In this document: positions 1 through 64,000 of the stretch, one piece after another
Numbering within the stretch: the stretch's first letter is position 1
Layout of the letters: each line of letters opens with the position of its first letter
NCBI GenBank assembly: GCA_014323545.1
Contig: CP058647.1
Span: forward strand, 2,086,001 to 2,150,000
Direction of reading: 5' to 3'
Length of the DNA stretch: 64,000 nucleotides
DNA from: Hyphobacterium sp. CCMP332
GTDB lineage: Bacteria > Bacteroidota > Bacteroidia > Cytophagales > CCMP332
Notes under the pieces: model-generated
Database searches by the model: none
What the model was told of the DNA's origin: nothing
Seen by the model: the letters and a program-made list of their open reading frames with translations, nothing else
Position numbers and translations under genes: made by a program

Positions 1-1099
1 AGGAGGTGCAAGCCATAATTTCTTCTTCTTTGATAAAGTCTCCCAAAAGAAATTTACCATTTTCCAAACCGTGTTTTCCAGCATCTTCCATTCTGTCCCT
101 GGTATCCATCATAATTTTTCTGGGTGAGAGCTTTTTACCTGTAATATTAGCCGGGCATTCCGCTGTACAACGCCCGCATTCGGTACAGGAATATGCATCC
201 ATTAAGTTTTTCCAGCTAAGCTGATTTACATCTTTGGCACCAAAACTCGAAGGGGGAGGCGCATCGCCTTCCGGCTGTTGCATTCCCAGCATTATTTTTA
301 CCTCATTGCTGACGTCATCCATATTTTTAATTTTCCCCTTTGCAGAAAGATTGCTAAAGTAAGTATTGGGAAATGCCATAAATATGTGCAAATGCTTGGA
401 ATATGTAACATATACTGCAAATGCAAAAATTCCCGCAATGTGAATCCACCAAAAAAACCGTTCAAGAAGCAAATTCATTTCGACAGACATGCCATTGTAG
501 AGAGGAATAAGCATTTCGCTAATAAATAAGCTACCTGTTTCTGTATAATGTTCAGCGCCTGCATTCTGAAGTATTTGATCATTTGCATTCATGGATAGAA
601 TCGCAAACATCAAAACAATTTCTATTATGAGAATAAGGTTTGCATCGAGTTTAGGCCAGGCGGTCATTTCACTTTTATGAAATCGATCTATGCTCAGCAC
701 ATTTCTTCTTATAAGAAATATGAGGCAGGAAACAATCACTCCCAGGGCGAGAATTTCAAAGAAGTTAATTAAAGTACTATAAAATGAGCCAAGAACCGGT
801 GCAAATAGGCGATGAGTACCAAAAATACCATCCAGAATTATTTCCAGTACTTCGATATTTATCAGCACAAAGCCAATATAGATTAAGAAGTGCATTATAC
901 CTGCAACCGGCTTGTCAAACATTTTCTTTTGGCCAAAAGCCAATAGCATCATTTTTTTGAAACGCTCCGAGGAAGGCCCTTTGGGTTTATAGGACTGCCC
1001 CATATTTATATTTCTCTTAATGAAACTTACTCTCTTATAAATTAACCATCCGGAAATTCCGAGTAATATCAAAAAACCTATTTGTTCTAAATATGCCAT
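1..1099 (-). CDS. Membrane-bound 4Fe-4S oxidoreductase, HdrD/NarI-like (3' end cut by window edge)
   Basis: The first 366 codons are visible; the gene runs off the left edge. Residues 1-250 hold about five membrane helices with several histidines placed like b-heme ligands (MHFLIY, WIHIAG, KHLHIF), resembling a NarI-type gamma subunit. A soluble part follows with a ferredoxin motif CTECGRCTAECP, and the last visible residues (MACTS) begin what is normally the second cluster motif. This layout is that of (Fe-S)-binding oxidoreductases related to heterodisulfide reductase subunit D, which pass electrons between a membrane quinone pool and an unknown partner. The CCG domains expected downstream are outside the window. 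The ATG at 1099 is used because the first helix begins right after it. It is divergent from the tRNA-Phe promoter. Family assignment is good; substrate unknown. Confidence 0.8.
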   Translation of the reverse strand, partial: MAYLEQIGFLILLGISGWLIYKRVSFIKRNINMGQSYKPKGPSSERFKKMMLLAFGQKKMFDKPVAGIMHFLIYIGFVLINIEVLEIILDGIFGTHRLFAPVLGSFYSTLINFFEILALGVIVSCLIFLIRRNVLSIDRFHKSEMTAWPKLDANLILIIEIVLMFAILSMNANDQILQNAGAEHYTETGSLFISEMLIPLYNGMSVEMNLLLERFFWWIHIAGIFAFAVYVTYSKHLHIFMAFPNTYFSNLSAKGKIKNMDDVSNEVKIMLGMQQPEGDAPPPSSFGAKDVNQLSWKNLMDAYSCTECGRCTAECPANITGKKLSPRKIMMDTRDRMEDAGKHGLENGKFLLGDFIKEEEIMACTS

Positions 1100-1126
1100 T
1101 TCCAAGTTTAAAAAAATCCTGAAGTA

Positions 1127-1157
1127 TTTGTCACTATTATAAAATTAAATAGCTTTG
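1127..1157 (+). promoter_or_regulatory. Bacteroidota-type promoter of tRNA-Phe
   Basis: TTTG (1127-1130), exactly 19 bases, then TAGCTTTG (1150-1157). This is a full match to the Bacteroidota housekeeping consensus (-33 TTTG, -7 TAnnTTTG). The expected start of transcription falls a few bases before the tRNA 5' end at 1169. Confidence 0.85.
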
Positions 1158-1168
1158 CAAGCCAATTC

Positions 1169-1241
1169 GGTGACGTAGCTCAGTTGGTAGAGCAAAGGAC
1201 TGAAAATCCTTGTGTCGGTGGTTCGATTCCACTCGTCACCA
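1169..1241 (+). tRNA. tRNA-Phe (GAA)
   Basis: A complete cloverleaf. The acceptor stem GGTGACG pairs with CGTCACC, the D arm is GCTC/GAGC, the anticodon stem AAGGA/TCCTT encloses the loop CTGAAAA with anticodon GAA at 1202-1204, and the T arm carries TTCGATT. The discriminator base is A (1241). CCA is not encoded and must be added after transcription. Confidence 0.97.
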
Positions 1242-1244
1242 CAG

Positions 1245-1300
1245 CCCCAAGCCTGTATTCAGTATTAATTGCCTGAATATTCAAGGTCTTGGGGTTTTTT
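1245..1300 (+). terminator. Rho-independent terminator after tRNA-Phe
   Basis: CCCCAAG (1245-1251) pairs with CTTGGGG (1288-1294) and is followed at once by TTTTTT (1295-1300). An inner pair (TATTCAG with CTGAATA) extends the hairpin. It closes the single-tRNA transcription unit. Confidence 0.85.
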
Positions 1301-1343
1301 ATTGTCCATTTTCACCTGATCTGGTCTTACAATACAATCCAAT

Positions 1344-2162
1344 TTATTGAAAATATTTTAATCGTATAATTTCTTTTTCACTGAGGTATCTCCATTGGCC
1401 TCTGCTTATCCCTTTTTTATCGAGTCCGGCAAACATTACCCTGTCCAATTTTTCCACCTGATAATGATAATGTTCAAAAAGCCTGCGGATCACCCTGTTT
1501 TTACCGGAATGAATTTTTACCCCAACACTTTTGGCATCGCTTGATACTATCGCGATGTCATCTACCTTTACTACACCATCTTCAAGCTCGGTTCCCTCTT
1601 TGATTTTTTCAAGGTCTTCATCTTTTAAAGCCCGGTTTAAAACAACTTCATAAATTTTTGGAACAGCCATACTGGGATGAATTAGCTTTTGAGCGAAATC
1701 ACCATCGTTCGTAAATAACAAGACACCGGTCGTCATTCTATCCAATCTTCCAACCGGGTAAATTCGCTGTTCAGTGGCTTTTGACACAAGCTCCATTACG
1801 GTTTTCCTGTCTTTCGGATCACTGAGTGTAGTAATAAATCCCTTGGGTTTGTTTAGAAGAAGATAGACATACTTCTCCGGCTGTATGACTTTACCTTTAA
1901 ATTCAACCCTGTCGTCTTTTCCAACTTTTGTACCAAGCTCCATAACAACCTTGCCATTCACTTTTACTTCACCATCTGCTATAAGTTTATCTGCCTCCCT
2001 TCGTGAACAAATCCCCGAATTAGAAATATAGCGATTCAACCTAATTTCAGCACTTTCCTGTTTTAGGTTTTCTTTAGGTGTAATTGTCTGGTTCTTTTTT
2101 TTGGGGAAGGAGCGAGGACTTGCTTTTTTTCTAGAAGGTTTTTTCATAGGATTATCCCTCAT
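1344..2162 (-). CDS. rluB: 23S rRNA pseudouridine synthase, RluB/RsuA family
   Basis: Isomerises a uridine of rRNA to pseudouridine. The protein has a lysine-rich N-terminal tail (about 1-38), an S4 RNA-binding domain (about 40-100, with ISNSGICSRREADKLI) and a synthase domain whose motif GRLDRMTTGVLLF holds the catalytic aspartate (D141). Basic N-terminal extensions are common in Bacteroidota homologues. The start overlaps the end of scpB by 11 bases; a second in-frame ATG five codons later lies just past the scpB stop and could be used instead. It is the last gene of the dksA-like/scpB/rluB operon, a conserved pairing (scpB-rluB) in many bacteria. RluB is preferred over RsuA/RluF from the context and domain order; the exact target base is not proven. 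Confidence 0.88.
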   Translation of the reverse strand: MRDNPMKKPSRKKASPRSFPKKKNQTITPKENLKQESAEIRLNRYISNSGICSRREADKLIADGEVKVNGKVVMELGTKVGKDDRVEFKGKVIQPEKYVYLLLNKPKGFITTLSDPKDRKTVMELVSKATEQRIYPVGRLDRMTTGVLLFTNDGDFAQKLIHPSMAVPKIYEVVLNRALKDEDLEKIKEGTELEDGVVKVDDIAIVSSDAKSVGVKIHSGKNRVIRRLFEHYHYQVEKLDRVMFAGLDKKGISRGQWRYLSEKEIIRLKYFQ

Positions 2163-2715
2163 TAACCTCGCCTATTTCATTATCTTCTGTTTTGAAATCC
2201 TTGATGGTTGGTAATTCCGATAGTGAATTTATTCCAAAGTAATCAAGGAATCGATCTGATGTTCCGTATAAAATTGGACGGCCAACGGATTCTGCTTTTC
2301 CCTTAATTGCAATTAGTTCTTTTTCCAAAAGCTTTTGAATTGTATAGTCGCATCCTACACCTCTTATAGCTTCAAGACCGGATTTAGTAATGGGTTGTTT
2401 ATAAGCAATAATCGAAAGCGTCTCGATGGCCGATTGCGATAATCTTTTTTTGGATTTTTGCTTTAACAGAATCGAAATACTGGCCTGATAGGAAGGCTTC
2501 GTCAAAAACTGATATCCACCTCCCGACTTAACAATTTCAAAGGGAAATTCTTCATCAGAATATTTCTTAATTGAAATTTCAATGGATTTGCTAATATCTT
2601 TTTCGGGGACCTCCGCATCAAACATTTCCGTCAGACAAGAACGTATTTCTTCGATTGTAATCGGTTCCCGAGCACAAAAAATCAGGGATTCAATGTGATT
2701 CTGGAGAAAATCCAA
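2152..2715 (-). CDS. scpB: Segregation and condensation protein B
   Basis: ScpB is the winged-helix subunit of the SMC-ScpAB condensin-like complex that compacts and segregates the chromosome. The 187 residues fit the family length, and the hallmark LSQSAIETLSIIAYKQPITK, then RGV and GRPILYGT near the C-terminus, are present. The start codon is TTG (2715-2713), directly abutting the stop of the upstream dksA-like gene; no ATG or GTG lies between that stop and the conserved N-terminal helix, so the TTG is the only workable start. The tight packing implies translational coupling. The C-terminal tail is acidic and variable, as usual. Confidence 0.92.
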   Translation of the reverse strand: MDFLQNHIESLIFCAREPITIEEIRSCLTEMFDAEVPEKDISKSIEISIKKYSDEEFPFEIVKSGGGYQFLTKPSYQASISILLKQKSKKRLSQSAIETLSIIAYKQPITKSGLEAIRGVGCDYTIQKLLEKELIAIKGKAESVGRPILYGTSDRFLDYFGINSLSELPTIKDFKTEDNEIGEVNEG

Positions 2716-3096
2716 TTAATCCTGCTTGAGTTTGGCTTCAATTGAATGCCTTGTATGCGGGACAGCTTTGAGTCTTTCTTTGGCAATGAGCTTGCCTGTA
2801 TCTACACAGACGCCGTAAGTTTTGTTTTTAATTCTGACAAGGGCAGCATCAAGTTGTTGAATAAATTTGACCTGTCGCCCAGCCAATTGATTTAAATTTT
2901 CTTTTTCAAGAGCTTCAGCACTATCTTCAAGCGTATTGATGTTGTTAATCGTATTATCGGTACTCTCGTCGTTTTTTCGGCTCAAACTCTCTTTTATGTA
3001 CTCCAATTCGGTCTTAGCCTTGTTGAGTTTATCAAGAATTATTTTTTCAAATTCTATTAACTCATTGTCCGAATACCTTAGCTTCTCTTCAGCCAT
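2716..3096 (-). CDS. TraR/DksA-family protein lacking the zinc cysteines
   Basis: A small coiled-coil protein that in this family binds the secondary channel of RNA polymerase and modulates initiation. After the start, KLRYSDNELIEFEKIILDKL begins the two-helix hairpin, and the C-terminal part reads YGVCVDTGKLIAKERLKAVP. In zinc-binding relatives this segment is CxxC...CxxC; here only one cysteine remains, as seen in the Bacteroidota branch, so zinc binding is unlikely. The ATG at 3096 is chosen because homologues begin just before RYSD; a TTG at 3126 would add ten residues. First gene of the scpB-rluB operon. Regulatory action on RNA polymerase is inferred from the family. Confidence 0.82.
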   Translation of the reverse strand: MAEEKLRYSDNELIEFEKIILDKLNKAKTELEYIKESLSRKNDESTDNTINNINTLEDSAEALEKENLNQLAGRQVKFIQQLDAALVRIKNKTYGVCVDTGKLIAKERLKAVPHTRHSIEAKLKQD

Positions 3097-3223
3097 TTCT
3101 ATGAGGTTTTGTTTAATGTGATTCAAGCGTTAAATTTCGCTTGAGCTTGAAATGCCGAAAATACAAATAATCAATGAATAGCACAGAAGGATTTACTTAA
3201 TTTTTACTATAAATTAGTTTAAA

Positions 3224-4252
3224 ATGAAATCAAAAATATATAGCAGAATATATACATTATTAATCCTGACGCTTGTTTCAGCTGGTCTTTTTGCCCAAAG
3301 CCAGTATTCAGAAAGCACAAAAAAGGCAGTACTTGTTATTCACGGTGGTGCCGGAACAATTTTAAAAGAGAACATGAGTCCCGAAAAAGAAGCGGAATTA
3401 ATCGAGACTATGGGAAATGCATTAATGAAAGGTTATAAAATTATAAAAAAGGGAAAATCGAGCGAAGAAGCCATAATTGCTGCCATCAATCATTTAGAAG
3501 ATGATCCAAATTTCAATGCCGGAAAAGGGGCAGTCTTAAACGAAGAGGGCAATGTTGAACTCGATGCTTCCATTATGAATGGAAAAGATCTGCAAGCGGG
3601 AGCAATTGCTGGTGTTCATGGCATAAAAAATCCAATTAATGCAGCCAGGGCAGTTAAAGACCATTCCAAACATGTTTTATTGAGTGGGGAAGGTGCAGAA
3701 AAATTTGCCAAAACTGAAAAATTGAAATTTGAAGAGCCAGAATACTTTATTACAGACAGAGTTAAGGCCTCGTGGTTAAAAGCCAAAAAAAACAACGAAT
3801 CCAGCGGTTATCTGAATGTTCCTGTGGAAGATCATAAATTTGGAACCGTGGGTGCCGTAGCTTTGGATAAAGAAGGAAATATATCTGCCGGAACTTCAAC
3901 GGGTGGAATGATGATGAAAAAGTACGGTCGTATTGGTGATTCACCTCTAATTGGTAGTGGTACTTATGCCGATAATAGCTCGGCAGGTGTATCATGTACC
4001 GGTCATGGTGAATTTTTTATACGCTATGTTGTGGCCTATGATCTTGTAGCGCTTATGAAATACAAGGGAATGTCAATAAATGATGCCGCTGATGAAATTA
4101 TTCAGAACAAATTAATAAAAGCAGGTGGAGCCGGAGGCTTAATTGCACTTGATAAGGATGGCAATTTTGCTTTTTCATTTAATACCCCCGGAATGTATCG
4201 AGGGGTAATATTTGAGGATGCTACGATGTTAATCGATTTTTATAAGGAATAA
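3224..4252 (+). CDS. Isoaspartyl peptidase/L-asparaginase, exported Ntn-hydrolase
   Basis: Removes isoaspartyl residues from dipeptides and hydrolyses asparagine. It is made as an inactive precursor that cuts itself before a threonine. Residues 1-24 form a signal peptide ending at FAQ, so it should act in the periplasm. IHGGAGT (39-45) is the N-terminal signature of the family. The autocleavage site is HKFG|TVGAVALD with T208 as the new N-terminal nucleophile, followed by the substrate loop GTSTGGMMMKKYGRIGDSP and the GTYAD segment. The 342 residues equal the usual precursor length. Nine bases separate it from the potassium channel gene on the same strand, so the two may be co-transcribed, without an obvious functional link. 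Confidence 0.9.
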   Translation: MKSKIYSRIYTLLILTLVSAGLFAQSQYSESTKKAVLVIHGGAGTILKENMSPEKEAELIETMGNALMKGYKIIKKGKSSEEAIIAAINHLEDDPNFNAGKGAVLNEEGNVELDASIMNGKDLQAGAIAGVHGIKNPINAARAVKDHSKHVLLSGEGAEKFAKTEKLKFEEPEYFITDRVKASWLKAKKNNESSGYLNVPVEDHKFGTVGAVALDKEGNISAGTSTGGMMMKKYGRIGDSPLIGSGTYADNSSAGVSCTGHGEFFIRYVVAYDLVALMKYKGMSINDAADEIIQNKLIKAGGAGGLIALDKDGNFAFSFNTPGMYRGVIFEDATMLIDFYKE

Positions 4253-4261
4253 TAATAGCCC

Positions 4262-5065
4262 TTGAACTGGAGAGAAAAACTATACATTATAATTTTTGAA
4301 GCTGACACACCGGCAGGGAAGGCCTTTGATGTGGCTTTGCTTTTTGCAATTGGTACTAGTGTATTACTTGTTATGCTGGAAAGTGTAAGTGAATTTGAGA
4401 GCGAATACAGACCTTATCTCAAAGCAGCAGAATGGATGTTCACCGTTTTATTTACAATCGAGTATATTTTGCGAATTATCAGTGCGCACAAACCGCTTAA
4501 ATACATGGGCAGTTTTTTTGGCGTCATCGATTTAATTGCTGTGATCCCCACCTATCTGGCATTTTTTATTGCCGGAACACACTATTTCGTAGTGATCAGA
4601 ACCTTGCGTTTATTGCGTGTATTTAGAATATTAAAGCTGGCAAAATATGTGGGCGCTTCAAGAATTATATCAGAAGCACTGGTCAATAGCAAGGCTAAAA
4701 TTTCGGTGTTTCTATTTGCAGTTTTAAATTCCGTGATCATTTTAGGTACCCTGATGTATTTGATTGAAGGCTCTGAAAGTGGATTCACAAGTATTCCGAG
4801 GAGTATTTATTGGGCGGTCGTTACTCTAACCACTGTGGGTTATGGTGATATCGCACCTTCAACTGTCATTGGTCAATTTTTAGCTTCAATTATCATGATC
4901 CTCGGTTATGCCATCATTGCTGTCCCAACAGGAATTGTAACATCAGAATTGACCAGATCGAGAAATTTCACCAATGTCTGCGACAACTGTGGTACAAAAA
5001 ATGATGCGAATAACAATTATTGCAGCAATTGCGGCAATAAACTTGAAAACATTAACAAGTCTTAA
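4262..5065 (+). CDS. Voltage-gated-type potassium channel with C-terminal zinc ribbon
   Basis: Six membrane helices: S1 at about 24-42, S2 at 56-74, S3 at 84-104, S4 with regularly spaced arginines (RTLRLLRVFRILKLAKY, 113-129), then S5, the pore helix with selectivity filter TVGYGD (191-196), and S6 (205-228). This is the plan of a KvAP-like ion transporter family protein. The tail ends in a four-cysteine zinc ribbon (C240, C243, C254, C257), an unusual cytoplasmic addition that may mediate assembly or sensing. The start is TTG; it comes right after an in-frame TAG, so nothing further upstream is possible. The stop overlaps the convergent lamin-tail gene by four bases. Confidence 0.88.
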   Translation: MNWREKLYIIIFEADTPAGKAFDVALLFAIGTSVLLVMLESVSEFESEYRPYLKAAEWMFTVLFTIEYILRIISAHKPLKYMGSFFGVIDLIAVIPTYLAFFIAGTHYFVVIRTLRLLRVFRILKLAKYVGASRIISEALVNSKAKISVFLFAVLNSVIILGTLMYLIEGSESGFTSIPRSIYWAVVTLTTVGYGDIAPSTVIGQFLASIIMILGYAIIAVPTGIVTSELTRSRNFTNVCDNCGTKNDANNNYCSNCGNKLENINKS

Positions 5066-8000
5066 ATCTGACCCCCCAGGCTGAATACTTTTTTAATTTT
5101 ATTCCTGTTTCCTTCCAAATCAAAAAGATCAAAGAGTATTATGTAATTGCCAATTTTTGATTTTTCTCCATAATCATTGATCCCATCCCAAATGAAATCA
5201 TTGCTATAGGCAAGCGTCGAATTATTGGCGAGATTTTTTACGAGATTTCCTTTGGTATCATAGATATTGATATTGACAATGGCATCGGAAATATCTGTAT
5301 TAAAGCGAATGTGAAGAAGGTCCTTATAACCATCCCCATCGGGAGAAAATAAAAGAGGTTCGATGTGGACAAAATCATCTGTAACTAATCTTTCAATTGA
5401 CTTGGAATTTAAGAGACCAGGACTTCCAAAACCAAAGGACTCACTTGCACTGGCCCAATTATCGGTCTGTAAGCCTGAAATTTCAGAGGATACTCTTTCC
5501 AGGGATACGCCCTTTACATCATCTATTAATTCAAAATGAAATTCTTCAGCGTACAAAACTGAATCAATTTGCACATGATTTGAATCTATGATGGAAATTT
5601 GACCTGATTCATTTGTTAAAGTTGGAAATGAGGACAACTCCAAATAAGCCGAGCCTCGTTTTGGAAAATGTTGAATAATAGAAATCGAATCTTCACAAAG
5701 CGTAAGAAACTCAAAGGCATTTATTACATAATTTTCTTCACTTATAATGTTTTGGGATTTTAACTGTCCATCAAAATTGTAATAAGTCAAAATAGTATTC
5801 TCAAGATTTATATTTTTTGAGCTGCGATTATAGATTTCAATGTATTCCGATACGTCCTGAGGCGGATTGAATAAAATTTCATTGATGATAAGATCATTTT
5901 TTTCCGGACTTTCGGGAAGGATAAAGGTCTTTTCCAAATCGCTAAAGTTGTGGACACAGTCGGCTATTTGAGCAAGCGAAAGAGTATAGACAGTATTGTT
6001 TTTTAATGTTTTGTCGAGCGTCAAAATCAGTTTTTTTGAAATTCTCTCATCGCTATTCATGGCTTTAACTTCATTATCGGGGTCTATATTAATATTTCCT
6101 AAATGTAGATATGAGAAATCGAGCCATTCATTAAAATGTATGTCTAATTCAGTATTTGAAATTATTTCGATATTATTTATTTGAGCCGGCAGAAGATCCG
6201 GTTTATCATATTGGATAGAATTTATCCGGCCCGGTGTACCTCCATCGGGATCGATTGAGGCATCCCAATTCGATTCTTCAGCACAGGGATTGTTTGTATC
6301 CATCATTTCCAGGCTCCAGCCTCCTTCTCTTTTATCTGTATCGCGAATCCAGTCTGCAGAATAATGAACTTTATGAATAGTGATGGACCCCAGCTTCAGG
6401 TAAATTTTATCTTCATTATTTTTTAAGGAAGTCCAGGGGCTCAACTTGACCGCTTTTGCAATTTCACTCATTTCTTCAAACTTGGATGAAGGGCAAAGAA
6501 TTAGGTATTCCCCGGGGTAAATTGAAATCGCCGGTAAGGTTGCGCTATCTTCCTCTGAAATGATGAATAGTGAATTGAAACTGATAATATTATCCGACGT
6601 ATTAAATAATTCTATGTACTCTGTAGATGGAAGAGAATTCTGTGGTTCCGGATCAATCATTATTTCACTAATTACGAGATCGAATAAAGCCGGACTTTTA
6701 CCAATTCCAAATGAGGCATTGAGGTTCAAGGAAAGGTTTCCTTCACAATCAAATACCGAGTCGATGCGCATTTGATTGATAATGCCTGAATCCAATGGAT
6801 TTAGAAGTGATAGTTCAATGAAATTTTCCAATATTAAAAATGAATTTATTTGATTAATTGGCTCCAATCGAATGAAATTGAGAGGATTTTGTTCTGATTT
6901 TAGTATTTCATCAAATTGAAGACGCAGATAGGTCGAATTGAAAACCTCAATCAATTCCAGCTTTGGCCCGCTAAGATCGGGTGTGGGATTATAGACTGAA
7001 TTCAATTCACCCGGTGTACCTCCGGCACTGTTTAGCGAATAAGCCCAATTCTGATTATCAGTACATTTCTTAAAGGGATTAATCCTTTCAAATGACCAGC
7101 CCCCTTCGTCCTTGGCACTGCCATCAGACCAGCCTGCATCATAAGCAATTTGGTCTAGGATAATATTCTCCGGGCTTAATAGAGTTAATACATCGCCGCT
7201 GTTGTTCAAGCTGGGCCAGGTATCCAACCCATATACATTTCCATACCATTGGAATAGAGCCGTATCTTCAATGGAGCATAATATTAACTGTTCTCCACTG
7301 TCCAATAAAACTTCTGAAAAGGTAATCTCAGTAGTAGCATCGCTGTATTTAATCCCTTTAAGATTTACTGTACCCGATGAAATATTCAGTAATTCCACAT
7401 ATTCCACATCGGGCATTCCTACCACCGGGATTGGATCATACATTAGTTCATTGAAAAGCAATTTGGAAATTTCAGGAAGGGGGTAAAATGAAAAAGTGCA
7501 GGAATCGTATTGAATCCATTGGTTTTGCCGGTCAGAAATATTTGAAAGGCTTAAAGTATAATTTCCGGCATTCAACCTTTTATCAGTATACAAAATGATT
7601 CTGTTTGGAAATGAATCTTGAAAATAATTAGCTGATAGTATTGAAATTCCATTCGAAATGAAATAATTCGCAGGATTTGCCCCTGAGAAGGTATCGATAG
7701 GATTACTAAAAATTACTTCAATTGTTGAATCGTTTAAAGCAGAACATTCTATCAATTCAAATGGACCATCCCTGATTTCAATATTATCAAAATAGAACTT
7801 ATCACTTCGCGTGGAACTGTGTTTGCAATAAAAGCCTAAATTGTTTTTGATGGCTATGCTATTATCATGAGTCTGCCCTTGAAATACATAATTATTTTGC
7901 AAAGAAGTATCAGCGAAAAGCGTCCATTCTCCCGGGAATGACTTAATTACTTTGATTTGTATTGCATTGCTGTCGCGACCGAAAAAGCCGGGCAAACCGT

Positions 8001-8415
8001 CAATTATTTTCGTATGAATTGCATCCTGTTGAAGATAAAGGTCTATGCCATCATCGGAACCGCTTTCGCCTCCCAATTTAATATAATAACCATGGAGATT
8101 GTTTTTGAGATCAGTTTGATTCGCACTTAAATAAAACCTTGCATAATTACTCGATGAAGTGGCAAAATCAAGTTTGGCTTCAAATTCCCAGATTGAATTC
8201 GGGCTCATTTCAAAATTTGAACTGAGATAGATTTCTGTACTAATTCCCGGTCCAAGACTTTGTAATTCATTGCTGTCGTTTACCTGAAAAAAAACTGAAT
8301 CTCCAACCCAAACAGGATTATGCGTAAAATCGCCATCATCGAAATTTTCAATGAATTGAGACAGGGCTGATTGAACCATAAAACACAGTAAAACAAAAAT
8401 TACCAGGGCCTTCAC
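5062..8415 (-). CDS. Secreted lamin-tail-domain surface protein
   Basis: A 1117-residue exported protein. It has a signal peptide (1-19, cut after ALSQ), then an N-terminal lectin/jellyroll-like region (about 20-215). Three lamin tail domains follow, each opening with (L/V)xxNExxxDP or similar and EYxELxN: LLFNELMYDP (about 322), LVISEIMIDP (about 588) and LIINEILFNP (about 855). Each is followed by an Ig-like stretch. The last 90 residues start FSPDGDGYKD and end in a FlgD-like Ig fold with WDGINDYGEKSKIGNY, typical of Bacteroidota surface proteins. The exact export route (type IX or other) is not certain from the C-terminus. Such proteins occur alone or with extracellular nucleases; no enzyme domain is visible. 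The start codon is GTG (8415-8413). Confidence 0.85.
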   Translation of the reverse strand: MKALVIFVLLCFMVQSALSQFIENFDDGDFTHNPVWVGDSVFFQVNDSNELQSLGPGISTEIYLSSNFEMSPNSIWEFEAKLDFATSSSNYARFYLSANQTDLKNNLHGYYIKLGGESGSDDGIDLYLQQDAIHTKIIDGLPGFFGRDSNAIQIKVIKSFPGEWTLFADTSLQNNYVFQGQTHDNSIAIKNNLGFYCKHSSTRSDKFYFDNIEIRDGPFELIECSALNDSTIEVIFSNPIDTFSGANPANYFISNGISILSANYFQDSFPNRIILYTDKRLNAGNYTLSLSNISDRQNQWIQYDSCTFSFYPLPEISKLLFNELMYDPIPVVGMPDVEYVELLNISSGTVNLKGIKYSDATTEITFSEVLLDSGEQLILCSIEDTALFQWYGNVYGLDTWPSLNNSGDVLTLLSPENIILDQIAYDAGWSDGSAKDEGGWSFERINPFKKCTDNQNWAYSLNSAGGTPGELNSVYNPTPDLSGPKLELIEVFNSTYLRLQFDEILKSEQNPLNFIRLEPINQINSFLILENFIELSLLNPLDSGIINQMRIDSVFDCEGNLSLNLNASFGIGKSPALFDLVISEIMIDPEPQNSLPSTEYIELFNTSDNIISFNSLFIISEEDSATLPAISIYPGEYLILCPSSKFEEMSEIAKAVKLSPWTSLKNNEDKIYLKLGSITIHKVHYSADWIRDTDKREGGWSLEMMDTNNPCAEESNWDASIDPDGGTPGRINSIQYDKPDLLPAQINNIEIISNTELDIHFNEWLDFSYLHLGNINIDPDNEVKAMNSDERISKKLILTLDKTLKNNTVYTLSLAQIADCVHNFSDLEKTFILPESPEKNDLIINEILFNPPQDVSEYIEIYNRSSKNINLENTILTYYNFDGQLKSQNIISEENYVINAFEFLTLCEDSISIIQHFPKRGSAYLELSSFPTLTNESGQISIIDSNHVQIDSVLYAEEFHFELIDDVKGVSLERVSSEISGLQTDNWASASESFGFGSPGLLNSKSIERLVTDDFVHIEPLLFSPDGDGYKDLLHIRFNTDISDAIVNINIYDTKGNLVKNLANNSTLAYSNDFIWDGINDYGEKSKIGNYIILFDLFDLEGNRNKIKKVFSLGGQI

Positions 8416-8464
8416 ATAACTAAAGTATTTTAGAATTCTTTCCTTTGCTTTAAAATTGAGTGAA

Positions 8465-9466
8465 ATGAGATTGGCATTGATTGGAGCAACCGGTTTGGTG
8501 GGTGAAGAAATGCTCCGCGTACTGGAACAAAGAAATTTTCCTATAGATATGATTATTCCCGTGGGCTCGGAAAGGTCCCAGGGAAAAAGAATTATTTATG
8601 CCGGAAAAGAGGTTGAGGTACTCGGCATTTCAAAAGCGCTGTATTTAAAGCCACAAATTGCTTTATTTTCTGCAGGATCTGAGCCATCTAAGGAATGGGC
8701 ACCAAAATTTGCCGCAGAAGGATGTTTTGTCATCGATAATTCATCGGCCTGGCGATACGATGAGGATAAGCCCTTGATTGTTCCTGAGGTGAATGGAAAT
8801 GTATTAAAGGAATCCGATAAGATTATTGCCAATCCTAATTGCTCAACCATTCAGCTGGTCATGGTTTTAAAATCATTGGATGTTGCATTTTCTCTTGAAA
8901 GAGTCATTGTTTCTACCTATCAGTCGGTAACAGGAACAGGAAAAGCAGCCGTGGATCAATTGAATGCTGAGAGACAGGGAAATTTTGAACACAAAACCTA
9001 TCCTTATCAAATCGATTTGAATATTATTCCACAGATCGATGAATTTCTGGACAATGGCTATAGCAAGGAAGAAATGAAAGTTGTATGGGAGAGTCGAAAG
9101 ATATTGGGCCGTCCAAAACTCAATGTGACTTGCACTGCCGTTCGTATTCCGGTAATGGGAGGCCATAGCGAATCCGTAAATATTGAATTTAAAAATGCCT
9201 TTGAAATGGATAAAATTAAATCAATTATTGAATCCGTTCCGGGAGTCCTAGTAATAGATGATCCAAAAAATAGCCGTTACCCTATGCCTCTTTATGCTCA
9301 GGGAAAAGATGAGGTATATGTTGGCCGGATTCGCAAGGATGAGAGCAAGGACAAATGTCTGAATTTGTGGATTGTATCCGATAATTTACGTAAAGGAGCC
9401 GCGACCAATGCCGTACAAATTGCTGAGATGCTAATTAAGAATAATTGGATAAAAAATGCTTCCTGA
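8465..9466 (+). CDS. asd: Aspartate-semialdehyde dehydrogenase
   Basis: Makes L-aspartate 4-semialdehyde from aspartyl phosphate with NADPH, the branch point to lysine, diaminopimelate, threonine and methionine. The NADP-binding loop GATGLVGEEML opens the protein; the catalytic cysteine lies in NPNCSTIQL (C126 from this start), and GGHSESV holds the conserved histidine. The length of 333 residues is right for the family. The ATG at 8465 is chosen because homologues begin MK/MRLAVIGATG; a TTG nine bases upstream is the alternative. Only about 50 bases separate it from the divergent lamin-tail gene. Its end overlaps the next gene by 11 bases. Confidence 0.95.
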   Translation: MRLALIGATGLVGEEMLRVLEQRNFPIDMIIPVGSERSQGKRIIYAGKEVEVLGISKALYLKPQIALFSAGSEPSKEWAPKFAAEGCFVIDNSSAWRYDEDKPLIVPEVNGNVLKESDKIIANPNCSTIQLVMVLKSLDVAFSLERVIVSTYQSVTGTGKAAVDQLNAERQGNFEHKTYPYQIDLNIIPQIDEFLDNGYSKEEMKVVWESRKILGRPKLNVTCTAVRIPVMGGHSESVNIEFKNAFEMDKIKSIIESVPGVLVIDDPKNSRYPMPLYAQGKDEVYVGRIRKDESKDKCLNLWIVSDNLRKGAATNAVQIAEMLIKNNWIKNAS

Positions 9467-10637
9467 AGCAGCCTTTGATCAGGAAATAAACTCTTTTATT
9501 AAAAAATACCACGAAGCGGACTTAAGCCAAATATTATTAAAACGTCCAGGTAAAAAAGAATGGGATTGGATTTGGATCGGCCAACAGATTGAAGGTTATC
9601 AGAAAGCAAAGAAAAAAATACCTTCCATTGCTGCAAATTCGCAAATAATTTATCCAAAAAGAGTATCCATTCAACAATGCAGTTCCGATCTCACCGCAAA
9701 CTTTAAAGCCACCATACTAAAAGGGAAAAAATGCCTCGATTTAAGCGGCGGATTTGGAATTGATACCATACATCTCTCCCACAAATTTGATAGTTGTATT
9801 TATATCGAACAGGACGAACAATTATGTGAAATCATGACACATAATGCAAAGGTTCTGGGGTTGGAAAAGAAGATTGAGATTAGAAATACTAAAGCAGAAA
9901 CGTTTTTAAAAGAAACGGAAGAGCAATTTGATTTGATCTATATCGATCCAGCCAGGAGGGACACACAGGGTAAAAAAGTTTATCGGTTTTCTGATTGCAG
10001 TCCGGATGTAATTATGCACTTGGACTTGTTGAGACGTAAATCAAAAAAAGTACTAGTAAAAGCAGCCCCAATGCTCGACATCAGTCAAGGCGTCAGAGAA
10101 TTGCAATACGTTCAGGAAGTTTTTGTTTTGGCCAATTCCAGGGAATGCAAGGAATTGCTTTTTTTGTTGGGTACCGAACAAAATAATAATCCCAGTATTA
10201 CAGCCATACAACTGGATACTGAAAAAAGCTTTTCATTTTTTGCCGATGAAGAAATTCTAATGGACGCAAAATTATCAATTAATGGCAGCTATTTGTACAA
10301 TCCGGGTCCTTCCATTTCAAAATCAGGCGGTTATAAATCTTTGGCGAAATCATTCGATTTAAGCATTGCCAATCCCAATACCCATTTATTTTTTTCAAAT
10401 GAAATTAGAAAGGATTTTCCGGGTAGGGTCTATAAAATCAATATGATGATTAAGTATGGAGAGCGCTATAAATTCGGAAATAAAAAGAGTACCGTATTTT
10501 TAAAAAATGTCAATCTGGAGAAAAAGGATATTTTGAGAAAATACAATTTAAAAGAAGGGGATGAGCAATTTATTTTTGCTTTTACTGCCTCAAATGGGAA
10601 AATCTTATTGGCCCATTGTGATAAAATAGGCCTTTAA
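9456..10637 (+). CDS. Class I SAM-dependent methyltransferase with THUMP-like C-terminal domain
   Basis: A 393-residue protein. The central part carries the SAM-binding signature LDLSGGFGIDTIHLS (about residues 95-109), an acidic motif after the second strand (IYIEQDEQL) and IYIDPARRD, the DPxR motif seen in RNA or protein methyltransferases of this group. The N-terminal 90 residues are helical, and the C-terminal 90 resemble the THUMP-like domain found in Bacteroidota members (FPGRVYKINMMIKYGERYKF). The substrate is unknown; an RNA target is plausible. Its start lies inside the end of asd (11-base overlap), so it is translationally coupled to it. It converges with the first tail-fibre gene, overlapping by four bases. 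Confidence 0.82.
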   Translation: MLPEAAFDQEINSFIKKYHEADLSQILLKRPGKKEWDWIWIGQQIEGYQKAKKKIPSIAANSQIIYPKRVSIQQCSSDLTANFKATILKGKKCLDLSGGFGIDTIHLSHKFDSCIYIEQDEQLCEIMTHNAKVLGLEKKIEIRNTKAETFLKETEEQFDLIYIDPARRDTQGKKVYRFSDCSPDVIMHLDLLRRKSKKVLVKAAPMLDISQGVRELQYVQEVFVLANSRECKELLFLLGTEQNNNPSITAIQLDTEKSFSFFADEEILMDAKLSINGSYLYNPGPSISKSGGYKSLAKSFDLSIANPNTHLFFSNEIRKDFPGRVYKINMMIKYGERYKFGNKKSTVFLKNVNLEKKDILRKYNLKEGDEQFIFAFTASNGKILLAHCDKIGL

Positions 10638-12853
10638 TTTTTTTCCTTCAGGATTCGAATTTCTTCCTGCAATGCTTCTATCTGTTTTTGCTGTTCCTGA
10701 ATGGCTTTGATGGCAATTATTGAAAAATCAGAGTAAGACAAGCCCTTCGTACCATTTTCGGCTTCTTTTACCAATTCGGGGAATATTTGTTCTACTTCCT
10801 GCGCAATAAAACCAATGGTCTTTTTATCCTCATTATTCATGTGATTATAATGGTATGCCACAGGTTTTAATTGAGTGACTCCCTGTAATACAGTCCCAAT
10901 CGGTGAAATGTTTTTCTTTAATGATCGATCAGAAGGTTGAACATAATTTCCTGAGCCTCCTTCTACATAAGCCACACGAACGCCATCGTCTTCAAAACTG
11001 TAATGAATTCCCGAGTGAAAAGTACGCCAATAAGTAGCTCCAAAATAATACCTGATCGCTGATGAACCTCCAATGGCAGCATCGTTTTGAATGAATTGCA
11101 ATTGGCTGTTTGGTGTTGTTGTGTTTATCCCGACATTTCCCCCCATAAAATAAGCAGAATAAGTTCTGCCGGCCAGGGCAACATATGTGGTTGGAGTTGT
11201 TTTAATAGCACCATTTGAAGCAATTACGCCCCAGCCTGCTACGCCATTATCTGTTTGATGGCCCCAAAGTCCAAAATTGTTAAAACCGGTAGGGTTGTTA
11301 TCGTAGCCGGCAGCAAATGCCTCTGCATAAGTAAAAGCCCCTGCATCATCCCCGGTATTATTGCTATTGCCATAAAAGGCATTACTTTGAGCGGAGGCCC
11401 TGTTGTAAACCACAATATTACCATTATTTGTACCCGAGGATATTGTCGAGAAGATTTTCAAAGGACGGTCAGGAGCAGTAGTACCGATTCCAACATTACC
11501 ACTAAAGTAATTTTGATCCTCTCCTGAAATATATACTCCATATTTGTTTCCACTCCCTGACATATTGCCAAAGAATGCATATTTATCATTTAGTTGCGTT
11601 CCGGAAACATTGGATCGCACACCATAATTGGTTCCGAGGTTGCCCTGCGTATAGGCATCAAAACCAATATTTGTGATAGAATTATTCGATGCCAAACCAA
11701 CCACGCCTCTGTTAAAGGATGAAGTAGCCGAACCATCAGCAGCTGCAAAAATTCCATTTTGTTGACCTGGCCCAGTCCCTGAAACCCTTGCTTCCAAAGC
11801 TACTTTTTGAACATTTGCATTTTCTGAAATTGAAACTCTCAGTCCCTTAGTTCCACCAATAGAGGCGGTAGGTCCTGACACTTCATTGGTAATAATTGCA
11901 GCTGTTGAACTTGATAGAGCTTCAGCAACATGCAATTTGATATTGGGACTTATTACACCAACTCCAACATTTCCGGAAAAATAATTTCTATTTTCTCCGC
12001 TTGTAAATACACCATAAGTACTGGAAGAGGTTCCGCTGCTGTTTACGTATACACCGTAGGAAGTTCCACCGATGGAATTATTTTGCATGTTGTATTGAGC
12101 ACCAAAAAAGGGACCTGTGCTTGTAGCTGTTGTTAAAACATCGGCATAGAGCGCCCATCTTGTTCCCGTTCCCGGATTGTCGATATATGCTTTAAATCCC
12201 ATGGCCTGATTGCCCACACCTGTGGGTATTATGTAGCTATCTACACCGGTTATTCTTGCTCCTGTAGCGGCATTGCTCAAGATGTTAAAAAGACCGGTTT
12301 TATCATTGGTTCCGGCACTCATATTGTTTAGTATTCCATACTGAGAAGCAATACCGCTATAGTTATTGTCGAGTTGTAAAACGGTATTATTTAAAGCATC
12401 ACCTGCAGGGGTCAGGAATTGAACTTTTGCATTGGCAGGAGCCGAAGAGCCCACGCCCAATTTTCCATTGGAAGTAATTCTCATTCTTTCAATATTATTG
12501 GTGCGGAATACAAAATCCTGTAGATCTGTTGTGCCTATAAAATTAATCGCAGAATTGGTGCCTGCATTTCCATTCAATGTCCAACCGGGGGAAACACCAT
12601 TCCAGGATAGCCCATTCCAGTAAAAAATTTGATTTTGCAGGGTATCGTAAACAAACATACCATAATCTGATGCTGCAGGTAAAAATGTCAATACATTGAC
12701 TTTTGGTAGCAATAAACCAAGACTTAGATTCCCATTATTAAGGTCCAAAATGGCATTGGGATTAGGCGATGTAGTTCCAATACCCACATTATTTTGGGCA
12801 CTTGCAAAAGAAATACTAAGTGCTAAGAGTGAAATGTATAATAATGTCTTCAA
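10634..12853 (-). CDS. Tail-fibre-like secreted protein with S74 chaperone domain (739 aa)
   Basis: Last member (in gene direction) of the eight-gene fibre array. It has a signal peptide (1-19, ASAQ) and the array's common N-terminal head (NNVGIGTTSPNPNAIL, then a segment ending YWNGLSWNG). The shaft carries repeated NVGVG/NVGIG and YGVYxSGxxxNYFSG modules. The C-terminal peptidase S74 domain begins at SDRSLKKNI (S641 as predicted nucleophile, lysine four residues on) and continues with GFIAQEVEQIFPELV and a coiled coil to the end. In phage fibres this domain drives trimer folding and then cuts itself off. The start is TTG, with the signal peptide directly after it. No type IX sorting domain is present, so the anchoring route is open. 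Ligand unknown. Confidence 0.85.
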   Translation of the reverse strand: MKTLLYISLLALSISFASAQNNVGIGTTSPNPNAILDLNNGNLSLGLLLPKVNVLTFLPAASDYGMFVYDTLQNQIFYWNGLSWNGVSPGWTLNGNAGTNSAINFIGTTDLQDFVFRTNNIERMRITSNGKLGVGSSAPANAKVQFLTPAGDALNNTVLQLDNNYSGIASQYGILNNMSAGTNDKTGLFNILSNAATGARITGVDSYIIPTGVGNQAMGFKAYIDNPGTGTRWALYADVLTTATSTGPFFGAQYNMQNNSIGGTSYGVYVNSSGTSSSTYGVFTSGENRNYFSGNVGVGVISPNIKLHVAEALSSSTAAIITNEVSGPTASIGGTKGLRVSISENANVQKVALEARVSGTGPGQQNGIFAAADGSATSSFNRGVVGLASNNSITNIGFDAYTQGNLGTNYGVRSNVSGTQLNDKYAFFGNMSGSGNKYGVYISGEDQNYFSGNVGIGTTAPDRPLKIFSTISSGTNNGNIVVYNRASAQSNAFYGNSNNTGDDAGAFTYAEAFAAGYDNNPTGFNNFGLWGHQTDNGVAGWGVIASNGAIKTTPTTYVALAGRTYSAYFMGGNVGINTTTPNSQLQFIQNDAAIGGSSAIRYYFGATYWRTFHSGIHYSFEDDGVRVAYVEGGSGNYVQPSDRSLKKNISPIGTVLQGVTQLKPVAYHYNHMNNEDKKTIGFIAQEVEQIFPELVKEAENGTKGLSYSDFSIIAIKAIQEQQKQIEALQEEIRILKEKN

Positions 12854-12931
12854 ATCAACTATTAATATGCTTTAAATCAATAAGGTAACTGCTTTGCAAT
12901 TTACGATGATTTTAGAAAATGGTTGTAAATG

Positions 12932-12954
12932 AAAAAAGCCACTCAAAGAGTGGC
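12932..12954 (-). terminator. Rho-independent terminator of the 3859-residue fibre gene
   Basis: On the minus strand a perfect 7-base stem GCCACTC/GAGTGGC (12954-12938) with a three-base loop is followed by six T residues (12937-12932). It lies 26 bases after the stop of the giant gene and ends its transcript before the 739-residue gene, which must then have its own promoter. Confidence 0.9.
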
Positions 12955-12979
12955 CTTGAAATAAAAATTGTTGAATTAA

Positions 12980-15900
12980 TTATTTTTTGACATTAAGAAG
13001 CAATTTCTTCAATTCTTCAACATCTGATTTTAAAGCATTTAGCTCTTCTTGCTGTTTCATATAATCATCTTTATCAATGACTAGTGAGTTTGAACTTGAA
13101 ATATCATCCTCATTGGAAGTAAGTTTAGTATTCAACTCATTAATCATTTTTTGTTGATCAATTATCATTTTATGCAATTCCTGAACTGAACTGGTTAGAA
13201 TTGGAGTGAGTTTTGAATAATCAACCATCATAGGTTCAGTCTCCGGATCAGAGTTTTCATCACCGTTTACAGCCTCGGGAAAGATGTTATTTAACTCCTG
13301 GGCAATAAACCCTATTCTTGCTATTTCAGGACTACCTTTAAATACGTAGTTTCTTGGCTGCATTTTTAATACCATTTCAAGACCACCATTGAAATTTGAA
13401 ATATTATCTTTCAATCTGCGATCTGAGGAAGTTAAATAAGATACTGCTCCGACGCCATTCGCTGCAATTCGACCTTGTACACCACCTCCTGATCTCTCAA
13501 AATAAATATAATCATTTGAACCTGCGGTACCTCCAAGGGCAATATTTAATCCATCTGCAGAAACTCCTGAACTTGTATTTTCAATTGAAGCTATTGTACC
13601 AGATGAATTTGATCGAACAATCTCTAAAGCATAGGAAGGTGATGTAGTTCCGATTCCAACATTATTAGAAAAGTAATTAAGATCTTCGCCAGTAATGTAA
13701 AGTCCATATTCAGTCCCGGATGTAGATCCAATGCTATTGGCATACATTAGATAAGAAGTTCCAGTACCGTCATTATCAGATATCACATATTGACCATAAA
13801 CTGTACCAGATTGACCAGAAGCCTTGTTTGCATCAATATAAGTACCATAGACTGTTCCCGTTCCCAAATGATTTACAAAAACCCTTGAGCCCATTGCTAG
13901 ACTGGAAGAACCCGCAGCCCCATTGGAATTAACCCAAGAACCATATTTGGATCCAGATCCATCAATTGAGACATCAGCAAATAATCCATATTTGGTGCTG
14001 CCACCAGAATAATCATTGTTAGTATATAACCCATAAGGAGTAGTAGAATTTGTGGATGGAATATCAATGCGCAATTGATATAAATCAGATGCTCCATTAT
14101 AACCTATTCCAACATTTTCCTGAACAATTAAACCATTAGGCTGCGCCGTATTTGTTCCAGAGTAATTTGCTCCAATTGCTACTGAACCTTCTACATCTAA
14201 AAGATTAACCGGATTAGCTACTCCTATACCTACGCTACCTGTATTTTCTACAGTTAATCTGGTTGTGCCTCCGGCATACAATAGCACGTTTGCCGATGAA
14301 GCGGGGGCAGTACCAAATACCATATTATCACTGCTACTTTGAATGAATCCTTCATATGTTCCATTATCATATATTGTTATTAACGGATTATTTGTAGACT
14401 CAAATCGCGCCACACCAATTGATGTACTTGAGACATGCAAAACGTCTGAAGGGGCGTTTGTGCCAATTCCTACTCTACCTTCAACGATTAATCCATCTGT
14501 AGGTGCTGCAAAAAAGCCGGCATAATTTGTACCAATGGCCACTTCTCCAAGCACATCCAAGGTATTTACCGGTGCTGTAAGACCAATACCTACATTTACT
14601 GCATTTCCTCCTGTACCACCAAGCACCAATGAATTACTTGAGGCTACAAAGGCATTATACCCAATTGCTGTTGCGTTAGTCAAAGCGGAAGATGATACAT
14701 CCGCGTTATATCCCAAGATTGTATTATTGCCCCCTGTAATATTAGTATTTCCGGCGTTGGCACCAACGAATGTATTGTTATCACCGTCTGTATTATTTTC
14801 ACCGGAACTTCTTCCAAGAAAAGTATTCCACGAGCCTCCTAAATTATCCCAACCTGAACGCAATCCAAAAAATGCATTTTGACCACCATTTGTGTTTACT
14901 TCGGCAGCCTGTGTTCCTACAAAGGTATTACTTATACCGGTTGAAACTGCTCCGGCATCCATGCCTATATGCGTTGAAAAGGCTTGTGAATTTGTATGAC
15001 CGGAATTGTAACCAAGAAACAGTCCGTTGCTTCCATTGGTGGATAGCATTTCATTGGAACTAATGAAATAGCTGTTGGAAGCATTGATATCTCCAGTTAC
15101 ATCCAACTCAAATGCTGGCGCAATATTCTCTATACCAACATTTCCATTTAAAAACTGAAAATTCCCAGCTGCTTCAGGATCAACAATTAATGTAGTTCCA
15201 AATTGAGCTCCTGTATAATCACCAATTGTTACATCTGTATCATTTATCAAAAGGGCACCATCTCCCTGCCCACCAATAATTTCAAGTCTTCCACTTGGAG
15301 TAGCAGTTCCAAGCCCAAGGTCACCTTCAGATGTCAATCGCATTTTAGTCGTAGCCACGGTCGCATTAAGATTGACTGTTTCAAAATCCATTCGTGACCC
15401 TCTATTTGTGGCAGACCAGGTTTCTGCTGCACTGATGGCAATACCACCTGCATTAGAGAAGCCTGAACCATGATAACCTGCGGCGATTAATTTCGCAATG
15501 TCTTCATTGATAAGCACTGGACTTGGCAAGGCTTGTGTACCATTTGCTTTAAGTAATCGGATCTGGTTTCCTGTTGAAGTATTATTGTATTTCCAGGACT
15601 GAATACTGTTTTCATTTATTTCAGTTACTAATTGAAGTTTGCCATTTCTAATAGAATCTGTTCCAATAATGACAGAACCACTGTTTTTATTTAGAATATC
15701 GTTTCCACTTCTTCTCCAATATACACTATCTGCAAGATCAACATAGCCAACAACTCCAGTATTATTTACAGTCAATATTTGTCTACCATTACCTGCAAAA
15801 TCTTCTAAACGTATGGTTCCACCACTTAAATGAAGAAGTTCCGATGGGTTATTTGTTCCTATACCTACAGCTCCACTTGCTAATAATGAAGGTGAAACAC

Positions 15901-18900
15901 TTCCACCGGTATTTTGAATTCTTACAACTGCGCTTGTATTGGCGGCATTGAAATTGTCAAATATGGCACCACTTCCTGTACCTGTCCCTTGAGCAGCAGC
16001 GTAAATACCCGATCCAGCTCCAACTGAAGCGGTATAGATACCATGAGAATTGGCCCCACCACCAGGATTCGAATTGATAAAATATCCGGCTACGTCAGCT
16101 CCTCCTGTGTTTATAGCAGAAATTGCATAATCACCACCGGCAAGACCATCTGTTTGTGCATAAATAGCAGACTGCCCTGTTGCAATTACATCCAAAGCAT
16201 TTGATGGTGTTGTTGTACCAATACCCACATTGACCGCATTTGCTCCGGTTCCTCCAAGAACCATAGAATTACTAGCAGCTACAGATGAATTAAGACCAAT
16301 CGCTATTGCATTGGTCAATCCGGGTGCACCTACATCGGCATTGTGTCCAATGGCTATGTTAAATGTTCCTGTGGTATTTGCATCCAAAGCCTGATATCCA
16401 ATGGCGGTGTTGCCCTGTCCGTTGGAGTTCAATGCGGCTCTGCTACCTACAGCTACGTTTCCATCGGCATTATTATTTAACAAAGCGGTAAAACCTATGG
16501 CAACATTGTCATTACCGGAGGCCGAATTTTCCATGGCTGCATTACCTATTGCTGTATTTTGTGTTCCGATTATATTGCGCAATGCCGCGTATCCAATACC
16601 TGTATTGGCATCTCCTGTATTATTAACTGACAAGGCCAATGATCCAAATGCCGAGTTGCCGTCAGCTGTATTAGCCGCCATGGCGCTATTTCCAAAGGCT
16701 GAATTATTAAAGCCTGCACCATTGTTTCCGGAGAGGTAACCTAAAGCTGTAACCCCGGTTCCGGGTCCTTCAATTTTACCGGCAGGTTGATTGTTGATTC
16801 TGAAATTTAAAGGGACGCCATCGGTGGTTCCAATAAAGTTAGTACCATCAACGGTTCCTGCATTTCCTGTTAAGTCCCAGAAAGTACTCGCACCCAGCGG
16901 TTGCCAGCTGGCTTCCCCTGTGGCATTAGAAGTTAATACATAACCCGTCTGGGCACCATTTACGATTATGACTGAATCAAATTTGGCCGCATCACCTACG
17001 ACTTCAAGTTTATTGGAAGGCGTGATGGTTCCTATTCCCACATTATCCGCATCCGTAATTACCAATGGGGTGGAACCTAAATTGTAATTGGCGACATAAA
17101 AATCCCCTTCAAGTCCACTTCCAACACTACTGGCATCGGTTCCGATTCCATAGTATCCGACATCCGTTTCCAGATCATAAGACGCAATTCCGTCGTCGGC
17201 CAGATTTTCTACCTGAACGGCTACCCATCCTGCAGAAATGCTATCCGTTACGTCGAGTTTTTCATCCGGAGCATAATCTCCTATACCTACATTTCCGGTT
17301 GCATCCTCAATGATTAAACGCGCTTCGCCGTCATCATCATCATAAATGACCAATGAATTATTCGTGAAATTGGATCCTTCATAACGAATTTCCATTCTGT
17401 TGGCATCGTTCACAAAATCAAGAGAGGTTTGGCCATCCGCATTGGTATTCACAATTTCCTGAAGAACAAAGCCACCGGCTCCTACATTTCCCTGAAGTGA
17501 TATATTACCATTTTCAAAAAGACCGGAATAGGTGGCACCATTGGCATCCACATGAATACCTGAAGTTGAACCAGGATCACCTAAAACTTCTATTGCCGTG
17601 ACCGCGCCAAGGGATTGAGCTCTCAAACCTGCAAATCCTCCGGCTGCACCCAAGGCGTCAACACCAAGGTAATTTCCTTCAGCTATTACGCCGTATCCAA
17701 AGTTGGCAGCCGTAGCAGTGGAGGTTGCATAAATTGCAGCACCATCCTGAGATCCTGTATTGGTATTGGTAAATCGACCGACGAATTCACCAGTATTAAC
17801 ATTATCTATTACATGTAATCTACTGCTTGGGTTGATAATTCCAATACCGAGATTACCATCACCCGTAATCCTGGCTAGTTCAATACTACTTGATGCATTA
17901 ACGCTTGAATAGAATACATGATCTGCGGAAGGTCCATTAACCTGGTACCTTAATATGGCTCCCGGTCCAACACCAAAACCGAAGAATTGATGATCGTTAT
18001 TTGCCCCTTCTAAAAGTACTATTTTTCGATTGGCTTGAACTGCGTTAAAGGTTAAAGGTGCATTAGCCGAAGTAGTTCCAATCCCAACATTTCCTTCTAC
18101 CAATAAACCGCTTGTAGGTGCAGTATTGGTTCCCGCATAATTCCCGCCAATCACCATTCCTCCATCAACATCAAGTTTGTTTAGTGGACTGGAATTGCCA
18201 ATTCCTACTCTTTCATTGGCTTCATCTATATACAGAACGGAGTTTGCACCACTGGAAATGAAATCGATATTGCCGGACCCCATATTGACGGTTTGTCCAC
18301 CGTCATATGCTGCTTGTAAAGTATGTGCTGAAGCACCGGGTTGCCAGCTTGCTTCACCAGTTGCATTTGAAGTCAAAACATAGCCGGCCTGGGCTCCATT
18401 AGTTATGATAACGGAATCGAATTTGGCTGCATCTCCAATTACTTCCAATCTATTGGCCGGTGTAGATGTTCCGATACCGACATTGGCATTGTTGCCCAAG
18501 ACGAGGCTGTTATTTTGAGAAACGACTGCGCCTGACCCAATTGCAGTAGCATTGGTTAAAGATACAACTCCTGCATCCGCTCCCTGTCCAACAAAGGTGT
18601 TATTATTTCCACCAGTCAAAGTAGTACCTGCATCCGCACCAATGGCCGTATTCGCATCACCTGAAGCAGAAGGAAGTGTGTTTTGCCCAAATCCTGAATT
18701 ACCTGAACCGGTGTTGTTTTCCAATGCACCCCGACCGAAAGCAGAATTAAATGATCCAGTTGCACTCGCCATAGACACATAGCCTACTGCCGTATTCCAG
18801 ATTCCAGTGCTATTATTGCTTAAAGCAACTGCACCAATACCAACATTCTCATTTCCGCTGGTATTATTTGTTAGTGCTCCTTCACCAATAGCTATATTTC

Positions 18901-21900
18901 TATTACCTACTAGATTTGAAGACAAGGCGTTGATTCCTATTCCTACATTATTAGCACCGGTTGTATTGGAGCCTAAAGCATTTGTACCCAATGCTGTATT
19001 TGAAGCCACTCCACTATTACCTCTTCCAATCGTAAGGCCATTAATTCTTGCATCACCTCCAACAACATCCAGTTGGTAATTAATATCAGGTGTGTTTGTG
19101 CCAATTCCAACTCTTGCTGTATCTACGTAAATATCCGTTCCGTTCGACTGCCAGTAACCCACGATATTCGGCGGAGCGGTGAGACTGTTTTGGTAGTCTG
19201 CACCCTGGCGCTGGGCAATGAAGTCAAAATCAAAACTTTCATTTGCCCCTGTCTCATTTTGTGTAACAATTATAACAGAATCCGCGGACTCTGTAAAGAA
19301 ATTCGCAGCAGTAAAACCAATTCCATTTTGGTGCCTTGATGTCAAGGAAAATGACGGAGTTTCGGTGAAAAATCCTGGTTGAAATTCAATGTCATAAACA
19401 CCGGGACCCGTATTGGTTACGGAATTTATAAACGGATATGATTGACTAATAACTGTACCATTCGCTGCAATCCTTGCACTAAACACATTCGCTGGTATGG
19501 TGTCATTCGCCCCCGAAGCGCCTCCAACGAGGGTAAAGTTGGTTCCGTTCCAAACGAAAAGTTCGTTTAATACAGTGTCATATACGACCATTCCGTGATC
19601 CGATACTCCGAGAAGCGGTTGGAGATTAGTTGTGTCTACTCTGTTTAGCTGAAGACCACGATCATCATGAGCAAGATCGAGCGAAGCATTTTGATTTGGT
19701 GTTGTAGTTCCTATTCCAACGCTAACATCTGAAGTTGCCCCGCCAACACCATTTATACTTCCCAAAACCATACTATTATCCTGGGCTACGATTGTCTGGG
19801 CTCCTATTGCAGTTGCATTATCTAGGTTTGTTGTTGAAGAGGACACACCTGCTCCGGTACCAATGGCTGTGATATTACTACCTGTTGAGTTTTGGTAATT
19901 GGCATCTATACCAATTGCCACGTTATTGTTTCCGGTAGTAAGATTGTGATTGCTTTCTCCACCAATTCCAATATTGGCGGATCCGGTTGTATTGAGTAAA
20001 GCGCCTAATCTTCCGATGGCAATATTGTCATTTCCACTGGTTGTGTTCGGTAATGCCTGAAAACCGATGGCAATATTTGAATTACCATCCTGAACAGAAC
20101 TTCCTGTACCAAATCCCATTAAAATGTTTTCTGTACCACTAGTTAGTGCCTGACCTGTATTTGGACCTAGTCTCAGATTCTGATTTGCAGGAGAAACTGA
20201 AAGCAAATGAAGCCCATTTTGATAATAAGCCTGACCAAGATCGATATTTACATTTCCACCGCTGATATCCAATAAATGTGCCGGGGTATTTGTTCCGATA
20301 CCAACAAGAGCTGTATCAAAATAGATATCCGATCCATTTGATTGCCAATATCCAACCACATTTGGTGGAGCTGTTAGCGTATTTTGATAGTCAGCTCCCT
20401 GGCGTTGGACAAGAATTGTGAACTCATTATTTATCAGAAAGTCAGTGTTGTTATTAACCAATTGTACCCTTGCAGTATTAGGAGAAACACTCCAGACATA
20501 CCCTCCGATTGATGTGAATGATCCGGCATCAGTAGTGTTTCCTATAATGATACTGGGAGCTTCAGTGAAGAATCCTGGCACAAAATTAACGTTGTAATCT
20601 CCCACGCCTAATCGTGTAACAGAGGTTATAAAATTATGTGAAGTTGATTCAATTGTAGGAGTCGCTACGTTACCATCAATCCTCGCACTAAACACATTCG
20701 CGGGAATGGTGTCATTTGCACCACCAGAAGCACCTCCTACAAGCGTGAAGTTCGTACCATTCCAGATGAACAGTTCTGTTAAAACTGTATCATAAACCAC
20801 CATACCGCGGTCACTGGGTCCGAGAAGCGGTTGGAGGATCGTGGTATCAACGCGGTTGAGTTGGAGTCCTTTATCATCGCTGCCGAGTACCAGATCTGCA
20901 TTGGGATTGGAGGTGCTGGTTCCTATTAGAATACTGGCCGTATCGGAATAAAGGTCAGTTCCGTTAGATTGGAGATAGCTAACTACATTCGGTGGAGCTG
21001 TGAGGCTGTTTTGGTAGTCGGCGCCTTGTCGCTGTGCGATAAGCATAAAGTTGGCATCGGAAAATGAATTTTCATGAAATCGGATGGTTATTGTTGCCTG
21101 GTTGGCATCATTGGCATTAGCTGTATGTGCAAATCGGGCATCATCCTGAGGTATGGCAATAAGTGAAGGTTCAACTGTGAAAAAACCAGGCACAAAAGTA
21201 ATCTGTACAACACCAGTACTAAGTCTGTTTACATTTTGAATAAATGGGTAGGATTGACTTGTAATGCTTGCAGCAACTCCGTTATTTGCAATTCTGGCAC
21301 TAAACACATTAGCCGGTATGGTGTCATTTGCCCCGCCGACCCTTACCAAAGATTCACCCGGAGGCCATACTCCGGCGGCTTTTGGGCCAAATATGCTATC
21401 CGTTACTGTATTAATATAAAAGTCGCCATCTACTCCGTCCCCGGGAGTTGGATCAACTAATCCGTTTAAAACGGTATTTCCATCCGCCCCCGCAGGGCCC
21501 ACCAAAGATGTTCCTGTTCCCCATAAACCTCCTGATTTAGGACCGAAAATGCTGTCGCTTGTTGTGTTGATAAAGAAGTCTCCATCCACACCATCGCCGG
21601 GTGTTGGATCAATTAAACCACTGAGTATGGTGTTTCCGTCAATTCCATTGGTACCTGCTGCTCCTGCGGGTCCTACTAAAGAAGTTCCTGTACCCCATAC
21701 TCCTGCCGTTTTGGGTCCGAAAATACTATCGCTTGTAGTGTTGATAAAGAAGTCTCCATCCACACCGTCGCCGGGAGTAGGATCGATTAATCCACTTAGA
21801 ATGGTGTTTCCGTCTATACCGTTAGCGCCGGCTGCACCTGTCGGCCCAACCAGAGAAGTTCCTGTACCCCATACTCCTGCCGTTTTGGGTCCGAAAATAC

Positions 21901-24559
21901 TATCGCTTGTTGTGTTGATAAAGAAGTCTCCATCCACACCGTCGCCGGGAGTTGGATCGATTAAACCGCTGAGTATGGTGTTGCCGTCTATACCGTTAGC
22001 ACCGGCTGCACCTGTCGGCCCTACCAAAGAAGTTCCTGTACCCCATACTCCTGCCGTTTTGGGTCCGAAAATACTATCGCTTGTTGTGTTGATAAAGAAG
22101 TCTCCATCCACACCGTCGCCGGGAGTTGGATCGATTAAACCGCTGAGTATGGTGTTGCCGTCTATACCGTTAGCACCGGCTGCACCTGTCGGCCCTACCA
22201 AAGAAGTTCCTGTACCCCAGACCCCTGCAGTCTTAGGTCCGAAAATGCTGTCGCTTGTGGTGTTTATAAAGAAATCTCCGTCTACACCGTCGCCGGGAGT
22301 TGGATCGATTAAACCGCTGAGTATGGTGTTGCCGTCTATACCGTTAGCACCGGCTGCACCTGTCGGCCCTACCAAAGAAGTTCCTGTACCCCATGCGCCT
22401 GCCGTTTTGGGTCCGAAAATGCTGTCGCTTGTGGTGTTGATAAAGAAGTCACCATCCACACCGTCGCCGGGAGTTGGATCGATTAAACCGCTGAGTATGG
22501 TGTTGCCGTCTATACCGTTAGCACCGGCTGCACCTGTCGGCCCTACCAAAGAAGTTCCTGTACCCCAGACCCCTGCAGTCTTAGGTCCAAAAATGCTATC
22601 GCTTGTGGTGTTGATAAAAAAGTCGCCGTCTACGCCGTCACCCGGAGTAGGGTCGATAAGGCCGCTAAGAATTGTATTTCCATCTGCTCCTGCAGGACCG
22701 GGTGCTCCGGCGAGGTTTACTGTCCAGGAGCTAAATGTTCCGCCTCCCGTAATAGAAGTCACATTTACATCCAATGCGCCTGTAGAAGGATTATAAGTAG
22801 TTACCGTACCTTCCATAAAGTTTGTACCTGACTCTGCTATAATTACAGTTTGAGCTGCAGTATAGGCTAATGCCGTGTCGACAGTCAAAGATTGTGGGCC
22901 TAAGGCTATTGTTAGTGTTGTAGTTGAAGTGGTCGCGTAACGATCGCCGTCTGCGCCATCTGTTCCTGCCGCACCTGCAGGTCCTACCAGAGAAGTTCCT
23001 GTACCCCAAACCCCTGCGGTTTTAGGACCGAAAATACTATCACTTGTTGTGTTGATAAAGAAGTCCCCATCTACACCGTCGCCCGGGGTAGGGTCTATTA
23101 AACCGCTGAGTATGGTGTTTCCGTCAATACCGTTAGCACCGGCTGCACCTGTCGGCCCTACTAAAGAAGTTCCTGTACCCCAGACCCCTGCGGTTTTGGG
23201 TCCGAAAATGCTGTCGCTTGTGGTGTTGATAAAGAAGTCGCCGTCCACACCATCACCAGGAGTGGGGTCAATCAATCCACTGAGTATGGTGTTACCGTCT
23301 ATACCGTTAGCACCGGCTGCTCCTGTTGGCCCAACCAAAGAAGTACCTGTTCCCCAAACACCGGCGGTCTTAGGACCGAAAATGCTATCGGTTGTTGTAT
23401 TGATAAAGAAATCGCCATCCACGCCATCGCCCGGAGTGGGATCGATTGAACCACTGAGAATGGTATTACCATCAATTCCGTTGGTACCTGCTGCTCCTGT
23501 CGGGCCAACCAGCGATGTACCAATTCCCCAAACACCTGCGGTCTTGGGACCGAAAATGCTGTCGGTCGTGGTATTGATATAAAAATCGCCATTCACGCCA
23601 TCGCCTGGTGTGGGATCGATTAATCCACTGAGTATGGTGTTTCCGTCAATACCGTTAGCACCGGCTGCACCTGTAGGCCCAACCAAAGAAGTTCCTGTTC
23701 CCCATGCGCCTGCAGTTTTAGGACCGAAAATGCTATCGCTTGTTGTGTTAATATAGAAATCGCCATCCACACCATCGCCTGGCGTTGGGTCTACCAAACC
23801 ACTTAGAATTGTATTGCCATCTGTTCCTGCAGGGCCGGGTGCTCCGGCGAGATTTACTGTCCAGGAGCTAAATGTTCCGCCTCCCGTAATAGAAGTCACA
23901 TTTACATCCAATGCTCCTGTTGAAGGATTATAAGTAGTTACCGTACCTTCCATAAAATTTGTTCCTGATTCAGCAATAATTACTGTTTGAGCTGCAGTAT
24001 AGGCTAATGCTGTGTCGACGGTCAATGATTGTGGACCTAATGCAATGGTAAGTGTTGTTGTTGAAGTAGTCGCGTATCGGTCGCCGTCTAAGCCATCGGC
24101 ACCCGCCGGTCCAATTAATTGAGTTCCTGCACCCCAAGCTCCTGCAGTTTTTGGACCAAAAATGTTATAGGTTGTGGTATTAATATAGAAATCGCCATCC
24201 ACACCATCCCCGGGTGTTGGATTAATTGTTCCGTTTAGTACTGTTTTTCCATCCGTTCCTGCTCCTCCTGTTCCTGTTCCCACCAAAGTCCAATAGGTGC
24301 CATCAAAATAGCGAAAGGCCTGAGCGGTGGTATCGTAATAGATTATTCCGGTATTTGCCGGATTATTGCCAAAAGTGACCGTATCATCGGCACTTAATTT
24401 TGGCATTAAAAATCCCAATGGCGAACTGGGATCAAGATGTAAAATGGCATTCGGATTGGGTGAAGTAGTACCAATACCGACATTTTGCTGTGCTTTTAAG
24501 TGAGAGTTGCCAAAATAGCATAGAGCCAGCAATAGCAGGGGGAGTAATAATTTTCTCAT
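12980..24559 (-). CDS. Giant tail-fibre-like secreted protein with collagen-like repeats and S74 domain (3859 aa)
   Basis: One unbroken frame of 11.6 kb. Order from the N-terminus: signal peptide (1-23, LKAQ); common head with GIGTTSPNPNAILHLD; fourteen collagen-like units (about 98-1075), each DPTPGDGV-GDF(F/Y)INT...FGPK...GTSLVGPTGAAG, split by two copies of a module beginning DRYATTST; three 'ANDTIPANVFSARI' modules with variable cores; thousands of residues of NTAIG-type beta-roll repeats of the kind seen in YadA heads and tail fibres; C-terminal S74 domain starting SDRRLKDNI (S3712), GFIAQELNNIFPEAV, and a long coiled coil. A matching promoter (24602-24632) and a strong terminator make it its own transcription unit. 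It is probably a homotrimeric surface fibre; target unknown. Confidence 0.85.
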   Translation of the reverse strand: MRKLLLPLLLLALCYFGNSHLKAQQNVGIGTTSPNPNAILHLDPSSPLGFLMPKLSADDTVTFGNNPANTGIIYYDTTAQAFRYFDGTYWTLVGTGTGGAGTDGKTVLNGTINPTPGDGVDGDFYINTTTYNIFGPKTAGAWGAGTQLIGPAGADGLDGDRYATTSTTTLTIALGPQSLTVDTALAYTAAQTVIIAESGTNFMEGTVTTYNPSTGALDVNVTSITGGGTFSSWTVNLAGAPGPAGTDGNTILSGLVDPTPGDGVDGDFYINTTSDSIFGPKTAGAWGTGTSLVGPTGAAGANGIDGNTILSGLIDPTPGDGVNGDFYINTTTDSIFGPKTAGVWGIGTSLVGPTGAAGTNGIDGNTILSGSIDPTPGDGVDGDFFINTTTDSIFGPKTAGVWGTGTSLVGPTGAAGANGIDGNTILSGLIDPTPGDGVDGDFFINTTSDSIFGPKTAGVWGTGTSLVGPTGAAGANGIDGNTILSGLIDPTPGDGVDGDFFINTTSDSIFGPKTAGVWGTGTSLVGPAGAAGTDGADGDRYATTSTTTLTIALGPQSLTVDTALAYTAAQTVIIAESGTNFMEGTVTTYNPSTGALDVNVTSITGGGTFSSWTVNLAGAPGPAGADGNTILSGLIDPTPGDGVDGDFFINTTSDSIFGPKTAGVWGTGTSLVGPTGAAGANGIDGNTILSGLIDPTPGDGVDGDFFINTTSDSIFGPKTAGAWGTGTSLVGPTGAAGANGIDGNTILSGLIDPTPGDGVDGDFFINTTSDSIFGPKTAGVWGTGTSLVGPTGAAGANGIDGNTILSGLIDPTPGDGVDGDFFINTTSDSIFGPKTAGVWGTGTSLVGPTGAAGANGIDGNTILSGLIDPTPGDGVDGDFFINTTSDSIFGPKTAGVWGTGTSLVGPTGAAGANGIDGNTILSGLIDPTPGDGVDGDFFINTTSDSIFGPKTAGVWGTGTSLVGPAGAAGTNGIDGNTILSGLIDPTPGDGVDGDFFINTTSDSIFGPKSGGLWGTGTSLVGPAGADGNTVLNGLVDPTPGDGVDGDFYINTVTDSIFGPKAAGVWPPGESLVRVGGANDTIPANVFSARIANNGVAASITSQSYPFIQNVNRLSTGVVQITFVPGFFTVEPSLIAIPQDDARFAHTANANDANQATITIRFHENSFSDANFMLIAQRQGADYQNSLTAPPNVVSYLQSNGTDLYSDTASILIGTSTSNPNADLVLGSDDKGLQLNRVDTTILQPLLGPSDRGMVVYDTVLTELFIWNGTNFTLVGGASGGANDTIPANVFSARIDGNVATPTIESTSHNFITSVTRLGVGDYNVNFVPGFFTEAPSIIIGNTTDAGSFTSIGGYVWSVSPNTARVQLVNNNTDFLINNEFTILVQRQGADYQNTLTAPPNVVGYWQSNGSDIYFDTALVGIGTNTPAHLLDISGGNVNIDLGQAYYQNGLHLLSVSPANQNLRLGPNTGQALTSGTENILMGFGTGSSVQDGNSNIAIGFQALPNTTSGNDNIAIGRLGALLNTTGSANIGIGGESNHNLTTGNNNVAIGIDANYQNSTGSNITAIGTGAGVSSSTTNLDNATAIGAQTIVAQDNSMVLGSINGVGGATSDVSVGIGTTTPNQNASLDLAHDDRGLQLNRVDTTNLQPLLGVSDHGMVVYDTVLNELFVWNGTNFTLVGGASGANDTIPANVFSARIAANGTVISQSYPFINSVTNTGPGVYDIEFQPGFFTETPSFSLTSRHQNGIGFTAANFFTESADSVIIVTQNETGANESFDFDFIAQRQGADYQNSLTAPPNIVGYWQSNGTDIYVDTARVGIGTNTPDINYQLDVVGGDARINGLTIGRGNSGVASNTALGTNALGSNTTGANNVGIGINALSSNLVGNRNIAIGEGALTNNTSGNENVGIGAVALSNNSTGIWNTAVGYVSMASATGSFNSAFGRGALENNTGSGNSGFGQNTLPSASGDANTAIGADAGTTLTGGNNNTFVGQGADAGVVSLTNATAIGSGAVVSQNNSLVLGNNANVGIGTSTPANRLEVIGDAAKFDSVIITNGAQAGYVLTSNATGEASWQPGASAHTLQAAYDGGQTVNMGSGNIDFISSGANSVLYIDEANERVGIGNSSPLNKLDVDGGMVIGGNYAGTNTAPTSGLLVEGNVGIGTTSANAPLTFNAVQANRKIVLLEGANNDHQFFGFGVGPGAILRYQVNGPSADHVFYSSVNASSSIELARITGDGNLGIGIINPSSRLHVIDNVNTGEFVGRFTNTNTGSQDGAAIYATSTATAANFGYGVIAEGNYLGVDALGAAGGFAGLRAQSLGAVTAIEVLGDPGSTSGIHVDANGATYSGLFENGNISLQGNVGAGGFVLQEIVNTNADGQTSLDFVNDANRMEIRYEGSNFTNNSLVIYDDDDGEARLIIEDATGNVGIGDYAPDEKLDVTDSISAGWVAVQVENLADDGIASYDLETDVGYYGIGTDASSVGSGLEGDFYVANYNLGSTPLVITDADNVGIGTITPSNKLEVVGDAAKFDSVIIVNGAQTGYVLTSNATGEASWQPLGASTFWDLTGNAGTVDGTNFIGTTDGVPLNFRINNQPAGKIEGPGTGVTALGYLSGNNGAGFNNSAFGNSAMAANTADGNSAFGSLALSVNNTGDANTGIGYAALRNIIGTQNTAIGNAAMENSASGNDNVAIGFTALLNNNADGNVAVGSRAALNSNGQGNTAIGYQALDANTTGTFNIAIGHNADVGAPGLTNAIAIGLNSSVAASNSMVLGGTGANAVNVGIGTTTPSNALDVIATGQSAIYAQTDGLAGGDYAISAINTGGADVAGYFINSNPGGGANSHGIYTASVGAGSGIYAAAQGTGTGSGAIFDNFNAANTSAVVRIQNTGGSVSPSLLASGAVGIGTNNPSELLHLSGGTIRLEDFAGNGRQILTVNNTGVVGYVDLADSVYWRRSGNDILNKNSGSVIIGTDSIRNGKLQLVTEINENSIQSWKYNNTSTGNQIRLLKANGTQALPSPVLINEDIAKLIAAGYHGSGFSNAGGIAISAAETWSATNRGSRMDFETVNLNATVATTKMRLTSEGDLGLGTATPSGRLEIIGGQGDGALLINDTDVTIGDYTGAQFGTTLIVDPEAAGNFQFLNGNVGIENIAPAFELDVTGDINASNSYFISSNEMLSTNGSNGLFLGYNSGHTNSQAFSTHIGMDAGAVSTGISNTFVGTQAAEVNTNGGQNAFFGLRSGWDNLGGSWNTFLGRSSGENNTDGDNNTFVGANAGNTNITGGNNTILGYNADVSSSALTNATAIGYNAFVASSNSLVLGGTGGNAVNVGIGLTAPVNTLDVLGEVAIGTNYAGFFAAPTDGLIVEGRVGIGTNAPSDVLHVSSTSIGVARFESTNNPLITIYDNGTYEGFIQSSSDNMVFGTAPASSANVLLYAGGTTRLTVENTGSVGIGVANPVNLLDVEGSVAIGANYSGTNTAQPNGLIVQENVGIGYNGASDLYQLRIDIPSTNSTTPYGLYTNNDYSGGSTKYGLFADVSIDGSGSKYGSWVNSNGAAGSSSLAMGSRVFVNHLGTGTVYGTYIDANKASGQSGTVYGQYVISDNDGTGTSYLMYANSIGSTSGTEYGLYITGEDLNYFSNNVGIGTTSPSYALEIVRSNSSGTIASIENTSSGVSADGLNIALGGTAGSNDYIYFERSGGGVQGRIAANGVGAVSYLTSSDRRLKDNISNFNGGLEMVLKMQPRNYVFKGSPEIARIGFIAQELNNIFPEAVNGDENSDPETEPMMVDYSKLTPILTSSVQELHKMIIDQQKMINELNTKLTSNEDDISSSNSLVIDKDDYMKQQEELNALKSDVEELKKLLLNVKK
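19188..19512 (-). repeat. ANDTIPANVFSARI module, copy 3 (inside the 3859-aa gene)
   Basis: Encodes a domain of about 105 residues framed by ANDTIPANVFSARI and FIAQRQGADYQNSLTAPPN. The frames are nearly identical in the three copies. The core shares only a sparse pattern (F-x-V...G.Y.I.F.PGFFTE.PS), so variation is concentrated in the core. Confidence 0.75.
20380..20722 (-). repeat. ANDTIPANVFSARI module, copy 2 (inside the 3859-aa gene)
   Basis: Second copy, same conserved frames (ANDTIPANVFSARI and LVQRQGADYQNTLTAPPN). The core reads GVGDYNVNFVPGFFTEAPS and then diverges from the other copies. It is directly preceded by the GLQLNRVDTT linker, which also recurs between copies. Confidence 0.75.
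21008..21337 (-). repeat. ANDTIPANVFSARI module, copy 1 (inside the 3859-aa gene)
   Basis: First copy in reading direction, directly after the last collagen-like unit. Frames ANDTIPANVFSARI and LIAQRQGADYQNSLTAPPN are conserved. The core (STGVVQITFVPGFFTVEPS) then differs from copies 2 and 3. Confidence 0.75.
22689..22946 (-). repeat. DRYATTST spacer module, second copy
   Basis: About 86 residues, from DRYATTSTTTLTIALG to NLAGAPGPAG. It interrupts the collagen-like array and is the same in protein sequence as the copy at 23827-24083, with mainly synonymous DNA differences. Confidence 0.8.
23827..24083 (-). repeat. DRYATTST spacer module, first copy
   Basis: First occurrence of the same 86-residue module, between collagen-like units 1 and 2. 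The second copy, at 22689-22946, sits five units later, so spacer plus five units may once have been duplicated as a block. Confidence 0.8.
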
Positions 24560-24601
24560 AACAGAATGTGTATCGTGCTTAGATTAATACGGACAAAAGC
24601 C

Positions 24602-24632
24602 CAAACGTAACAATGTACTAATATAATTCAAT
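24602..24632 (-). promoter_or_regulatory. Bacteroidota-type promoter of the 3859-aa fibre gene
   Basis: On the minus strand ATTG (24632-24629), 19 bases, then TACGTTTG (24609-24602). The -7 box is a full match to TAnnTTTG, and the -33 box has the TTG core. The predicted leader is about 35 bases before the ATG at 24559. Confidence 0.7.
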
Positions 24633-24833
24633 ACTTCCTTTTTTGGGAATTATATTGCCTCTAATTGATACGCTCTTTATTCTGAAATGTTCGGCCTGGG
24701 GGATAACAGATAAAATCAATAAATATAAAAATATTGATATTTCGAGATATAACTTTATTTGTACTTCATGAGTGTACCTTGGATTGCATTATTTAAATAG
24801 CAACTTTTCGGAACATCCTATTAATCTGTTTGA

Positions 24834-27800
24834 TTATTTTTTAGCTTCCATATTGAGAATTGCATTTAGTTGGTCAATCTGTGCCTGTAATAAATTCATT
24901 TTATTTTGCACATTTTCGTCTGATTTTATGGCCTCTGTATTTTGCACCTGTAACATTTCAATTTGAGCTTTTTGATTTTCAATAATGGCTTGTTGTTCTT
25001 TAATGGCCTCCACCAAAACAGGTACGATACTACCATATTCCACGGTTTTGGTTTTAAAGGAGTCACTTGCGGTATTAACCACATCCGGTAATATTTTTTC
25101 TACTTCCTGAGCCAGGAATCCCAGATGTCTTTTCTCATCTAGATTCAACTCTGAATTTACAGTGCTATCCCATTCAAATGATACCCCTTTTAATTGGAGA
25201 ATCTTTTGAAGTGACTCAGTTATTGGTTCAATATTTTTTTTAAATCTTTTGTCCGAAAGGTTGTTGTATGCACCTACACCGGCCACGGAGCCATTTACAT
25301 GAAGTCTAAAAGTAGGATTGTATTCTCCTATTCCGACATTTCCGCCGGCCCCGTTTAACACAAGATTGGTCCAGGCAACGGATACCTGATTTCCCTGAAT
25401 TTGTGACCAGCTATTAGATGGAATTGCACCATCCGTAAAAGTATTTATTTGCAGGACATTTTGATTCGTACCAAAATCTCCAACATTAAATACGGTTCGG
25501 ACTATAGCCACACCATTGACATCGAGTGAAGCTCCGGGAGCGGTTGTGCCAATTCCAACTGAACCTCCATTAAAAACAGCTGCATAATTATTATCTGCCC
25601 CGGAAACAGTAACATCCAAACCGATATTTGGCTGGTTGACTGTAGCGACGCCCCATGCTCCGGTGGATTCGATTTTCAAACCAATTTTGGTACTGTTTGA
25701 ACCACCCACTTTGGTGACCAGGTTTTGAATTAACATCCCATTATGACCAATAGAGCGAAGTCCTGAATTAAGCACTCTCAATGCTGAACCGTCCACTCCG
25801 GAAGCGATATTATTTTCAAAATATCCGGCTGATCCATTACTTGCCTGCGTTACAACGCTCAACTGATTGCTACCGGGATTATTTGTGCCAATTCCTACAA
25901 AGCCTGCATTGTTAATAAACATTCCGGTATTGGGATTCGAAATCGGATCAGAGGTCGCATAAAAACGGTATCCCGCATTAAAACGCGCCGTAAATTGATC
26001 AGTAGTACTAGAGGCGGTTAAACCCGGCGCACTTCCACTCCAGTCGCCCATAACAAATGAACCGAGGTGATTGGCCTCTGCATAATTCCCTATGGCAATT
26101 CCCCTGTTGCCACCAACAGTATTTCCTGTACCAATAGCGATTCCGCCAAAACCCGATACAGTATTATCGTATCCAAAAATAATTTCGCCATTTTGAGGGC
26201 CGGTTATTGTATTGTTTGTCCCCACCGTAAAAGCGTAATCGTTTCTATCAATGTTGGTATTTTGGTTTAAGGTTCCTCCTAGATCAACCGTATTTCCCGA
26301 AGAACTCAATCCATTCCCTGCTACAGTAAATCCTGTACCTGAGGTCCATGTTGGTGCAACTCCAGGTCCGCCTGAAGTAAGAACGTCACCAGCAGCACCT
26401 GGCAGATTGTTTGGCATCAGGGCTCCATCTAATCTTATATTCCCATTAACATGTAATTTTTCTGTAGGTGGGGTAATATCTAAGCCAACATTACCTGAAG
26501 GATCGAGAACTAATTGATTGATATTTGCTAGTCCATTTGTTCCAATCAGTAAACTTCCATTTTCACGATTATTGATCGTGGCCGTATTAGATCCACTAAT
26601 TCCAATTAGAAGGCCATCTGTTGCAGTTGTACCAAGGAAATCATTGGTAATAATCATTCCTGTACTACCTGCGGAACTGCTTATATGAAGTCTTTCGGTA
26701 GGCACTGTAACTCCAATACCTACATTTCCATCACCCACAATTCTCATTAACTCGTTGCTTGTGGTAGTATTTACAGAAGCGTAAAATATATGACTGGCAA
26801 AAGTTCCGTTAACCTGATACCTCAAAGCGGCCCCATTGACTCCAAAACCGAAGTATTGATGATCATTATTTGCCCCTTCAAATAAAACTATCTTTCTATT
26901 GGCAAGCGCAGTAGCAAATTGAAGTGGAGCATTTGGAGAAGATGTTCCAATACCGACATTGGCATTGTTGCCTAGAACCAGTGCATTACTAACAGCTACA
27001 GATGCATTAGCACCTATTGCAGTTGCATTGTTCAGGTTATTTACAGTCGCATCAGCATCATATCCAATGAAGGTGTTCGAATTACCGGTGGTGATTGTAT
27101 TTCCGGTTTGATACCCCAGAGCAGTATTTCTTCCACCTGATGAAGCCATCAAGGATCTAAATCCTATTGCAGCGTTATCATCACTATTTCCATTTTGCAA
27201 GGCCTGGCTACCGAAAGCCGCATTTCGTGCTCCGGTTGAGTTCACAATCATTGCATTATTTCCAACGGCCGTATTGTGCGTACCGGATGAATTGGATTGT
27301 AAAGTAGATCGGCCGAAAGCAGCATTAAATTGAATATGATCGATTCTTCCGGCAGGTACATTGTTAACTCTAAAGTTTAATGGAATATTATCAGTCGTAC
27401 CTACGAAATTGGTCCCGTCGATTGTTCCTGCATTACCTAAAATATCCCAAGATGAAGTTGCTGAGATGATGGCCTGATTTGTAACCGCCGTTACCCTTCC
27501 AAAAGCATCTACAGTAATTTGAGGCGATTGGCTAGAAGAGCCATAAGTACCTGCAGTAACTCCCGAATTGTCAAGACCAATAGTACCTGTGCTTGTTATT
27601 GTTCCGCCGGTTAAACCAGATCCTGCAGTAATACTGGTGACTGTTCCACCACCACCACCAGCGGTAGCTCCGGGTTGGTATTTGATAATATAGTTGACAT
27701 AAAGATTGACCGGACGAGTTTCTGCACTTATTCTTGGCGCACCATTGGTTCCATCACTTTTTGGTTCTCTGGCATGATCAACATTAGATGTTCCTATTCC

Positions 27801-29978
27801 TACTCCATCCGAAAAGGTAGCTCCAAGTGAACCTAGACCTCCTGCTCCAGGGTCTCTGTAACTTTGATGCCAGTGACCTTGGAATGCATCCAACTGATAA
27901 CTCCCAACAGCATTCCCTCCATTTCCACCAGTATATTGAGCAATTCTTGCTCCTGCATCCGGATCAAAACCGGAGCCACCGCTTACGCCACGCATGAATT
28001 TTCCTCTTAAATCCGGCACCCGAAAGTTGGTGGCATTGGTCGTTCCCCAAGCCGTTCCGATGGCAGCGAATAGATCAGCGTAAGTAGTTCTTGATATTAA
28101 GGCACCATCGCAGGCTAAATATCCGGGAGGTATTGCTCCGCCCGCAAAAGCCATAATGGTACCAACAGGTTCACCACCTGCGCTGGAATTTCCTAAAGTG
28201 TCAAAATCAGTACCGTTCCAATAGAGTATTTGACTCGCTACGGAATCATAAAAAATCAATCCTCTGTCGATTGCTGCCAGCCCGGAAATCTGAGAGGCGT
28301 CAACCCGGTTAAGTTGTAGCCCGCGATCACTACTTCCAAGTGTTAAATCAGCATTGACATTAGGAGTTGGGGTGCCTATGCCAACATTAGCAGTGATGCC
28401 TGCTCCATTGAATCCGTTTACCCTTCCCAGTACTAATGCATTGGATTGATTTACAAAAGAGAACGATCCAATGGCAATTGCATTGTTAAGATTTCCGCTT
28501 CCCACATCAGCATATCGGCCAATTCCTATATTATCCGATCCGGTATTATTGGTAAACAAGGCATGATCTCCTAAAGCCGTATTACCCGTGCCGGAGGTAA
28601 AATTGGATAATGCAAAGTGTCCAAAAGCGGCATTTTCACCACCGCTGGTGGCCAAACCCATCGCACCGGCACCAACAGCGGTATTTGGGCCGCCTGTGGT
28701 CAATGAGCCAAGAGCTTCGGTACCAATTGCCGTGTTGGCCGAACCGTCAACATTGGCATCCATCGAGGCATCACCTAAAGCGGTATTTCTTTCACCGATC
28801 GTGTTCTGGGCTAAACTGTTAAATCCAAATGCCGAGTTTCTATTTCCAGTCGTATTATTATTTAATGCGTTGACTCCAAATGCTGCGTTGGATGCCACTG
28901 CACCTTCACCAAGACCTGCTCTAAGTCCATTTATTCGTATATCGTCACCAACCACATCCAGCTTATAATTTAGATCCGGTGAATTTGTGCCTATACCAAC
29001 ACTTACATTATTACCCAATACAAGGGAATTATCCTGACTGACAATGGCATTGGCACCTATTGCCGTTGCATTGTTCAAACCGGCTGCGCCAACATCTGAT
29101 TGATATCCTATGGTTGTATTTAAGTTACCGGAGGTATTGGTTTGCATGCTTAATACACCGATAGCAACATTTTGAGAACCACCACCATTCAAAAGCATGG
29201 AAGATTTTCCAATAGAAGTATTGTCAGATCCTACTGAATTGGTCAAAGCAGCATGTCCAACAGCGGTATTATTATCACTTGCCGTATTATTATCACTTGC
29301 AAGAAAACCAACAGCAACATTGGCAGTTCCTGTTGTATTCTGATTCATGGCACCTCTTCCAACCGCGGTGTTTTCACTCGCTAAATTATCCCGCAATGCA
29401 ATATTACCAATGGCCACATTGGCATTGCCGCTAACATTCGATTGTAAGGCCCCCGAGCCAATAGCCGTATTTCTAAAACCTGTCGTATTTACTGCTCCTG
29501 CATTTGAACCCATGGCCGTGTTTTCAGAATTCGTATTGACGTTTAAGGCATTAAAGCCAAAAGCGGTAGAACTTGTGATTGAATTTCCAATTCGCCCGGC
29601 GGATTGATTATTCACCCGAAAAGACAAGGGGATATTATCCGTTGTTCCAATAAAATCAACTCCATCAACGGTACCTGTGTTACCAGTCAATTCCCATGAT
29701 GAACCACCTCCGGCCGGTTGCCATGCCGATCCATCCCATGAAAATATTTGATCTAAGACGGAATCGTAAACCATTAAGCCTTCATCTGTAGCTAAGGGCG
29801 TAAATCCTGCAGTTTCAACATTTGGAAGAAGCAAACCCAAATCCGAGGCACCATTTTCAAGATGTAAGAGCGCATTGGGGCTGGGAGTGGTTGTTCCTAT
29901 ACCGACATTGTTCTGAGCATTAACAGCACATACGGAGGCCATTAATAATAATAATAATAATACGTATAGTTTTCTCAT
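24834..29978 (-). CDS. Tail-fibre-like secreted protein with phage tail-collar domain and S74 domain (1714 aa)
   Basis: Signal peptide with a six-leucine run, then the shared head (NNVGIGTTTPSPNALLHLE) ending FSWDGSAWQPAGG, nearly the same as in the next upstream fibre gene. Beta-roll repeats follow (NTAIG, NTAVG). At about 603-770 (DNA about 27670-28170) lies a phage tail-collar domain: GEPVGTIMAFAGGAIPPGY, then RVPDLRGKFMRG, GHWHQS and a C-terminal VNYIIKYQPG. A glycine run and the tail-fibre motif GSGLTGGTITSTGTIGLDN follow it. The C-terminus has the S74 domain beginning SDKRFKKNI (S1575), GFLAQEVEKILPDVV and a coiled coil of about 60 residues. No phage gene is nearby, so this is a host-encoded fibre; its target is unknown. 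Confidence 0.85.
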   Translation of the reverse strand: MRKLYVLLLLLLMASVCAVNAQNNVGIGTTTPSPNALLHLENGASDLGLLLPNVETAGFTPLATDEGLMVYDSVLDQIFSWDGSAWQPAGGGSSWELTGNTGTVDGVDFIGTTDNIPLSFRVNNQSAGRIGNSITSSTAFGFNALNVNTNSENTAMGSNAGAVNTTGFRNTAIGSGALQSNVSGNANVAIGNIALRDNLASENTAVGRGAMNQNTTGTANVAVGFLASDNNTASDNNTAVGHAALTNSVGSDNTSIGKSSMLLNGGGSQNVAIGVLSMQTNTSGNLNTTIGYQSDVGAAGLNNATAIGANAIVSQDNSLVLGNNVSVGIGTNSPDLNYKLDVVGDDIRINGLRAGLGEGAVASNAAFGVNALNNNTTGNRNSAFGFNSLAQNTIGERNTALGDASMDANVDGSANTAIGTEALGSLTTGGPNTAVGAGAMGLATSGGENAAFGHFALSNFTSGTGNTALGDHALFTNNTGSDNIGIGRYADVGSGNLNNAIAIGSFSFVNQSNALVLGRVNGFNGAGITANVGIGTPTPNVNADLTLGSSDRGLQLNRVDASQISGLAAIDRGLIFYDSVASQILYWNGTDFDTLGNSSAGGEPVGTIMAFAGGAIPPGYLACDGALISRTTYADLFAAIGTAWGTTNATNFRVPDLRGKFMRGVSGGSGFDPDAGARIAQYTGGNGGNAVGSYQLDAFQGHWHQSYRDPGAGGLGSLGATFSDGVGIGTSNVDHAREPKSDGTNGAPRISAETRPVNLYVNYIIKYQPGATAGGGGGTVTSITAGSGLTGGTITSTGTIGLDNSGVTAGTYGSSSQSPQITVDAFGRVTAVTNQAIISATSSWDILGNAGTIDGTNFVGTTDNIPLNFRVNNVPAGRIDHIQFNAAFGRSTLQSNSSGTHNTAVGNNAMIVNSTGARNAAFGSQALQNGNSDDNAAIGFRSLMASSGGRNTALGYQTGNTITTGNSNTFIGYDADATVNNLNNATAIGANASVAVSNALVLGNNANVGIGTSSPNAPLQFATALANRKIVLFEGANNDHQYFGFGVNGAALRYQVNGTFASHIFYASVNTTTSNELMRIVGDGNVGIGVTVPTERLHISSSAGSTGMIITNDFLGTTATDGLLIGISGSNTATINNRENGSLLIGTNGLANINQLVLDPSGNVGLDITPPTEKLHVNGNIRLDGALMPNNLPGAAGDVLTSGGPGVAPTWTSGTGFTVAGNGLSSSGNTVDLGGTLNQNTNIDRNDYAFTVGTNNTITGPQNGEIIFGYDNTVSGFGGIAIGTGNTVGGNRGIAIGNYAEANHLGSFVMGDWSGSAPGLTASSTTDQFTARFNAGYRFYATSDPISNPNTGMFINNAGFVGIGTNNPGSNQLSVVTQASNGSAGYFENNIASGVDGSALRVLNSGLRSIGHNGMLIQNLVTKVGGSNSTKIGLKIESTGAWGVATVNQPNIGLDVTVSGADNNYAAVFNGGSVGIGTTAPGASLDVNGVAIVRTVFNVGDFGTNQNVLQINTFTDGAIPSNSWSQIQGNQVSVAWTNLVLNGAGGNVGIGEYNPTFRLHVNGSVAGVGAYNNLSDKRFKKNIEPITESLQKILQLKGVSFEWDSTVNSELNLDEKRHLGFLAQEVEKILPDVVNTASDSFKTKTVEYGSIVPVLVEAIKEQQAIIENQKAQIEMLQVQNTEAIKSDENVQNKMNLLQAQIDQLNAILNMEAKK
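29943..29960 (-). repeat. Six-copy TTA microsatellite in a signal peptide
   Basis: Six tandem TAA triplets on the plus strand, read as six leucine TTA codons in the hydrophobic core of the signal peptide of the 1714-residue fibre protein. The closely related next gene has a four-leucine run with mixed codons at the same place, so length differs between paralogues while the frame is kept. Confidence 0.85.
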
Positions 29979-30499
29979 AAAAATTTGACTGATGGCAATA
30001 ATAAATACTTTAAAAAGAACAAATGTGACTGTTAAAGCATCATTTATTAATCTCTAAAAATATCAAAATTTGCATTCAATCTTTATCTATGATCTGATAC
30101 TGAGTGAATATATTTACTGAGAATTATATTTATTTTGTATAATTAGCTCTTTTCCAAGCACCTATACCTAAAGTTTAGGATAGTGCAATTCACTTAATCT
30201 TCAATTTTATTTATTTTATTCTCAGCTTTATTTTTGCTTCAGAGCTGAGAAATGTATACCCTTGGCCGATCTTGCTTTCGTCAATATCAGTCTCGATAAG
30301 GAATAATCAGACCATCTACTTAGTTTTGGAACCTCTTAGTGATTATGCTCTTAAATCCAGAGCGTTGCATTCATAGAAACTATGTATTTTCCTTTTAAAA
30401 TCAGACAATTGGGTATGGCTTCTTTTATTCCTTATTATTTATTTTGCAGCGATCATACTCGATATAAATTTCATAAAGATTTCCGCTTTTTGAATAAAT
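29979..30499. other. Intergenic spacer of 521 bp within the fibre array
   Basis: The longest gene-free stretch of the window. No coding frame of convincing length is seen on either strand. It holds a 9-base inverted repeat, TTCTCAGCT (30219-30227) and AGCTGAGAA (30243-30251), with no T-run on either side, so it is not an evident terminator. The half next to 29978 must contain the promoter of the 1714-aa gene, but no full TAnnTTTG with proper spacing was found. It directly follows the one fibre gene that lacks the S74 end. Confidence 0.6.
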
Positions 30500-33400
30500 T
30501 TAAATAGGAGTAACCACCCACTTTGCTGTTGTGAAAGGACCGGTTGGATAAGATATTGTTGCAATTCCACCTACTACTGTAAATACATAATCTATATTTT
30601 GACCACAAGCATCATTTAGTGTTAGCGTATTCGTACCACTACCTGAAACATTATTTCCTCCATTACCAGCCTCTGACATTATTTCTACAAGGCCAACAGG
30701 ACTAATGTATAAAACAGCTGCAAAAGTTGGACTGGCACATGCCGTGTAAAATACGACGTTGGCCATAGCACCAGAACTTATAGGAATTTCATTATCAACA
30801 GGGGGTGAAGTTGAAGCAGTAGTTATAAAGTAAGTGCCGTTTATCTGTGACTTTCCAGTTGATCTTAAAGTTCCATTTACCTCTAATTTATTAGTTGGAG
30901 TCGCCGTGCCGATTCCGACATTTCCATTTCTTTGTAATCTAAAAGCGTTGGTTAATGTAGAGTTGGCGTCAAATTGAACTACAGCAGCATTATTAGAGGT
31001 AATGTTCCCGTTTGTCACTCTAAGAGCAATTTGCGCTGGGCTAACAATATCAATATCAAGTTTAGCAGTTGGAGCAGAATTTCCAATACCTACATTTGCA
31101 TTGTTTCCTAAAACCACAGAATTACTCTGTGCTACAATGGCATTGGCTCCAATGGCTGTGGCATTGGTTAATGCTCCTGAAGAAACATCAGCCGAAAAAC
31201 CAATAGCTGTATTATCAGTTCCCGTTGTATTAGTTCTGAGGGCGCTATTTCCGAATCCGGTATTATTATCCCCTGTGGTAACTTGAACGGCAAAGGAGCC
31301 AACACCTGTATTATTTGATCCGGAGGCATTGCTTCTTAATACATCATTTCCTATTGCTGTATTATAATTCCCCGATAGATGCCCAACTAAAGCCTCCCAT
31401 CCCATTGCAATATTATAAGAGCCAGTGGTATTGTTGGTAAGTGTACCTCTGCCTATTGAAGTATTTCGACCTCCGGTGGTATTTGCTTGTAATGCTCCTT
31501 GACCTACGGCAGTGTTTTCAAAACCGATACTATTGTTATCCAATGCGCCATGCCCGACTGCGACATTACTATATCCAGTTGTGTTTAATCTTAGCGCATA
31601 AAAGCCCAGAGCGGTACTACTTGTTCCGGTAGTATTAGAAGAAAGGGCTGATTGACCAATAGCGGTATTGGCAAGTCCAGCGGCCAAATTTGCTGCCAAT
31701 GCTTGATTTCCAAAAGCAGTATTTGAAATATCATTGCCAGAGCCTCTTCCAACAGTCACGCTATTTATTAATGCGTCCCCACCGACAACTTCAAGCTTCT
31801 CTGTAGGCGTTGAAGTACCAATACCTACATTGCCATCGCCTACAATTCTCATTAACTCGTTACTTGTGGTTGTATTTACAGAAGCGTAAAATATATGACT
31901 CGCAAAAGTTCCGTTAACCTGATATCTCAAAGCGGCCCCATTCACACCAAAACCGAAGTATTGATGATCATTATTGGCGCCTTCAAATAAGACAATCTTT
32001 CTATTGGCGAGTGCAGTAGCAAATTGCAGTGGAGCATTAGGCGAAGAGGTTCCAATACCGACATTGGCATTATTACCAAGAACCAATGAATTACTTGCTC
32101 CGACAATAGCATTTGCTCCGATTGCTGTAGCATTAGTCAATGAAGGTGAGGCCACATCTGCATTGGCGCCAATTGCTGTATTGTCTGTTCCAGTTGTGTT
32201 GGTTATTAATGACTGGTATCCTAAAGCGGAATTAGAACTTCCTGAAGTATTACCAACCATGGAATTACGTCCAAATGCTGAATTTAAATTTCCACCAATG
32301 TTATTTCCTAAGGCGTAATTTCCCGTGGCAGTATTCCATGCTCCGTTTAAATTGACCTGCAGGGCATATGCTCCAATTCCTGAATTACCAAACCCAATAG
32401 TATTGGAATACAAAGCAGCAATACCTATGGCTATATTTTCAGATCCAGTCGTATTAGAGCGTAAGGCCCAATAACCAAATCCCGTTGAATTAGTACTTGT
32501 ATTAACCTCTCCTGCTTGATAACCAAAAAAGGTGGGTCCTGCGGGGTCGATTCGACCCGAATTCAGGTTGTTAACTCTGATGTTCAATGGAACATTATCT
32601 GTAGTCCCTATGAAATTGGTCCCATCTACTGTTCCGGTATTTCCAAGTAAATCCCAAGAAGATCCACCACTTGCAGGCTGCCAGCTTGCCGCTCCACTTG
32701 CATCGGCAGCAGTAAGCACATAACCAGCCTGTGCATTATTAACAATGATGACAGAATCAAATTTTGCTGCGTCACCAATCACTTCCAATTTGTTGGACGG
32801 GGTGGATGTTCCGATACCTACATTGGCATTATTTCCAAGTACTAATGAATTACTGGCGCCCACAATGGCATTTGCACCAATGGCTGTTGCGTTGGTTAAA
32901 GCCGGTGTGGCAACATTTGCATTGGCACCAATTGCAGTATTGTCAGATCCTGTGGTGTTTGTATTGAGTGCTTGAAATCCTAAACTTGAGTTGTTATTAC
33001 CTGAAAGATTATTCTGAAGTGCCCAGGTACCGCTGGCTGAATTATTTATTCCTATTGTATTTGAAATTAATGCCTGATAGCCAAATGCTGAATTGTCATT
33101 ACCTGAGGTGTTTTGATAGAGTGCTGTAGTACCATTGGCCGTATTTCTGGATCCATCTATATTAACCTGCAATGCTTGATATCCAGTAGCTGTGTTTTCA
33201 ACTCCAACAGTATTGAAATTAAGTGATTGATATCCTATTCCAGTGTTGGAACTTCCGTTTGTATTAAATTGAAGCGCATCTCTTCCCAAAGCGGTATTTC
33301 TAATTCCAATAGTATTTGTCTGAAGTGCAGATACGCCGTATGCTGTGTTGTCAATTCCGGTAGTTAAATTGCTCAAAGCATTTAGTCCAAAGGAGGTACT

Positions 33401-34495
33401 AATGCCATCTAATTTACCACTAGGAAGGTTATTAAAGCGGAAACTAAGTGGCACATTATCCGTTGTCCCGATGAAATTTGTTCCATCAACGGTTCCGCCA
33501 TTACCAGTTAAATTCCACGAAGAACCAGCTCCTGCAGGCTGCCAGCTGGCTGCACCACTTGCATCGGCAGCAGTAAGCACATAACCAGCCTGTGCATTAT
33601 TAACAATGATGACAGAATCAAATTTTGCTGCGTCACCAATGACTTCGAGTTTGTTAGCAGGTGTGGATGTTCCTATGCCTACATTGGCATTATTTCCAAG
33701 TACCAGAGAATTAGACTGGCTCACAATTGCATTCGCACCAATTGCCGTTGCATTATTGAGACCAGGTGCACCAACATCAGCAAGAGCTCCAATGGCAGTA
33801 TTTCCTGAACCTGTCTGATTCGTTAGAAGAGCGAATCCACCAATTGCCGTATTCGTACTACCAGTCGTGGTTGCCGTGAGGGCTTGAGTACCAACAGCGA
33901 CATTGTCCGTTCCATCAGTAATTTGCCAACCAGCTTCGTAGCCTATGGCCGTATTAGCCGCTCCAAGGTTTGTAACATCCAGAGTTCTAATTCCGAGACC
34001 TGTGCTTCGATTGTCATTATTGAAACCCCTTCCAATTTCAATTCCGTTAACAACTATTTCCTGACTGACCTCAAATTGAGCACTTGGAGCGTTGGTTCCA
34101 ATCCCAACACGTTCATTGGCTTCATCCAAATAAAGAACCGGATTGGCAGCACTTGATTGAAAGTCGATATTTCCACTGGTCATATTTATCAATTGTCCAC
34201 CATCGTATGCGCTTTGTAGGGAGATAATTCCACCGGCAGGCTGCCATGCCGATCCATCCCATGAAAATATTTGATCTAATACGGAATCGTATACCATTAA
34301 ACCTTCATCTGTGGCTAAAGGCGTAAATCCGGCGGTTTCTACATTTGGCAAAAGCAGACCCAAATCCAAGCCACCGTTTTCAAGATGTAATATTGCATTT
34401 GGGCTGGGTGTGGTTGTTCCGATTCCGACATTGTTCTGAGCATTAACAGCACATACGGAGGCCGTTAATAACAATAATACATACAGTTTTCTCAT
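30500..34495 (-). CDS. Tail-fibre-like secreted protein with non-S74 C-terminus (1331 aa)
   Basis: Signal peptide (VNAQ), the shared head (NNVGIGTTTPSPNAILHLE, then FSWDGSAWQPAGG) and long NTAIG-type beta-roll repeats. It has two copies of a block (AKFDSVIIVNNAQAG ... GTTDNVPL) about 861 bp apart. One module (NVGIGTSSPNAPLQFATAL onward) is shared with the 1714-aa gene. Unlike its seven neighbours it has no SDxxxKxNI motif, no IAQ(E/D)V and no terminal coiled coil. The last 100 residues instead form a different, probably all-beta domain with two cysteines (FYTACASPTF, LNDACGQNIDYVF) ending KWVVTPI. It may be a minor tip subunit or a truncated and re-ended paralogue; which one cannot be decided here. 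Confidence 0.8.
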   Translation of the reverse strand: MRKLYVLLLLTASVCAVNAQNNVGIGTTTPSPNAILHLENGGLDLGLLLPNVETAGFTPLATDEGLMVYDSVLDQIFSWDGSAWQPAGGIISLQSAYDGGQLINMTSGNIDFQSSAANPVLYLDEANERVGIGTNAPSAQFEVSQEIVVNGIEIGRGFNNDNRSTGLGIRTLDVTNLGAANTAIGYEAGWQITDGTDNVAVGTQALTATTTGSTNTAIGGFALLTNQTGSGNTAIGALADVGAPGLNNATAIGANAIVSQSNSLVLGNNANVGIGTSTPANKLEVIGDAAKFDSVIIVNNAQAGYVLTAADASGAASWQPAGAGSSWNLTGNGGTVDGTNFIGTTDNVPLSFRFNNLPSGKLDGISTSFGLNALSNLTTGIDNTAYGVSALQTNTIGIRNTALGRDALQFNTNGSSNTGIGYQSLNFNTVGVENTATGYQALQVNIDGSRNTANGTTALYQNTSGNDNSAFGYQALISNTIGINNSASGTWALQNNLSGNNNSSLGFQALNTNTTGSDNTAIGANANVATPALTNATAIGANAIVGASNSLVLGNNANVGIGTSTPSNKLEVIGDAAKFDSVIIVNNAQAGYVLTAADASGAASWQPASGGSSWDLLGNTGTVDGTNFIGTTDNVPLNIRVNNLNSGRIDPAGPTFFGYQAGEVNTSTNSTGFGYWALRSNTTGSENIAIGIAALYSNTIGFGNSGIGAYALQVNLNGAWNTATGNYALGNNIGGNLNSAFGRNSMVGNTSGSSNSALGYQSLITNTTGTDNTAIGANADVASPSLTNATAIGANAIVGASNSLVLGNNANVGIGTSSPNAPLQFATALANRKIVLFEGANNDHQYFGFGVNGAALRYQVNGTFASHIFYASVNTTTSNELMRIVGDGNVGIGTSTPTEKLEVVGGDALINSVTVGRGSGNDISNTAFGNQALAANLAAGLANTAIGQSALSSNTTGTSSTALGFYALRLNTTGYSNVAVGHGALDNNSIGFENTAVGQGALQANTTGGRNTSIGRGTLTNNTTGSYNIAMGWEALVGHLSGNYNTAIGNDVLRSNASGSNNTGVGSFAVQVTTGDNNTGFGNSALRTNTTGTDNTAIGFSADVSSGALTNATAIGANAIVAQSNSVVLGNNANVGIGNSAPTAKLDIDIVSPAQIALRVTNGNITSNNAAVVQFDANSTLTNAFRLQRNGNVGIGTATPTNKLEVNGTLRSTGKSQINGTYFITTASTSPPVDNEIPISSGAMANVVFYTACASPTFAAVLYISPVGLVEIMSEAGNGGNNVSGSGTNTLTLNDACGQNIDYVFTVVGGIATISYPTGPFTTAKWVVTPI
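32686..33660 (-). repeat. Internal super-repeat of about 861 bp in the 1331-aa gene
   Basis: A stretch of about 100 bases around 32690-32795 recurs almost unchanged at about 33551-33656, an offset of 861 bp (287 codons). Both encode the linker AKFDSVIIVNNAQAG...AASWQPA that starts a new block of beta-roll repeats. Beyond the linker the copies are similar in protein but diverged in DNA. Confidence 0.7.
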
Positions 34496-34651
34496 ATAGG
34501 AAGGCTATCAGGATGGTCAATAAAATGACTAATAAATAATTCAGTCGGGTATAAATATAGACATACCGTATTAAAAAATTAGATATAACTAAGTTTTATA
34601 CGCTATAAAGAATAAAGAAAACCGAATTTTTAAAGATTTAATAGAAGGACA

Positions 34652-37348
34652 TTATTCAGATTCCAAAAATTCTATGCGTTTTTGGAGTTCTTCATTTTTA
34701 CTATTCAATTCCTGAAGGGCTTTTACAAGCACCGGAACAAGTTCGGTATAATTTATACCCCAGGGTTCAAATCCCAATTCAGCAGATTCTTCTGCATTTC
34801 CCGATCCTCTGAAATCACCATCATCCCCTTTTTGCACAATTTCAGGAATAATTCTATAAACATCCTGTGCAATTAGGCCGATGCTCTTATTTTTATTTTC
34901 TGTAGTATTATAATTATATTCCTTCACGGAAAGCCTTAATATTTCATCTAATCCATAGGAGGTTTCGTTTATATTTTCTTTTAATCTCCTGTCCGAAGAT
35001 GATGTCCAGGAAGTAGCACCAGGTAATAAGTATACGCCAGTTAGATTACCTAATCCATTATTAGTTACATATAAGGCATTATTCGAATTACCCCATCTAA
35101 ACATGTCGGCCTGTAAAGTATTTCCTGATACCCATTTCATACCCTCAGCTGAGGTGCCATCAACTGCATATGTTCCACCTGCGACATGAATATCTCCCCA
35201 AATTGAAGGGCTGGTTGTACCTATTCCAATTCGATTATTGTCGGTCATGAACATTGTTGTGACAGAACTATTATTTCTTATATGGAAACCTCCTGAACCA
35301 TAATTCATGTACATAATATTATCAGACCATCTGGGCCAAAAATAGTTTTCATAAGTACCGCCGGAATTTCTTGCGACGAATGTACCTGTATTTTCTACTG
35401 CAAAAACCTGACCCGTTGCCCCTAAAGTGAGATCATAACCCGGAACTGTAGTTTGAATTCCAACATTTCCCGAAAAATAATTATAGTCTTCACCAGTGGA
35501 ATAAACTCCATATTCAAGACCGGATGTACTACTGCTGTTTGAGGCGTAAAAGGCATAGGCATTGCCAGATCCTGAACCTCTCATGTAAGACCATACTCCG
35601 ATACCTAAACTAGCGCCATCGTAAACATTTTCTGCATTAATGGTGTATCGTTCCGGAGTTCCGGCAGGAGTTAAAACATGTAACTTATTCGTTGCAACCG
35701 GTGAAGATGTTCCAATTCCCACCTGGCCTTCAACAAGTAAACCCTCAGCCGGAGCTATACTTGTACCTGAATAATTGCTCCCTATGGCAGCTCCTCCTTC
35801 TACATCCAGTCGGTTTATTGCAGCCGTTGTTCCTATACCAAAATTACCTGTAGGAGAAACTACAAATCGATATGCAAAAGCAGTTTGATCATAAAGTCCG
35901 AAATAGCCAGCACCTGTTGATGCTCCTGAGCCTGTTGAACCAATAATATCATAAACATGGTTACCAATTGATGAATTCTGGAATCGAATTGCTGAGCCTA
36001 CTATACCGTTTGAATTTAATATAACAGAATTCGAATTCCAATCAGCGTCTTCTATATGCAACACCCCAAGAGGGATGCTTGTACCAATTCCAACTCTGAC
36101 ATTTGGATCACCTAGAATTAAACTATTGCTTACACCCGCTCTAGCTCCTGCGCCAATCATAGTGGCATTCGTTAAGTTATTAAAATCTACATCTGCCGTA
36201 TTACCAATAGCAGTATTGTTACTTCCTGTAATATTGCTAGCAAGTGCATTAAAGCCCATTGCCACATTTCCCCCACCAGTTGTATTGGCAAAAGCAGATT
36301 GCATACCAACAGCAGTATTGTTTCCTCCGATTGTGTTTAGGTCAAGCGCATATAAACCAATTCCCGTATTACCACTACCAGATGTGTTACTTATCAAGGC
36401 TGCTTGTCCCATCGCTGTGTTTAGTGCGCCATCAATATTTGAAGCCAAGGCTGATTGCCCTACAGAAGTGTTTTGAGATCCTGTAGTATTATTTATTAAT
36501 GAGCTACTGCCTAAGGCCACATTTAAACCACCAAGCGTGTTTTGCTGCATTGCTCTAAATCCAACTGCTGTATTATTACTATTTGTATTCGCTAACATTG
36601 CTTCATATCCAATGGCGACATTTGCAGAAGATGAAGGTGCAGTGAATAAAGCATTTAATCCTATAGCAACATTGGTCGAACCATCAATATTGTTAAACAA
36701 TGCTCCCAATCCAATAGCAGTATTTTGCCCTCCCGTAGAATTGGCAATCATTGCACCATCGCCAATTGCTGTATTTTGGCTACCACTAACATTATTTGAC
36801 AAAGCTGATCCACCAATCCCAACATTAAATCCACCAGAAACATTAGAGAACCCTGCTGAAGCACCAACAAAAACATTATTTTTAAGCGTTAAGTCATCAT
36901 TCGCACCAGCTCCCTGGCCAATAAAAATTGATCCTCCGGTATTTAAGAACTCTAATTGACCTTGTTGTGTCAATCTGATTTTCTCTATGTTATTTGTTCT
37001 CAATGTTAAATCCTGAGCATCTGTGGTTCCTATAAAATTAGTGCCTGAACTTGTACCTGCGTTACCGTTTAAGGTCCACCCCGGAACTACTGGGTCCCAA
37101 CTACTTCCATTCCAGAAAAAAATTGAGTTTCGGGTATGATCATAAATTAACATTCCTTCTTCTGCAGCTAATGGTGTAAGGGTTGTGAAATCCACATTGG
37201 GCAATAATAAGCCCAAAGGAGAACCGGAATTATCAAGATGAAGGATTGTTCTTGGACTTGGACTAGTTGTTCCTATGCCAACATTGTTTTGAGCCTGCGC
37301 ATGTGCCAAAAACGTTATACTCAAACAAACCAAGAAGATATTTCTCAT
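34652..37348 (-). CDS. Tail-fibre-like secreted protein with S74 domain (898 aa)
   Basis: Signal peptide (1-19, AQAQ), head NNVGIGTTSPSPRTILHLD ending FFWNGSSWDP, then many NTAIG/NTAVG beta-roll repeats (about 150-410). NVGIGT linkers and YGVYSTGEDYNYFSGNVG modules follow. The S74 domain starts SDRRLKENI (S785), with GLIAQDVYRIIPEIV, then a stretch ending GFEPWGINYTELVPVLVKA and a C-terminal coiled coil. This C-terminal domain is very close to that of the 684-aa protein two genes away, although their N-terminal parts differ, a sign of module exchange. Predicted surface trimer; target unknown. Confidence 0.85.
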   Translation of the reverse strand: MRNIFLVCLSITFLAHAQAQNNVGIGTTSPSPRTILHLDNSGSPLGLLLPNVDFTTLTPLAAEEGMLIYDHTRNSIFFWNGSSWDPVVPGWTLNGNAGTSSGTNFIGTTDAQDLTLRTNNIEKIRLTQQGQLEFLNTGGSIFIGQGAGANDDLTLKNNVFVGASAGFSNVSGGFNVGIGGSALSNNVSGSQNTAIGDGAMIANSTGGQNTAIGLGALFNNIDGSTNVAIGLNALFTAPSSSANVAIGYEAMLANTNSNNTAVGFRAMQQNTLGGLNVALGSSSLINNTTGSQNTSVGQSALASNIDGALNTAMGQAALISNTSGSGNTGIGLYALDLNTIGGNNTAVGMQSAFANTTGGGNVAMGFNALASNITGSNNTAIGNTADVDFNNLTNATMIGAGARAGVSNSLILGDPNVRVGIGTSIPLGVLHIEDADWNSNSVILNSNGIVGSAIRFQNSSIGNHVYDIIGSTGSGASTGAGYFGLYDQTAFAYRFVVSPTGNFGIGTTAAINRLDVEGGAAIGSNYSGTSIAPAEGLLVEGQVGIGTSSPVATNKLHVLTPAGTPERYTINAENVYDGASLGIGVWSYMRGSGSGNAYAFYASNSSSTSGLEYGVYSTGEDYNYFSGNVGIQTTVPGYDLTLGATGQVFAVENTGTFVARNSGGTYENYFWPRWSDNIMYMNYGSGGFHIRNNSSVTTMFMTDNNRIGIGTTSPSIWGDIHVAGGTYAVDGTSAEGMKWVSGNTLQADMFRWGNSNNALYVTNNGLGNLTGVYLLPGATSWTSSSDRRLKENINETSYGLDEILRLSVKEYNYNTTENKNKSIGLIAQDVYRIIPEIVQKGDDGDFRGSGNAEESAELGFEPWGINYTELVPVLVKALQELNSKNEELQKRIEFLESE

Positions 37349-37463
37349 AGTAAAATTATTCAGGGCAAAATAGTAACATTATTAAAATTAACTAATCAAT
37401 GCATAAAACGAAAAAATAATACTTGGGAACAAATAGTATTTTCTTAACCGTTTTGATCACAAA

Positions 37464-39620
37464 TTACTGATTTTCTAATTCCTCAATTCGTCTTTGAAGT
37501 TCAATGTTTTTTGTGTTCAATTCTTTAATTGCATTGATTAACAGATAATCAATGGAAGATGGATCAAAACTCAAAATGCTCTGACCTTGATTTTCTATGG
37601 TTTCAATTCCGTTGATATCTTCACTTACAATTTGCCCTTTTTGAATGGTCTTAACCGAATAGGGAAGAATGTTTTGGACATCCTGGGCAATAACGCCTAT
37701 GTACTGCTCATTTTGATCAAGCCCTGATTCAGCATTGTAGTGATATGTAACAGGATTTATTTGTAAAACCTTAGTAAGACCATCAACGAAAGGTTGAATA
37801 TTCTGCTTCATACGTTCATCTGAAATAGCCGCCCATGAGCCTCCTCCTGGTTTATAGGCCTGACTTGCAACTTCAAGGTCATCCTGGATATAAAGATCTT
37901 CATCCCCATTGACTATATTATAGGTAGGAGTGCCATCGGCAATTGTATTAATTGTTGCACTCATAATACCTCCTCCACAATTTATTACTCCATTTGAAGT
38001 ACTTGCATAAAAATCACCATCTAAGCCTATTGCTGAGATATTTCCTCCCACAACCAGTCTTTCTGTTGGACTTATAGACCCGACGCCTAAATTTCCATCA
38101 CTAGTGAGAATCATTCTTGCAAATGTATTACTTGAATTAACCGTGCTGACATCAAAGGTATTATTCATGCTGAAAATCAAATCTCCAATTCCAAAACCCT
38201 GACTTCTTCTAAAAAATATCCCGGCTTTATCCGTTCCGTCGGGGTTATACGTGCTAAAAACAATACCGGTCGAAATACTACCGGTTCCAAAAGCTGCATT
38301 TTTAAGTCGCATCCATGCTCCGGCAGAACCATCGGTTGTTGGGATATTTTCCCATAATTCAAATTTTGACTGCGGAGTACTGGTGCCAATACCTACATAC
38401 CCGTTTGCTGTAATTCGCATGTGCTCAACAGTTGCACTTGAACCATTAGCTGCGGTTCTAAAAGACAATTCAGAACTGAAATTTCCTACAGATTGAGACA
38501 ATGCGGCAATTGTTGACACAGAACCAACACCAGTAATATCCGCAGAATGGAAGGCAAGACCTCCTGTATTGAAACCGCCATCATTATAGGCATTATTCCC
38601 AATATTATGTATTCTAACAATGGGAAAAACCTGTCCTGATGTTGAGACATCTAATTTATATTGTGGATCAGTGCTACCAATTCCAACGTTAAGTGAGCTA
38701 TGATCCATAGTCATTAAAATTCCTGAAGCAGTTAAAGGTCCGGAACCTCTATGGAATAGTAATTTTCCAGGTCCCTCGCCATTTGCCGATCCTGTAGAGA
38801 TCATATGAAACCAATTACCACCTGCCGAATTATTCATTGAAAGCCAGGTGCCAACGGTTGAAGAACTTTGAATTTGAAGATTTAATTGCTGATTGTCGAG
38901 AATTGTCAAGGTTGCATCAGGAACAGAGGTGCCAATACCTACATGTCCGTCATCTCTTACCGATAGAGTGGGATTTAAACTCGAATTTGACATTAAAAGA
39001 CCAAATGAGGCAGAAGAGTTGCCTGATGAATTGATTTCCAGTCTAGCCTGAGGATTTGTTTCAGCAATTCCCACATCGCCGTTGTTGGTAACTACAAATC
39101 GATGAGAACCTCTTAAAAACGTCATAAAACCGGGATTTCCCCCTGTATTGCCCAAATAACCAAATGTCCAGTTGGCAGGATTTACACCTGCATTATTAAA
39201 GTCCATCAGGGTATTGGAGCCGGAAGAATTGAGGCCTGCGATGCTTCCTGCTATATTTTCAACCACGGTGAGTTTATAAGCAGGTGTATTGATGCCTATT
39301 CCAACATTTCCCGTATTTAAATTAAAAATATCCGTTCCGTTTACGCCCCATTCGGAAGTGGCGCTAACCCAGGCCGAGCCATTCCAAATATAAATTTTAT
39401 CATCCACTGTATTGTAGACCATCATTCCGGAATCGGCAAGGCCTAAAGTAAAGGTGGAAATGTCCTGACGTGGTAAAAGCAATCCAAGCGGACTTCCATT
39501 ATTGTCCAATTCTAACAAAGCATTGGGATTGGGAGTGGTTGTACCAATACCGGTATTATTTTGGGCATCGACCAAAAAGGCCATGTGCGCAATTACTAAC
39601 AGCAGATAAATCTTTTTCAT
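37464..39620 (-). CDS. Tail-fibre-like secreted protein with S74 domain (718 aa)
   Basis: Signal peptide (1-19, VDAQ) and head NNTGIGTTTPNPNALLELD with the segment ADSGMMVYNTVDDKIYIWNG. Residues about 20-265 are almost identical to those of the 684-aa neighbour, at DNA level too. The middle holds NVGIG linkers with few NTAIG repeats. The S74 domain starts SDERMKQNI (S600), GVIAQDVQNILPYSV, with an insertion of about 20 residues rich in acidic and polar residues before the final coiled coil. In this copy the residue after the SD is E rather than R/K; the serine and lysine are kept. Its C-terminal domain is clearly different from that of the neighbour with the same N-terminus. Confidence 0.85.
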   Translation of the reverse strand: MKKIYLLLVIAHMAFLVDAQNNTGIGTTTPNPNALLELDNNGSPLGLLLPRQDISTFTLGLADSGMMVYNTVDDKIYIWNGSAWVSATSEWGVNGTDIFNLNTGNVGIGINTPAYKLTVVENIAGSIAGLNSSGSNTLMDFNNAGVNPANWTFGYLGNTGGNPGFMTFLRGSHRFVVTNNGDVGIAETNPQARLEINSSGNSSASFGLLMSNSSLNPTLSVRDDGHVGIGTSVPDATLTILDNQQLNLQIQSSSTVGTWLSMNNSAGGNWFHMISTGSANGEGPGKLLFHRGSGPLTASGILMTMDHSSLNVGIGSTDPQYKLDVSTSGQVFPIVRIHNIGNNAYNDGGFNTGGLAFHSADITGVGSVSTIAALSQSVGNFSSELSFRTAANGSSATVEHMRITANGYVGIGTSTPQSKFELWENIPTTDGSAGAWMRLKNAAFGTGSISTGIVFSTYNPDGTDKAGIFFRRSQGFGIGDLIFSMNNTFDVSTVNSSNTFARMILTSDGNLGVGSISPTERLVVGGNISAIGLDGDFYASTSNGVINCGGGIMSATINTIADGTPTYNIVNGDEDLYIQDDLEVASQAYKPGGGSWAAISDERMKQNIQPFVDGLTKVLQINPVTYHYNAESGLDQNEQYIGVIAQDVQNILPYSVKTIQKGQIVSEDINGIETIENQGQSILSFDPSSIDYLLINAIKELNTKNIELQRRIEELENQ
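38840..39540 (-). repeat. Near-identical DNA block shared by two adjacent fibre genes, copy A
   Basis: About 700 bp matching 40991-41691 at a constant offset of 2151 bp. From about 39190 to 39482 no difference was seen by eye; towards the 5' side of the plus strand (38840-39000) substitutions appear gradually. It codes for the head and first shaft modules of the 718-aa protein. Confidence 0.85.
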
Positions 39621-39722
39621 CTTGGTAAAATTAAGCCCCCGTTATCAGGAATTAAAAGAGATATAAAGATACAGAGCCGGATTATATTTTTATAGAAAAG
39701 TATCTTTATTGAATTGCAATAT

Positions 39723-41777
39723 TTATTTTGAATCAATGGCTTCAATAAGTTCTCTTAGCTCTTCATTTTCAGCTTTGAGTTCCTGAATGGCTTTCACAAG
39801 CACAGGTATGAGTTCGGTATAATTTATTCCCCAGGGATTAAAACCTAGCTCAGACGATAATTTGGCATTTCCTTCCCCTCTGAATTCTCCATCATCACCT
39901 TTATTTACAATTTCAGGAATAATTTGATATACATCCTGAGCAAGAAATCCTATTTGCTTTTTGCTATTTTCACTAGTGATGAAATTATACTCTTTTGGAG
40001 AAAGTTGTAAGATTTCATTCAAACCATAAGTGCTTTCAACAATATTTTCCTTTAATCGCTTATCTGAGGTTGATGTCCAAAAGGTGGCGCCAGATCCTAG
40101 AAATACACCTGTTAAATTCGAATTTCCGGCATTGGTAACATAAAGATTGTTGTCAACCGCACCAAACCTGTGCATATGAGCCAGCAATGTATTTCCTGTC
40201 ACCCATTTAATACCAAATGCGCCTGTGCTGCCATCAACAGCTACATCACCACTGGCAACATGTAATTTACTTTGAGTAGAAGGTGCAGTAGTTCCGATAC
40301 CAACTCTGTTTCCGGCGGATTCAACGTAAAAAGTTGAAGCATCAATGGCTAAATCTCCACTATTGTCATTTTGTAAAAAAAGTGTGGCATTGGTATTTGT
40401 AATTATTTCATTCCCATCAATTCTCACACCATTGGCAATTTCTAATACCCCTGATCCCGCTGCACCCGAGGCATCCGTGGTAGCTGTTAATTCTAGTCTG
40501 CCGGAAATTAAGCCCGTCCCTTCAACATGCAGATTTCTTGTTGGAGCAGTTGTAGCAATTCCTACAAAGCCTGAACCTCTTGAAATCGATAGCGCATCGA
40601 TGCTTGTAGCACCATTATAGGTTTGTAATTTTAATAAATTGCTTGAGCCATCATAAGTCAAGCCTCCTCCAAAGGCAGAAACACCGGGATCTGAATTTGC
40701 TTCCAAAAGTTGAATTGTACCACTATTTGCAGCATTTGAAAATGCTGTTGAAGTACTACTCGTCAATCGTATTGTCGGATCGGAGGGATCGTATAAATGT
40801 AATTTTTCTAAGGGATTAGAATGATTAATTCCAATATTCAGACTAGCATGATCCATAGCCATAAATAAACCCGAAGCTGTGCCGCCATTCGCACCTCGTT
40901 GAAGCAATAACTTGCCCACTCCTTCACCATTTGCTGAACCGGTGTTAATTACATGAAACCACTCTCCCCCGACTGAGCTATTGTTCATAGAAAGCCAGGT
41001 GCCAACGGTCGAAGAACTTTGAATTTGAAGATTTAGTTGCTGATTATCTATAACGGTCAAAGTTGCATCAGGAACAGAGGTGCCAATACCCACATGTCCG
41101 TCATCTCTTACCGATAGGGTGGGATTTAAACTCGAATTTGACATTAGGAGCCCAAATGAGGCAGAAGAGTTGCCAGATGAATTGATTTCCAGTCTAGCCT
41201 GAGGATCGGTTTCTGCAATTCCCACATCGCCATTATTAGTGATTACAAATCGGTGAGAACCTCTCAAAAATGTCATAAAACCGGGATTTCCCCCTGTATT
41301 GCCCAAATATCCAAATGTCCAGTTGGCAGGATTTACACCTGCATTATTAAAGTCCATCAGGGTATTGGAGCCGGAAGAATTGAGGCCTGCGATGCTTCCT
41401 GCTATATTTTCAACCACGGTGAGTTTATAAGCAGGTGTATTGATGCCTATTCCAACATTTCCCGTATTTAAATTAAAAATATCCGTTCCGTTTACGCCCC
41501 ATTCGGAAGTGGCGCTAACCCAGGCCGAGCCATTCCAAATATAAATTTTATCATCCACTGTATTGTAGACCATCATTCCGGAATCGGCAAGGCCTAAAGT
41601 AAAGGTGGAAATGTCCTGACGTGGTAAAAGCAAACCCAGTGGACTTCCGTTATTGTCCAATTCTAATATGGCATTGGGATTGGGTGTGGTCGTACCTATA
41701 CCGGTATTATTTTGGGCAAGTGCTGAAATACTAAATAGTAATAGCGTTGAAATTAGGGTAGTATTAAAAATTTTCAT
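39723..41777 (-). CDS. Tail-fibre-like secreted protein with S74 domain (684 aa)
   Basis: The signal peptide (ALAQ) differs from that of the 718-aa neighbour. From the head onward (NNTGIGTTTPNPNAILELD) to about residue 260 the two are almost the same. The rest departs: NVGI linkers, a stretch with LYDPSDPTIRLTSS, and the S74 domain beginning SDKRLKENI (S571), GFLAQDVYQIIPEIV, then GFNPWGINYTELIPVLVKA and a coiled coil, closest to the 898-aa protein. So this gene is a visible chimera: N-terminal half like one neighbour, C-terminal domain like another. Predicted exported fibre, target unknown. Confidence 0.85.
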   Translation of the reverse strand: MKIFNTTLISTLLLFSISALAQNNTGIGTTTPNPNAILELDNNGSPLGLLLPRQDISTFTLGLADSGMMVYNTVDDKIYIWNGSAWVSATSEWGVNGTDIFNLNTGNVGIGINTPAYKLTVVENIAGSIAGLNSSGSNTLMDFNNAGVNPANWTFGYLGNTGGNPGFMTFLRGSHRFVITNNGDVGIAETDPQARLEINSSGNSSASFGLLMSNSSLNPTLSVRDDGHVGIGTSVPDATLTVIDNQQLNLQIQSSSTVGTWLSMNNSSVGGEWFHVINTGSANGEGVGKLLLQRGANGGTASGLFMAMDHASLNIGINHSNPLEKLHLYDPSDPTIRLTSSTSTAFSNAANSGTIQLLEANSDPGVSAFGGGLTYDGSSNLLKLQTYNGATSIDALSISRGSGFVGIATTAPTRNLHVEGTGLISGRLELTATTDASGAAGSGVLEIANGVRIDGNEIITNTNATLFLQNDNSGDLAIDASTFYVESAGNRVGIGTTAPSTQSKLHVASGDVAVDGSTGAFGIKWVTGNTLLAHMHRFGAVDNNLYVTNAGNSNLTGVFLGSGATFWTSTSDKRLKENIVESTYGLNEILQLSPKEYNFITSENSKKQIGFLAQDVYQIIPEIVNKGDDGEFRGEGNAKLSSELGFNPWGINYTELIPVLVKAIQELKAENEELRELIEAIDSK
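40991..41691 (-). repeat. Near-identical DNA block shared by two adjacent fibre genes, copy B
   Basis: Partner of 38840-39540. The identity stops sharply at the signal peptide on one side and fades inside the shaft on the other, so the shared tract does not match gene borders. Confidence 0.85.
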
Positions 41778-41836
41778 GATGGTATTGTAGAACAGATTAT
41801 TAAATTTAATGATTTAATAATTTGATTCACTGTATT

Positions 41837-43498
41837 TTATTTATTTTCTAAAGCTTCTATTCTCTCCTTTAATTGCTCATTTTCTGATTTCAATTCCTGC
41901 ATACCTTTGATCATTACCGGGATTAATTCCATATGGTTCATCAAGAGGTCTTTATTTTGACCTGATGTTTCCTCAACTACTTCAGGAAGTACCGCCTGCA
42001 CTTCCTGGGCAATCAGACCCAATTGTTGACCATGTTCGGGAAATTCATTCCATTGAAAACTTACAGGATTGAGCCTCATTATTTCATTAAGGCCATATTG
42101 AAGACTGCTAATATTATTTTTATATTTTCTGTCAGAAGTACCCAATATACCGGTTGTATAATAAACGCGATTCCATCGAAATGAGGCGCTTCCTAAATCC
42201 AAACCCGCATTGGCATAAGGCCCAAAATGTGAGGTGCTTAAAACCGCGAGAGAACCTCCGACATTATGCCTGAATAGTAACATTCCGGAAGTTACCTGTT
42301 GTCCGATGACAAAAAGACCACCGGTCCCGGAAGAGATGGTATAGGTATTTGTGCCACTTAAGGCCGTTCCACTTTCCAAAACAATGGAAGAACTTGCGGA
42401 AGAAAACAAAGCAAGGCTTGAATTAAAACTTTCAATTTTCTGAGATGAACTCGCACCACTGCTGATGAATAAATCATATGAAGGATCGGGAACGGCTCCA
42501 ATACCAACGTTGCCTGAAAGCTCCGATTGTCCTGCGACCACAAGTGGATATAAAGGGCTGTTTGAGCCAATTCCTACATTTCCCTGAACAACTAATCCAT
42601 TTGCTGGTGCAGTTACTGTACCCGCATATCCGCTTCCTATAGCAGCACCGCCTTCGACATCAAGTCTGTTGACCGGAGTTGATAATCCTATACCCACAGC
42701 ATTTCCACTGCTTATAAATAATTTTGGGTTTGATAAATTGCTTCCCTGTGAAATAATAAAATCGGCGTTGGCTGCATCATCCACACCAATGGTCCAGGGA
42801 ATGCCGTTATTGTCTGCTTCGAAAGTTAACTCCAGATCATTGCCATCGCTTCGAAACATGGTAATATTTCCTTCATTGACGTTCAAAAGATCAGAACTTA
42901 CACCACTGCCCAAAGTGACACTTCCGGCATTGCTAATGGTCATCCTGGGTGAAAAATTGGTTATAAACTGAATAAATTGAGGGGATGATATTTGCAGATA
43001 GTCGCCGGATCCCGGAGTGCCTATTCCACCCGTTTTGAAAAATCCACCCACACCGTTATCCCTGCCAAATTCCAATTCGGAATAAGCGGATGAATTACTT
43101 TCGGTACTTCTTAGCCTGACGGCAAAGGAGCCTGTCGCTTCAACCTGAAGTTTTGTTTGTGGATTTGTGGTGCCTATTCCCACATTTCCCGAGTTCAGAT
43201 TAAAAATATCTGTTCCATTGACCGCCCATTCGGAAGTGGAACTGACCCATGCAGTACCATCCCACATATACACTTTATTATCGACCGTATTAAATACCAT
43301 CATGCCAAAATCGGCCGGCCCCAAAGTAAATGTGGAAATATCTTGTCGTGGCAATAGCAATCCAAGTGGACTTCCATTATTGTCCAGCTCCAATAAGGCA
43401 TTGGGATTTGGTGTAATAGTTCCAATTCCTGTATTGTTTTGTGCGTTGAGACTGTTCAGAATTAAAAATAATGCTGATAGTAGTAAAATTTTATGCAT
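41837..43498 (-). CDS. Tail-fibre-like secreted protein with S74 domain (553 aa), first gene of the array
   Basis: Shortest member and first in gene direction. It has a signal peptide (LNAQ), head NNTGIGTITPNPNALLELD with ADFGMMVFNTVDNKVYMWDG, then NVGIGT linkers and a module shared with other members (NRLDVEGGAAIGSGYAGT, LVVQGNVGIG). NTAIG-type repeats are absent. The S74 domain starts SDRKYKNNI (S455), GLIAQEVQAVLPEVV, and ends with a coiled coil (SENEQLKERIEALENK). A canonical promoter lies just upstream, and the next gene follows after only 59 bases, so it may lead a short operon with the 684-aa gene. Predicted surface trimer. Confidence 0.85.
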   Translation of the reverse strand: MHKILLLSALFLILNSLNAQNNTGIGTITPNPNALLELDNNGSPLGLLLPRQDISTFTLGPADFGMMVFNTVDNKVYMWDGTAWVSSTSEWAVNGTDIFNLNSGNVGIGTTNPQTKLQVEATGSFAVRLRSTESNSSAYSELEFGRDNGVGGFFKTGGIGTPGSGDYLQISSPQFIQFITNFSPRMTISNAGSVTLGSGVSSDLLNVNEGNITMFRSDGNDLELTFEADNNGIPWTIGVDDAANADFIISQGSNLSNPKLFISSGNAVGIGLSTPVNRLDVEGGAAIGSGYAGTVTAPANGLVVQGNVGIGSNSPLYPLVVAGQSELSGNVGIGAVPDPSYDLFISSGASSSQKIESFNSSLALFSSASSSIVLESGTALSGTNTYTISSGTGGLFVIGQQVTSGMLLFRHNVGGSLAVLSTSHFGPYANAGLDLGSASFRWNRVYYTTGILGTSDRKYKNNISSLQYGLNEIMRLNPVSFQWNEFPEHGQQLGLIAQEVQAVLPEVVEETSGQNKDLLMNHMELIPVMIKGMQELKSENEQLKERIEALENK

Positions 43499-43527
43499 TT
43501 CCTTTAAATCAAATTCTTTAAAAAGTT

Positions 43528-43558
43528 CAAAATTATCACCAATAGTTAATACGGCAAA
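43528..43558 (-). promoter_or_regulatory. Bacteroidota-type promoter at the head of the fibre array
   Basis: On the minus strand TTTG (43558-43555), exactly 19 bases, TAATTTTG (43535-43528): a full match to both boxes. The predicted leader before the ATG at 43498 is about 25 bases. Confidence 0.8.
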
Positions 43559-43649
43559 ATGATAAAATGTAAGTCAAAAAACCATATATAATTCTTACGA
43601 TCTTTAGAAGTATAGGTTTGACTTCATTACTTATACTCAAATTTTTAAA

Positions 43650-43680
43650 AATGCCGATTAATTAACGGCAATTAATTTTG
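43650..43680 (+). promoter_or_regulatory. Possible promoter of the FG-GAP gene with a palindrome in its spacer
   Basis: TAATTTTG (43673-43680) matches the -7 box; the -33 position has only AATG. Between them lies GCCG...TTAATTAA...CGGC (43653-43669), a near-palindrome that could be an operator. About 40 bases of leader would precede the ATG at 43721. Confidence 0.35.
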
Positions 43681-43720
43681 AGTTTTTTGAACTAGTTTTA
43701 TCCGTAGAAGTTTTATTAAC

Positions 43721-45991
43721 ATGAAGAATTTAATACTTGTATTTTTTTACCTATTCAGCGTTTTAAATGCAATTGCTCAATTTCAGGGCTATAAATTTAA
43801 ATTTTCTAATGATCCCTTAGTAATCGAGAACAGCGATACACTGGATTTTCCATGGGCAGGTGGATTAAACGCACCCCAATTTAATACACTGGACATCAAT
43901 GCTGATGGCATGGAGGATCTCGCCCTTTACGATCAGAGTTCAGGAAGGATGGTGGTATTTTTGGCAAAGGGACAAGGCTATGAATTTAATCTTGAGTATT
44001 CCGAGACCTTCCCTTATGGTTTTAATGGGATTTACGGATGGGTATTTTTAAGAGACGCCAACTGTGACGGAAGAAAGGACCTCTACACCAAAACACCGGC
44101 AGGAGCACAGATTTACCGAAATTTAAATGGCCCGGTTAATTATCCGATTTGGGCTACATTTGATCCTATTATTCAATACGATACCAGTATAAATATACCC
44201 ATAAGCGAAGCTGATATACCGGCTTTTGAAGATGTGGATAATGACGGAGATATTGATCTGGTGACATTTGAATTCAGCAGTGGTGGAACCATAGATTATT
44301 TTCGGAATTTATCGCAGGAATGGGTAGGAAATTGTGGAATTTCTGAATTTGAACGTGTAACAAGATGCTGGGGTAGAATTTACGAATGCCAAACCTGTGG
44401 CAAATACGATATCAATCTTGCTGCGAATTGTTATATCAATGGCAATCCCGCCAATTTGTATTGTCAGCCAAGAATGGCAAGGCATGCGGGTTCTACCATG
44501 CTGGCTATTGATATGGACGGTGATTCGGATAAGGACTTATTACTTGGTGATATCGGATGTAGCGAGGTGACTTATCTTGAAAATGTAGGCTCAAATACTT
44601 TCGCACAATTTGATTCAGCGGAATTAGGCTATCCTTTTAATACAACTCCGATTAATTTCTTTGTTTTTCCTGCTATGTTTTATGAAGATGTTGACCAGGA
44701 TGGTATTAAGGATTTGCTGGTAACACCAAATACCACGGATAACCCTGCAGGAGCCATTGATCTGGCAAATTCAGTTCATTTTTATAAGAATATTGGAAGC
44801 ACAGCGACACCCAGTTTTACATATATTCAGGATAACTTTCTTCAGGATAATATGATTGATGTTGGGAATTATTCAAGTCCCGCATTGGTGGATTACGATG
44901 CAGATGGAGATTTGGACCTCTTTATTGGAAATAGGGGTAGATCAATTAACGGGATACAAAAAGGACGTCTTTATTATTATGAAAACACGGGTGATCCGAA
45001 TGTTCCTGAATTTACACTCATCGATGATGATTTTCTGGGATTGTTTAACAGAAATGTTGAAAATATAAGACCATTTTTCCACGATTTAACTGGCAATGGC
45101 GTTTTGGACATCGGTCTTTTGTTGGGAGAAAATGGCGGTTTAGATTATGAATTGTACATGGCAGCAAATACATCTGTGGCAGGCAGCCCAATGAGTTTTA
45201 GCACCGATAGTATTCGAATTTATTCTGACAGTCTTCCTCGTTTATTTCCCGGGGATTTTCCAAAGTTTTACGATTATGATAACGATGGAAACGATGATCT
45301 ATTTATAGGCATCAGCAATTTTTCATACATGAAATATTATCAAAATACAGGAACCATTCAGAATCCGTCATTTTCTGAACAAAATTCAGATGTAGGCTTT
45401 ATTGGTAGTCCTCTGGGTAATACTCAGCCGAGTTTTGAATTTCTGGATTTTGACGGCAATGGAGATATTGATATGCTTTATGGCGATATACGCGGAAGGC
45501 TAAGAGTTTATCCGAATTTTATCAACGAAATCAGTTCCGGAGACACTATCGATTTCAGATCAAATGTGATTGTTAATGATACTTTAAGTCCGGGAACGCC
45601 AATTGATCAAAAACTGAATGAATTTTTAAAATTAACAACGGGCGATTTAAATAATGATGGGAAAGTGGATATAGTGCTTGGTACAAAAACCGGCGGTTTG
45701 CATTATTTTATTAATGAGTCCACCCCTATTAACGGACTTGGTTCTCTTTATGCAAAAAGAAAATCGCTTAAAGTATTTCCGGTTCCATCTTCAGATATTG
45801 TCAATATAAGTTCTGAAATATCAGGAGAATTAGAGGTCTTCGATCTGATGGGCAGATCTTATTTAAAAAGTCGAGTAGAGTCCAATGAAGATTATAAAAT
45901 TGATCTATCTGTTTATAAATCAGGTATTTATTTTCTAAAATTAAAAGGAGATAAAGGAGAAATATATTCAGGAAAAATGATAAAGAATTAA
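43721..45991 (+). CDS. Secreted FG-GAP/VCBS repeat protein with type IX sorting domain
   Basis: A 756-residue surface or secreted protein. It has a signal peptide (1-19, AIAQ), then beta-propeller repeats marked by calcium-binding loops such as DVDNDGDID, DMDGDSDKD, DVDQDGIKD, DYDADGDLD, DYDNDGNDD and DFDGNGDID. A cysteine-rich insertion sits near 218-255 (CWGRIYECQTCGKYD ... CYINGNPANLYC). The last 75 residues, from LKVFPVPSSDIVNIS to YSGKMIKN, are a type A sorting domain recognised by the type IX secretion system and removed at the cell surface. Ligand or substrate unknown. It is divergent from the fibre array and converges with the amidase gene, overlapping by four bases. Confidence 0.87.
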   Translation: MKNLILVFFYLFSVLNAIAQFQGYKFKFSNDPLVIENSDTLDFPWAGGLNAPQFNTLDINADGMEDLALYDQSSGRMVVFLAKGQGYEFNLEYSETFPYGFNGIYGWVFLRDANCDGRKDLYTKTPAGAQIYRNLNGPVNYPIWATFDPIIQYDTSINIPISEADIPAFEDVDNDGDIDLVTFEFSSGGTIDYFRNLSQEWVGNCGISEFERVTRCWGRIYECQTCGKYDINLAANCYINGNPANLYCQPRMARHAGSTMLAIDMDGDSDKDLLLGDIGCSEVTYLENVGSNTFAQFDSAELGYPFNTTPINFFVFPAMFYEDVDQDGIKDLLVTPNTTDNPAGAIDLANSVHFYKNIGSTATPSFTYIQDNFLQDNMIDVGNYSSPALVDYDADGDLDLFIGNRGRSINGIQKGRLYYYENTGDPNVPEFTLIDDDFLGLFNRNVENIRPFFHDLTGNGVLDIGLLLGENGGLDYELYMAANTSVAGSPMSFSTDSIRIYSDSLPRLFPGDFPKFYDYDNDGNDDLFIGISNFSYMKYYQNTGTIQNPSFSEQNSDVGFIGSPLGNTQPSFEFLDFDGNGDIDMLYGDIRGRLRVYPNFINEISSGDTIDFRSNVIVNDTLSPGTPIDQKLNEFLKLTTGDLNNDGKVDIVLGTKTGGLHYFINESTPINGLGSLYAKRKSLKVFPVPSSDIVNISSEISGELEVFDLMGRSYLKSRVESNEDYKIDLSVYKSGIYFLKLKGDKGEIYSGKMIKN

Positions 45992-46767
45992 AGGATTTTA
46001 AATTGATCCTGATCCTCTAACAGAGGAAACTTTTTCCGGTAGGCAATTAATTTATCTTGGGATAATTCAATATTAAATATGCCATCTTCATTATTCAATT
46101 CCAGAAGCGCGCTCCCCAAAAAGTCATAAGCAGCAGAATTACCGGAATAATTAAGCCCTTGACCGTCCTTGCCAATTCTATTGAGACCTATTGAATAGGA
46201 AGCATTTTCCAAAGCCCTTGCTTTGAGCAAAGCATTCCAGGCAGATATTCTGGTTTCAGGCCAGTTGGCAACATAAATTAAAAGGTCATAGGGATTGGAT
46301 TTTAGATTTCGGCTCCAGACCGGAAACCTTAGATCATAACAAATCAGCGGCAAAATTTTCCAGCCCTTCAATTCTGTCATCAATTTTTCATTGCCTGGAC
46401 TATAATAGTCACTTTCGGAGGCAAAGGTGAAAAGATGTCTTTTGTCATATTGCGCAAAAGTGCCATCGGGACGCATCCAGATCAAGCGATTGTAATTATG
46501 CCCATTCTCTTTTATAATCAGGCTTCCTGTTATTACGCATTTCTTTTGAGCAGCCATTTTTTGCATCCATTTGAAGCTGTGCAAATTCATGGGTTCGGCT
46601 AGTTTTTTAGTATCCATGGAAAAGCCGGTACTGAACATCTCGGGCAATACTATCAGGTCTGTCTCTATGTCTATTTGCCATATTTTTTCTTCCAAATGCG
46701 CTAAATTGGCTATAGGATCTTCCCAGTGAAGATGAGTTTGAATGAGTGAAATATTTAAATTCTGCAT
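45988..46767 (-). CDS. Omega-amidase, nitrilase superfamily (YafV-like)
   Basis: A 259-residue carbon-nitrogen hydrolase with the catalytic triad E43 (LPEMFSTGF), K109 (YDKRHLF) and C143 (ICYDLRFPVW). The sequence pattern, including STGFSMD and SRN after the cysteine, is that of omega-amidases, which hydrolyse alpha-ketoglutaramate to 2-oxoglutarate and ammonia. Its start overlaps the end of the aminotransferase gene by 13 bases. That enzyme would make ketoglutaramate when it uses glutamine as amino donor, so the two form a logical pair and the amidase pulls the reaction forward. Cytoplasmic. Substrate is inferred from family and context. Confidence 0.85.
   Translation of the reverse strand: MQNLNISLIQTHLHWEDPIANLAHLEEKIWQIDIETDLIVLPEMFSTGFSMDTKKLAEPMNLHSFKWMQKMAAQKKCVITGSLIIKENGHNYNRLIWMRPDGTFAQYDKRHLFTFASESDYYSPGNEKLMTELKGWKILPLICYDLRFPVWSRNLKSNPYDLLIYVANWPETRISAWNALLKARALENASYSIGLNRIGKDGQGLNYSGNSAAYDFLGSALLELNNEDGIFNIELSQDKLIAYRKKFPLLEDQDQFKIL
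46013..46035 (+). terminator. Weak hairpin terminator for the FG-GAP gene
   Basis: TCCTCT (46013-46018), loop AAC, AGAGGA (46022-46027), then TTTTT at 46031-46035 after three other bases. It lies inside the 3' end of the convergent amidase gene. The short stem and the gap before the T-run make it doubtful. Confidence 0.35.
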
Positions 46768-47897
46768 AAAATATTTGCGGCTTTGACCAGGGTTTCATCG
46801 CTTTTCGCAAAACAGAATCTAAGCATTTTAGGATCGTAACCGTCCGAATAGAAAACTGAAATTGGAATGGAGGCTATCTTATATTCTTTGGTTAGGTATT
46901 CGGCATAGGTTTTATCATCGCGTTCATCCATGTGGCCATAGGAGAGCAATTGAAAATAGGTTCCTTTTGAAGCTGAAAACTCAAATTTTGAGTCTTTGAT
47001 CAATTCTAAAAATTTATTTCTCCTCCTTTGGTAAAAACGCGGTAAGTCGAGGTATTCGTTTTTGAATTGCAAAAAATCGGCAAATGCCAATTGGCTGGGC
47101 GTATGAGTTGAGAAACAAACAAATTGATGGATCTTTCTAAAGGACTTACTCAATGCTTCCGGTGCCACACAATAACCCACTTTCCAGCCGGTATTGTGAT
47201 AGGTTTTTCCAAATGAAGAAATAATAAATGATCGCTCTTTTAAACTCTCAATCAACATGGCCGATTGATGTACTTCGTCATCAAATATTATATGTTCGTA
47301 AACCTCATCGGAAATCACCCATAGATTATGGGCCTCGGCTATTTCAGCAAGACGCTGCAAGTCCATATCGGACCAAATACTTCCTGTTGGATTATGAGGG
47401 GTATTAAATATAACCGCCTTGGTCTTATTTGAAATCTTTTCCTCAACCTTGTTCCAGTCTATTTTAAACTCAGGCGCTTCGAGCCTTACCGGTATACAAA
47501 TGCCTCCATTTAAATCAATGACTGGTTTGTAGCTGTCATAGGCGGGTTCAAAAATTATTATTTCATCTCCTGGTTCAGTAACTGCAGAAATGGCAACAAA
47601 TAATGCTTCAGTAGCACCCGAAGTAACTGTAACTTCTGATTCCGGATTGTAATACACACCGTAAAGCGATTCGGTTTTTTCGGAAATTCTCTCTCTCAGT
47701 TTAATATGTCCCGGCATTGCTGCGTATTGATTGGCTCCGTTCAACATGTGTTTGTGAACAAGATTGATCAGGCGTTCGGAGGTTTGAAAATCCGGAAAAC
47801 CCTGGGAAAGATTGATGGCATCATTGTCCTGTGCCATTTTCGACATTATTGCGAAAATGGTTGTTCCTACATCCGGTAATTTGTTTGGATAATTCAT
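46755..47897 (-). CDS. PLP-dependent methionine/glutamine aminotransferase (YbdL-like)
   Basis: A 380-residue fold type I aminotransferase. NTPHNPTG (165-172), D197 with Y200 (SDEVYEH) and the PLP lysine K231 in SSFGKTYHNTGWKVGY are all in place. The start LSQGFPDF motif and overall sequence match the YbdL/kynurenine-aminotransferase group, which in Bacteroidota is annotated as methionine aminotransferase and recycles methionine from its 2-oxo acid with glutamine as donor. The overlapping omega-amidase gene downstream supports glutamine use. It also touches the peptide deformylase gene upstream by one base, so def, this gene and the amidase are one operon. Preferred substrate is inferred. Confidence 0.85.
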   Translation of the reverse strand: MNYPNKLPDVGTTIFAIMSKMAQDNDAINLSQGFPDFQTSERLINLVHKHMLNGANQYAAMPGHIKLRERISEKTESLYGVYYNPESEVTVTSGATEALFVAISAVTEPGDEIIIFEPAYDSYKPVIDLNGGICIPVRLEAPEFKIDWNKVEEKISNKTKAVIFNTPHNPTGSIWSDMDLQRLAEIAEAHNLWVISDEVYEHIIFDDEVHQSAMLIESLKERSFIISSFGKTYHNTGWKVGYCVAPEALSKSFRKIHQFVCFSTHTPSQLAFADFLQFKNEYLDLPRFYQRRRNKFLELIKDSKFEFSASKGTYFQLLSYGHMDERDDKTYAEYLTKEYKIASIPISVFYSDGYDPKMLRFCFAKSDETLVKAANILCRI

Positions 47898-48448
47898 TAT
47901 CGGGCCGGGAAGCGCATTTTATAATCAACCTCAACTTTCCCTTTTGAGATATTATTTAATTTTCCTTTCAGGATTCTTTTTTTGAAACCACTTAAATGAT
48001 CTGTAAAAAGTATGCCCTCAATATGATCGTATTCATGTTGTATGATTCTGGCTTTTAATCCCTCGTATTCTTCTTCATGAAAATTCCAGTCTTCATCGTA
48101 ATATTTGATTTTGAGCCTTTCCGGGCGATCCACATTTTCCCGAATATTGGGAATACTCAAACAGCCCTCCTCAAATGTCCAGTCATCGCCAAATTCATCT
48201 TCGATCTCAGGATTGATAAAAGCCTGTTTAAAACCCATTAATTCATCTTCTTCCATGGGCTCACCATCGATCACGAAAATTCTGAGGTTTTTGCCAATTT
48301 GAGGCCCTGCCAATCCAACACCTTTGGCCTGATACATCGTTTCATACATATCGGCCACCAACTCTTTTACATCGAGTTCATCTTTATTTATATCTCTTGC
48401 TCTTTTCTTTAGTACCGGGTCTCCGTATGCTACAATCGGATAGATCAT
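47897..48448 (-). CDS. def: Peptide deformylase
   Basis: Removes the formyl group from new proteins. The three signature motifs are clear: GVGLAGPQIG (43-52), EEGCLSIP (93-100, metal ligand C96) and QHEYDHIEG (137-145, metal ligands H138 and H142, catalytic E139). The 183 residues fit a type I enzyme. The start overlaps ruvX by four bases, so translation is coupled within the hemerythrin-ruvX-def-aminotransferase-amidase operon. Confidence 0.96.
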   Translation of the reverse strand: MIYPIVAYGDPVLKKRARDINKDELDVKELVADMYETMYQAKGVGLAGPQIGKNLRIFVIDGEPMEEDELMGFKQAFINPEIEDEFGDDWTFEEGCLSIPNIRENVDRPERLKIKYYDEDWNFHEEEYEGLKARIIQHEYDHIEGILFTDHLSGFKKRILKGKLNNISKGKVEVDYKMRFPAR

Positions 48449-48861
48449 AATGTATTTTTTTCGAGATATGATTGTAAAATTATAACAGCTGAGGTTTTAT
48501 CAATATTTTCTTTCTTTTTTCGATAAGCTTTGCTCGTTCCACCGGCTATCATTGCATCCAATGCCATTTTGGAGGTGTATCTCTCATCTTCAAGGTGCAA
48601 TGGCATAGCCGGAAATGTTTTTTTTAAGGTATTTACAAAGCCCCGAACATGCTGGGTATTATTTGTTTCGTTGCCGTCCAAATTTACAGGCATACCAATT
48701 ACAAAGGCTTCAACATCCTCTTTTGTTAAATAGTTTTTAATATAGTCGATAATGTCTTTTGAATGGATGGTTTCTAAGGGAGTACATATAATTTTTAGTG
48801 GATCCGTTGTGGCAATTCCCACTCTTTTGGTTCCATAATCGAAGGCCAGAATCCTTCCCAT
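48445..48861 (-). CDS. ruvX: Holliday junction resolvase-like protein RuvX/YqgF
   Basis: A 138-residue RNase H-like nuclease, in E. coli also linked to 16S rRNA 5' end processing. The N-terminal LAFDYGTKRVGIA carries the first catalytic aspartate; FVIGMPVNLDGNE and the C-terminal LEDERYTS follow, then DKTSAVIILQSYLE with the last acidic residue. The ATG overlaps the stop of the upstream hemerythrin gene by one base. The pairing with def is a frequent Bacteroidota order. Confidence 0.93.
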   Translation of the reverse strand: MGRILAFDYGTKRVGIATTDPLKIICTPLETIHSKDIIDYIKNYLTKEDVEAFVIGMPVNLDGNETNNTQHVRGFVNTLKKTFPAMPLHLEDERYTSKMALDAMIAGGTSKAYRKKKENIDKTSAVIILQSYLEKNTL

Positions 48862-49613
48862 CAGTTGAGAAAACTCGTACTTAATATTTTTTTCTGTACC
48901 TCCTTTTGAAGCGCTATGGCTTTGGGAAAAAGGATTTCATTTTCTATACAGGCATGTCTTGACAATTCCTCTTCAAATTCCTGCAATTCAGCAAAAATGA
49001 CACGCAAATTCAATTCCGAATTTTCGGGCAATTGGTAATTGGAAGTCAGGTTTCGAATGCCTTCCATTTCATCATCATCGTCATGATGCAAAGCTGCCAT
49101 TTCGTGAATTGGCTTTTGATTTGTCAACATGAACATTTTTCCCGGATTTTTTCCCCTTTTTGCGATGGCATACATTTCCAGTACGGTTCTGAAAAGCTGA
49201 TCTTCCTCTTCGTGGATGTGATGAATAAAATCATCGACGAATATTGGAAAAATGAACTTGAGATCTTTGATGATATCTGAACAATTGAACTCAAGTGGAT
49301 CCAGATTTTCAATCAAGTCCTGAATGTATGGCAAGCGACGCCAGAGAAAACGCTGATGCATGCTTTGTAAATAGGCGATTAAAAGATCTACAGGAATAGT
49401 TTTAAGATCTGATACAGAGGGTTGGTCTCTCAGCGAATACCAGTCGGCCATATCCGATAGCAATAAATTTGAATCGATATTGTGCAAAGAACAAACATCT
49501 TTAACGGTCAGATCGGAGTACCTGGAATAAAAAATTCCCCGATCATAAAGAAATGACCCCATTAAAGGCTCTTTTTCAAGAATTTCGTATAAAAAATGCT
49601 TGCTTTGAAACAA
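48861..49613 (-). CDS. Hemerythrin-domain protein, RIC/ScdA/YtfE-like iron-sulfur cluster repair type
   Basis: A 250-residue protein. The N-terminal domain (about 1-60: KEPLMGSFLYDRGIFYSRYSD, then VKDVCSLHNI) resembles the ScdA N-terminal domain, but the usual double cysteine is replaced (FYSRY). The rest is a four-helix hemerythrin domain with iron-ligand motifs HHIHEEEDQLF, ALHHDDDDEMEGI and HACIENEILFP. Family members repair Fe-S clusters damaged by nitric oxide or oxidants and may bind NO. The start is probably TTG (49613), because the conserved N-terminal helix begins right there; an ATG 17 codons later would cut into it. A perfect palindrome overlapping a -7 box just upstream suggests repression. 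It leads the ruvX-def operon. Confidence 0.82.
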   Translation of the reverse strand: MFQSKHFLYEILEKEPLMGSFLYDRGIFYSRYSDLTVKDVCSLHNIDSNLLLSDMADWYSLRDQPSVSDLKTIPVDLLIAYLQSMHQRFLWRRLPYIQDLIENLDPLEFNCSDIIKDLKFIFPIFVDDFIHHIHEEEDQLFRTVLEMYAIAKRGKNPGKMFMLTNQKPIHEMAALHHDDDDEMEGIRNLTSNYQLPENSELNLRVIFAELQEFEEELSRHACIENEILFPKAIALQKEVQKKILSTSFLN

Positions 49614-49622
49614 TTTACTGCG

Positions 49623-49640
49623 AATTTGAATTCAAATTTA
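49623..49640 (-). promoter_or_regulatory. Operator-like palindrome overlapping the -7 box of the hemerythrin gene
   Basis: AATTTGAATTCAAATT (49623-49638) is a perfect 16-base palindrome. On the minus strand TAAATTTG (49640-49633), a full -7 match, overlaps it. No TTG with 17-23 base spacing was found upstream, as expected for a promoter that depends on an activator or is tightly regulated. A regulator is not identified. Confidence 0.5.
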
Positions 49641-49756
49641 TGAATCAATGATTTATTTCACAGGTTTGTGAATAAAAGATATCCACAGATTTTAAAATTT
49701 TGTAAGGAAAATTGCAGATTTTTGAATTTTAAAGAGGTCATTTTTATCAGTATCAG

Positions 49757-51367
49757 ATGCTAAGAAATCTCAAAGTACTCATCATTGTTATCGGTTTTCT
49801 CGTTTTGGGATTCGCCATAGGGGCATATATCCCCAACAATGAATCTGCAAAAGGCTTAAATACAGGTTTTTCAAAATTCAGGGAAGTTTTGACCTACATC
49901 GAAAAAGACTATGTAGATACCGTTGACCTTGACGAACTCACGGACTTTGCCATTCAAAAAATGCTTGAAAAACTTGACCCGCATTCCATATACATTCCAC
50001 CTAAGGAAGTGGAAATGGCTCAATCTCAATTGAGGGGAAATTTTGAAGGAATAGGTATAGAGTTCAATATTTTACGCGATACCCTTTATGTGGTTACACC
50101 GCTTAGTGGCGGGCCTTCTGAAAAGGTCGGAATCAGGGCCGGCGATAAAATAATAAAAGTAGACGGTGAAGATTTTGCGGGGATCGGATTGAAGAATTCG
50201 GATGTTTATGAAGCATTGAGGGGAGATAAAGGCACAAAAGTTCAGCTTTCTGTTTTAAGGCCACGAAAAAAGAAATTATTGGAGTTTACAGTTGTGAGAG
50301 ATAAAATTCCGACCTTCTCGGTGGATGTTGCCTACATGCTCGATGATAAAATTGGCTATATCAAACTCAATCGCTTTTCTGCCACATCTTACGATGAATT
50401 CAAAGAAGGCCTCGATAAATTAAAAAATGAGGGCATGAAAAACCTGATCCTGGATTTAAGAGATAATCCCGGTGGATATCTGGATAAAGCAGTTAAAATA
50501 ACGGATGAGTTTCTTAAAGGTGAAAAACTGATTGTTTATACCAAATCTAAAAATGGACGCTATGACGACCAACTTAAATCTAATCGCAAAGGCGATTTTG
50601 AAAAAGGAGCACTGATAGTTTTAATAAACGAAGGCAGCGCCTCTGCCTCAGAAATTGTTTCGGGAGCTCTGCAAGATCATGACCGCGCCTTAATTGTTGG
50701 AAGAAGATCTTTTGGCAAAGGATTGGTCCAGCAACCGATCCCGCTTAGTAATAAGGGTGAACTGAGGCTAACCGTTTCTAGGTATTATATTCCAAGTGGA
50801 AGAAGCATTCAGAAAACCTATGAGAATGGTGTAAAAGATTATCACGAAGATTTTCGCCGCCGTGTAGAACATGGTGAGTTGTTTCACGAAGACAGTATAA
50901 AATTTGCGGACAGCCTGGTTTACAAAACAAGTTCGGGAAGAAAAGTTTACGGAGGTGGGGGTATTATGCCGGATGTATTTGTTCCGAGAGATACCAGCAA
51001 TTGGACAGATTTGCTTGGAGATCTTTATTCGACAAATGTTATTCGCGAGTTTTCGTACGATTGGGTTGAAGAAAAAAGAAGCGAACTCGAAGCCATGGGT
51101 CTGGAAAAGTATATTTCTGAATTTAAAATAGATGATGCCATTCTGGGCGAATTAATGATAACCGCAAGTAAAGCGGGAATTGAATTCGATCCCAATGATA
51201 TTCTGGATTCTAAAGAATCACTACAGATTCAATTAAAGGCGCTAATTGCCAGGAATATTTGGGGCTCTGACGGATTCTTCCCAATTTACCAACAGGAAGA
51301 TGAAATATTGCAGGCGGCGCTCGACAATATGGACGTAGCAGTCGGTTTTGCCAGAACAAAAAAATAA
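49757..51367 (+). CDS. C-terminal processing protease, S41 family (CtpA)
   Basis: A 536-residue serine protease of the periplasm. It has an N-terminal membrane anchor or signal (about 7-24), a PDZ domain with GIGIEFNIL (98-106) that binds the substrate C-terminus, and the tail-specific protease domain. The Ser-Lys dyad is S296 in EGSASASEI and K321 in GRRSFGKGLVQ, 25 residues apart as in Prc/CtpA. The C-terminal extension (about 400-536) is typical of Bacteroidota members. It runs directly into rmuC (one-base overlap TAATG). Divergent from the hemerythrin operon. Substrates unknown, probably envelope proteins. Confidence 0.92.
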   Translation: MLRNLKVLIIVIGFLVLGFAIGAYIPNNESAKGLNTGFSKFREVLTYIEKDYVDTVDLDELTDFAIQKMLEKLDPHSIYIPPKEVEMAQSQLRGNFEGIGIEFNILRDTLYVVTPLSGGPSEKVGIRAGDKIIKVDGEDFAGIGLKNSDVYEALRGDKGTKVQLSVLRPRKKKLLEFTVVRDKIPTFSVDVAYMLDDKIGYIKLNRFSATSYDEFKEGLDKLKNEGMKNLILDLRDNPGGYLDKAVKITDEFLKGEKLIVYTKSKNGRYDDQLKSNRKGDFEKGALIVLINEGSASASEIVSGALQDHDRALIVGRRSFGKGLVQQPIPLSNKGELRLTVSRYYIPSGRSIQKTYENGVKDYHEDFRRRVEHGELFHEDSIKFADSLVYKTSSGRKVYGGGGIMPDVFVPRDTSNWTDLLGDLYSTNVIREFSYDWVEEKRSELEAMGLEKYISEFKIDDAILGELMITASKAGIEFDPNDILDSKESLQIQLKALIARNIWGSDGFFPIYQQEDEILQAALDNMDVAVGFARTKK

Positions 51368-52662
51368 TGGGACTGGAATTGATTTACCTTGTCACCGGTG
51401 TTTTGCTAGGTGTAGCCATAGGCTGGTTTATGGCCAAAAATAAAGGCGGTTCAGGCGATTTAAATACTTATAAAGCCCAATCGGAAGAACGTCAGATTCA
51501 AATTACCGAACTCAAGACCAAGCTGGAAAAAGAAGAATCGGAAAATGAGCTTTTGCAAAAAGACCTAGCAACCGTAGAGGCCAACTTCAGAAACTTAGAA
51601 GAAAAACTTCGCTCACAGAAAGACGAACTGGAAGAATTGCAAAAGAAATTTAGCATAGAATTTCAAAATCTGGCCAATAAAATATTTGAAGAAAAGAGTC
51701 AGAAATTTACTGAGCAGAATAAAAGTAATCTTGGTGAAATACTAAACCCTCTAAAAGAGAGAATCGAAAAATTCGAGGAAAAAGTAGAAAAAACCGGAAA
51801 GGAAAGTCAATTATCAAATACAGCTTTAAAGGAACAAATTCTCCAGCTTAAAGAACTCAATAAACAAATGAGCAAGGAAGCTGAAAGTTTAACCAAAGCC
51901 TTAAAAGGCGACAGCAAGGCTCAGGGGAATTGGGGCGAAATGCAATTGGAAGCCATTCTTGAAAAAGTAGGACTGGAAAAAGATGTGCATTACGAAAAAG
52001 AGAAAAATCTAAAATCAGAAGATGGTTCTAACCAAAGACTTGATTACATCATCAAGTTGCCGGATGATAAATATCTAATTCTTGATTCCAAGGTTTCACT
52101 AACCGCCTATTCCAATTATTTCGAATCCGAGGATGAAATTGAAAAAGAGAAACACCTAAAAAACCACTTGAACAGCATTTATGCGCATATTAAGCTTTTG
52201 AGTGAAAAGCAATACCAGAACCTTTACGATATCAATCAACCCGATTATGTCATGATGTTTGTGGCCAATGAACCCGCGCTGACAATGGCATTGCGCGAGG
52301 ATCATGATCTCTATGAGAAAGCACTTGAGAAAAATATTGTTCTGGTTTCTACCACTACATTGATGGCCACATTAAGAACAATATCCTATATCTGGAAACA
52401 GGATCTTCAGAATAAAAATGCTATGGAGATTGCCAGACAGGCTGGAAACATGTACGATAAATTCGTAGGTTTTGTTGAAGACCTCAAAACGGTAGGTACG
52501 AATATGGATCGAGCTAAAAACTCCTACGAAGAAGCCATGAAAAAGCTCTACGATGGCAAGGGCAATCTTGTGAAACGTGCAGAAGACCTCAAAAACCTCG
52601 GTGCAAAAGCCACCAAGCAATTGGATGCCAGAATTGTAGACAGAATAAGCGAAGAATCCTAA
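51367..52662 (+). CDS. rmuC: DNA recombination protein RmuC
   Basis: A 431-residue protein anchored by one N-terminal helix (about 4-22), followed by a long coiled coil (about 32-185) and the RmuC nuclease-like domain (about 190-415) with GNWGEMQLEAILEKVGL, then LDYIIKLPDDKYLILDSKVS, a PD-(D/E)xK-type arrangement. In E. coli it limits inversions at short inverted repeats and restricts foreign DNA. Start and stop overlap the neighbours by one base each (TAATG), so ctpA-like, rmuC and the GroES-family gene are one operon. Confidence 0.93.
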   Translation: MGLELIYLVTGVLLGVAIGWFMAKNKGGSGDLNTYKAQSEERQIQITELKTKLEKEESENELLQKDLATVEANFRNLEEKLRSQKDELEELQKKFSIEFQNLANKIFEEKSQKFTEQNKSNLGEILNPLKERIEKFEEKVEKTGKESQLSNTALKEQILQLKELNKQMSKEAESLTKALKGDSKAQGNWGEMQLEAILEKVGLEKDVHYEKEKNLKSEDGSNQRLDYIIKLPDDKYLILDSKVSLTAYSNYFESEDEIEKEKHLKNHLNSIYAHIKLLSEKQYQNLYDINQPDYVMMFVANEPALTMALREDHDLYEKALEKNIVLVSTTTLMATLRTISYIWKQDLQNKNAMEIARQAGNMYDKFVGFVEDLKTVGTNMDRAKNSYEEAMKKLYDGKGNLVKRAEDLKNLGAKATKQLDARIVDRISEES

Positions 52663-53045
52663 TGGAGCTCACACCTGATAATAAACTAAAGAAACTAATC
52701 GTAGTTGGCGATCGCGTATTGATCAAACCAAAGCAGATTTCCGATAAAACCAAAAGTGGATTATACCTACCCCCGGGAGTACAGGAAAAAGAAAAAATAC
52801 AATCCGGATATATTATTAAGGTTGGACCTGGTTTTCCAATACCAAATCCCGGCGATGATTCAGATGAGTCATGGAAAGGAATGGAGGAAAAAGTGAAGTA
52901 TTTACCATTACAAGCAAAAGAAGGCGATTTGGCTATTTTTCTTCAGAAGAATGCCTTTGAAGTACAGTATGAAGGAGAGAAATACTTTATCGTTCCTCAA
53001 CATTCCATTCTTCTTTTGGAAAGAGATGATGATCTTTTTGATTGA
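52662..53045 (+). CDS. GroES-family co-chaperone-like protein
   Basis: A 127-residue relative of the 10-kDa chaperonin: LIVVGDRVLIKPKQISDKTK and GLYLPPGVQEKEKIQSG, then KVGPGFPIPNP match the chaperonin-10 fold with an insertion, and the C-terminus is IVPQHSILLLERDDDLFD. It is not next to groEL, and standard GroES is about 95 residues, so it is the second, Bacteroidota-type GroES-family protein; it may not work with GroEL. Last gene of the ctpA-rmuC operon. A diverged copy of its last 17 codons is found 2.6 kb downstream at 55665-55718. Confidence 0.88.
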   Translation: MELTPDNKLKKLIVVGDRVLIKPKQISDKTKSGLYLPPGVQEKEKIQSGYIIKVGPGFPIPNPGDDSDESWKGMEEKVKYLPLQAKEGDLAIFLQKNAFEVQYEGEKYFIVPQHSILLLERDDDLFD

Positions 53046-53190
53046 TTGCATTTCGCATTAACTGATTAGAAGAACCATAAACGCAATCTTGATTTATATG
53101 AAATTGTAGTAGAATAAGATTTAACAAATACAATCAGTTGACAAGGTTGTGTTAATATTGATACCATTAAAATAGTTATATTTGATTATA

Positions 53191-55650
53191 ATGTCCAGAT
53201 TGTTCTTTATACTCATTTTACTGTTTTATGGGCTTTCTTCATTCAGTCAGAATCATAACACTTATTTTCTTAGTAGCCCATATCAGAATGCTTTTTTACC
53301 CAAATTAGTATCGCTTGACGAAAATCAAAACATAGATGTATTATGGGAGGCACAAGGAGACTCAATATATGACCAGGAGCTAATACTTGTACATGCCGAC
53401 AATTTATATGGAATTTGTAAACGTGGGGGGCGGTATAATTATGGGGGTATATTCCAACTTGACCTTCAATCCAAATCATTTAAGATCCTGTATAATTTCA
53501 AAGAAGATGAATTGATAAAACCTGTTTCCATGAGCTATGATTCGGGCTCAATTTGGATAGCCTCATGGGGACCTTCATTTAATGGGAATATCTTTAAGTT
53601 CGACCAGTTAGACGATACTCTTATCCAAGTCTTTAGTTTTGATGATTCCTTTGGGTTTTTTACGAATGGAAATCTTCCTGTGGGGAAGTTACAGTTCAAG
53701 GATAATAAGGTCTTTGGCTTAACCATGTTTGGTGGTGGATTGGAAGTTGACCATATAAATCAAATGAGTTTTCCGTTTAGAGGAACTATTTTCAGCATAG
53801 ATAAAACCACATATAATTTTCAAAAATTAATAACTTTCAATCCGGGGAATCCTTGGGGAAATTACCCCAGTGGGTCTTTGACTAAAGATAAGGAAGCGTA
53901 TATTTTTCAAATGTACAGGGGTGGAATTTTAAGATATAATTCCAATTCAAACTCACTGAGTAAGATCAAAGAGTTTCAAAATAACCTTCCAGACGAAGAG
54001 CGGCTTATTGGTGATATTCATTTGCTAAAGAATAGATATTGGGGAATTTACATAAATGAACAATGGGGTCAGAATAATGATTTTGGTAGTATTTATTCTG
54101 TAAATGATCAGGGAGAAGATTTCCGAATTCACCATTCATTTGAATCTGAATTAATAAAAGATAATGAGTATTATATTAACCACTATGTCGTAAGCGGAGA
54201 AATAGAAAGACATAATTATACTATTTATTCTGATGGAAATGATTTATTTGGAGTTATTAAAAATTTTAAAAACAGTGGAAAAAATGTGCTTTTTAAATTT
54301 GATCCAGAGCTAGAGACTTATACATTACTCAATGAATTCAATTCAAATATTAGTACTCAAATTGAATTTTGGAATGATAAGTTAATATTAAAATCAACTG
54401 GAACTAAAGGAGGAATTATTCAAGTAGACCCAGTTACAGGAGACTACTCATACATTTATAGATTCTCAACTATCTCAATCAGTAGGAAAACCAAGCTTCT
54501 AGAATCTAATGAGCATTTGTACTTTGTTTCACTTCACACGGATGATAATTCGCCAGGGGTAATAAACAGAATCAACAAGTTTTCGGGTGAAAAGGAAGGA
54601 ATATATTCATTCCGCAATATTGAATCGGTTGAAACTTCTAAAATTCATCTATTTGAAAATAGCCTTTTTGGATTCGTCAACATTATTGAACAGGGATTAT
54701 CGAAGTTCGCCTTATTTGAGTATGATTTTCTTTCTGAGAATTTTGAGATTATACATGTTTTCAATGATGATTTATATGACTCAGATATGCGATTTTCTAA
54801 AGAATCTTTGAGCTTTTATAAAGACAAATTAATCTATGCTTATGAAGAAAAAGATAATAACGGTCGTTTGGACTATTATCCAATTATCAGAGAATTAGAT
54901 TTGATTAGGGGCGAAGACTATGAATTAAAGAATTTACAGGGGATGGAACAAAACCCCTGGATTATCCAATCTCTAATAAGAGATGATGAATATATTTATG
55001 GAATAGGAGGAATTAGCGGTATAATTTTTAGCGTTCATATTAATTCAGGAAAAACCGGACTGATCAATTTCTTTGGTTATAATGGAGATAACGGTTTGTA
55101 TGCTATGGATACAGTTGTTTGGGCAGTACATCGTGGAAGACTTTTGGCTTATAATTCAAGTATGGATAGCATATTGTATAATCCAAATCAGTGGAAGGAT
55201 TCTGTTTGTCATCCGGAATTCAATGCATTTACCATGAGCAGGAATGATGATAAACTACTAATAAGCAGCTATTATGAACACAACACCATTTATGAATTTG
55301 ATACTGATAGCAAGACCTGTACGGATATAATTACGCTCGATCCCCTGCTATACGGAAGAGTAAACTCTAATTTTATTTTCTCTGGAAATCCCTTCAATGA
55401 AAATCAAAGCGATGAAATAATCAGAATCTTTCCAAATCCTGCAACCGCAACCTTGTTTTTTTACAAAAGAATAAACGTCAAAATCGAAGAAATCCAGGTT
55501 TATCAATTAACCGGACAATTAACGCAAAAAATATCTCTACAAAATAGTCTGGATCAAACTATTGATATATCGGGTCTACGTCCGGGGATGTACATTCTAC
55601 GCTTTACTGGTCCATCTTTTTATGAAGCACATAAGTTTGTGAAACAATAG
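53191..55650 (+). CDS. Secreted GloVer-type repeat protein with type IX sorting domain
   Basis: An 819-residue exported protein. It has a signal peptide (MSRLFFILILLFYGLSSFSQ) and then loose repeats of the kind LYGICKRGGRYNYGGIFQLD and FGLTMFGGGL...RGTIFSID, resembling the tandem 'GloVer' repeats of predicted beta-propellers. The C-terminal 75 residues (IIRIFPNPATATLFFYKR to EAHKFVKQ) are a type A sorting domain. The ATG at 53191 is chosen over an in-frame TTG at 53182 because the signal peptide begins there. It is more AT-rich than its neighbours and lies between a GroES-family gene and a fossil of the 3' end of that gene family, so it looks like a later insertion. Function unknown. Confidence 0.8.
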   Translation: MSRLFFILILLFYGLSSFSQNHNTYFLSSPYQNAFLPKLVSLDENQNIDVLWEAQGDSIYDQELILVHADNLYGICKRGGRYNYGGIFQLDLQSKSFKILYNFKEDELIKPVSMSYDSGSIWIASWGPSFNGNIFKFDQLDDTLIQVFSFDDSFGFFTNGNLPVGKLQFKDNKVFGLTMFGGGLEVDHINQMSFPFRGTIFSIDKTTYNFQKLITFNPGNPWGNYPSGSLTKDKEAYIFQMYRGGILRYNSNSNSLSKIKEFQNNLPDEERLIGDIHLLKNRYWGIYINEQWGQNNDFGSIYSVNDQGEDFRIHHSFESELIKDNEYYINHYVVSGEIERHNYTIYSDGNDLFGVIKNFKNSGKNVLFKFDPELETYTLLNEFNSNISTQIEFWNDKLILKSTGTKGGIIQVDPVTGDYSYIYRFSTISISRKTKLLESNEHLYFVSLHTDDNSPGVINRINKFSGEKEGIYSFRNIESVETSKIHLFENSLFGFVNIIEQGLSKFALFEYDFLSENFEIIHVFNDDLYDSDMRFSKESLSFYKDKLIYAYEEKDNNGRLDYYPIIRELDLIRGEDYELKNLQGMEQNPWIIQSLIRDDEYIYGIGGISGIIFSVHINSGKTGLINFFGYNGDNGLYAMDTVVWAVHRGRLLAYNSSMDSILYNPNQWKDSVCHPEFNAFTMSRNDDKLLISSYYEHNTIYEFDTDSKTCTDIITLDPLLYGRVNSNFIFSGNPFNENQSDEIIRIFPNPATATLFFYKRINVKIEEIQVYQLTGQLTQKISLQNSLDQTIDISGLRPGMYILRFTGPSFYEAHKFVKQ

Positions 55651-55664
55651 TTAGTTTGATTAGT

Positions 55665-55718
55665 GTACCTCAACATTCCATTTTGTTATTAGAGCGGGAG
55701 GAAGATCTTTTTGAGTAA
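55665..55718 (+). pseudogene. Fossil 3' end of a GroES-family gene
   Basis: Seventeen codons plus stop read SVPQHSILLLEREEDLFE, against IVPQHSILLLERDDDLFD at the end of the intact gene at 52662-53045. CCTCAACATTCCATT is identical in both (52995-53009 and 55668-55682), while most other codons differ only at synonymous positions, so this piece evolved as part of a real gene before it was cut off. No start or upstream homologous part is present. Confidence 0.8.
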
Positions 55719-55741
55719 TTACGAATGATGAATTATCAATC

Positions 55742-56155
55742 ATGAAAAACTTCATTTTATCCACTTTTATACTAATCTTTTTTACAGCATCACATTCGGC
55801 AGAAGCACATAAATTTAATTTCATTTCCGGATCATGGGAGGAAATTCTATCAAAGGCAGAAGCTGAAGACAAACTGATATTTGTGGATTTCAAGGCATCC
55901 TGGTGTGGCCCATGTAAGTGGATGGAGAAAAATGCTTTCAACGATAAAAATACAGCTGATTTTTTCAATGAAAACTTTTTCTATGTCTCTGTAGATGTCG
56001 ATACAGAAATGAGAGAATTAGTAAGTCAAGTAAACCCAAGGTCTGTTCCAACCTTGATTTTTTTCAATTCAAAAGGAGAGATTGTATTGAAAGATGAAGG
56101 AGCATTGGGTTCTGAGCTCCTTATGAAAATGGGGCAAAAAGCAGCGGGTTTATAG
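55742..56155 (+). CDS. Periplasmic thioredoxin-fold protein
   Basis: A 137-residue protein with a signal peptide (1-22, SHSAEA), then a thioredoxin fold. FVDFKASWCGPCKWMEKNAF has the redox pair C55/C58, and the cis-proline is in PRSVPTLIFFNSKG. The insertion KNAFNDKNTADFFNENF after the active site is typical of DUF255/thioredoxin_7-like periplasmic members that reduce or oxidise exported proteins. It starts 23 bases after the GroES fossil and may originally have been next to the intact GroES-family gene. It converges with the alpha/beta hydrolase gene three bases after its stop. Confidence 0.85.
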   Translation: MKNFILSTFILIFFTASHSAEAHKFNFISGSWEEILSKAEAEDKLIFVDFKASWCGPCKWMEKNAFNDKNTADFFNENFFYVSVDVDTEMRELVSQVNPRSVPTLIFFNSKGEIVLKDEGALGSELLMKMGQKAAGL

Positions 56156-56158
56156 AGT

Positions 56159-56917
56159 TTAAAAATATTTCCTAACCAATTCCACAAATGCTTCCGGCTT
56201 CTCGGCATGCAACCAATGCCCGGCATTTTCCATCGTTTCCAAATCCGCCTTTGGAAATATTTTTTTAATAAATTTAAAATCCTCGTCTTTTATATATTCT
56301 GATTTACCACCACGGAGAAATAATACTTCACCCTCGTAAATATGATTATCAGAATAGCCTTTTCCTACATTTTCAATTTGATCAGTAATAACCGGAAGAT
56401 TTACCGACCATTCATAACTACCATCTTCTTTGCGTTTGACATTTTTAAGAAGGAATGCTCTAATCCCAAATTCCGGGATATATGCCTTTAATTGATCTTC
56501 TATTTCTTTTCTACCCTTCGCTTTTTCAATGTCAATTGAATTCAATCCGTCCAGAATTTTCTGATGATGAACAGGATAAGCTTTTGGCCCAATATCCGCA
56601 ATTATAGCCCCCGGCACAATGAGATGTCCTCGAATTAGAAATTCCATGACTGTTTTTCCACCCATGGAATGCCCGATTAAATAGGGGTCGTGAATATTGT
56701 GATCTTCAATAAACTCCATAAGATCCCCGGCCATGGCTTCATAAGTGAAATCATCCGAATGCGGACTTTGGCCATGATTTCTTTGATCAATGGTCCATAC
56801 TGTATATTCATCGGCCAGCATTTTAGCGATGGTCATCCAATTATCTGAAGAACCAAAAAGGCCATGCAATATGATAATGTTTCTTCCTTCTCCCTGTTTT
56901 CTGTAAAATAACTCCAT
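56159..56917 (-). CDS. Alpha/beta hydrolase (YbfF-type esterase)
   Basis: A 252-residue hydrolase with an oxyanion loop HGLFGSSDNW (18-27), nucleophile elbow GHSMGG (serine about 88), an acid on the later strand and the catalytic histidine in NAGHWLHAEKPEAF near the C-terminus. The pattern HGLFGSxDNW, then RNHGxSPHS is that of the YbfF/abhydrolase-11 group, which acts on short-chain or CoA-type esters in vitro. Its start overlaps the end of pdxJ by one base, so the two are co-transcribed; a link to vitamin B6 is not implied by sequence. Cytoplasmic. Confidence 0.85.
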   Translation of the reverse strand: MELFYRKQGEGRNIIILHGLFGSSDNWMTIAKMLADEYTVWTIDQRNHGQSPHSDDFTYEAMAGDLMEFIEDHNIHDPYLIGHSMGGKTVMEFLIRGHLIVPGAIIADIGPKAYPVHHQKILDGLNSIDIEKAKGRKEIEDQLKAYIPEFGIRAFLLKNVKRKEDGSYEWSVNLPVITDQIENVGKGYSDNHIYEGEVLFLRGGKSEYIKDEDFKFIKKIFPKADLETMENAGHWLHAEKPEAFVELVRKYF

Positions 56918-57630
56918 TACATTAATTGTCTTTTATACATATTGATAGCATTTTCAAGTCCCAAATAAAGGGCATCACTTATGAGTGCATGACCAATACT
57001 CACTTCTTTAAGTTTAGGAATAGTAGTCGCAAAATATTTCAAATTTTTCAAATCCAGGTCATGGCCGGCATTCAATTCCAGGCCAACGTTTAAAGCCGCT
57101 TTTGCTGTCTTGACATAGTCGGCAATAGCCATTTCTTTATTTTTATGATATTGACTTGCATAGGATTCGGTGTATAATTCTACCCTGTCGGTACCACAAT
57201 CAGCGGCAGCACTAGCCATTTTTTCATCGGGGTCAACAAAAATGGATGTTCTGATTTCATTTCGTTTTAATTCCTGAATGATTTCTTTCAATAATTCCTT
57301 ATTTCGGATTGTATCCCATCCTGCATTGGAAGTTAATACATCGGGCCCGTCGGGTACAAGTGTAGCCTGTGCGGGTTTTACTTTTAAAACCAATTCCATA
57401 TATCGTTTATCCGGATAGCCTTCTATGTTAAATTCTGTATTAACCACTTCCTTCAGGTCCAAAACGTCTTGGTATCGGATGTGTCTTTCATCCGGTCTTG
57501 GATGCACAGTAATGCCCTCAGCACCGAATCGCTCACAATCAATCGCGACTTGTACGACATCGGGGACATTGCCTCCTCTGGCATTTCTGAGAGTGGCGAT
57601 TTTATTAATATTTACACTGAGTCTTGTCAT
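56917..57630 (-). CDS. pdxJ: Pyridoxine 5'-phosphate synthase
   Basis: Closes the pyridoxine ring from 1-deoxy-xylulose 5-phosphate and aminoacetone phosphate, the last step of de novo vitamin B6 phosphate synthesis. [19 protein letters not shown] opens the TIM barrel, followed by [19 protein letters not shown] and the phosphate-binding end [22 protein letters not shown] is the C-terminal signature. The ATG at 57630 is used; a TTG six bases upstream would add two residues that homologues lack. A TATATTTG box at 57661-57654 lies just upstream on the minus strand. Confidence 0.95.
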
Positions 57631-57643
57631 CCACAATTTCTGT

Positions 57644-57661
57644 TAATTTTGCACAAATATA
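57644..57661. promoter_or_regulatory. Overlapping divergent -7 boxes between pdxJ and the yqeY-like gene
   Basis: Plus strand TAATTTTG (57644-57651) with TTG at 57624-57626, 17 bases upstream, serves the yqeY-like gene. Minus strand TATATTTG (57661-57654) serves pdxJ, though no TTG is well placed for it. The two boxes are two bases apart, so polymerase could not occupy both at once. Confidence 0.5.
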
Positions 57662-57673
57662 CCCTTCATAATT

Positions 57674-58126
57674 ATGAGTTTAAAAACAAAGATCGATTCG
57701 GATATTAAACAGGCCATGTTGGCCAAAAAACAAGACGAGCTAAGAGCCTTGCGCGCCATAAAATCAATGATACTCTTGGCACAAACAGATAGCGGGGCAG
57801 GAGAAAATCTTTCAGAAGAAGAAGAGATGAAAATTCTCATGAAAGCGGCAAAACAAAGGAGGGATTCTATCGATGTTTACAAAGAACAAGGCAGAGATGA
57901 CCTGGCAAAAGAAGAGCAGGTGGAGTTGGATGTCATTCAAAAATATTTACCTGAAATGATGTCTGAAGAAGAGGTGGAAGCAAAAATCAAAGAAGTTATT
58001 TCAGAAAATGGTGCTACCGGCCCTCAGGATATGGGAAAAATGATGCCTTTGGCCATCAAAGCCCTGGCCGGAAAAGCAGATAACAAAATGATTTCGTCTA
58101 TACTCAAAAAGCTCCTGACTTCTTAA
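57674..58126 (+). CDS. yqeY: GatB/YqeY domain protein
   Basis: A 150-residue helical protein that is a free-standing form of the C-terminal tRNA-binding domain of the GatB amidotransferase subunit. Characteristic stretches: DIKQAMLAKKQDELRALRAI near the start, ALRAIKSMI, then QEEQxEL-like (AKEEQVELDVIQKYLPEMM) and TGPQDMGKMMPLAIKALAGKAD. The exact role is unsettled; some members help in tRNA-dependent amidation. It abuts cvpA with no gap. Confidence 0.9.
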   Translation: MSLKTKIDSDIKQAMLAKKQDELRALRAIKSMILLAQTDSGAGENLSEEEEMKILMKAAKQRRDSIDVYKEQGRDDLAKEEQVELDVIQKYLPEMMSEEEVEAKIKEVISENGATGPQDMGKMMPLAIKALAGKADNKMISSILKKLLTS

Positions 58127-58672
58127 ATGGAAGTAATTGACATCGTATTAGCCTTGCCTTTACTTTTTGGTTTTTATAGAGGCTTTAAAAAAGGATTGTT
58201 GATGGAAATCGTAAATATCCTTGCTTTAATTCTGGCAATTATTGGCGGTTTCAAATTAATGGATCAGGCTTTACTTATACTGATAGATACTTTTGGGAAA
58301 CCACATCCTGCATTTCCTTTTCTGGCCTTTATACTAGTCTTTATAGCCATAGTTCTTGGCGTGAATGTATTGGGTAAGGCACTAAAAAGCTTAATAGGTT
58401 TGACCATACTCGGTAGCTTTGACAAATTTGTCGGGGGCATAATCGGAGTGATCAAATGGGCATTTGCGATAAGTCTTGTCTTATGGATGATTAATGCATT
58501 TGCACCTGAATTATTTGATGAACAAATGCGCGCCGATGCCTATTTGTTGCCACTCCTAATTTCCTTTGCACCTCATCTGTTTCATATAATGCTGGGTTTT
58601 CTGCCATTTCTCAGTGATATGATGGATTCCATTAAAGATCTATTATCCCCCGACAGTGTTGCTAATTATTGA
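58127..58672 (+). CDS. CvpA family membrane protein
   Basis: A 181-residue inner-membrane protein with about four helices (3-20, 25-45, 62-84, 98-125). The opening IDIVLALPLLFGFYRGFKKG matches the family's conserved DxxxxxxLxxGxxRG pattern. CvpA was named for colicin V production; in most bacteria it supports envelope integrity. Starts directly after the yqeY stop and overlaps pabA by 17 bases. Confidence 0.85.
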   Translation: MEVIDIVLALPLLFGFYRGFKKGLLMEIVNILALILAIIGGFKLMDQALLILIDTFGKPHPAFPFLAFILVFIAIVLGVNVLGKALKSLIGLTILGSFDKFVGGIIGVIKWAFAISLVLWMINAFAPELFDEQMRADAYLLPLLISFAPHLFHIMLGFLPFLSDMMDSIKDLLSPDSVANY

Positions 58673-59228
58673 CAATTACGATTCCTTCACCTACAATCTT
58701 CTTGATTATTTCGAGCAGTTAGGGCAAGAATGTCAGCTTATTAGAAATGATTTGGAAAAAAAGGACTGGCCTGAAAATCCTGATGCGATTGTAATATCTC
58801 CAGGGCCCATGGATCCACTACGCGCGGGGAATTTGATGCAGATGATTGATTATTACTGCGAAAAAGTGCCAATTCTGGGCATTTGTCTCGGGCATCAGGC
58901 GCTGGCGCTGAAGTTTGGGGCAAAATTAGAACATGCCATCAAACCCATGCATGGAAAAATTAGTCGAATTTTTTGCGAGGATGATCCCATTTTTGAAAAT
59001 ATACCTAAAAACTTCAATGTGGTAAGGTACCACTCATTGATTATAAAGGAACTTCCCAGTAGTCTGAAAGCGCTGGCCAAAACCAATGAAGAAGAGCTTA
59101 TGGCCTTCAGACACACAACATTAGCAATCTATGGAATTCAGTTCCACCCCGAGGCAGCATTAACGGAATACGGTCTCCAACTTTTGGAAAATTGTTTGCA
59201 TTGTTTTGCGCAAAACGCAATCAATTAA
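58656..59228 (+). CDS. Glutamine amidotransferase of anthranilate/aminodeoxychorismate synthase
   Basis: A 190-residue class I amidotransferase that supplies ammonia to chorismate for tryptophan (TrpG) or folate (PabA). LLIIDNYDSFTYNL opens it, the nucleophile C77 is in GICLGHQAL, and H164/E166 in IQFHPEA complete the triad. No synthase component I gene is nearby, so the choice between TrpG and PabA cannot be made; isolated copies such as this often serve folate. The start is GTG (58656), inside the end of cvpA; a TTG follows directly. Confidence 0.88.
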   Translation: MLLIIDNYDSFTYNLLDYFEQLGQECQLIRNDLEKKDWPENPDAIVISPGPMDPLRAGNLMQMIDYYCEKVPILGICLGHQALALKFGAKLEHAIKPMHGKISRIFCEDDPIFENIPKNFNVVRYHSLIIKELPSSLKALAKTNEEELMAFRHTTLAIYGIQFHPEAALTEYGLQLLENCLHCFAQNAIN

Positions 59229-59265
59229 AACATTTTCTTAATTTGCAAGCTTTCGCAATCGATTT

Positions 59266-60015
59266 ATGGAAGTAAAAAAGTCAGGTAAATTTGAATACAT
59301 AGATGAAGGCAAAGGAGATATACTTCTTTTACTCCACGGGCTTTTTGGTGCCTTGAGCAATTGGGAGCATGTAGTCAATGAATTCAAAAAAGACTTTAGA
59401 GTAATTATTCCATTAATGCCGATCTATTCAATGCCGAGAAGAAAGGCTTCTGTCGATGGATTGGTTGATTTCATTGAAGAATTTGTGGAAAAACAAGAAC
59501 TCAAAGACCTAACGCTTTTGGGGAATTCCCTGGGCGGCCATGTGGCTTTGGTCTATACCTTAAGTTTTCAATCCAACGTAAAAAAATTAGTACTTACCGG
59601 AAGTTCCGGGCTTTTTGAAAATAGCATGGGCGGCTCATTTCCGAAAAGAGGTAATCAAAAATATATAAAGGAGAGAGTGGAATACACTTTTTACGATCCC
59701 AAAACTGCCTCCGATGAGTTAATCGAGGAAGTATTTGAAATAACCAGCTCTATTCCAAAATGTCTCAACATTGTAGCCATTGCAAAAGCAGCCCAAAGAC
59801 ATAACCTGGCCAATGAACTTCACAAAATTAAAGTCCCAACACTTTTGATATGGGGATTAAATGACACTATAACGCCTCCCATGGTAGCGCATGAATTTCA
59901 CAGACTCATCCCAAATTCAAAACTTTCGTTTATAGATAAATGTTGTCATGCTCCAATGATGGAAAGACCGGAAGAGTTTAAGGAAATTTTAAGCGACTTT
60001 TTAAGAAACAAATGA
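59266..60015 (+). CDS. Alpha/beta hydrolase
   Basis: A 249-residue hydrolase: LLLHGLFGALSNW (oxyanion loop, about 22-34), nucleophile elbow GNSLGGH (serine about 88), an aspartate in LLIWGLNDTITPP and a histidine in CCHAPMMERPEEF. Its cap region between about 115 and 180 is helical. Related to the other hydrolase of this window only at fold level. Its stop overlaps the CBS gene by four bases. Substrate unknown; a short ester or lipid-like compound is likely. Confidence 0.85.
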   Translation: MEVKKSGKFEYIDEGKGDILLLLHGLFGALSNWEHVVNEFKKDFRVIIPLMPIYSMPRRKASVDGLVDFIEEFVEKQELKDLTLLGNSLGGHVALVYTLSFQSNVKKLVLTGSSGLFENSMGGSFPKRGNQKYIKERVEYTFYDPKTASDELIEEVFEITSSIPKCLNIVAIAKAAQRHNLANELHKIKVPTLLIWGLNDTITPPMVAHEFHRLIPNSKLSFIDKCCHAPMMERPEEFKEILSDFLRNK

Positions 60016-60677
60016 TAGCTGTAGATTTAATAAATCAATTGATCCCGCCGTTAAAACCCGAAGACAGGGCTTTGCGAGCGATAGACTGGATGGATGAGTT
60101 TCGTGTAAATCAATTGCCAGTGGTGGATAGCAATAAATTTTTGGGATTAATAGATGAAGATGTGGTTTTTTCTTCCAACGATCCCGATCAACCCATCAAA
60201 GACCTTCAGTTAAAACACAATAGTGTATTTATTGATAGCCAAAGACATCTATTTGAGGTTATTAAATTGGCGATTGACAATCACCTTGATGTGGTCCCAA
60301 TTGTGGATGAAGACGAAAATTATCTGGGTGTGGTAACTGTCAATGATACCGCCAGAGCATTTTCTCAATTGGCCTCCGCCGAATACCCTGGTGGTATTCT
60401 GGTATTGTGTATGGATGAAAAAGATTATTCTCTGACGGAAATTAGCAGACTGGCTGAAGCGGATGATGTCAAAATTCTAAGTGCATTTGTGTCTAATGAC
60501 CCAATGGATAACAAAAAACTGAAAGTGACGCTTAAGTTTAATAAACAGGATATTTCCCGCCTGATTGCTACCTATGAAAGATTTAATTACAAAGTGATCT
60601 CCCAATTTCAGGAAACCTCTTCATCGGGATATGAAAAGGAAAGACTTAACATTTTATTCAAATATTTGGAGCTATAG
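60012..60677 (+). CDS. CBS domain pair protein
   Basis: A 221-residue protein with two CBS motifs forming one Bateman module (about 20-130, with VNQLPVVDSNKFLGLIDED and LDVVPIVDEDENYLGVVT) that normally binds adenine nucleotides. A C-terminal domain of 80 residues (LSQL then ILVLCMDEKDYSLTEISRLAE) looks like an ACT-type fold. In Bacteroidota this gene typically sits directly before NAD kinase, as here, so it may sense nucleotides for that step; this is inference. Starts within the stop of the hydrolase gene (ATGA overlap). Confidence 0.82.
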   Translation: MIAVDLINQLIPPLKPEDRALRAIDWMDEFRVNQLPVVDSNKFLGLIDEDVVFSSNDPDQPIKDLQLKHNSVFIDSQRHLFEVIKLAIDNHLDVVPIVDEDENYLGVVTVNDTARAFSQLASAEYPGGILVLCMDEKDYSLTEISRLAEADDVKILSAFVSNDPMDNKKLKVTLKFNKQDISRLIATYERFNYKVISQFQETSSSGYEKERLNILFKYLEL

Positions 60678-60723
60678 CTTTTTTGGCTAATTTTAATCTT
60701 ATGCCAAAACTATTTTGCCGCTC

Positions 60724-61599
60724 ATGAATGTCGCTATCAACGGTCGCGATTTTACCGGAGATTTGCTTTCTGTAATTCAGGATATGTTTGCTTTTTTGGA
60801 AGCTGAGAATTGCGCTATTCAAATCGAACAGGATTTCAGGGATAATTGCCAAACCAATAATGTAAAACTTCCAAAACACACTATTTTTTCCAATTTACAT
60901 GAATTAATAGATGCCGACCTTGCCATAAGTATTGGTGGAGATGGCACCTTACTAGAAACAGTTTCGTATGTAGGAAAAAAGGAAATTCCTATTCTCGGAA
61001 TAAATATGGGTCGCCTGGGATATCTTGCAACCACCAAGAGAGAGGATATTCGCGAATCGCTTTCTGAATTTATAAATGGGAATTATGAACTGGACAAAAG
61101 AACTCTTCTTTCTTTAATAACAGAAGATAAGCGTTTTGGAAACAAAAATTTTGCCTTAAATGAAGTGGCAATTTTAAAAAGAGATACCTCTTCGATGATT
61201 CGCGCGCATATTTCGGTAGATGATGTTTTTTTAAATTCCTATTGGGCAGATGGGATAATAGTTTCTACACCGACAGGTAGCACTGGATATTCCTTGAGCT
61301 GTGGTGGACCAATTGTACTCCCGGGATCGGAAAATCTGATTATAACACCGATTTGTCCTCATAATTTAACCATGAGACCCTTGATAATTCCGGATAAGAG
61401 TAAAATTCAAATTGATCTGGAAGGAAGAACAAAAAATATTCTGATTTCACTGGACAGCCGATCGGAATCAGTTCCTACAAATTTCTCCTTAAAAGTGCAA
61501 AAGGCCAGTTTTAAAGCCAATTTAGTCAAATTGAAAAACAGTGTTTATTTCAATACGCTAAGGGAGAAATTAAACTGGGGTAAGGATGTCAGAAATTAA
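60724..61599 (+). CDS. nadK: NAD kinase
   Basis: Phosphorylates NAD to NADP. GGDGTLLET (71-79) is the nucleotide-binding signature, with NMGRLGYLA and the NE/D motif in NEVAI; GIIVSTPTGSTGYSLSCGGP and the final PICPHNLTMRP motif are complete. The 291 residues fit the family. ATG 60724 is used because homologues start MNVAINGR; an in-frame TTG nine bases upstream is less likely. An out-of-frame ATG at 60701 opens a nine-codon reading frame whose TGA overlaps this ATG. Confidence 0.95.
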   Translation: MNVAINGRDFTGDLLSVIQDMFAFLEAENCAIQIEQDFRDNCQTNNVKLPKHTIFSNLHELIDADLAISIGGDGTLLETVSYVGKKEIPILGINMGRLGYLATTKREDIRESLSEFINGNYELDKRTLLSLITEDKRFGNKNFALNEVAILKRDTSSMIRAHISVDDVFLNSYWADGIIVSTPTGSTGYSLSCGGPIVLPGSENLIITPICPHNLTMRPLIIPDKSKIQIDLEGRTKNILISLDSRSESVPTNFSLKVQKASFKANLVKLKNSVYFNTLREKLNWGKDVRN

Positions 61600-61666
61600 T
61601 GCATTGTCCATTACAAATAAAAATATTTAATTTGTACCTGTTTTGGCTTCACTTATAGTGATTATT

Positions 61667-62629
61667 ATGAAAAATAAAGCATTGTTCCTTCTAGTTTTTG
61701 TACTCCTTATCGGTAGTGTGGCCGATGTAAAGGGACAATTTTTTAGCAGGAGAAAACATTATTCTTCCATTGGCGGCGGACTCTGTGGAATGAACTACTT
61801 TGGAGATATTGTACCTAAAGATGGTATTGCAAGTGCAGACCTTAGTTTTACAAGGCCTCAATTGTCATTTACTTATTCACGAAAATTTCATCCGAGATTT
61901 TCAGTAAAAGGAACATTTTCCTGGGGTAGGCTTCAGGGCGACGACTTCTCTTCAGCGGATCCGGGAGATGCAGAAAGCGGTAGATTTAGATATGCAAGAA
62001 ATTTGCATTTCAGAAATGACATTAAGGAACTGGCTTTTGTCGGAGTAGTGGATCTGTTTGAAAACAGGGGTACATTCCTAAAAAGACCTGTCTTGATTCC
62101 ATATGCATTTTTAGGAATTGGAGTTTTTCATCACAATCCAAAAGCAAGAACTCCGGTGGATGAGGGTAATGAATGGGTGTCGCTTAAACCTTTGAATACC
62201 GAAGAAAGAACTTATTCATTGATTCAACCTGTTATTCCGCTTGGCCTTGGTGTAAGGTATAAAATAAACAAAAATTTTGATGTCGCTTTTGAAATAGGCT
62301 ATAGATATACATTTACCGATTATTTGGATGATGTGAGCGGGCCATATAAAGCACTGGCTAATTTTGATGATCCACTCGCCGCAATGATGTCAAACCGAAC
62401 CGGGGAAGTTGCTTCGGCATTTACAGGAGAAACCAGAGACCCTGTTTATAATACAATTTACGGGGGTACAACCGATATCACCGTTGGCGATAAAACATTC
62501 CAAATTGCTCAAGGTGTAGATGAAGGTGAAAAAAGAGGAAACTCTTCGGATAATGATATTTATATCGTTTACGGTTTCCATGTGACTTATATCCTCTATA
62601 AAGGAATGAGATCTCCAAAATTCAGATAA
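61667..62629 (+). CDS. Outer-membrane beta-barrel protein, DUF6089 family
   Basis: A 320-residue exported protein: signal peptide MKNKALFLLVFVLLIGSVAD ending VKGQ, then alternating amphipathic strands (GGGLCGMNYFGDIVPKDG, FTYSRKFHPRFSVKGTFSWG, YAFLGIGVFHHNP, VAFEIGYRYTFTDYLDDVSG) and a final strand HVTYILYKGM. The pattern GMNYxGD(I/L) near the N-terminus and TDYLDDVSG near the end is typical of this family, whose genes sit before uppS and bamA in Bacteroidota. Probably part of envelope assembly; exact role unknown. ATG 61667 begins the signal peptide. Confidence 0.83.
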   Translation: MKNKALFLLVFVLLIGSVADVKGQFFSRRKHYSSIGGGLCGMNYFGDIVPKDGIASADLSFTRPQLSFTYSRKFHPRFSVKGTFSWGRLQGDDFSSADPGDAESGRFRYARNLHFRNDIKELAFVGVVDLFENRGTFLKRPVLIPYAFLGIGVFHHNPKARTPVDEGNEWVSLKPLNTEERTYSLIQPVIPLGLGVRYKINKNFDVAFEIGYRYTFTDYLDDVSGPYKALANFDDPLAAMMSNRTGEVASAFTGETRDPVYNTIYGGTTDITVGDKTFQIAQGVDEGEKRGNSSDNDIYIVYGFHVTYILYKGMRSPKFR

Positions 62630-62659
62630 TAGCGGAGCAATAATTTCGTTAAGCCAGCA

Positions 62660-63367
62660 ATGCTGCAAAATTCATTTGATTTTTCAATCTTGAGAAAGTT
62701 ATTGATAGTAACGCTTCTGTTATTCACCGCAAATTGTGCTTTGATGGCACAGTCGGGAGAAATAGGAATCGGAGTGGGCAGTACCAACTATCGCGGTGAA
62801 ATATCACCGAAATACGATTTTTATTTTCAGCGGCCGGCGGGAATGCTATTTTACAGACATAATTTCAGCCCGATATTTTCATTGAGAGGATCTTTTATGG
62901 TGGGGATGCTGTCTGCTACCAATCAGAGATACTCAGATGCCCTTTCTCAATTTCGTCCATTGAAATTTAATGCCACAGTTTATGAGGGGGCCTTAATGCC
63001 GGAATACAATTTTTTTAATTTTCGCGGGAAGAACAATATTCCAAAGGCTACTTTTTATTTTACTGCCGGCCTGGCATTTTACCGATATACTACATCCGCA
63101 CCTCAAATAGAGGCAGGTGGACCTCCTTCCTTCAGTATGGCAATACCCATGGGCTTTGGTATGAAAGCAATGCTGGGGGATCTGACAAATATTGGCCTGG
63201 AATTCGGTGCTAGAAAAACATTTGATGATTACTTCGATGGTGTCAGCGATACCTTTGGAAATGGTATTCAAAGGGGTTTTCGTTATGATTATGACTGGTA
63301 TTATTTTGCCGGGGTATCGATAAGTTATATCATTTATAAAATATCTTGTCCTTATTTCACCTATTAA
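62660..63367 (+). CDS. Outer-membrane beta-barrel protein, DUF6089 family (second copy)
   Basis: A 235-residue relative of the preceding protein. It has an N-terminal signal (about 12-31, ALMAQ), then GIGVGSTNYRGEISPKYDF, FYRHNFSPIFSLRGSFMVG, TFYFTAGLAFYRY, GLEFGARKTFDDYFDGVSD and a final strand VSISYIIYKISC. It is shorter by about 85 residues, mainly missing loops. The two lie 30 bases apart in the same direction and precede uppS, so they form one unit. Precise function unknown. Confidence 0.8.
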   Translation: MLQNSFDFSILRKLLIVTLLLFTANCALMAQSGEIGIGVGSTNYRGEISPKYDFYFQRPAGMLFYRHNFSPIFSLRGSFMVGMLSATNQRYSDALSQFRPLKFNATVYEGALMPEYNFFNFRGKNNIPKATFYFTAGLAFYRYTTSAPQIEAGGPPSFSMAIPMGFGMKAMLGDLTNIGLEFGARKTFDDYFDGVSDTFGNGIQRGFRYDYDWYYFAGVSISYIIYKISCPYFTY

Positions 63368-63426
63368 TGGCATTTTGATGCTAATTCTTTAGCTTTGCAA
63401 TCCATTTTGAAAATGCGTCTCTCCAT

Positions 63427-64000
63427 ATGGTCGAAAACTTGAAAGACCGCATATTATCAGACAATTTGCCTCAACACATTGCCGTTATCATGGATGGAAA
63501 TGGCCGTTGGGCGAAACAAAAAGGTGCGCAAAGAATCTTTGGACATAAAAACGCGATAAATGCGGTTAGAGATATTTCTGAAGGTTGTGCAGAGTTGGGA
63601 GTTAATTACCTTACTCTGTATGCATTTTCCACTGAGAATTGGGGACGGCCCAGATATGAAGTAGATGCATTAATGAATTTATTGGTTTCTACCATACGAT
63701 CGGAAACCAAAACACTGATGGAGAACAAAATTAAACTGAATACAATTGGCGATCTGGATCACTTACCAAAAAAATGTCTGAAAGAATTGAACGAAGCAAA
63801 AGAAATAACAAAAGACAATGACAATATGGTATTGACACTTGCGCTGAGTTATTCTGGCAGATGGGAAATACTGGAGGCTGTAAAATCTATGATAAAAGAC
63901 GGAATGAAACCAGAAGAGGTCAATGATGAATCGTTTAGGGCACATTTATTTGATCCTTCACTTCCCGATCCCGAATTACTTATAAGGACTAGTGGCGAAC
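63427..64000 (+). CDS. uppS: Isoprenyl transferase, undecaprenyl-diphosphate synthase (3' end cut by window edge)
   Basis: The first 191 codons are present. Makes the C55 carrier lipid for peptidoglycan and O-antigen by cis-addition of isopentenyl diphosphate. IAVIMDGNGRWAKQKG carries the catalytic aspartate and phosphate-binding region, GHKNAINAVRD follows, then LTLYAFSTENWGRP, and the last visible residues PELLIRTSGE are the C-terminal signature. An ATG 15 bases upstream is out of frame and soon hits a stop, so the ATG at 63427 is the start. In Bacteroidota bamA normally follows. Confidence 0.94.
   Translation, partial: MVENLKDRILSDNLPQHIAVIMDGNGRWAKQKGAQRIFGHKNAINAVRDISEGCAELGVNYLTLYAFSTENWGRPRYEVDALMNLLVSTIRSETKTLMENKIKLNTIGDLDHLPKKCLKELNEAKEITKDNDNMVLTLALSYSGRWEILEAVKSMIKDGMKPEEVNDESFRAHLFDPSLPDPELLIRTSGE

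Follow-up and report, generated by a model that had tools for sequence, protein, structure and literature searches.

The eight consecutive minus-strand genes at positions 10634-43498 of the window, a stretch of 64,000 nucleotides from Hyphobacterium sp. CCMP332, have the appearance of a variable set of hooks for the cell surface, not of viral remains. We consider it probable, at around 65%, that together they are a repertoire, carried on the chromosome, of adhesive mosaic fibres of the type known in Bdellovibrio bacteriovorus as mosaic adhesive trimers (MATs). The array is called MAT-like here and not a member of the MAT family, which is defined by its N-terminal domain.

The fibre genes

A run of eight fibre-like genes on the minus strand had been predicted from the letters alone, and this was borne out, as the ORF list contains all eight, each of them open, with products of 553-3859 aa. 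In the following list, the S74 domains were placed by a profile search of the genome, and the heads by a head profile search.

10634..12853, minus strand: fibre gene 1, 739 aa, with signal peptide, head, beta repeats and S74
10766..10933, minus strand: Peptidase_S74 of fibre gene 1 (genome coordinates 2096766-2096933)
12599..12799, minus strand: head of fibre gene 1
12980..24559, minus strand: fibre gene 2, 3859 aa, with head, 58-aa repeat shaft, beta repeats, two internal heads and S74
13268..13426, minus strand: Peptidase_S74 of fibre gene 2
19535..19723, minus strand: first internal head copy of fibre gene 2
20747..20926, minus strand: second internal head copy of fibre gene 2
21496..23803, minus strand: shaft of fibre gene 2, in which a 174-bp (58-aa) unit containing short G-x-y runs is repeated in two tandem arrays
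24287..24493, minus strand: head of fibre gene 2
24834..29978, minus strand: fibre gene 3, 1714 aa, with head, YadA-head-like repeats, internal head and gp12-like collar module, further repeats and S74
25077..25256, minus strand: Peptidase_S74 of fibre gene 3
27678..28169, minus strand: region of gene 3 (residues 604-767) that matches the T4 short tail fibre (1ocy), with Pfam Collar at 606-662
28203..28391, minus strand: internal head copy of fibre gene 3, directly preceding the collar module
29715..29918, minus strand: head of fibre gene 3
30500..34495, minus strand: fibre gene 4, 1331 aa, with head, beta repeats and another C-terminal tip in place of S74
30503..30835, minus strand: non-S74 C-terminal tip of gene 4 (search in relatives; low-confidence model)
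34238..34441, minus strand: head of fibre gene 4
34652..37348, minus strand: fibre gene 5, 898 aa, with head, beta repeats and S74 at 34835-34996
37464..39620, minus strand: fibre gene 6, 718 aa, with head, beta repeats and S74 at 37653-37823
39723..41777, minus strand: fibre gene 7, 684 aa, with a head 99% identical to that of gene 6 and S74 (39906-40067) 69% identical to that of gene 5
41837..43498, minus strand: fibre gene 8, 553 aa, with head at 43244-43444 and S74 at 41975-42136

All eight proteins begin with a signal peptide followed by the common head that had been described for them (AQNN-GIGT-P-P). The signal peptides differ among the eight, and the mature N-terminus reads AQ[NQ]N..GIGT in every case. 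An S74 domain had been assigned to seven of the genes, and the Pfam search that was proposed along with that assignment places Peptidase_S74 at or near the C-terminus of seven of the eight proteins, at 46-65.7 bits against a curated cut-off of 22, with the gene at 30500-34495 as the exception; it also detects Collar in gene 3. The SDxxxKxNI motif is present in all seven S74 domains, and the coiled coil that was said to follow them is visible in the alignment. The beta-roll repeats of the original prediction stood in part: they give strong matches to PHROG virion and tail-spike families, whereas YadA_head matches a single protein at 16.9 bits, below the Pfam cut-off of 25. In gene 2, the 174-bp unit is present in 6.7 copies at 21496-22657 and in 4.8 copies at 22971-23803, and although short G-x-y runs are apparent by eye in the protein, a Pfam scan gives no match to Collagen.

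Across the whole genome, which is a single contig of 3,325,829 bases, Peptidase_S74 is found only at the seven places in the array. A head profile built from the eight heads finds 11 places: the N-terminus of each of the eight proteins, plus three internal copies, of which the 3859-aa protein has two and the 1714-aa protein one. No head lies outside the array genes.

Heads, shafts and tips

Judged from their sequences, the proteins are mosaic, head and tip apparently having been exchanged between copies. Genes 6 and 7 encode heads that are 99% identical, together with S74 domains of 36% and signal peptides of 26% identity, and at the DNA level they have in common a 799-bp stretch of 92.6% identity that begins roughly at the end of the signal peptide. 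Genes 5 and 7 have S74 domains that are 69% identical and heads of 53% identity, while the heads of genes 3 and 4 are 89% identical, yet only gene 3 has an S74 domain.

In a tree of heads, those of the array group together, with 2 changes against a shuffled mean of 7.3 (0 of 500 shuffles as low) and with a single clade of all eight in only 25% of bootstrap trees. In the S74 tree, the array's own domains are ungrouped (7 changes against 6.3 when shuffled), and a single clade is rejected (p-AU 0.00022). A paired set was made of 23 proteins with both head and S74, seven rows having been dropped by a motif filter; over its four genomes, the heads require 4 changes (minimum 3) against 5.8 when shuffled, as low in 4 of 200 shuffles, and the S74 domains require 6 against 5.7, as low in 200 of 200. 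The array's own heads taken alone are not clearly clustered in this set (3 changes against 4.6; 53 of 500 as low), and the head of gene 2 is an outlier among them. Heads therefore tend, on these trees, to cluster by genome, and S74 domains tend not to. The S74 branches are long, and so faster divergence of the tips may account for part of this contrast, mimicking exchange. The claim of a dedicated, recombining family of exported tail-fibre-like proteins draws support from these identities, from the genome-wide S74 and head searches, and from the flanks of the array.

Solved structures were searched with three of the eight proteins, those of genes 3, 5 and 8. The top match of gene 8 is the Bdellovibrio MAT Bd2133 (residues 95-290, E 2e-5), followed by the S74 end of a long tail fibre (E 0.005); gene 3 matches the T4 short tail fibre (E 1.9e-6) and MyRF (E 3.4e-5), and gene 5 has no match at E 0.01. 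Residues 531-767 of gene 3 hold the internal head and then the collar module. The tip of gene 4 gives one weak, frame-broken match among 58 relatives, and its model is of low confidence (mean pLDDT 52.5).

The head profile finds no solved structure by sequence. The predicted fold of the head (mean pLDDT 80) has 87 matches in the PDB up to E 10, none of them at or below 0.001 and the best (E 0.19) a phage tailspike, and among phage virion proteins it finds weak look-alikes, of which one is at E below 0.001. With one head as the query, no match to the sequence was found in 50,697 phage records, and a limited pattern scan of viral contigs gave 24 pattern matches, none of which was confirmed. The notion that the head is a strictly host-only module is weakened by these fold look-alikes, though the sequence is absent from the phages searched, and the predicted fold raises the possibility that the head is an ancient module of phage type.

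The chromosomal slot

The array is bounded by the following genes.

8456..10637, plus strand: semialdehyde dehydrogenase and methyltransferase genes, bounding one side of the array
43721..45991, plus strand: divergent gene for an FG-GAP protein with a T9SS sorting domain
45988..47897, minus strand: carbon-nitrogen hydrolase and aminotransferase genes, part of the conserved neighbourhood

Twenty flanking ORFs were scanned with Pfam, about a dozen small ones lying outside the scan; all 20 match Pfam families, as housekeeping or T9SS-cargo genes, and none is phage structural, in agreement with the earlier statement that no phage genes surround the array. A comparison of the locus in related genomes, also suggested at that stage, finds the slot kept in three of them (G001, G002 and G008), with a varying number of genes. 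G001, from another genus of the same family, has one head-S74 gene of 877 aa within the same gene order, namely semialdehyde dehydrogenase, methyltransferase, fibre, FG-GAP, carbon-nitrogen hydrolase, aminotransferase and further. The FG-GAP gene of G002 lies on a 4-kb contig, beside a head gene that is truncated by the contig end. G008, from another family, has the same FG-GAP side and then three head genes, with a 446-aa ORF before them and three other genes between. The slot belongs to the window's family and to at least one neighbouring family, and the number of fibre copies in it is 8, 1, at least 1 and 3, respectively. Since the slot is conserved and the ORFs scanned in its flanks include no phage gene, it appears to be a chromosomal locus that was expanded in place, and not a prophage.

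The carbon-nitrogen hydrolase gene is found in 47 of 58 relatives. In 20 additional genomes, in three of which the region is truncated by contig ends, no head or S74 lies around this gene. The FG-GAP neighbour was considered as a partner of the fibres, which it adjoins in four genomes, but 2 of these 20 fibre-less hydrolase loci also have an FG-GAP gene beside the hydrolase, and it may therefore be simply an older neighbour. A search for shared promoters found TAnnTTTG twice in the eight upstream gaps, where 1.3 occurrences are expected; patterns for sigma-70 and for terminators occur at the shuffled level.

These observations bear on whether the proteins serve as tail fibres for a prophage residing in the genome, or for a contractile injection system whose genes lie elsewhere, an explanation suggested by the matches of S74 and the shaft repeats to phage tail families and by the S74 fibre reported in an injection system of Microscilla marina (PMC12923769). 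It is highly improbable and was rejected on the flanks, where no phage gene occurs among the ORFs scanned, on the Sec signal peptides of all eight proteins, on a slot inherited with housekeeping neighbours, and on the absence from the whole genome of a phage tail sheath, the particle family that was sought genome-wide. The failure of the head, with one head as the query, to match phage records, or to be confirmed in viral contigs, also speaks against it.

Distribution among the Bacteroidota

Of 58 relatives belonging to the same family and order, 29 have S74 (30 of 59 when the array's own genome is included), as do 88 of 296 genomes sampled from the phylum, the own genome among them; five of these 88, again with the own genome, have at least seven. 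The head is found in 22 of the 58 relatives (23 of 59 with the own genome). Among its best 80 places in named bacterial contigs (78 loci), nearly all are titled as Bacteroidota or their classes and families, the remainder being a few Ignavibacteria and some odd titles. Of 77 alignment rows from the array and its relatives, some of them overlapping sequences, 74 retain the SDxxxK dyad; one exception has A/K and the other two are second matches that lack the column.

The tips attached to the head were surveyed in the last 300 aa of 92 relatives, these being complete head-bearing ORFs outside the own genome, from which own, cut, duplicate and non-N-terminal cases had been dropped and among which a few near-copies remain. 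S74 accounts for 23 and Collagen for 25, followed by a scatter of others that includes Collar, Gp38, Gp10_C, Fib_succ_major and others as single cases. Some relatives, L039 and L061 among them, are short head proteins whose histidine-rich C-terminus is by eye similar to that of the head-collar region in gene 3, from which we infer that gene 3 looks like an S74 fibre with a built-in head-collar unit. By its sequence, the array is one case of a widespread kind that has the design of the published MAT family.

Export and the type IX secretion system

The signal peptides of the eight proteins end in A|Q, which fits the Q-rule of the Bacteroidetes, a motif that denotes the periplasm or beyond and not specifically the surface (PMC5837995). 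The lack of a type IX sorting domain noted in the original prediction is upheld by both Pfam and NCBIfam for all eight proteins (by NCBIfam over the last 400 aa of the 3859-aa protein), and no T9SS sorting family is found in the C-terminal 300 aa of any of the 92 head-bearing relatives.

The genome is itself rich in T9SS cargo. SprA is present and there are 109 matches to Por_Secre_tail, all but two of them above the cut-off, which, together with the divergent FG-GAP cargo gene in four genomes, would suit an explanation in which the fibres are T9SS cargo with an unrecognised sorting signal. SprA, these sorting domains and the head-bearing relatives also point to the Bacteroidota as the group of the host. 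In relative G006, moreover, one headless S74 protein of the nine scanned carries Por_Secre_tail, indicating that S74 itself is compatible with T9SS export. This explanation is one of export and can stand alongside the adhesin reading; we hold it to be quite improbable, as neither the eight proteins nor the C-terminal 300 aa of the 92 relatives match a sorting domain and the C-terminus of seven consists of S74 and a coil, which would be cut off. A more speculative proposal, to which we give a minor chance, is that the head marks a separate Bacteroidota route of surface display alongside T9SS, by which trimeric, self-cleaving fibres lacking a sorting domain would cross and stay on the outer membrane via the head and an unknown partner, the array being a store of cassettes whose tips are swapped under a constant head.

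The fibres could instead be structural and not adhesins, forming a scaffold (periplasmic, sheath-like or matrix) for which length and repeats count for more than the specificity of the tip. The wide length range (553-3859 aa), the tandem shaft units of gene 2, the missing sorting domain and the fit of the Q-rule motif to periplasm-retained proteins (PMC5837995) are all consistent with such a role. We nonetheless regard it as unlikely in view of the varied tips on a common head, the conserved S74 dyad, the gp12-like receptor-binding module in gene 3 and the analogy with the MATs (PMC10769870).

Relation to known systems

The MATs of Bdellovibrio bacteriovorus, the closest known kind, have a signal peptide and a conserved N-terminal domain, with S74 in 13 and other ends in 8; a surface location has been seen, and the substitution S782A blocks cleavage (PMC10769870). 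The array shares with this superfamily the signal peptide, a single conserved N-terminal domain, a beta-helical shaft with a capping-loop motif, an S74 with SDxxxK as the C-terminus of most members and different tips on the others (here seven and one, respectively), and the lack of a phage particle (PMC10769870). It differs in a head of about 70 aa in place of an N-terminal domain of about 130 aa, in its eight genes in one tandem array, in its 58-aa shaft repeats and internal heads, and in a Bacteroidota host that has T9SS and no known predatory life style (PMC10769870). In the open-licence literature searched, no Bacteroidota counterpart of the MATs was found.

With the S74 tail fibres and tailspikes of phages, the array shares the S74 domain with its dyad and the shaft repeats, and with the T4 short tail fibre gp12 it shares the collar module, found in gene 3. 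In contrast to both, it has Sec signal peptides, no virion genes in the scanned flanks, and a common head without a match in the phage records searched. The YadA-type trimeric autotransporter adhesins have comparable beta-roll repeats, on the evidence of the one sub-threshold Pfam match, but no YadA anchor family is found among the Pfam matches of the eight at E 0.1, and the C-terminus is S74 and a coil. The T9SS-exported adhesins of Bacteroidota resemble the array in their kind of host and their Q-rule signal peptide, and differ from it in that no sorting domain is detected in the array.

A proposed mechanism

For a repertoire of MAT-type fibres, the following course may be envisaged. The precursor would enter the periplasm by Sec and be cut before the glutamine, the motif for which is seen. 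Three chains would then wind into a long fibre, as homologues do, the shaft of which would be built from beta-helix capping repeats (VGIGT..P..L.V), YadA-head-like rolls and, in one gene, the 58-aa tandem unit. In the products of seven genes, the C-terminal S74 would register the three chains and then cut itself at the serine of SDxxxK, and its release would expose the end of the fibre as a binding tip; the dyad is seen, and the cleavage is modelled on Bd3182 and phage S74 proteins. Gene 4 would bear a different tip, like the non-S74 MATs, and the common N-terminal head would be the presenting or retaining end. The array would have grown in place at an inherited slot, where exchange from copy to copy would keep the heads alike within a genome while tips are swapped and diversify.

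The fibres are probably three-stranded by analogy, and by the same analogy we infer their surface location, trimerisation and cleavage. Of the roles put forward in the original prediction, adhesion or partner recognition emerges as the likeliest by analogy, and a decoy function does not. Decoys released to titrate phages would make use of the fact that S74 releases part of the protein, and nothing else is in their favour; a decoy should display phage receptors, whereas these proteins resemble the phage's own binding side, and we consider the idea scarcely credible.

Biological significance

The array takes the MAT design beyond a predatory bacterium, into a Bacteroidota genome and relatives throughout the phylum, and it provides a single locus where head and tip appear to evolve apart. 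It also raises the question of how long fibres without a sorting domain exit from cells whose known surface adhesins use T9SS. Should glycans or partner cells be what the tips bind, the array would represent a natural library of binding modules.

Head and S74 proteins at other loci

The head, the N-terminal module of about 70 residues that directly follows the signal peptide in all eight fibre proteins of the array, is also found at seven loci (L066, L068, L069, L072, L073, L081 and L085) in proteins of only 306-354 residues. These short proteins have in common a C-terminal domain that ends in NPGELTI or NPGEMTI, which received no Pfam name at E 0.01 and is perhaps a jelly-roll tip. Head proteins also occur under unexpected record titles. 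Two are encoded at locus L094 (6255-7133 and 9938-10822) in a record entitled "Glaciecola amylolytica, complete genome", yet they closely resemble those in Fluviicola records, and the title and content of this record seem mismatched. Others are encoded in a metagenome-assembled genome with the title Clostridium (L113), which is probably a misassigned bin.

The S74 domain, the predicted C-terminal chaperone of seven of the eight array genes, is followed by a T9SS sorting domain in a 639-residue protein of genome G006 (L021, 967-2886). Two headless S74 proteins of genome G001 (L141, 6645-9894) have final residues that resemble such a sorting domain, and these ends were recognized by neither Pfam nor NCBIfam. 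Contig 121 of genome G012 (L147 and L148) encodes three S74 proteins of about 1490 residues each, with N-termini unlike signal peptides; their genes alternate with those for other very large proteins, one of which contains DUF4230, and they possibly represent another kind of fibre system.

The array and its neighbor

A divergent gene for a T9SS cargo protein with FG-GAP (43721-45991) adjoins the fibre genes, as it does in G001, G002 and G008, making four genomes with the window's own. Within the array, the S74 fibre gene for the 1714-residue protein (24834-29978, minus strand) encloses, at 27678-28391, an internal head together with a collar module like that of gp12, the T4 short tail fibre. 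This unit resembles a complete head-collar adhesin, as if one had been inserted or fused.
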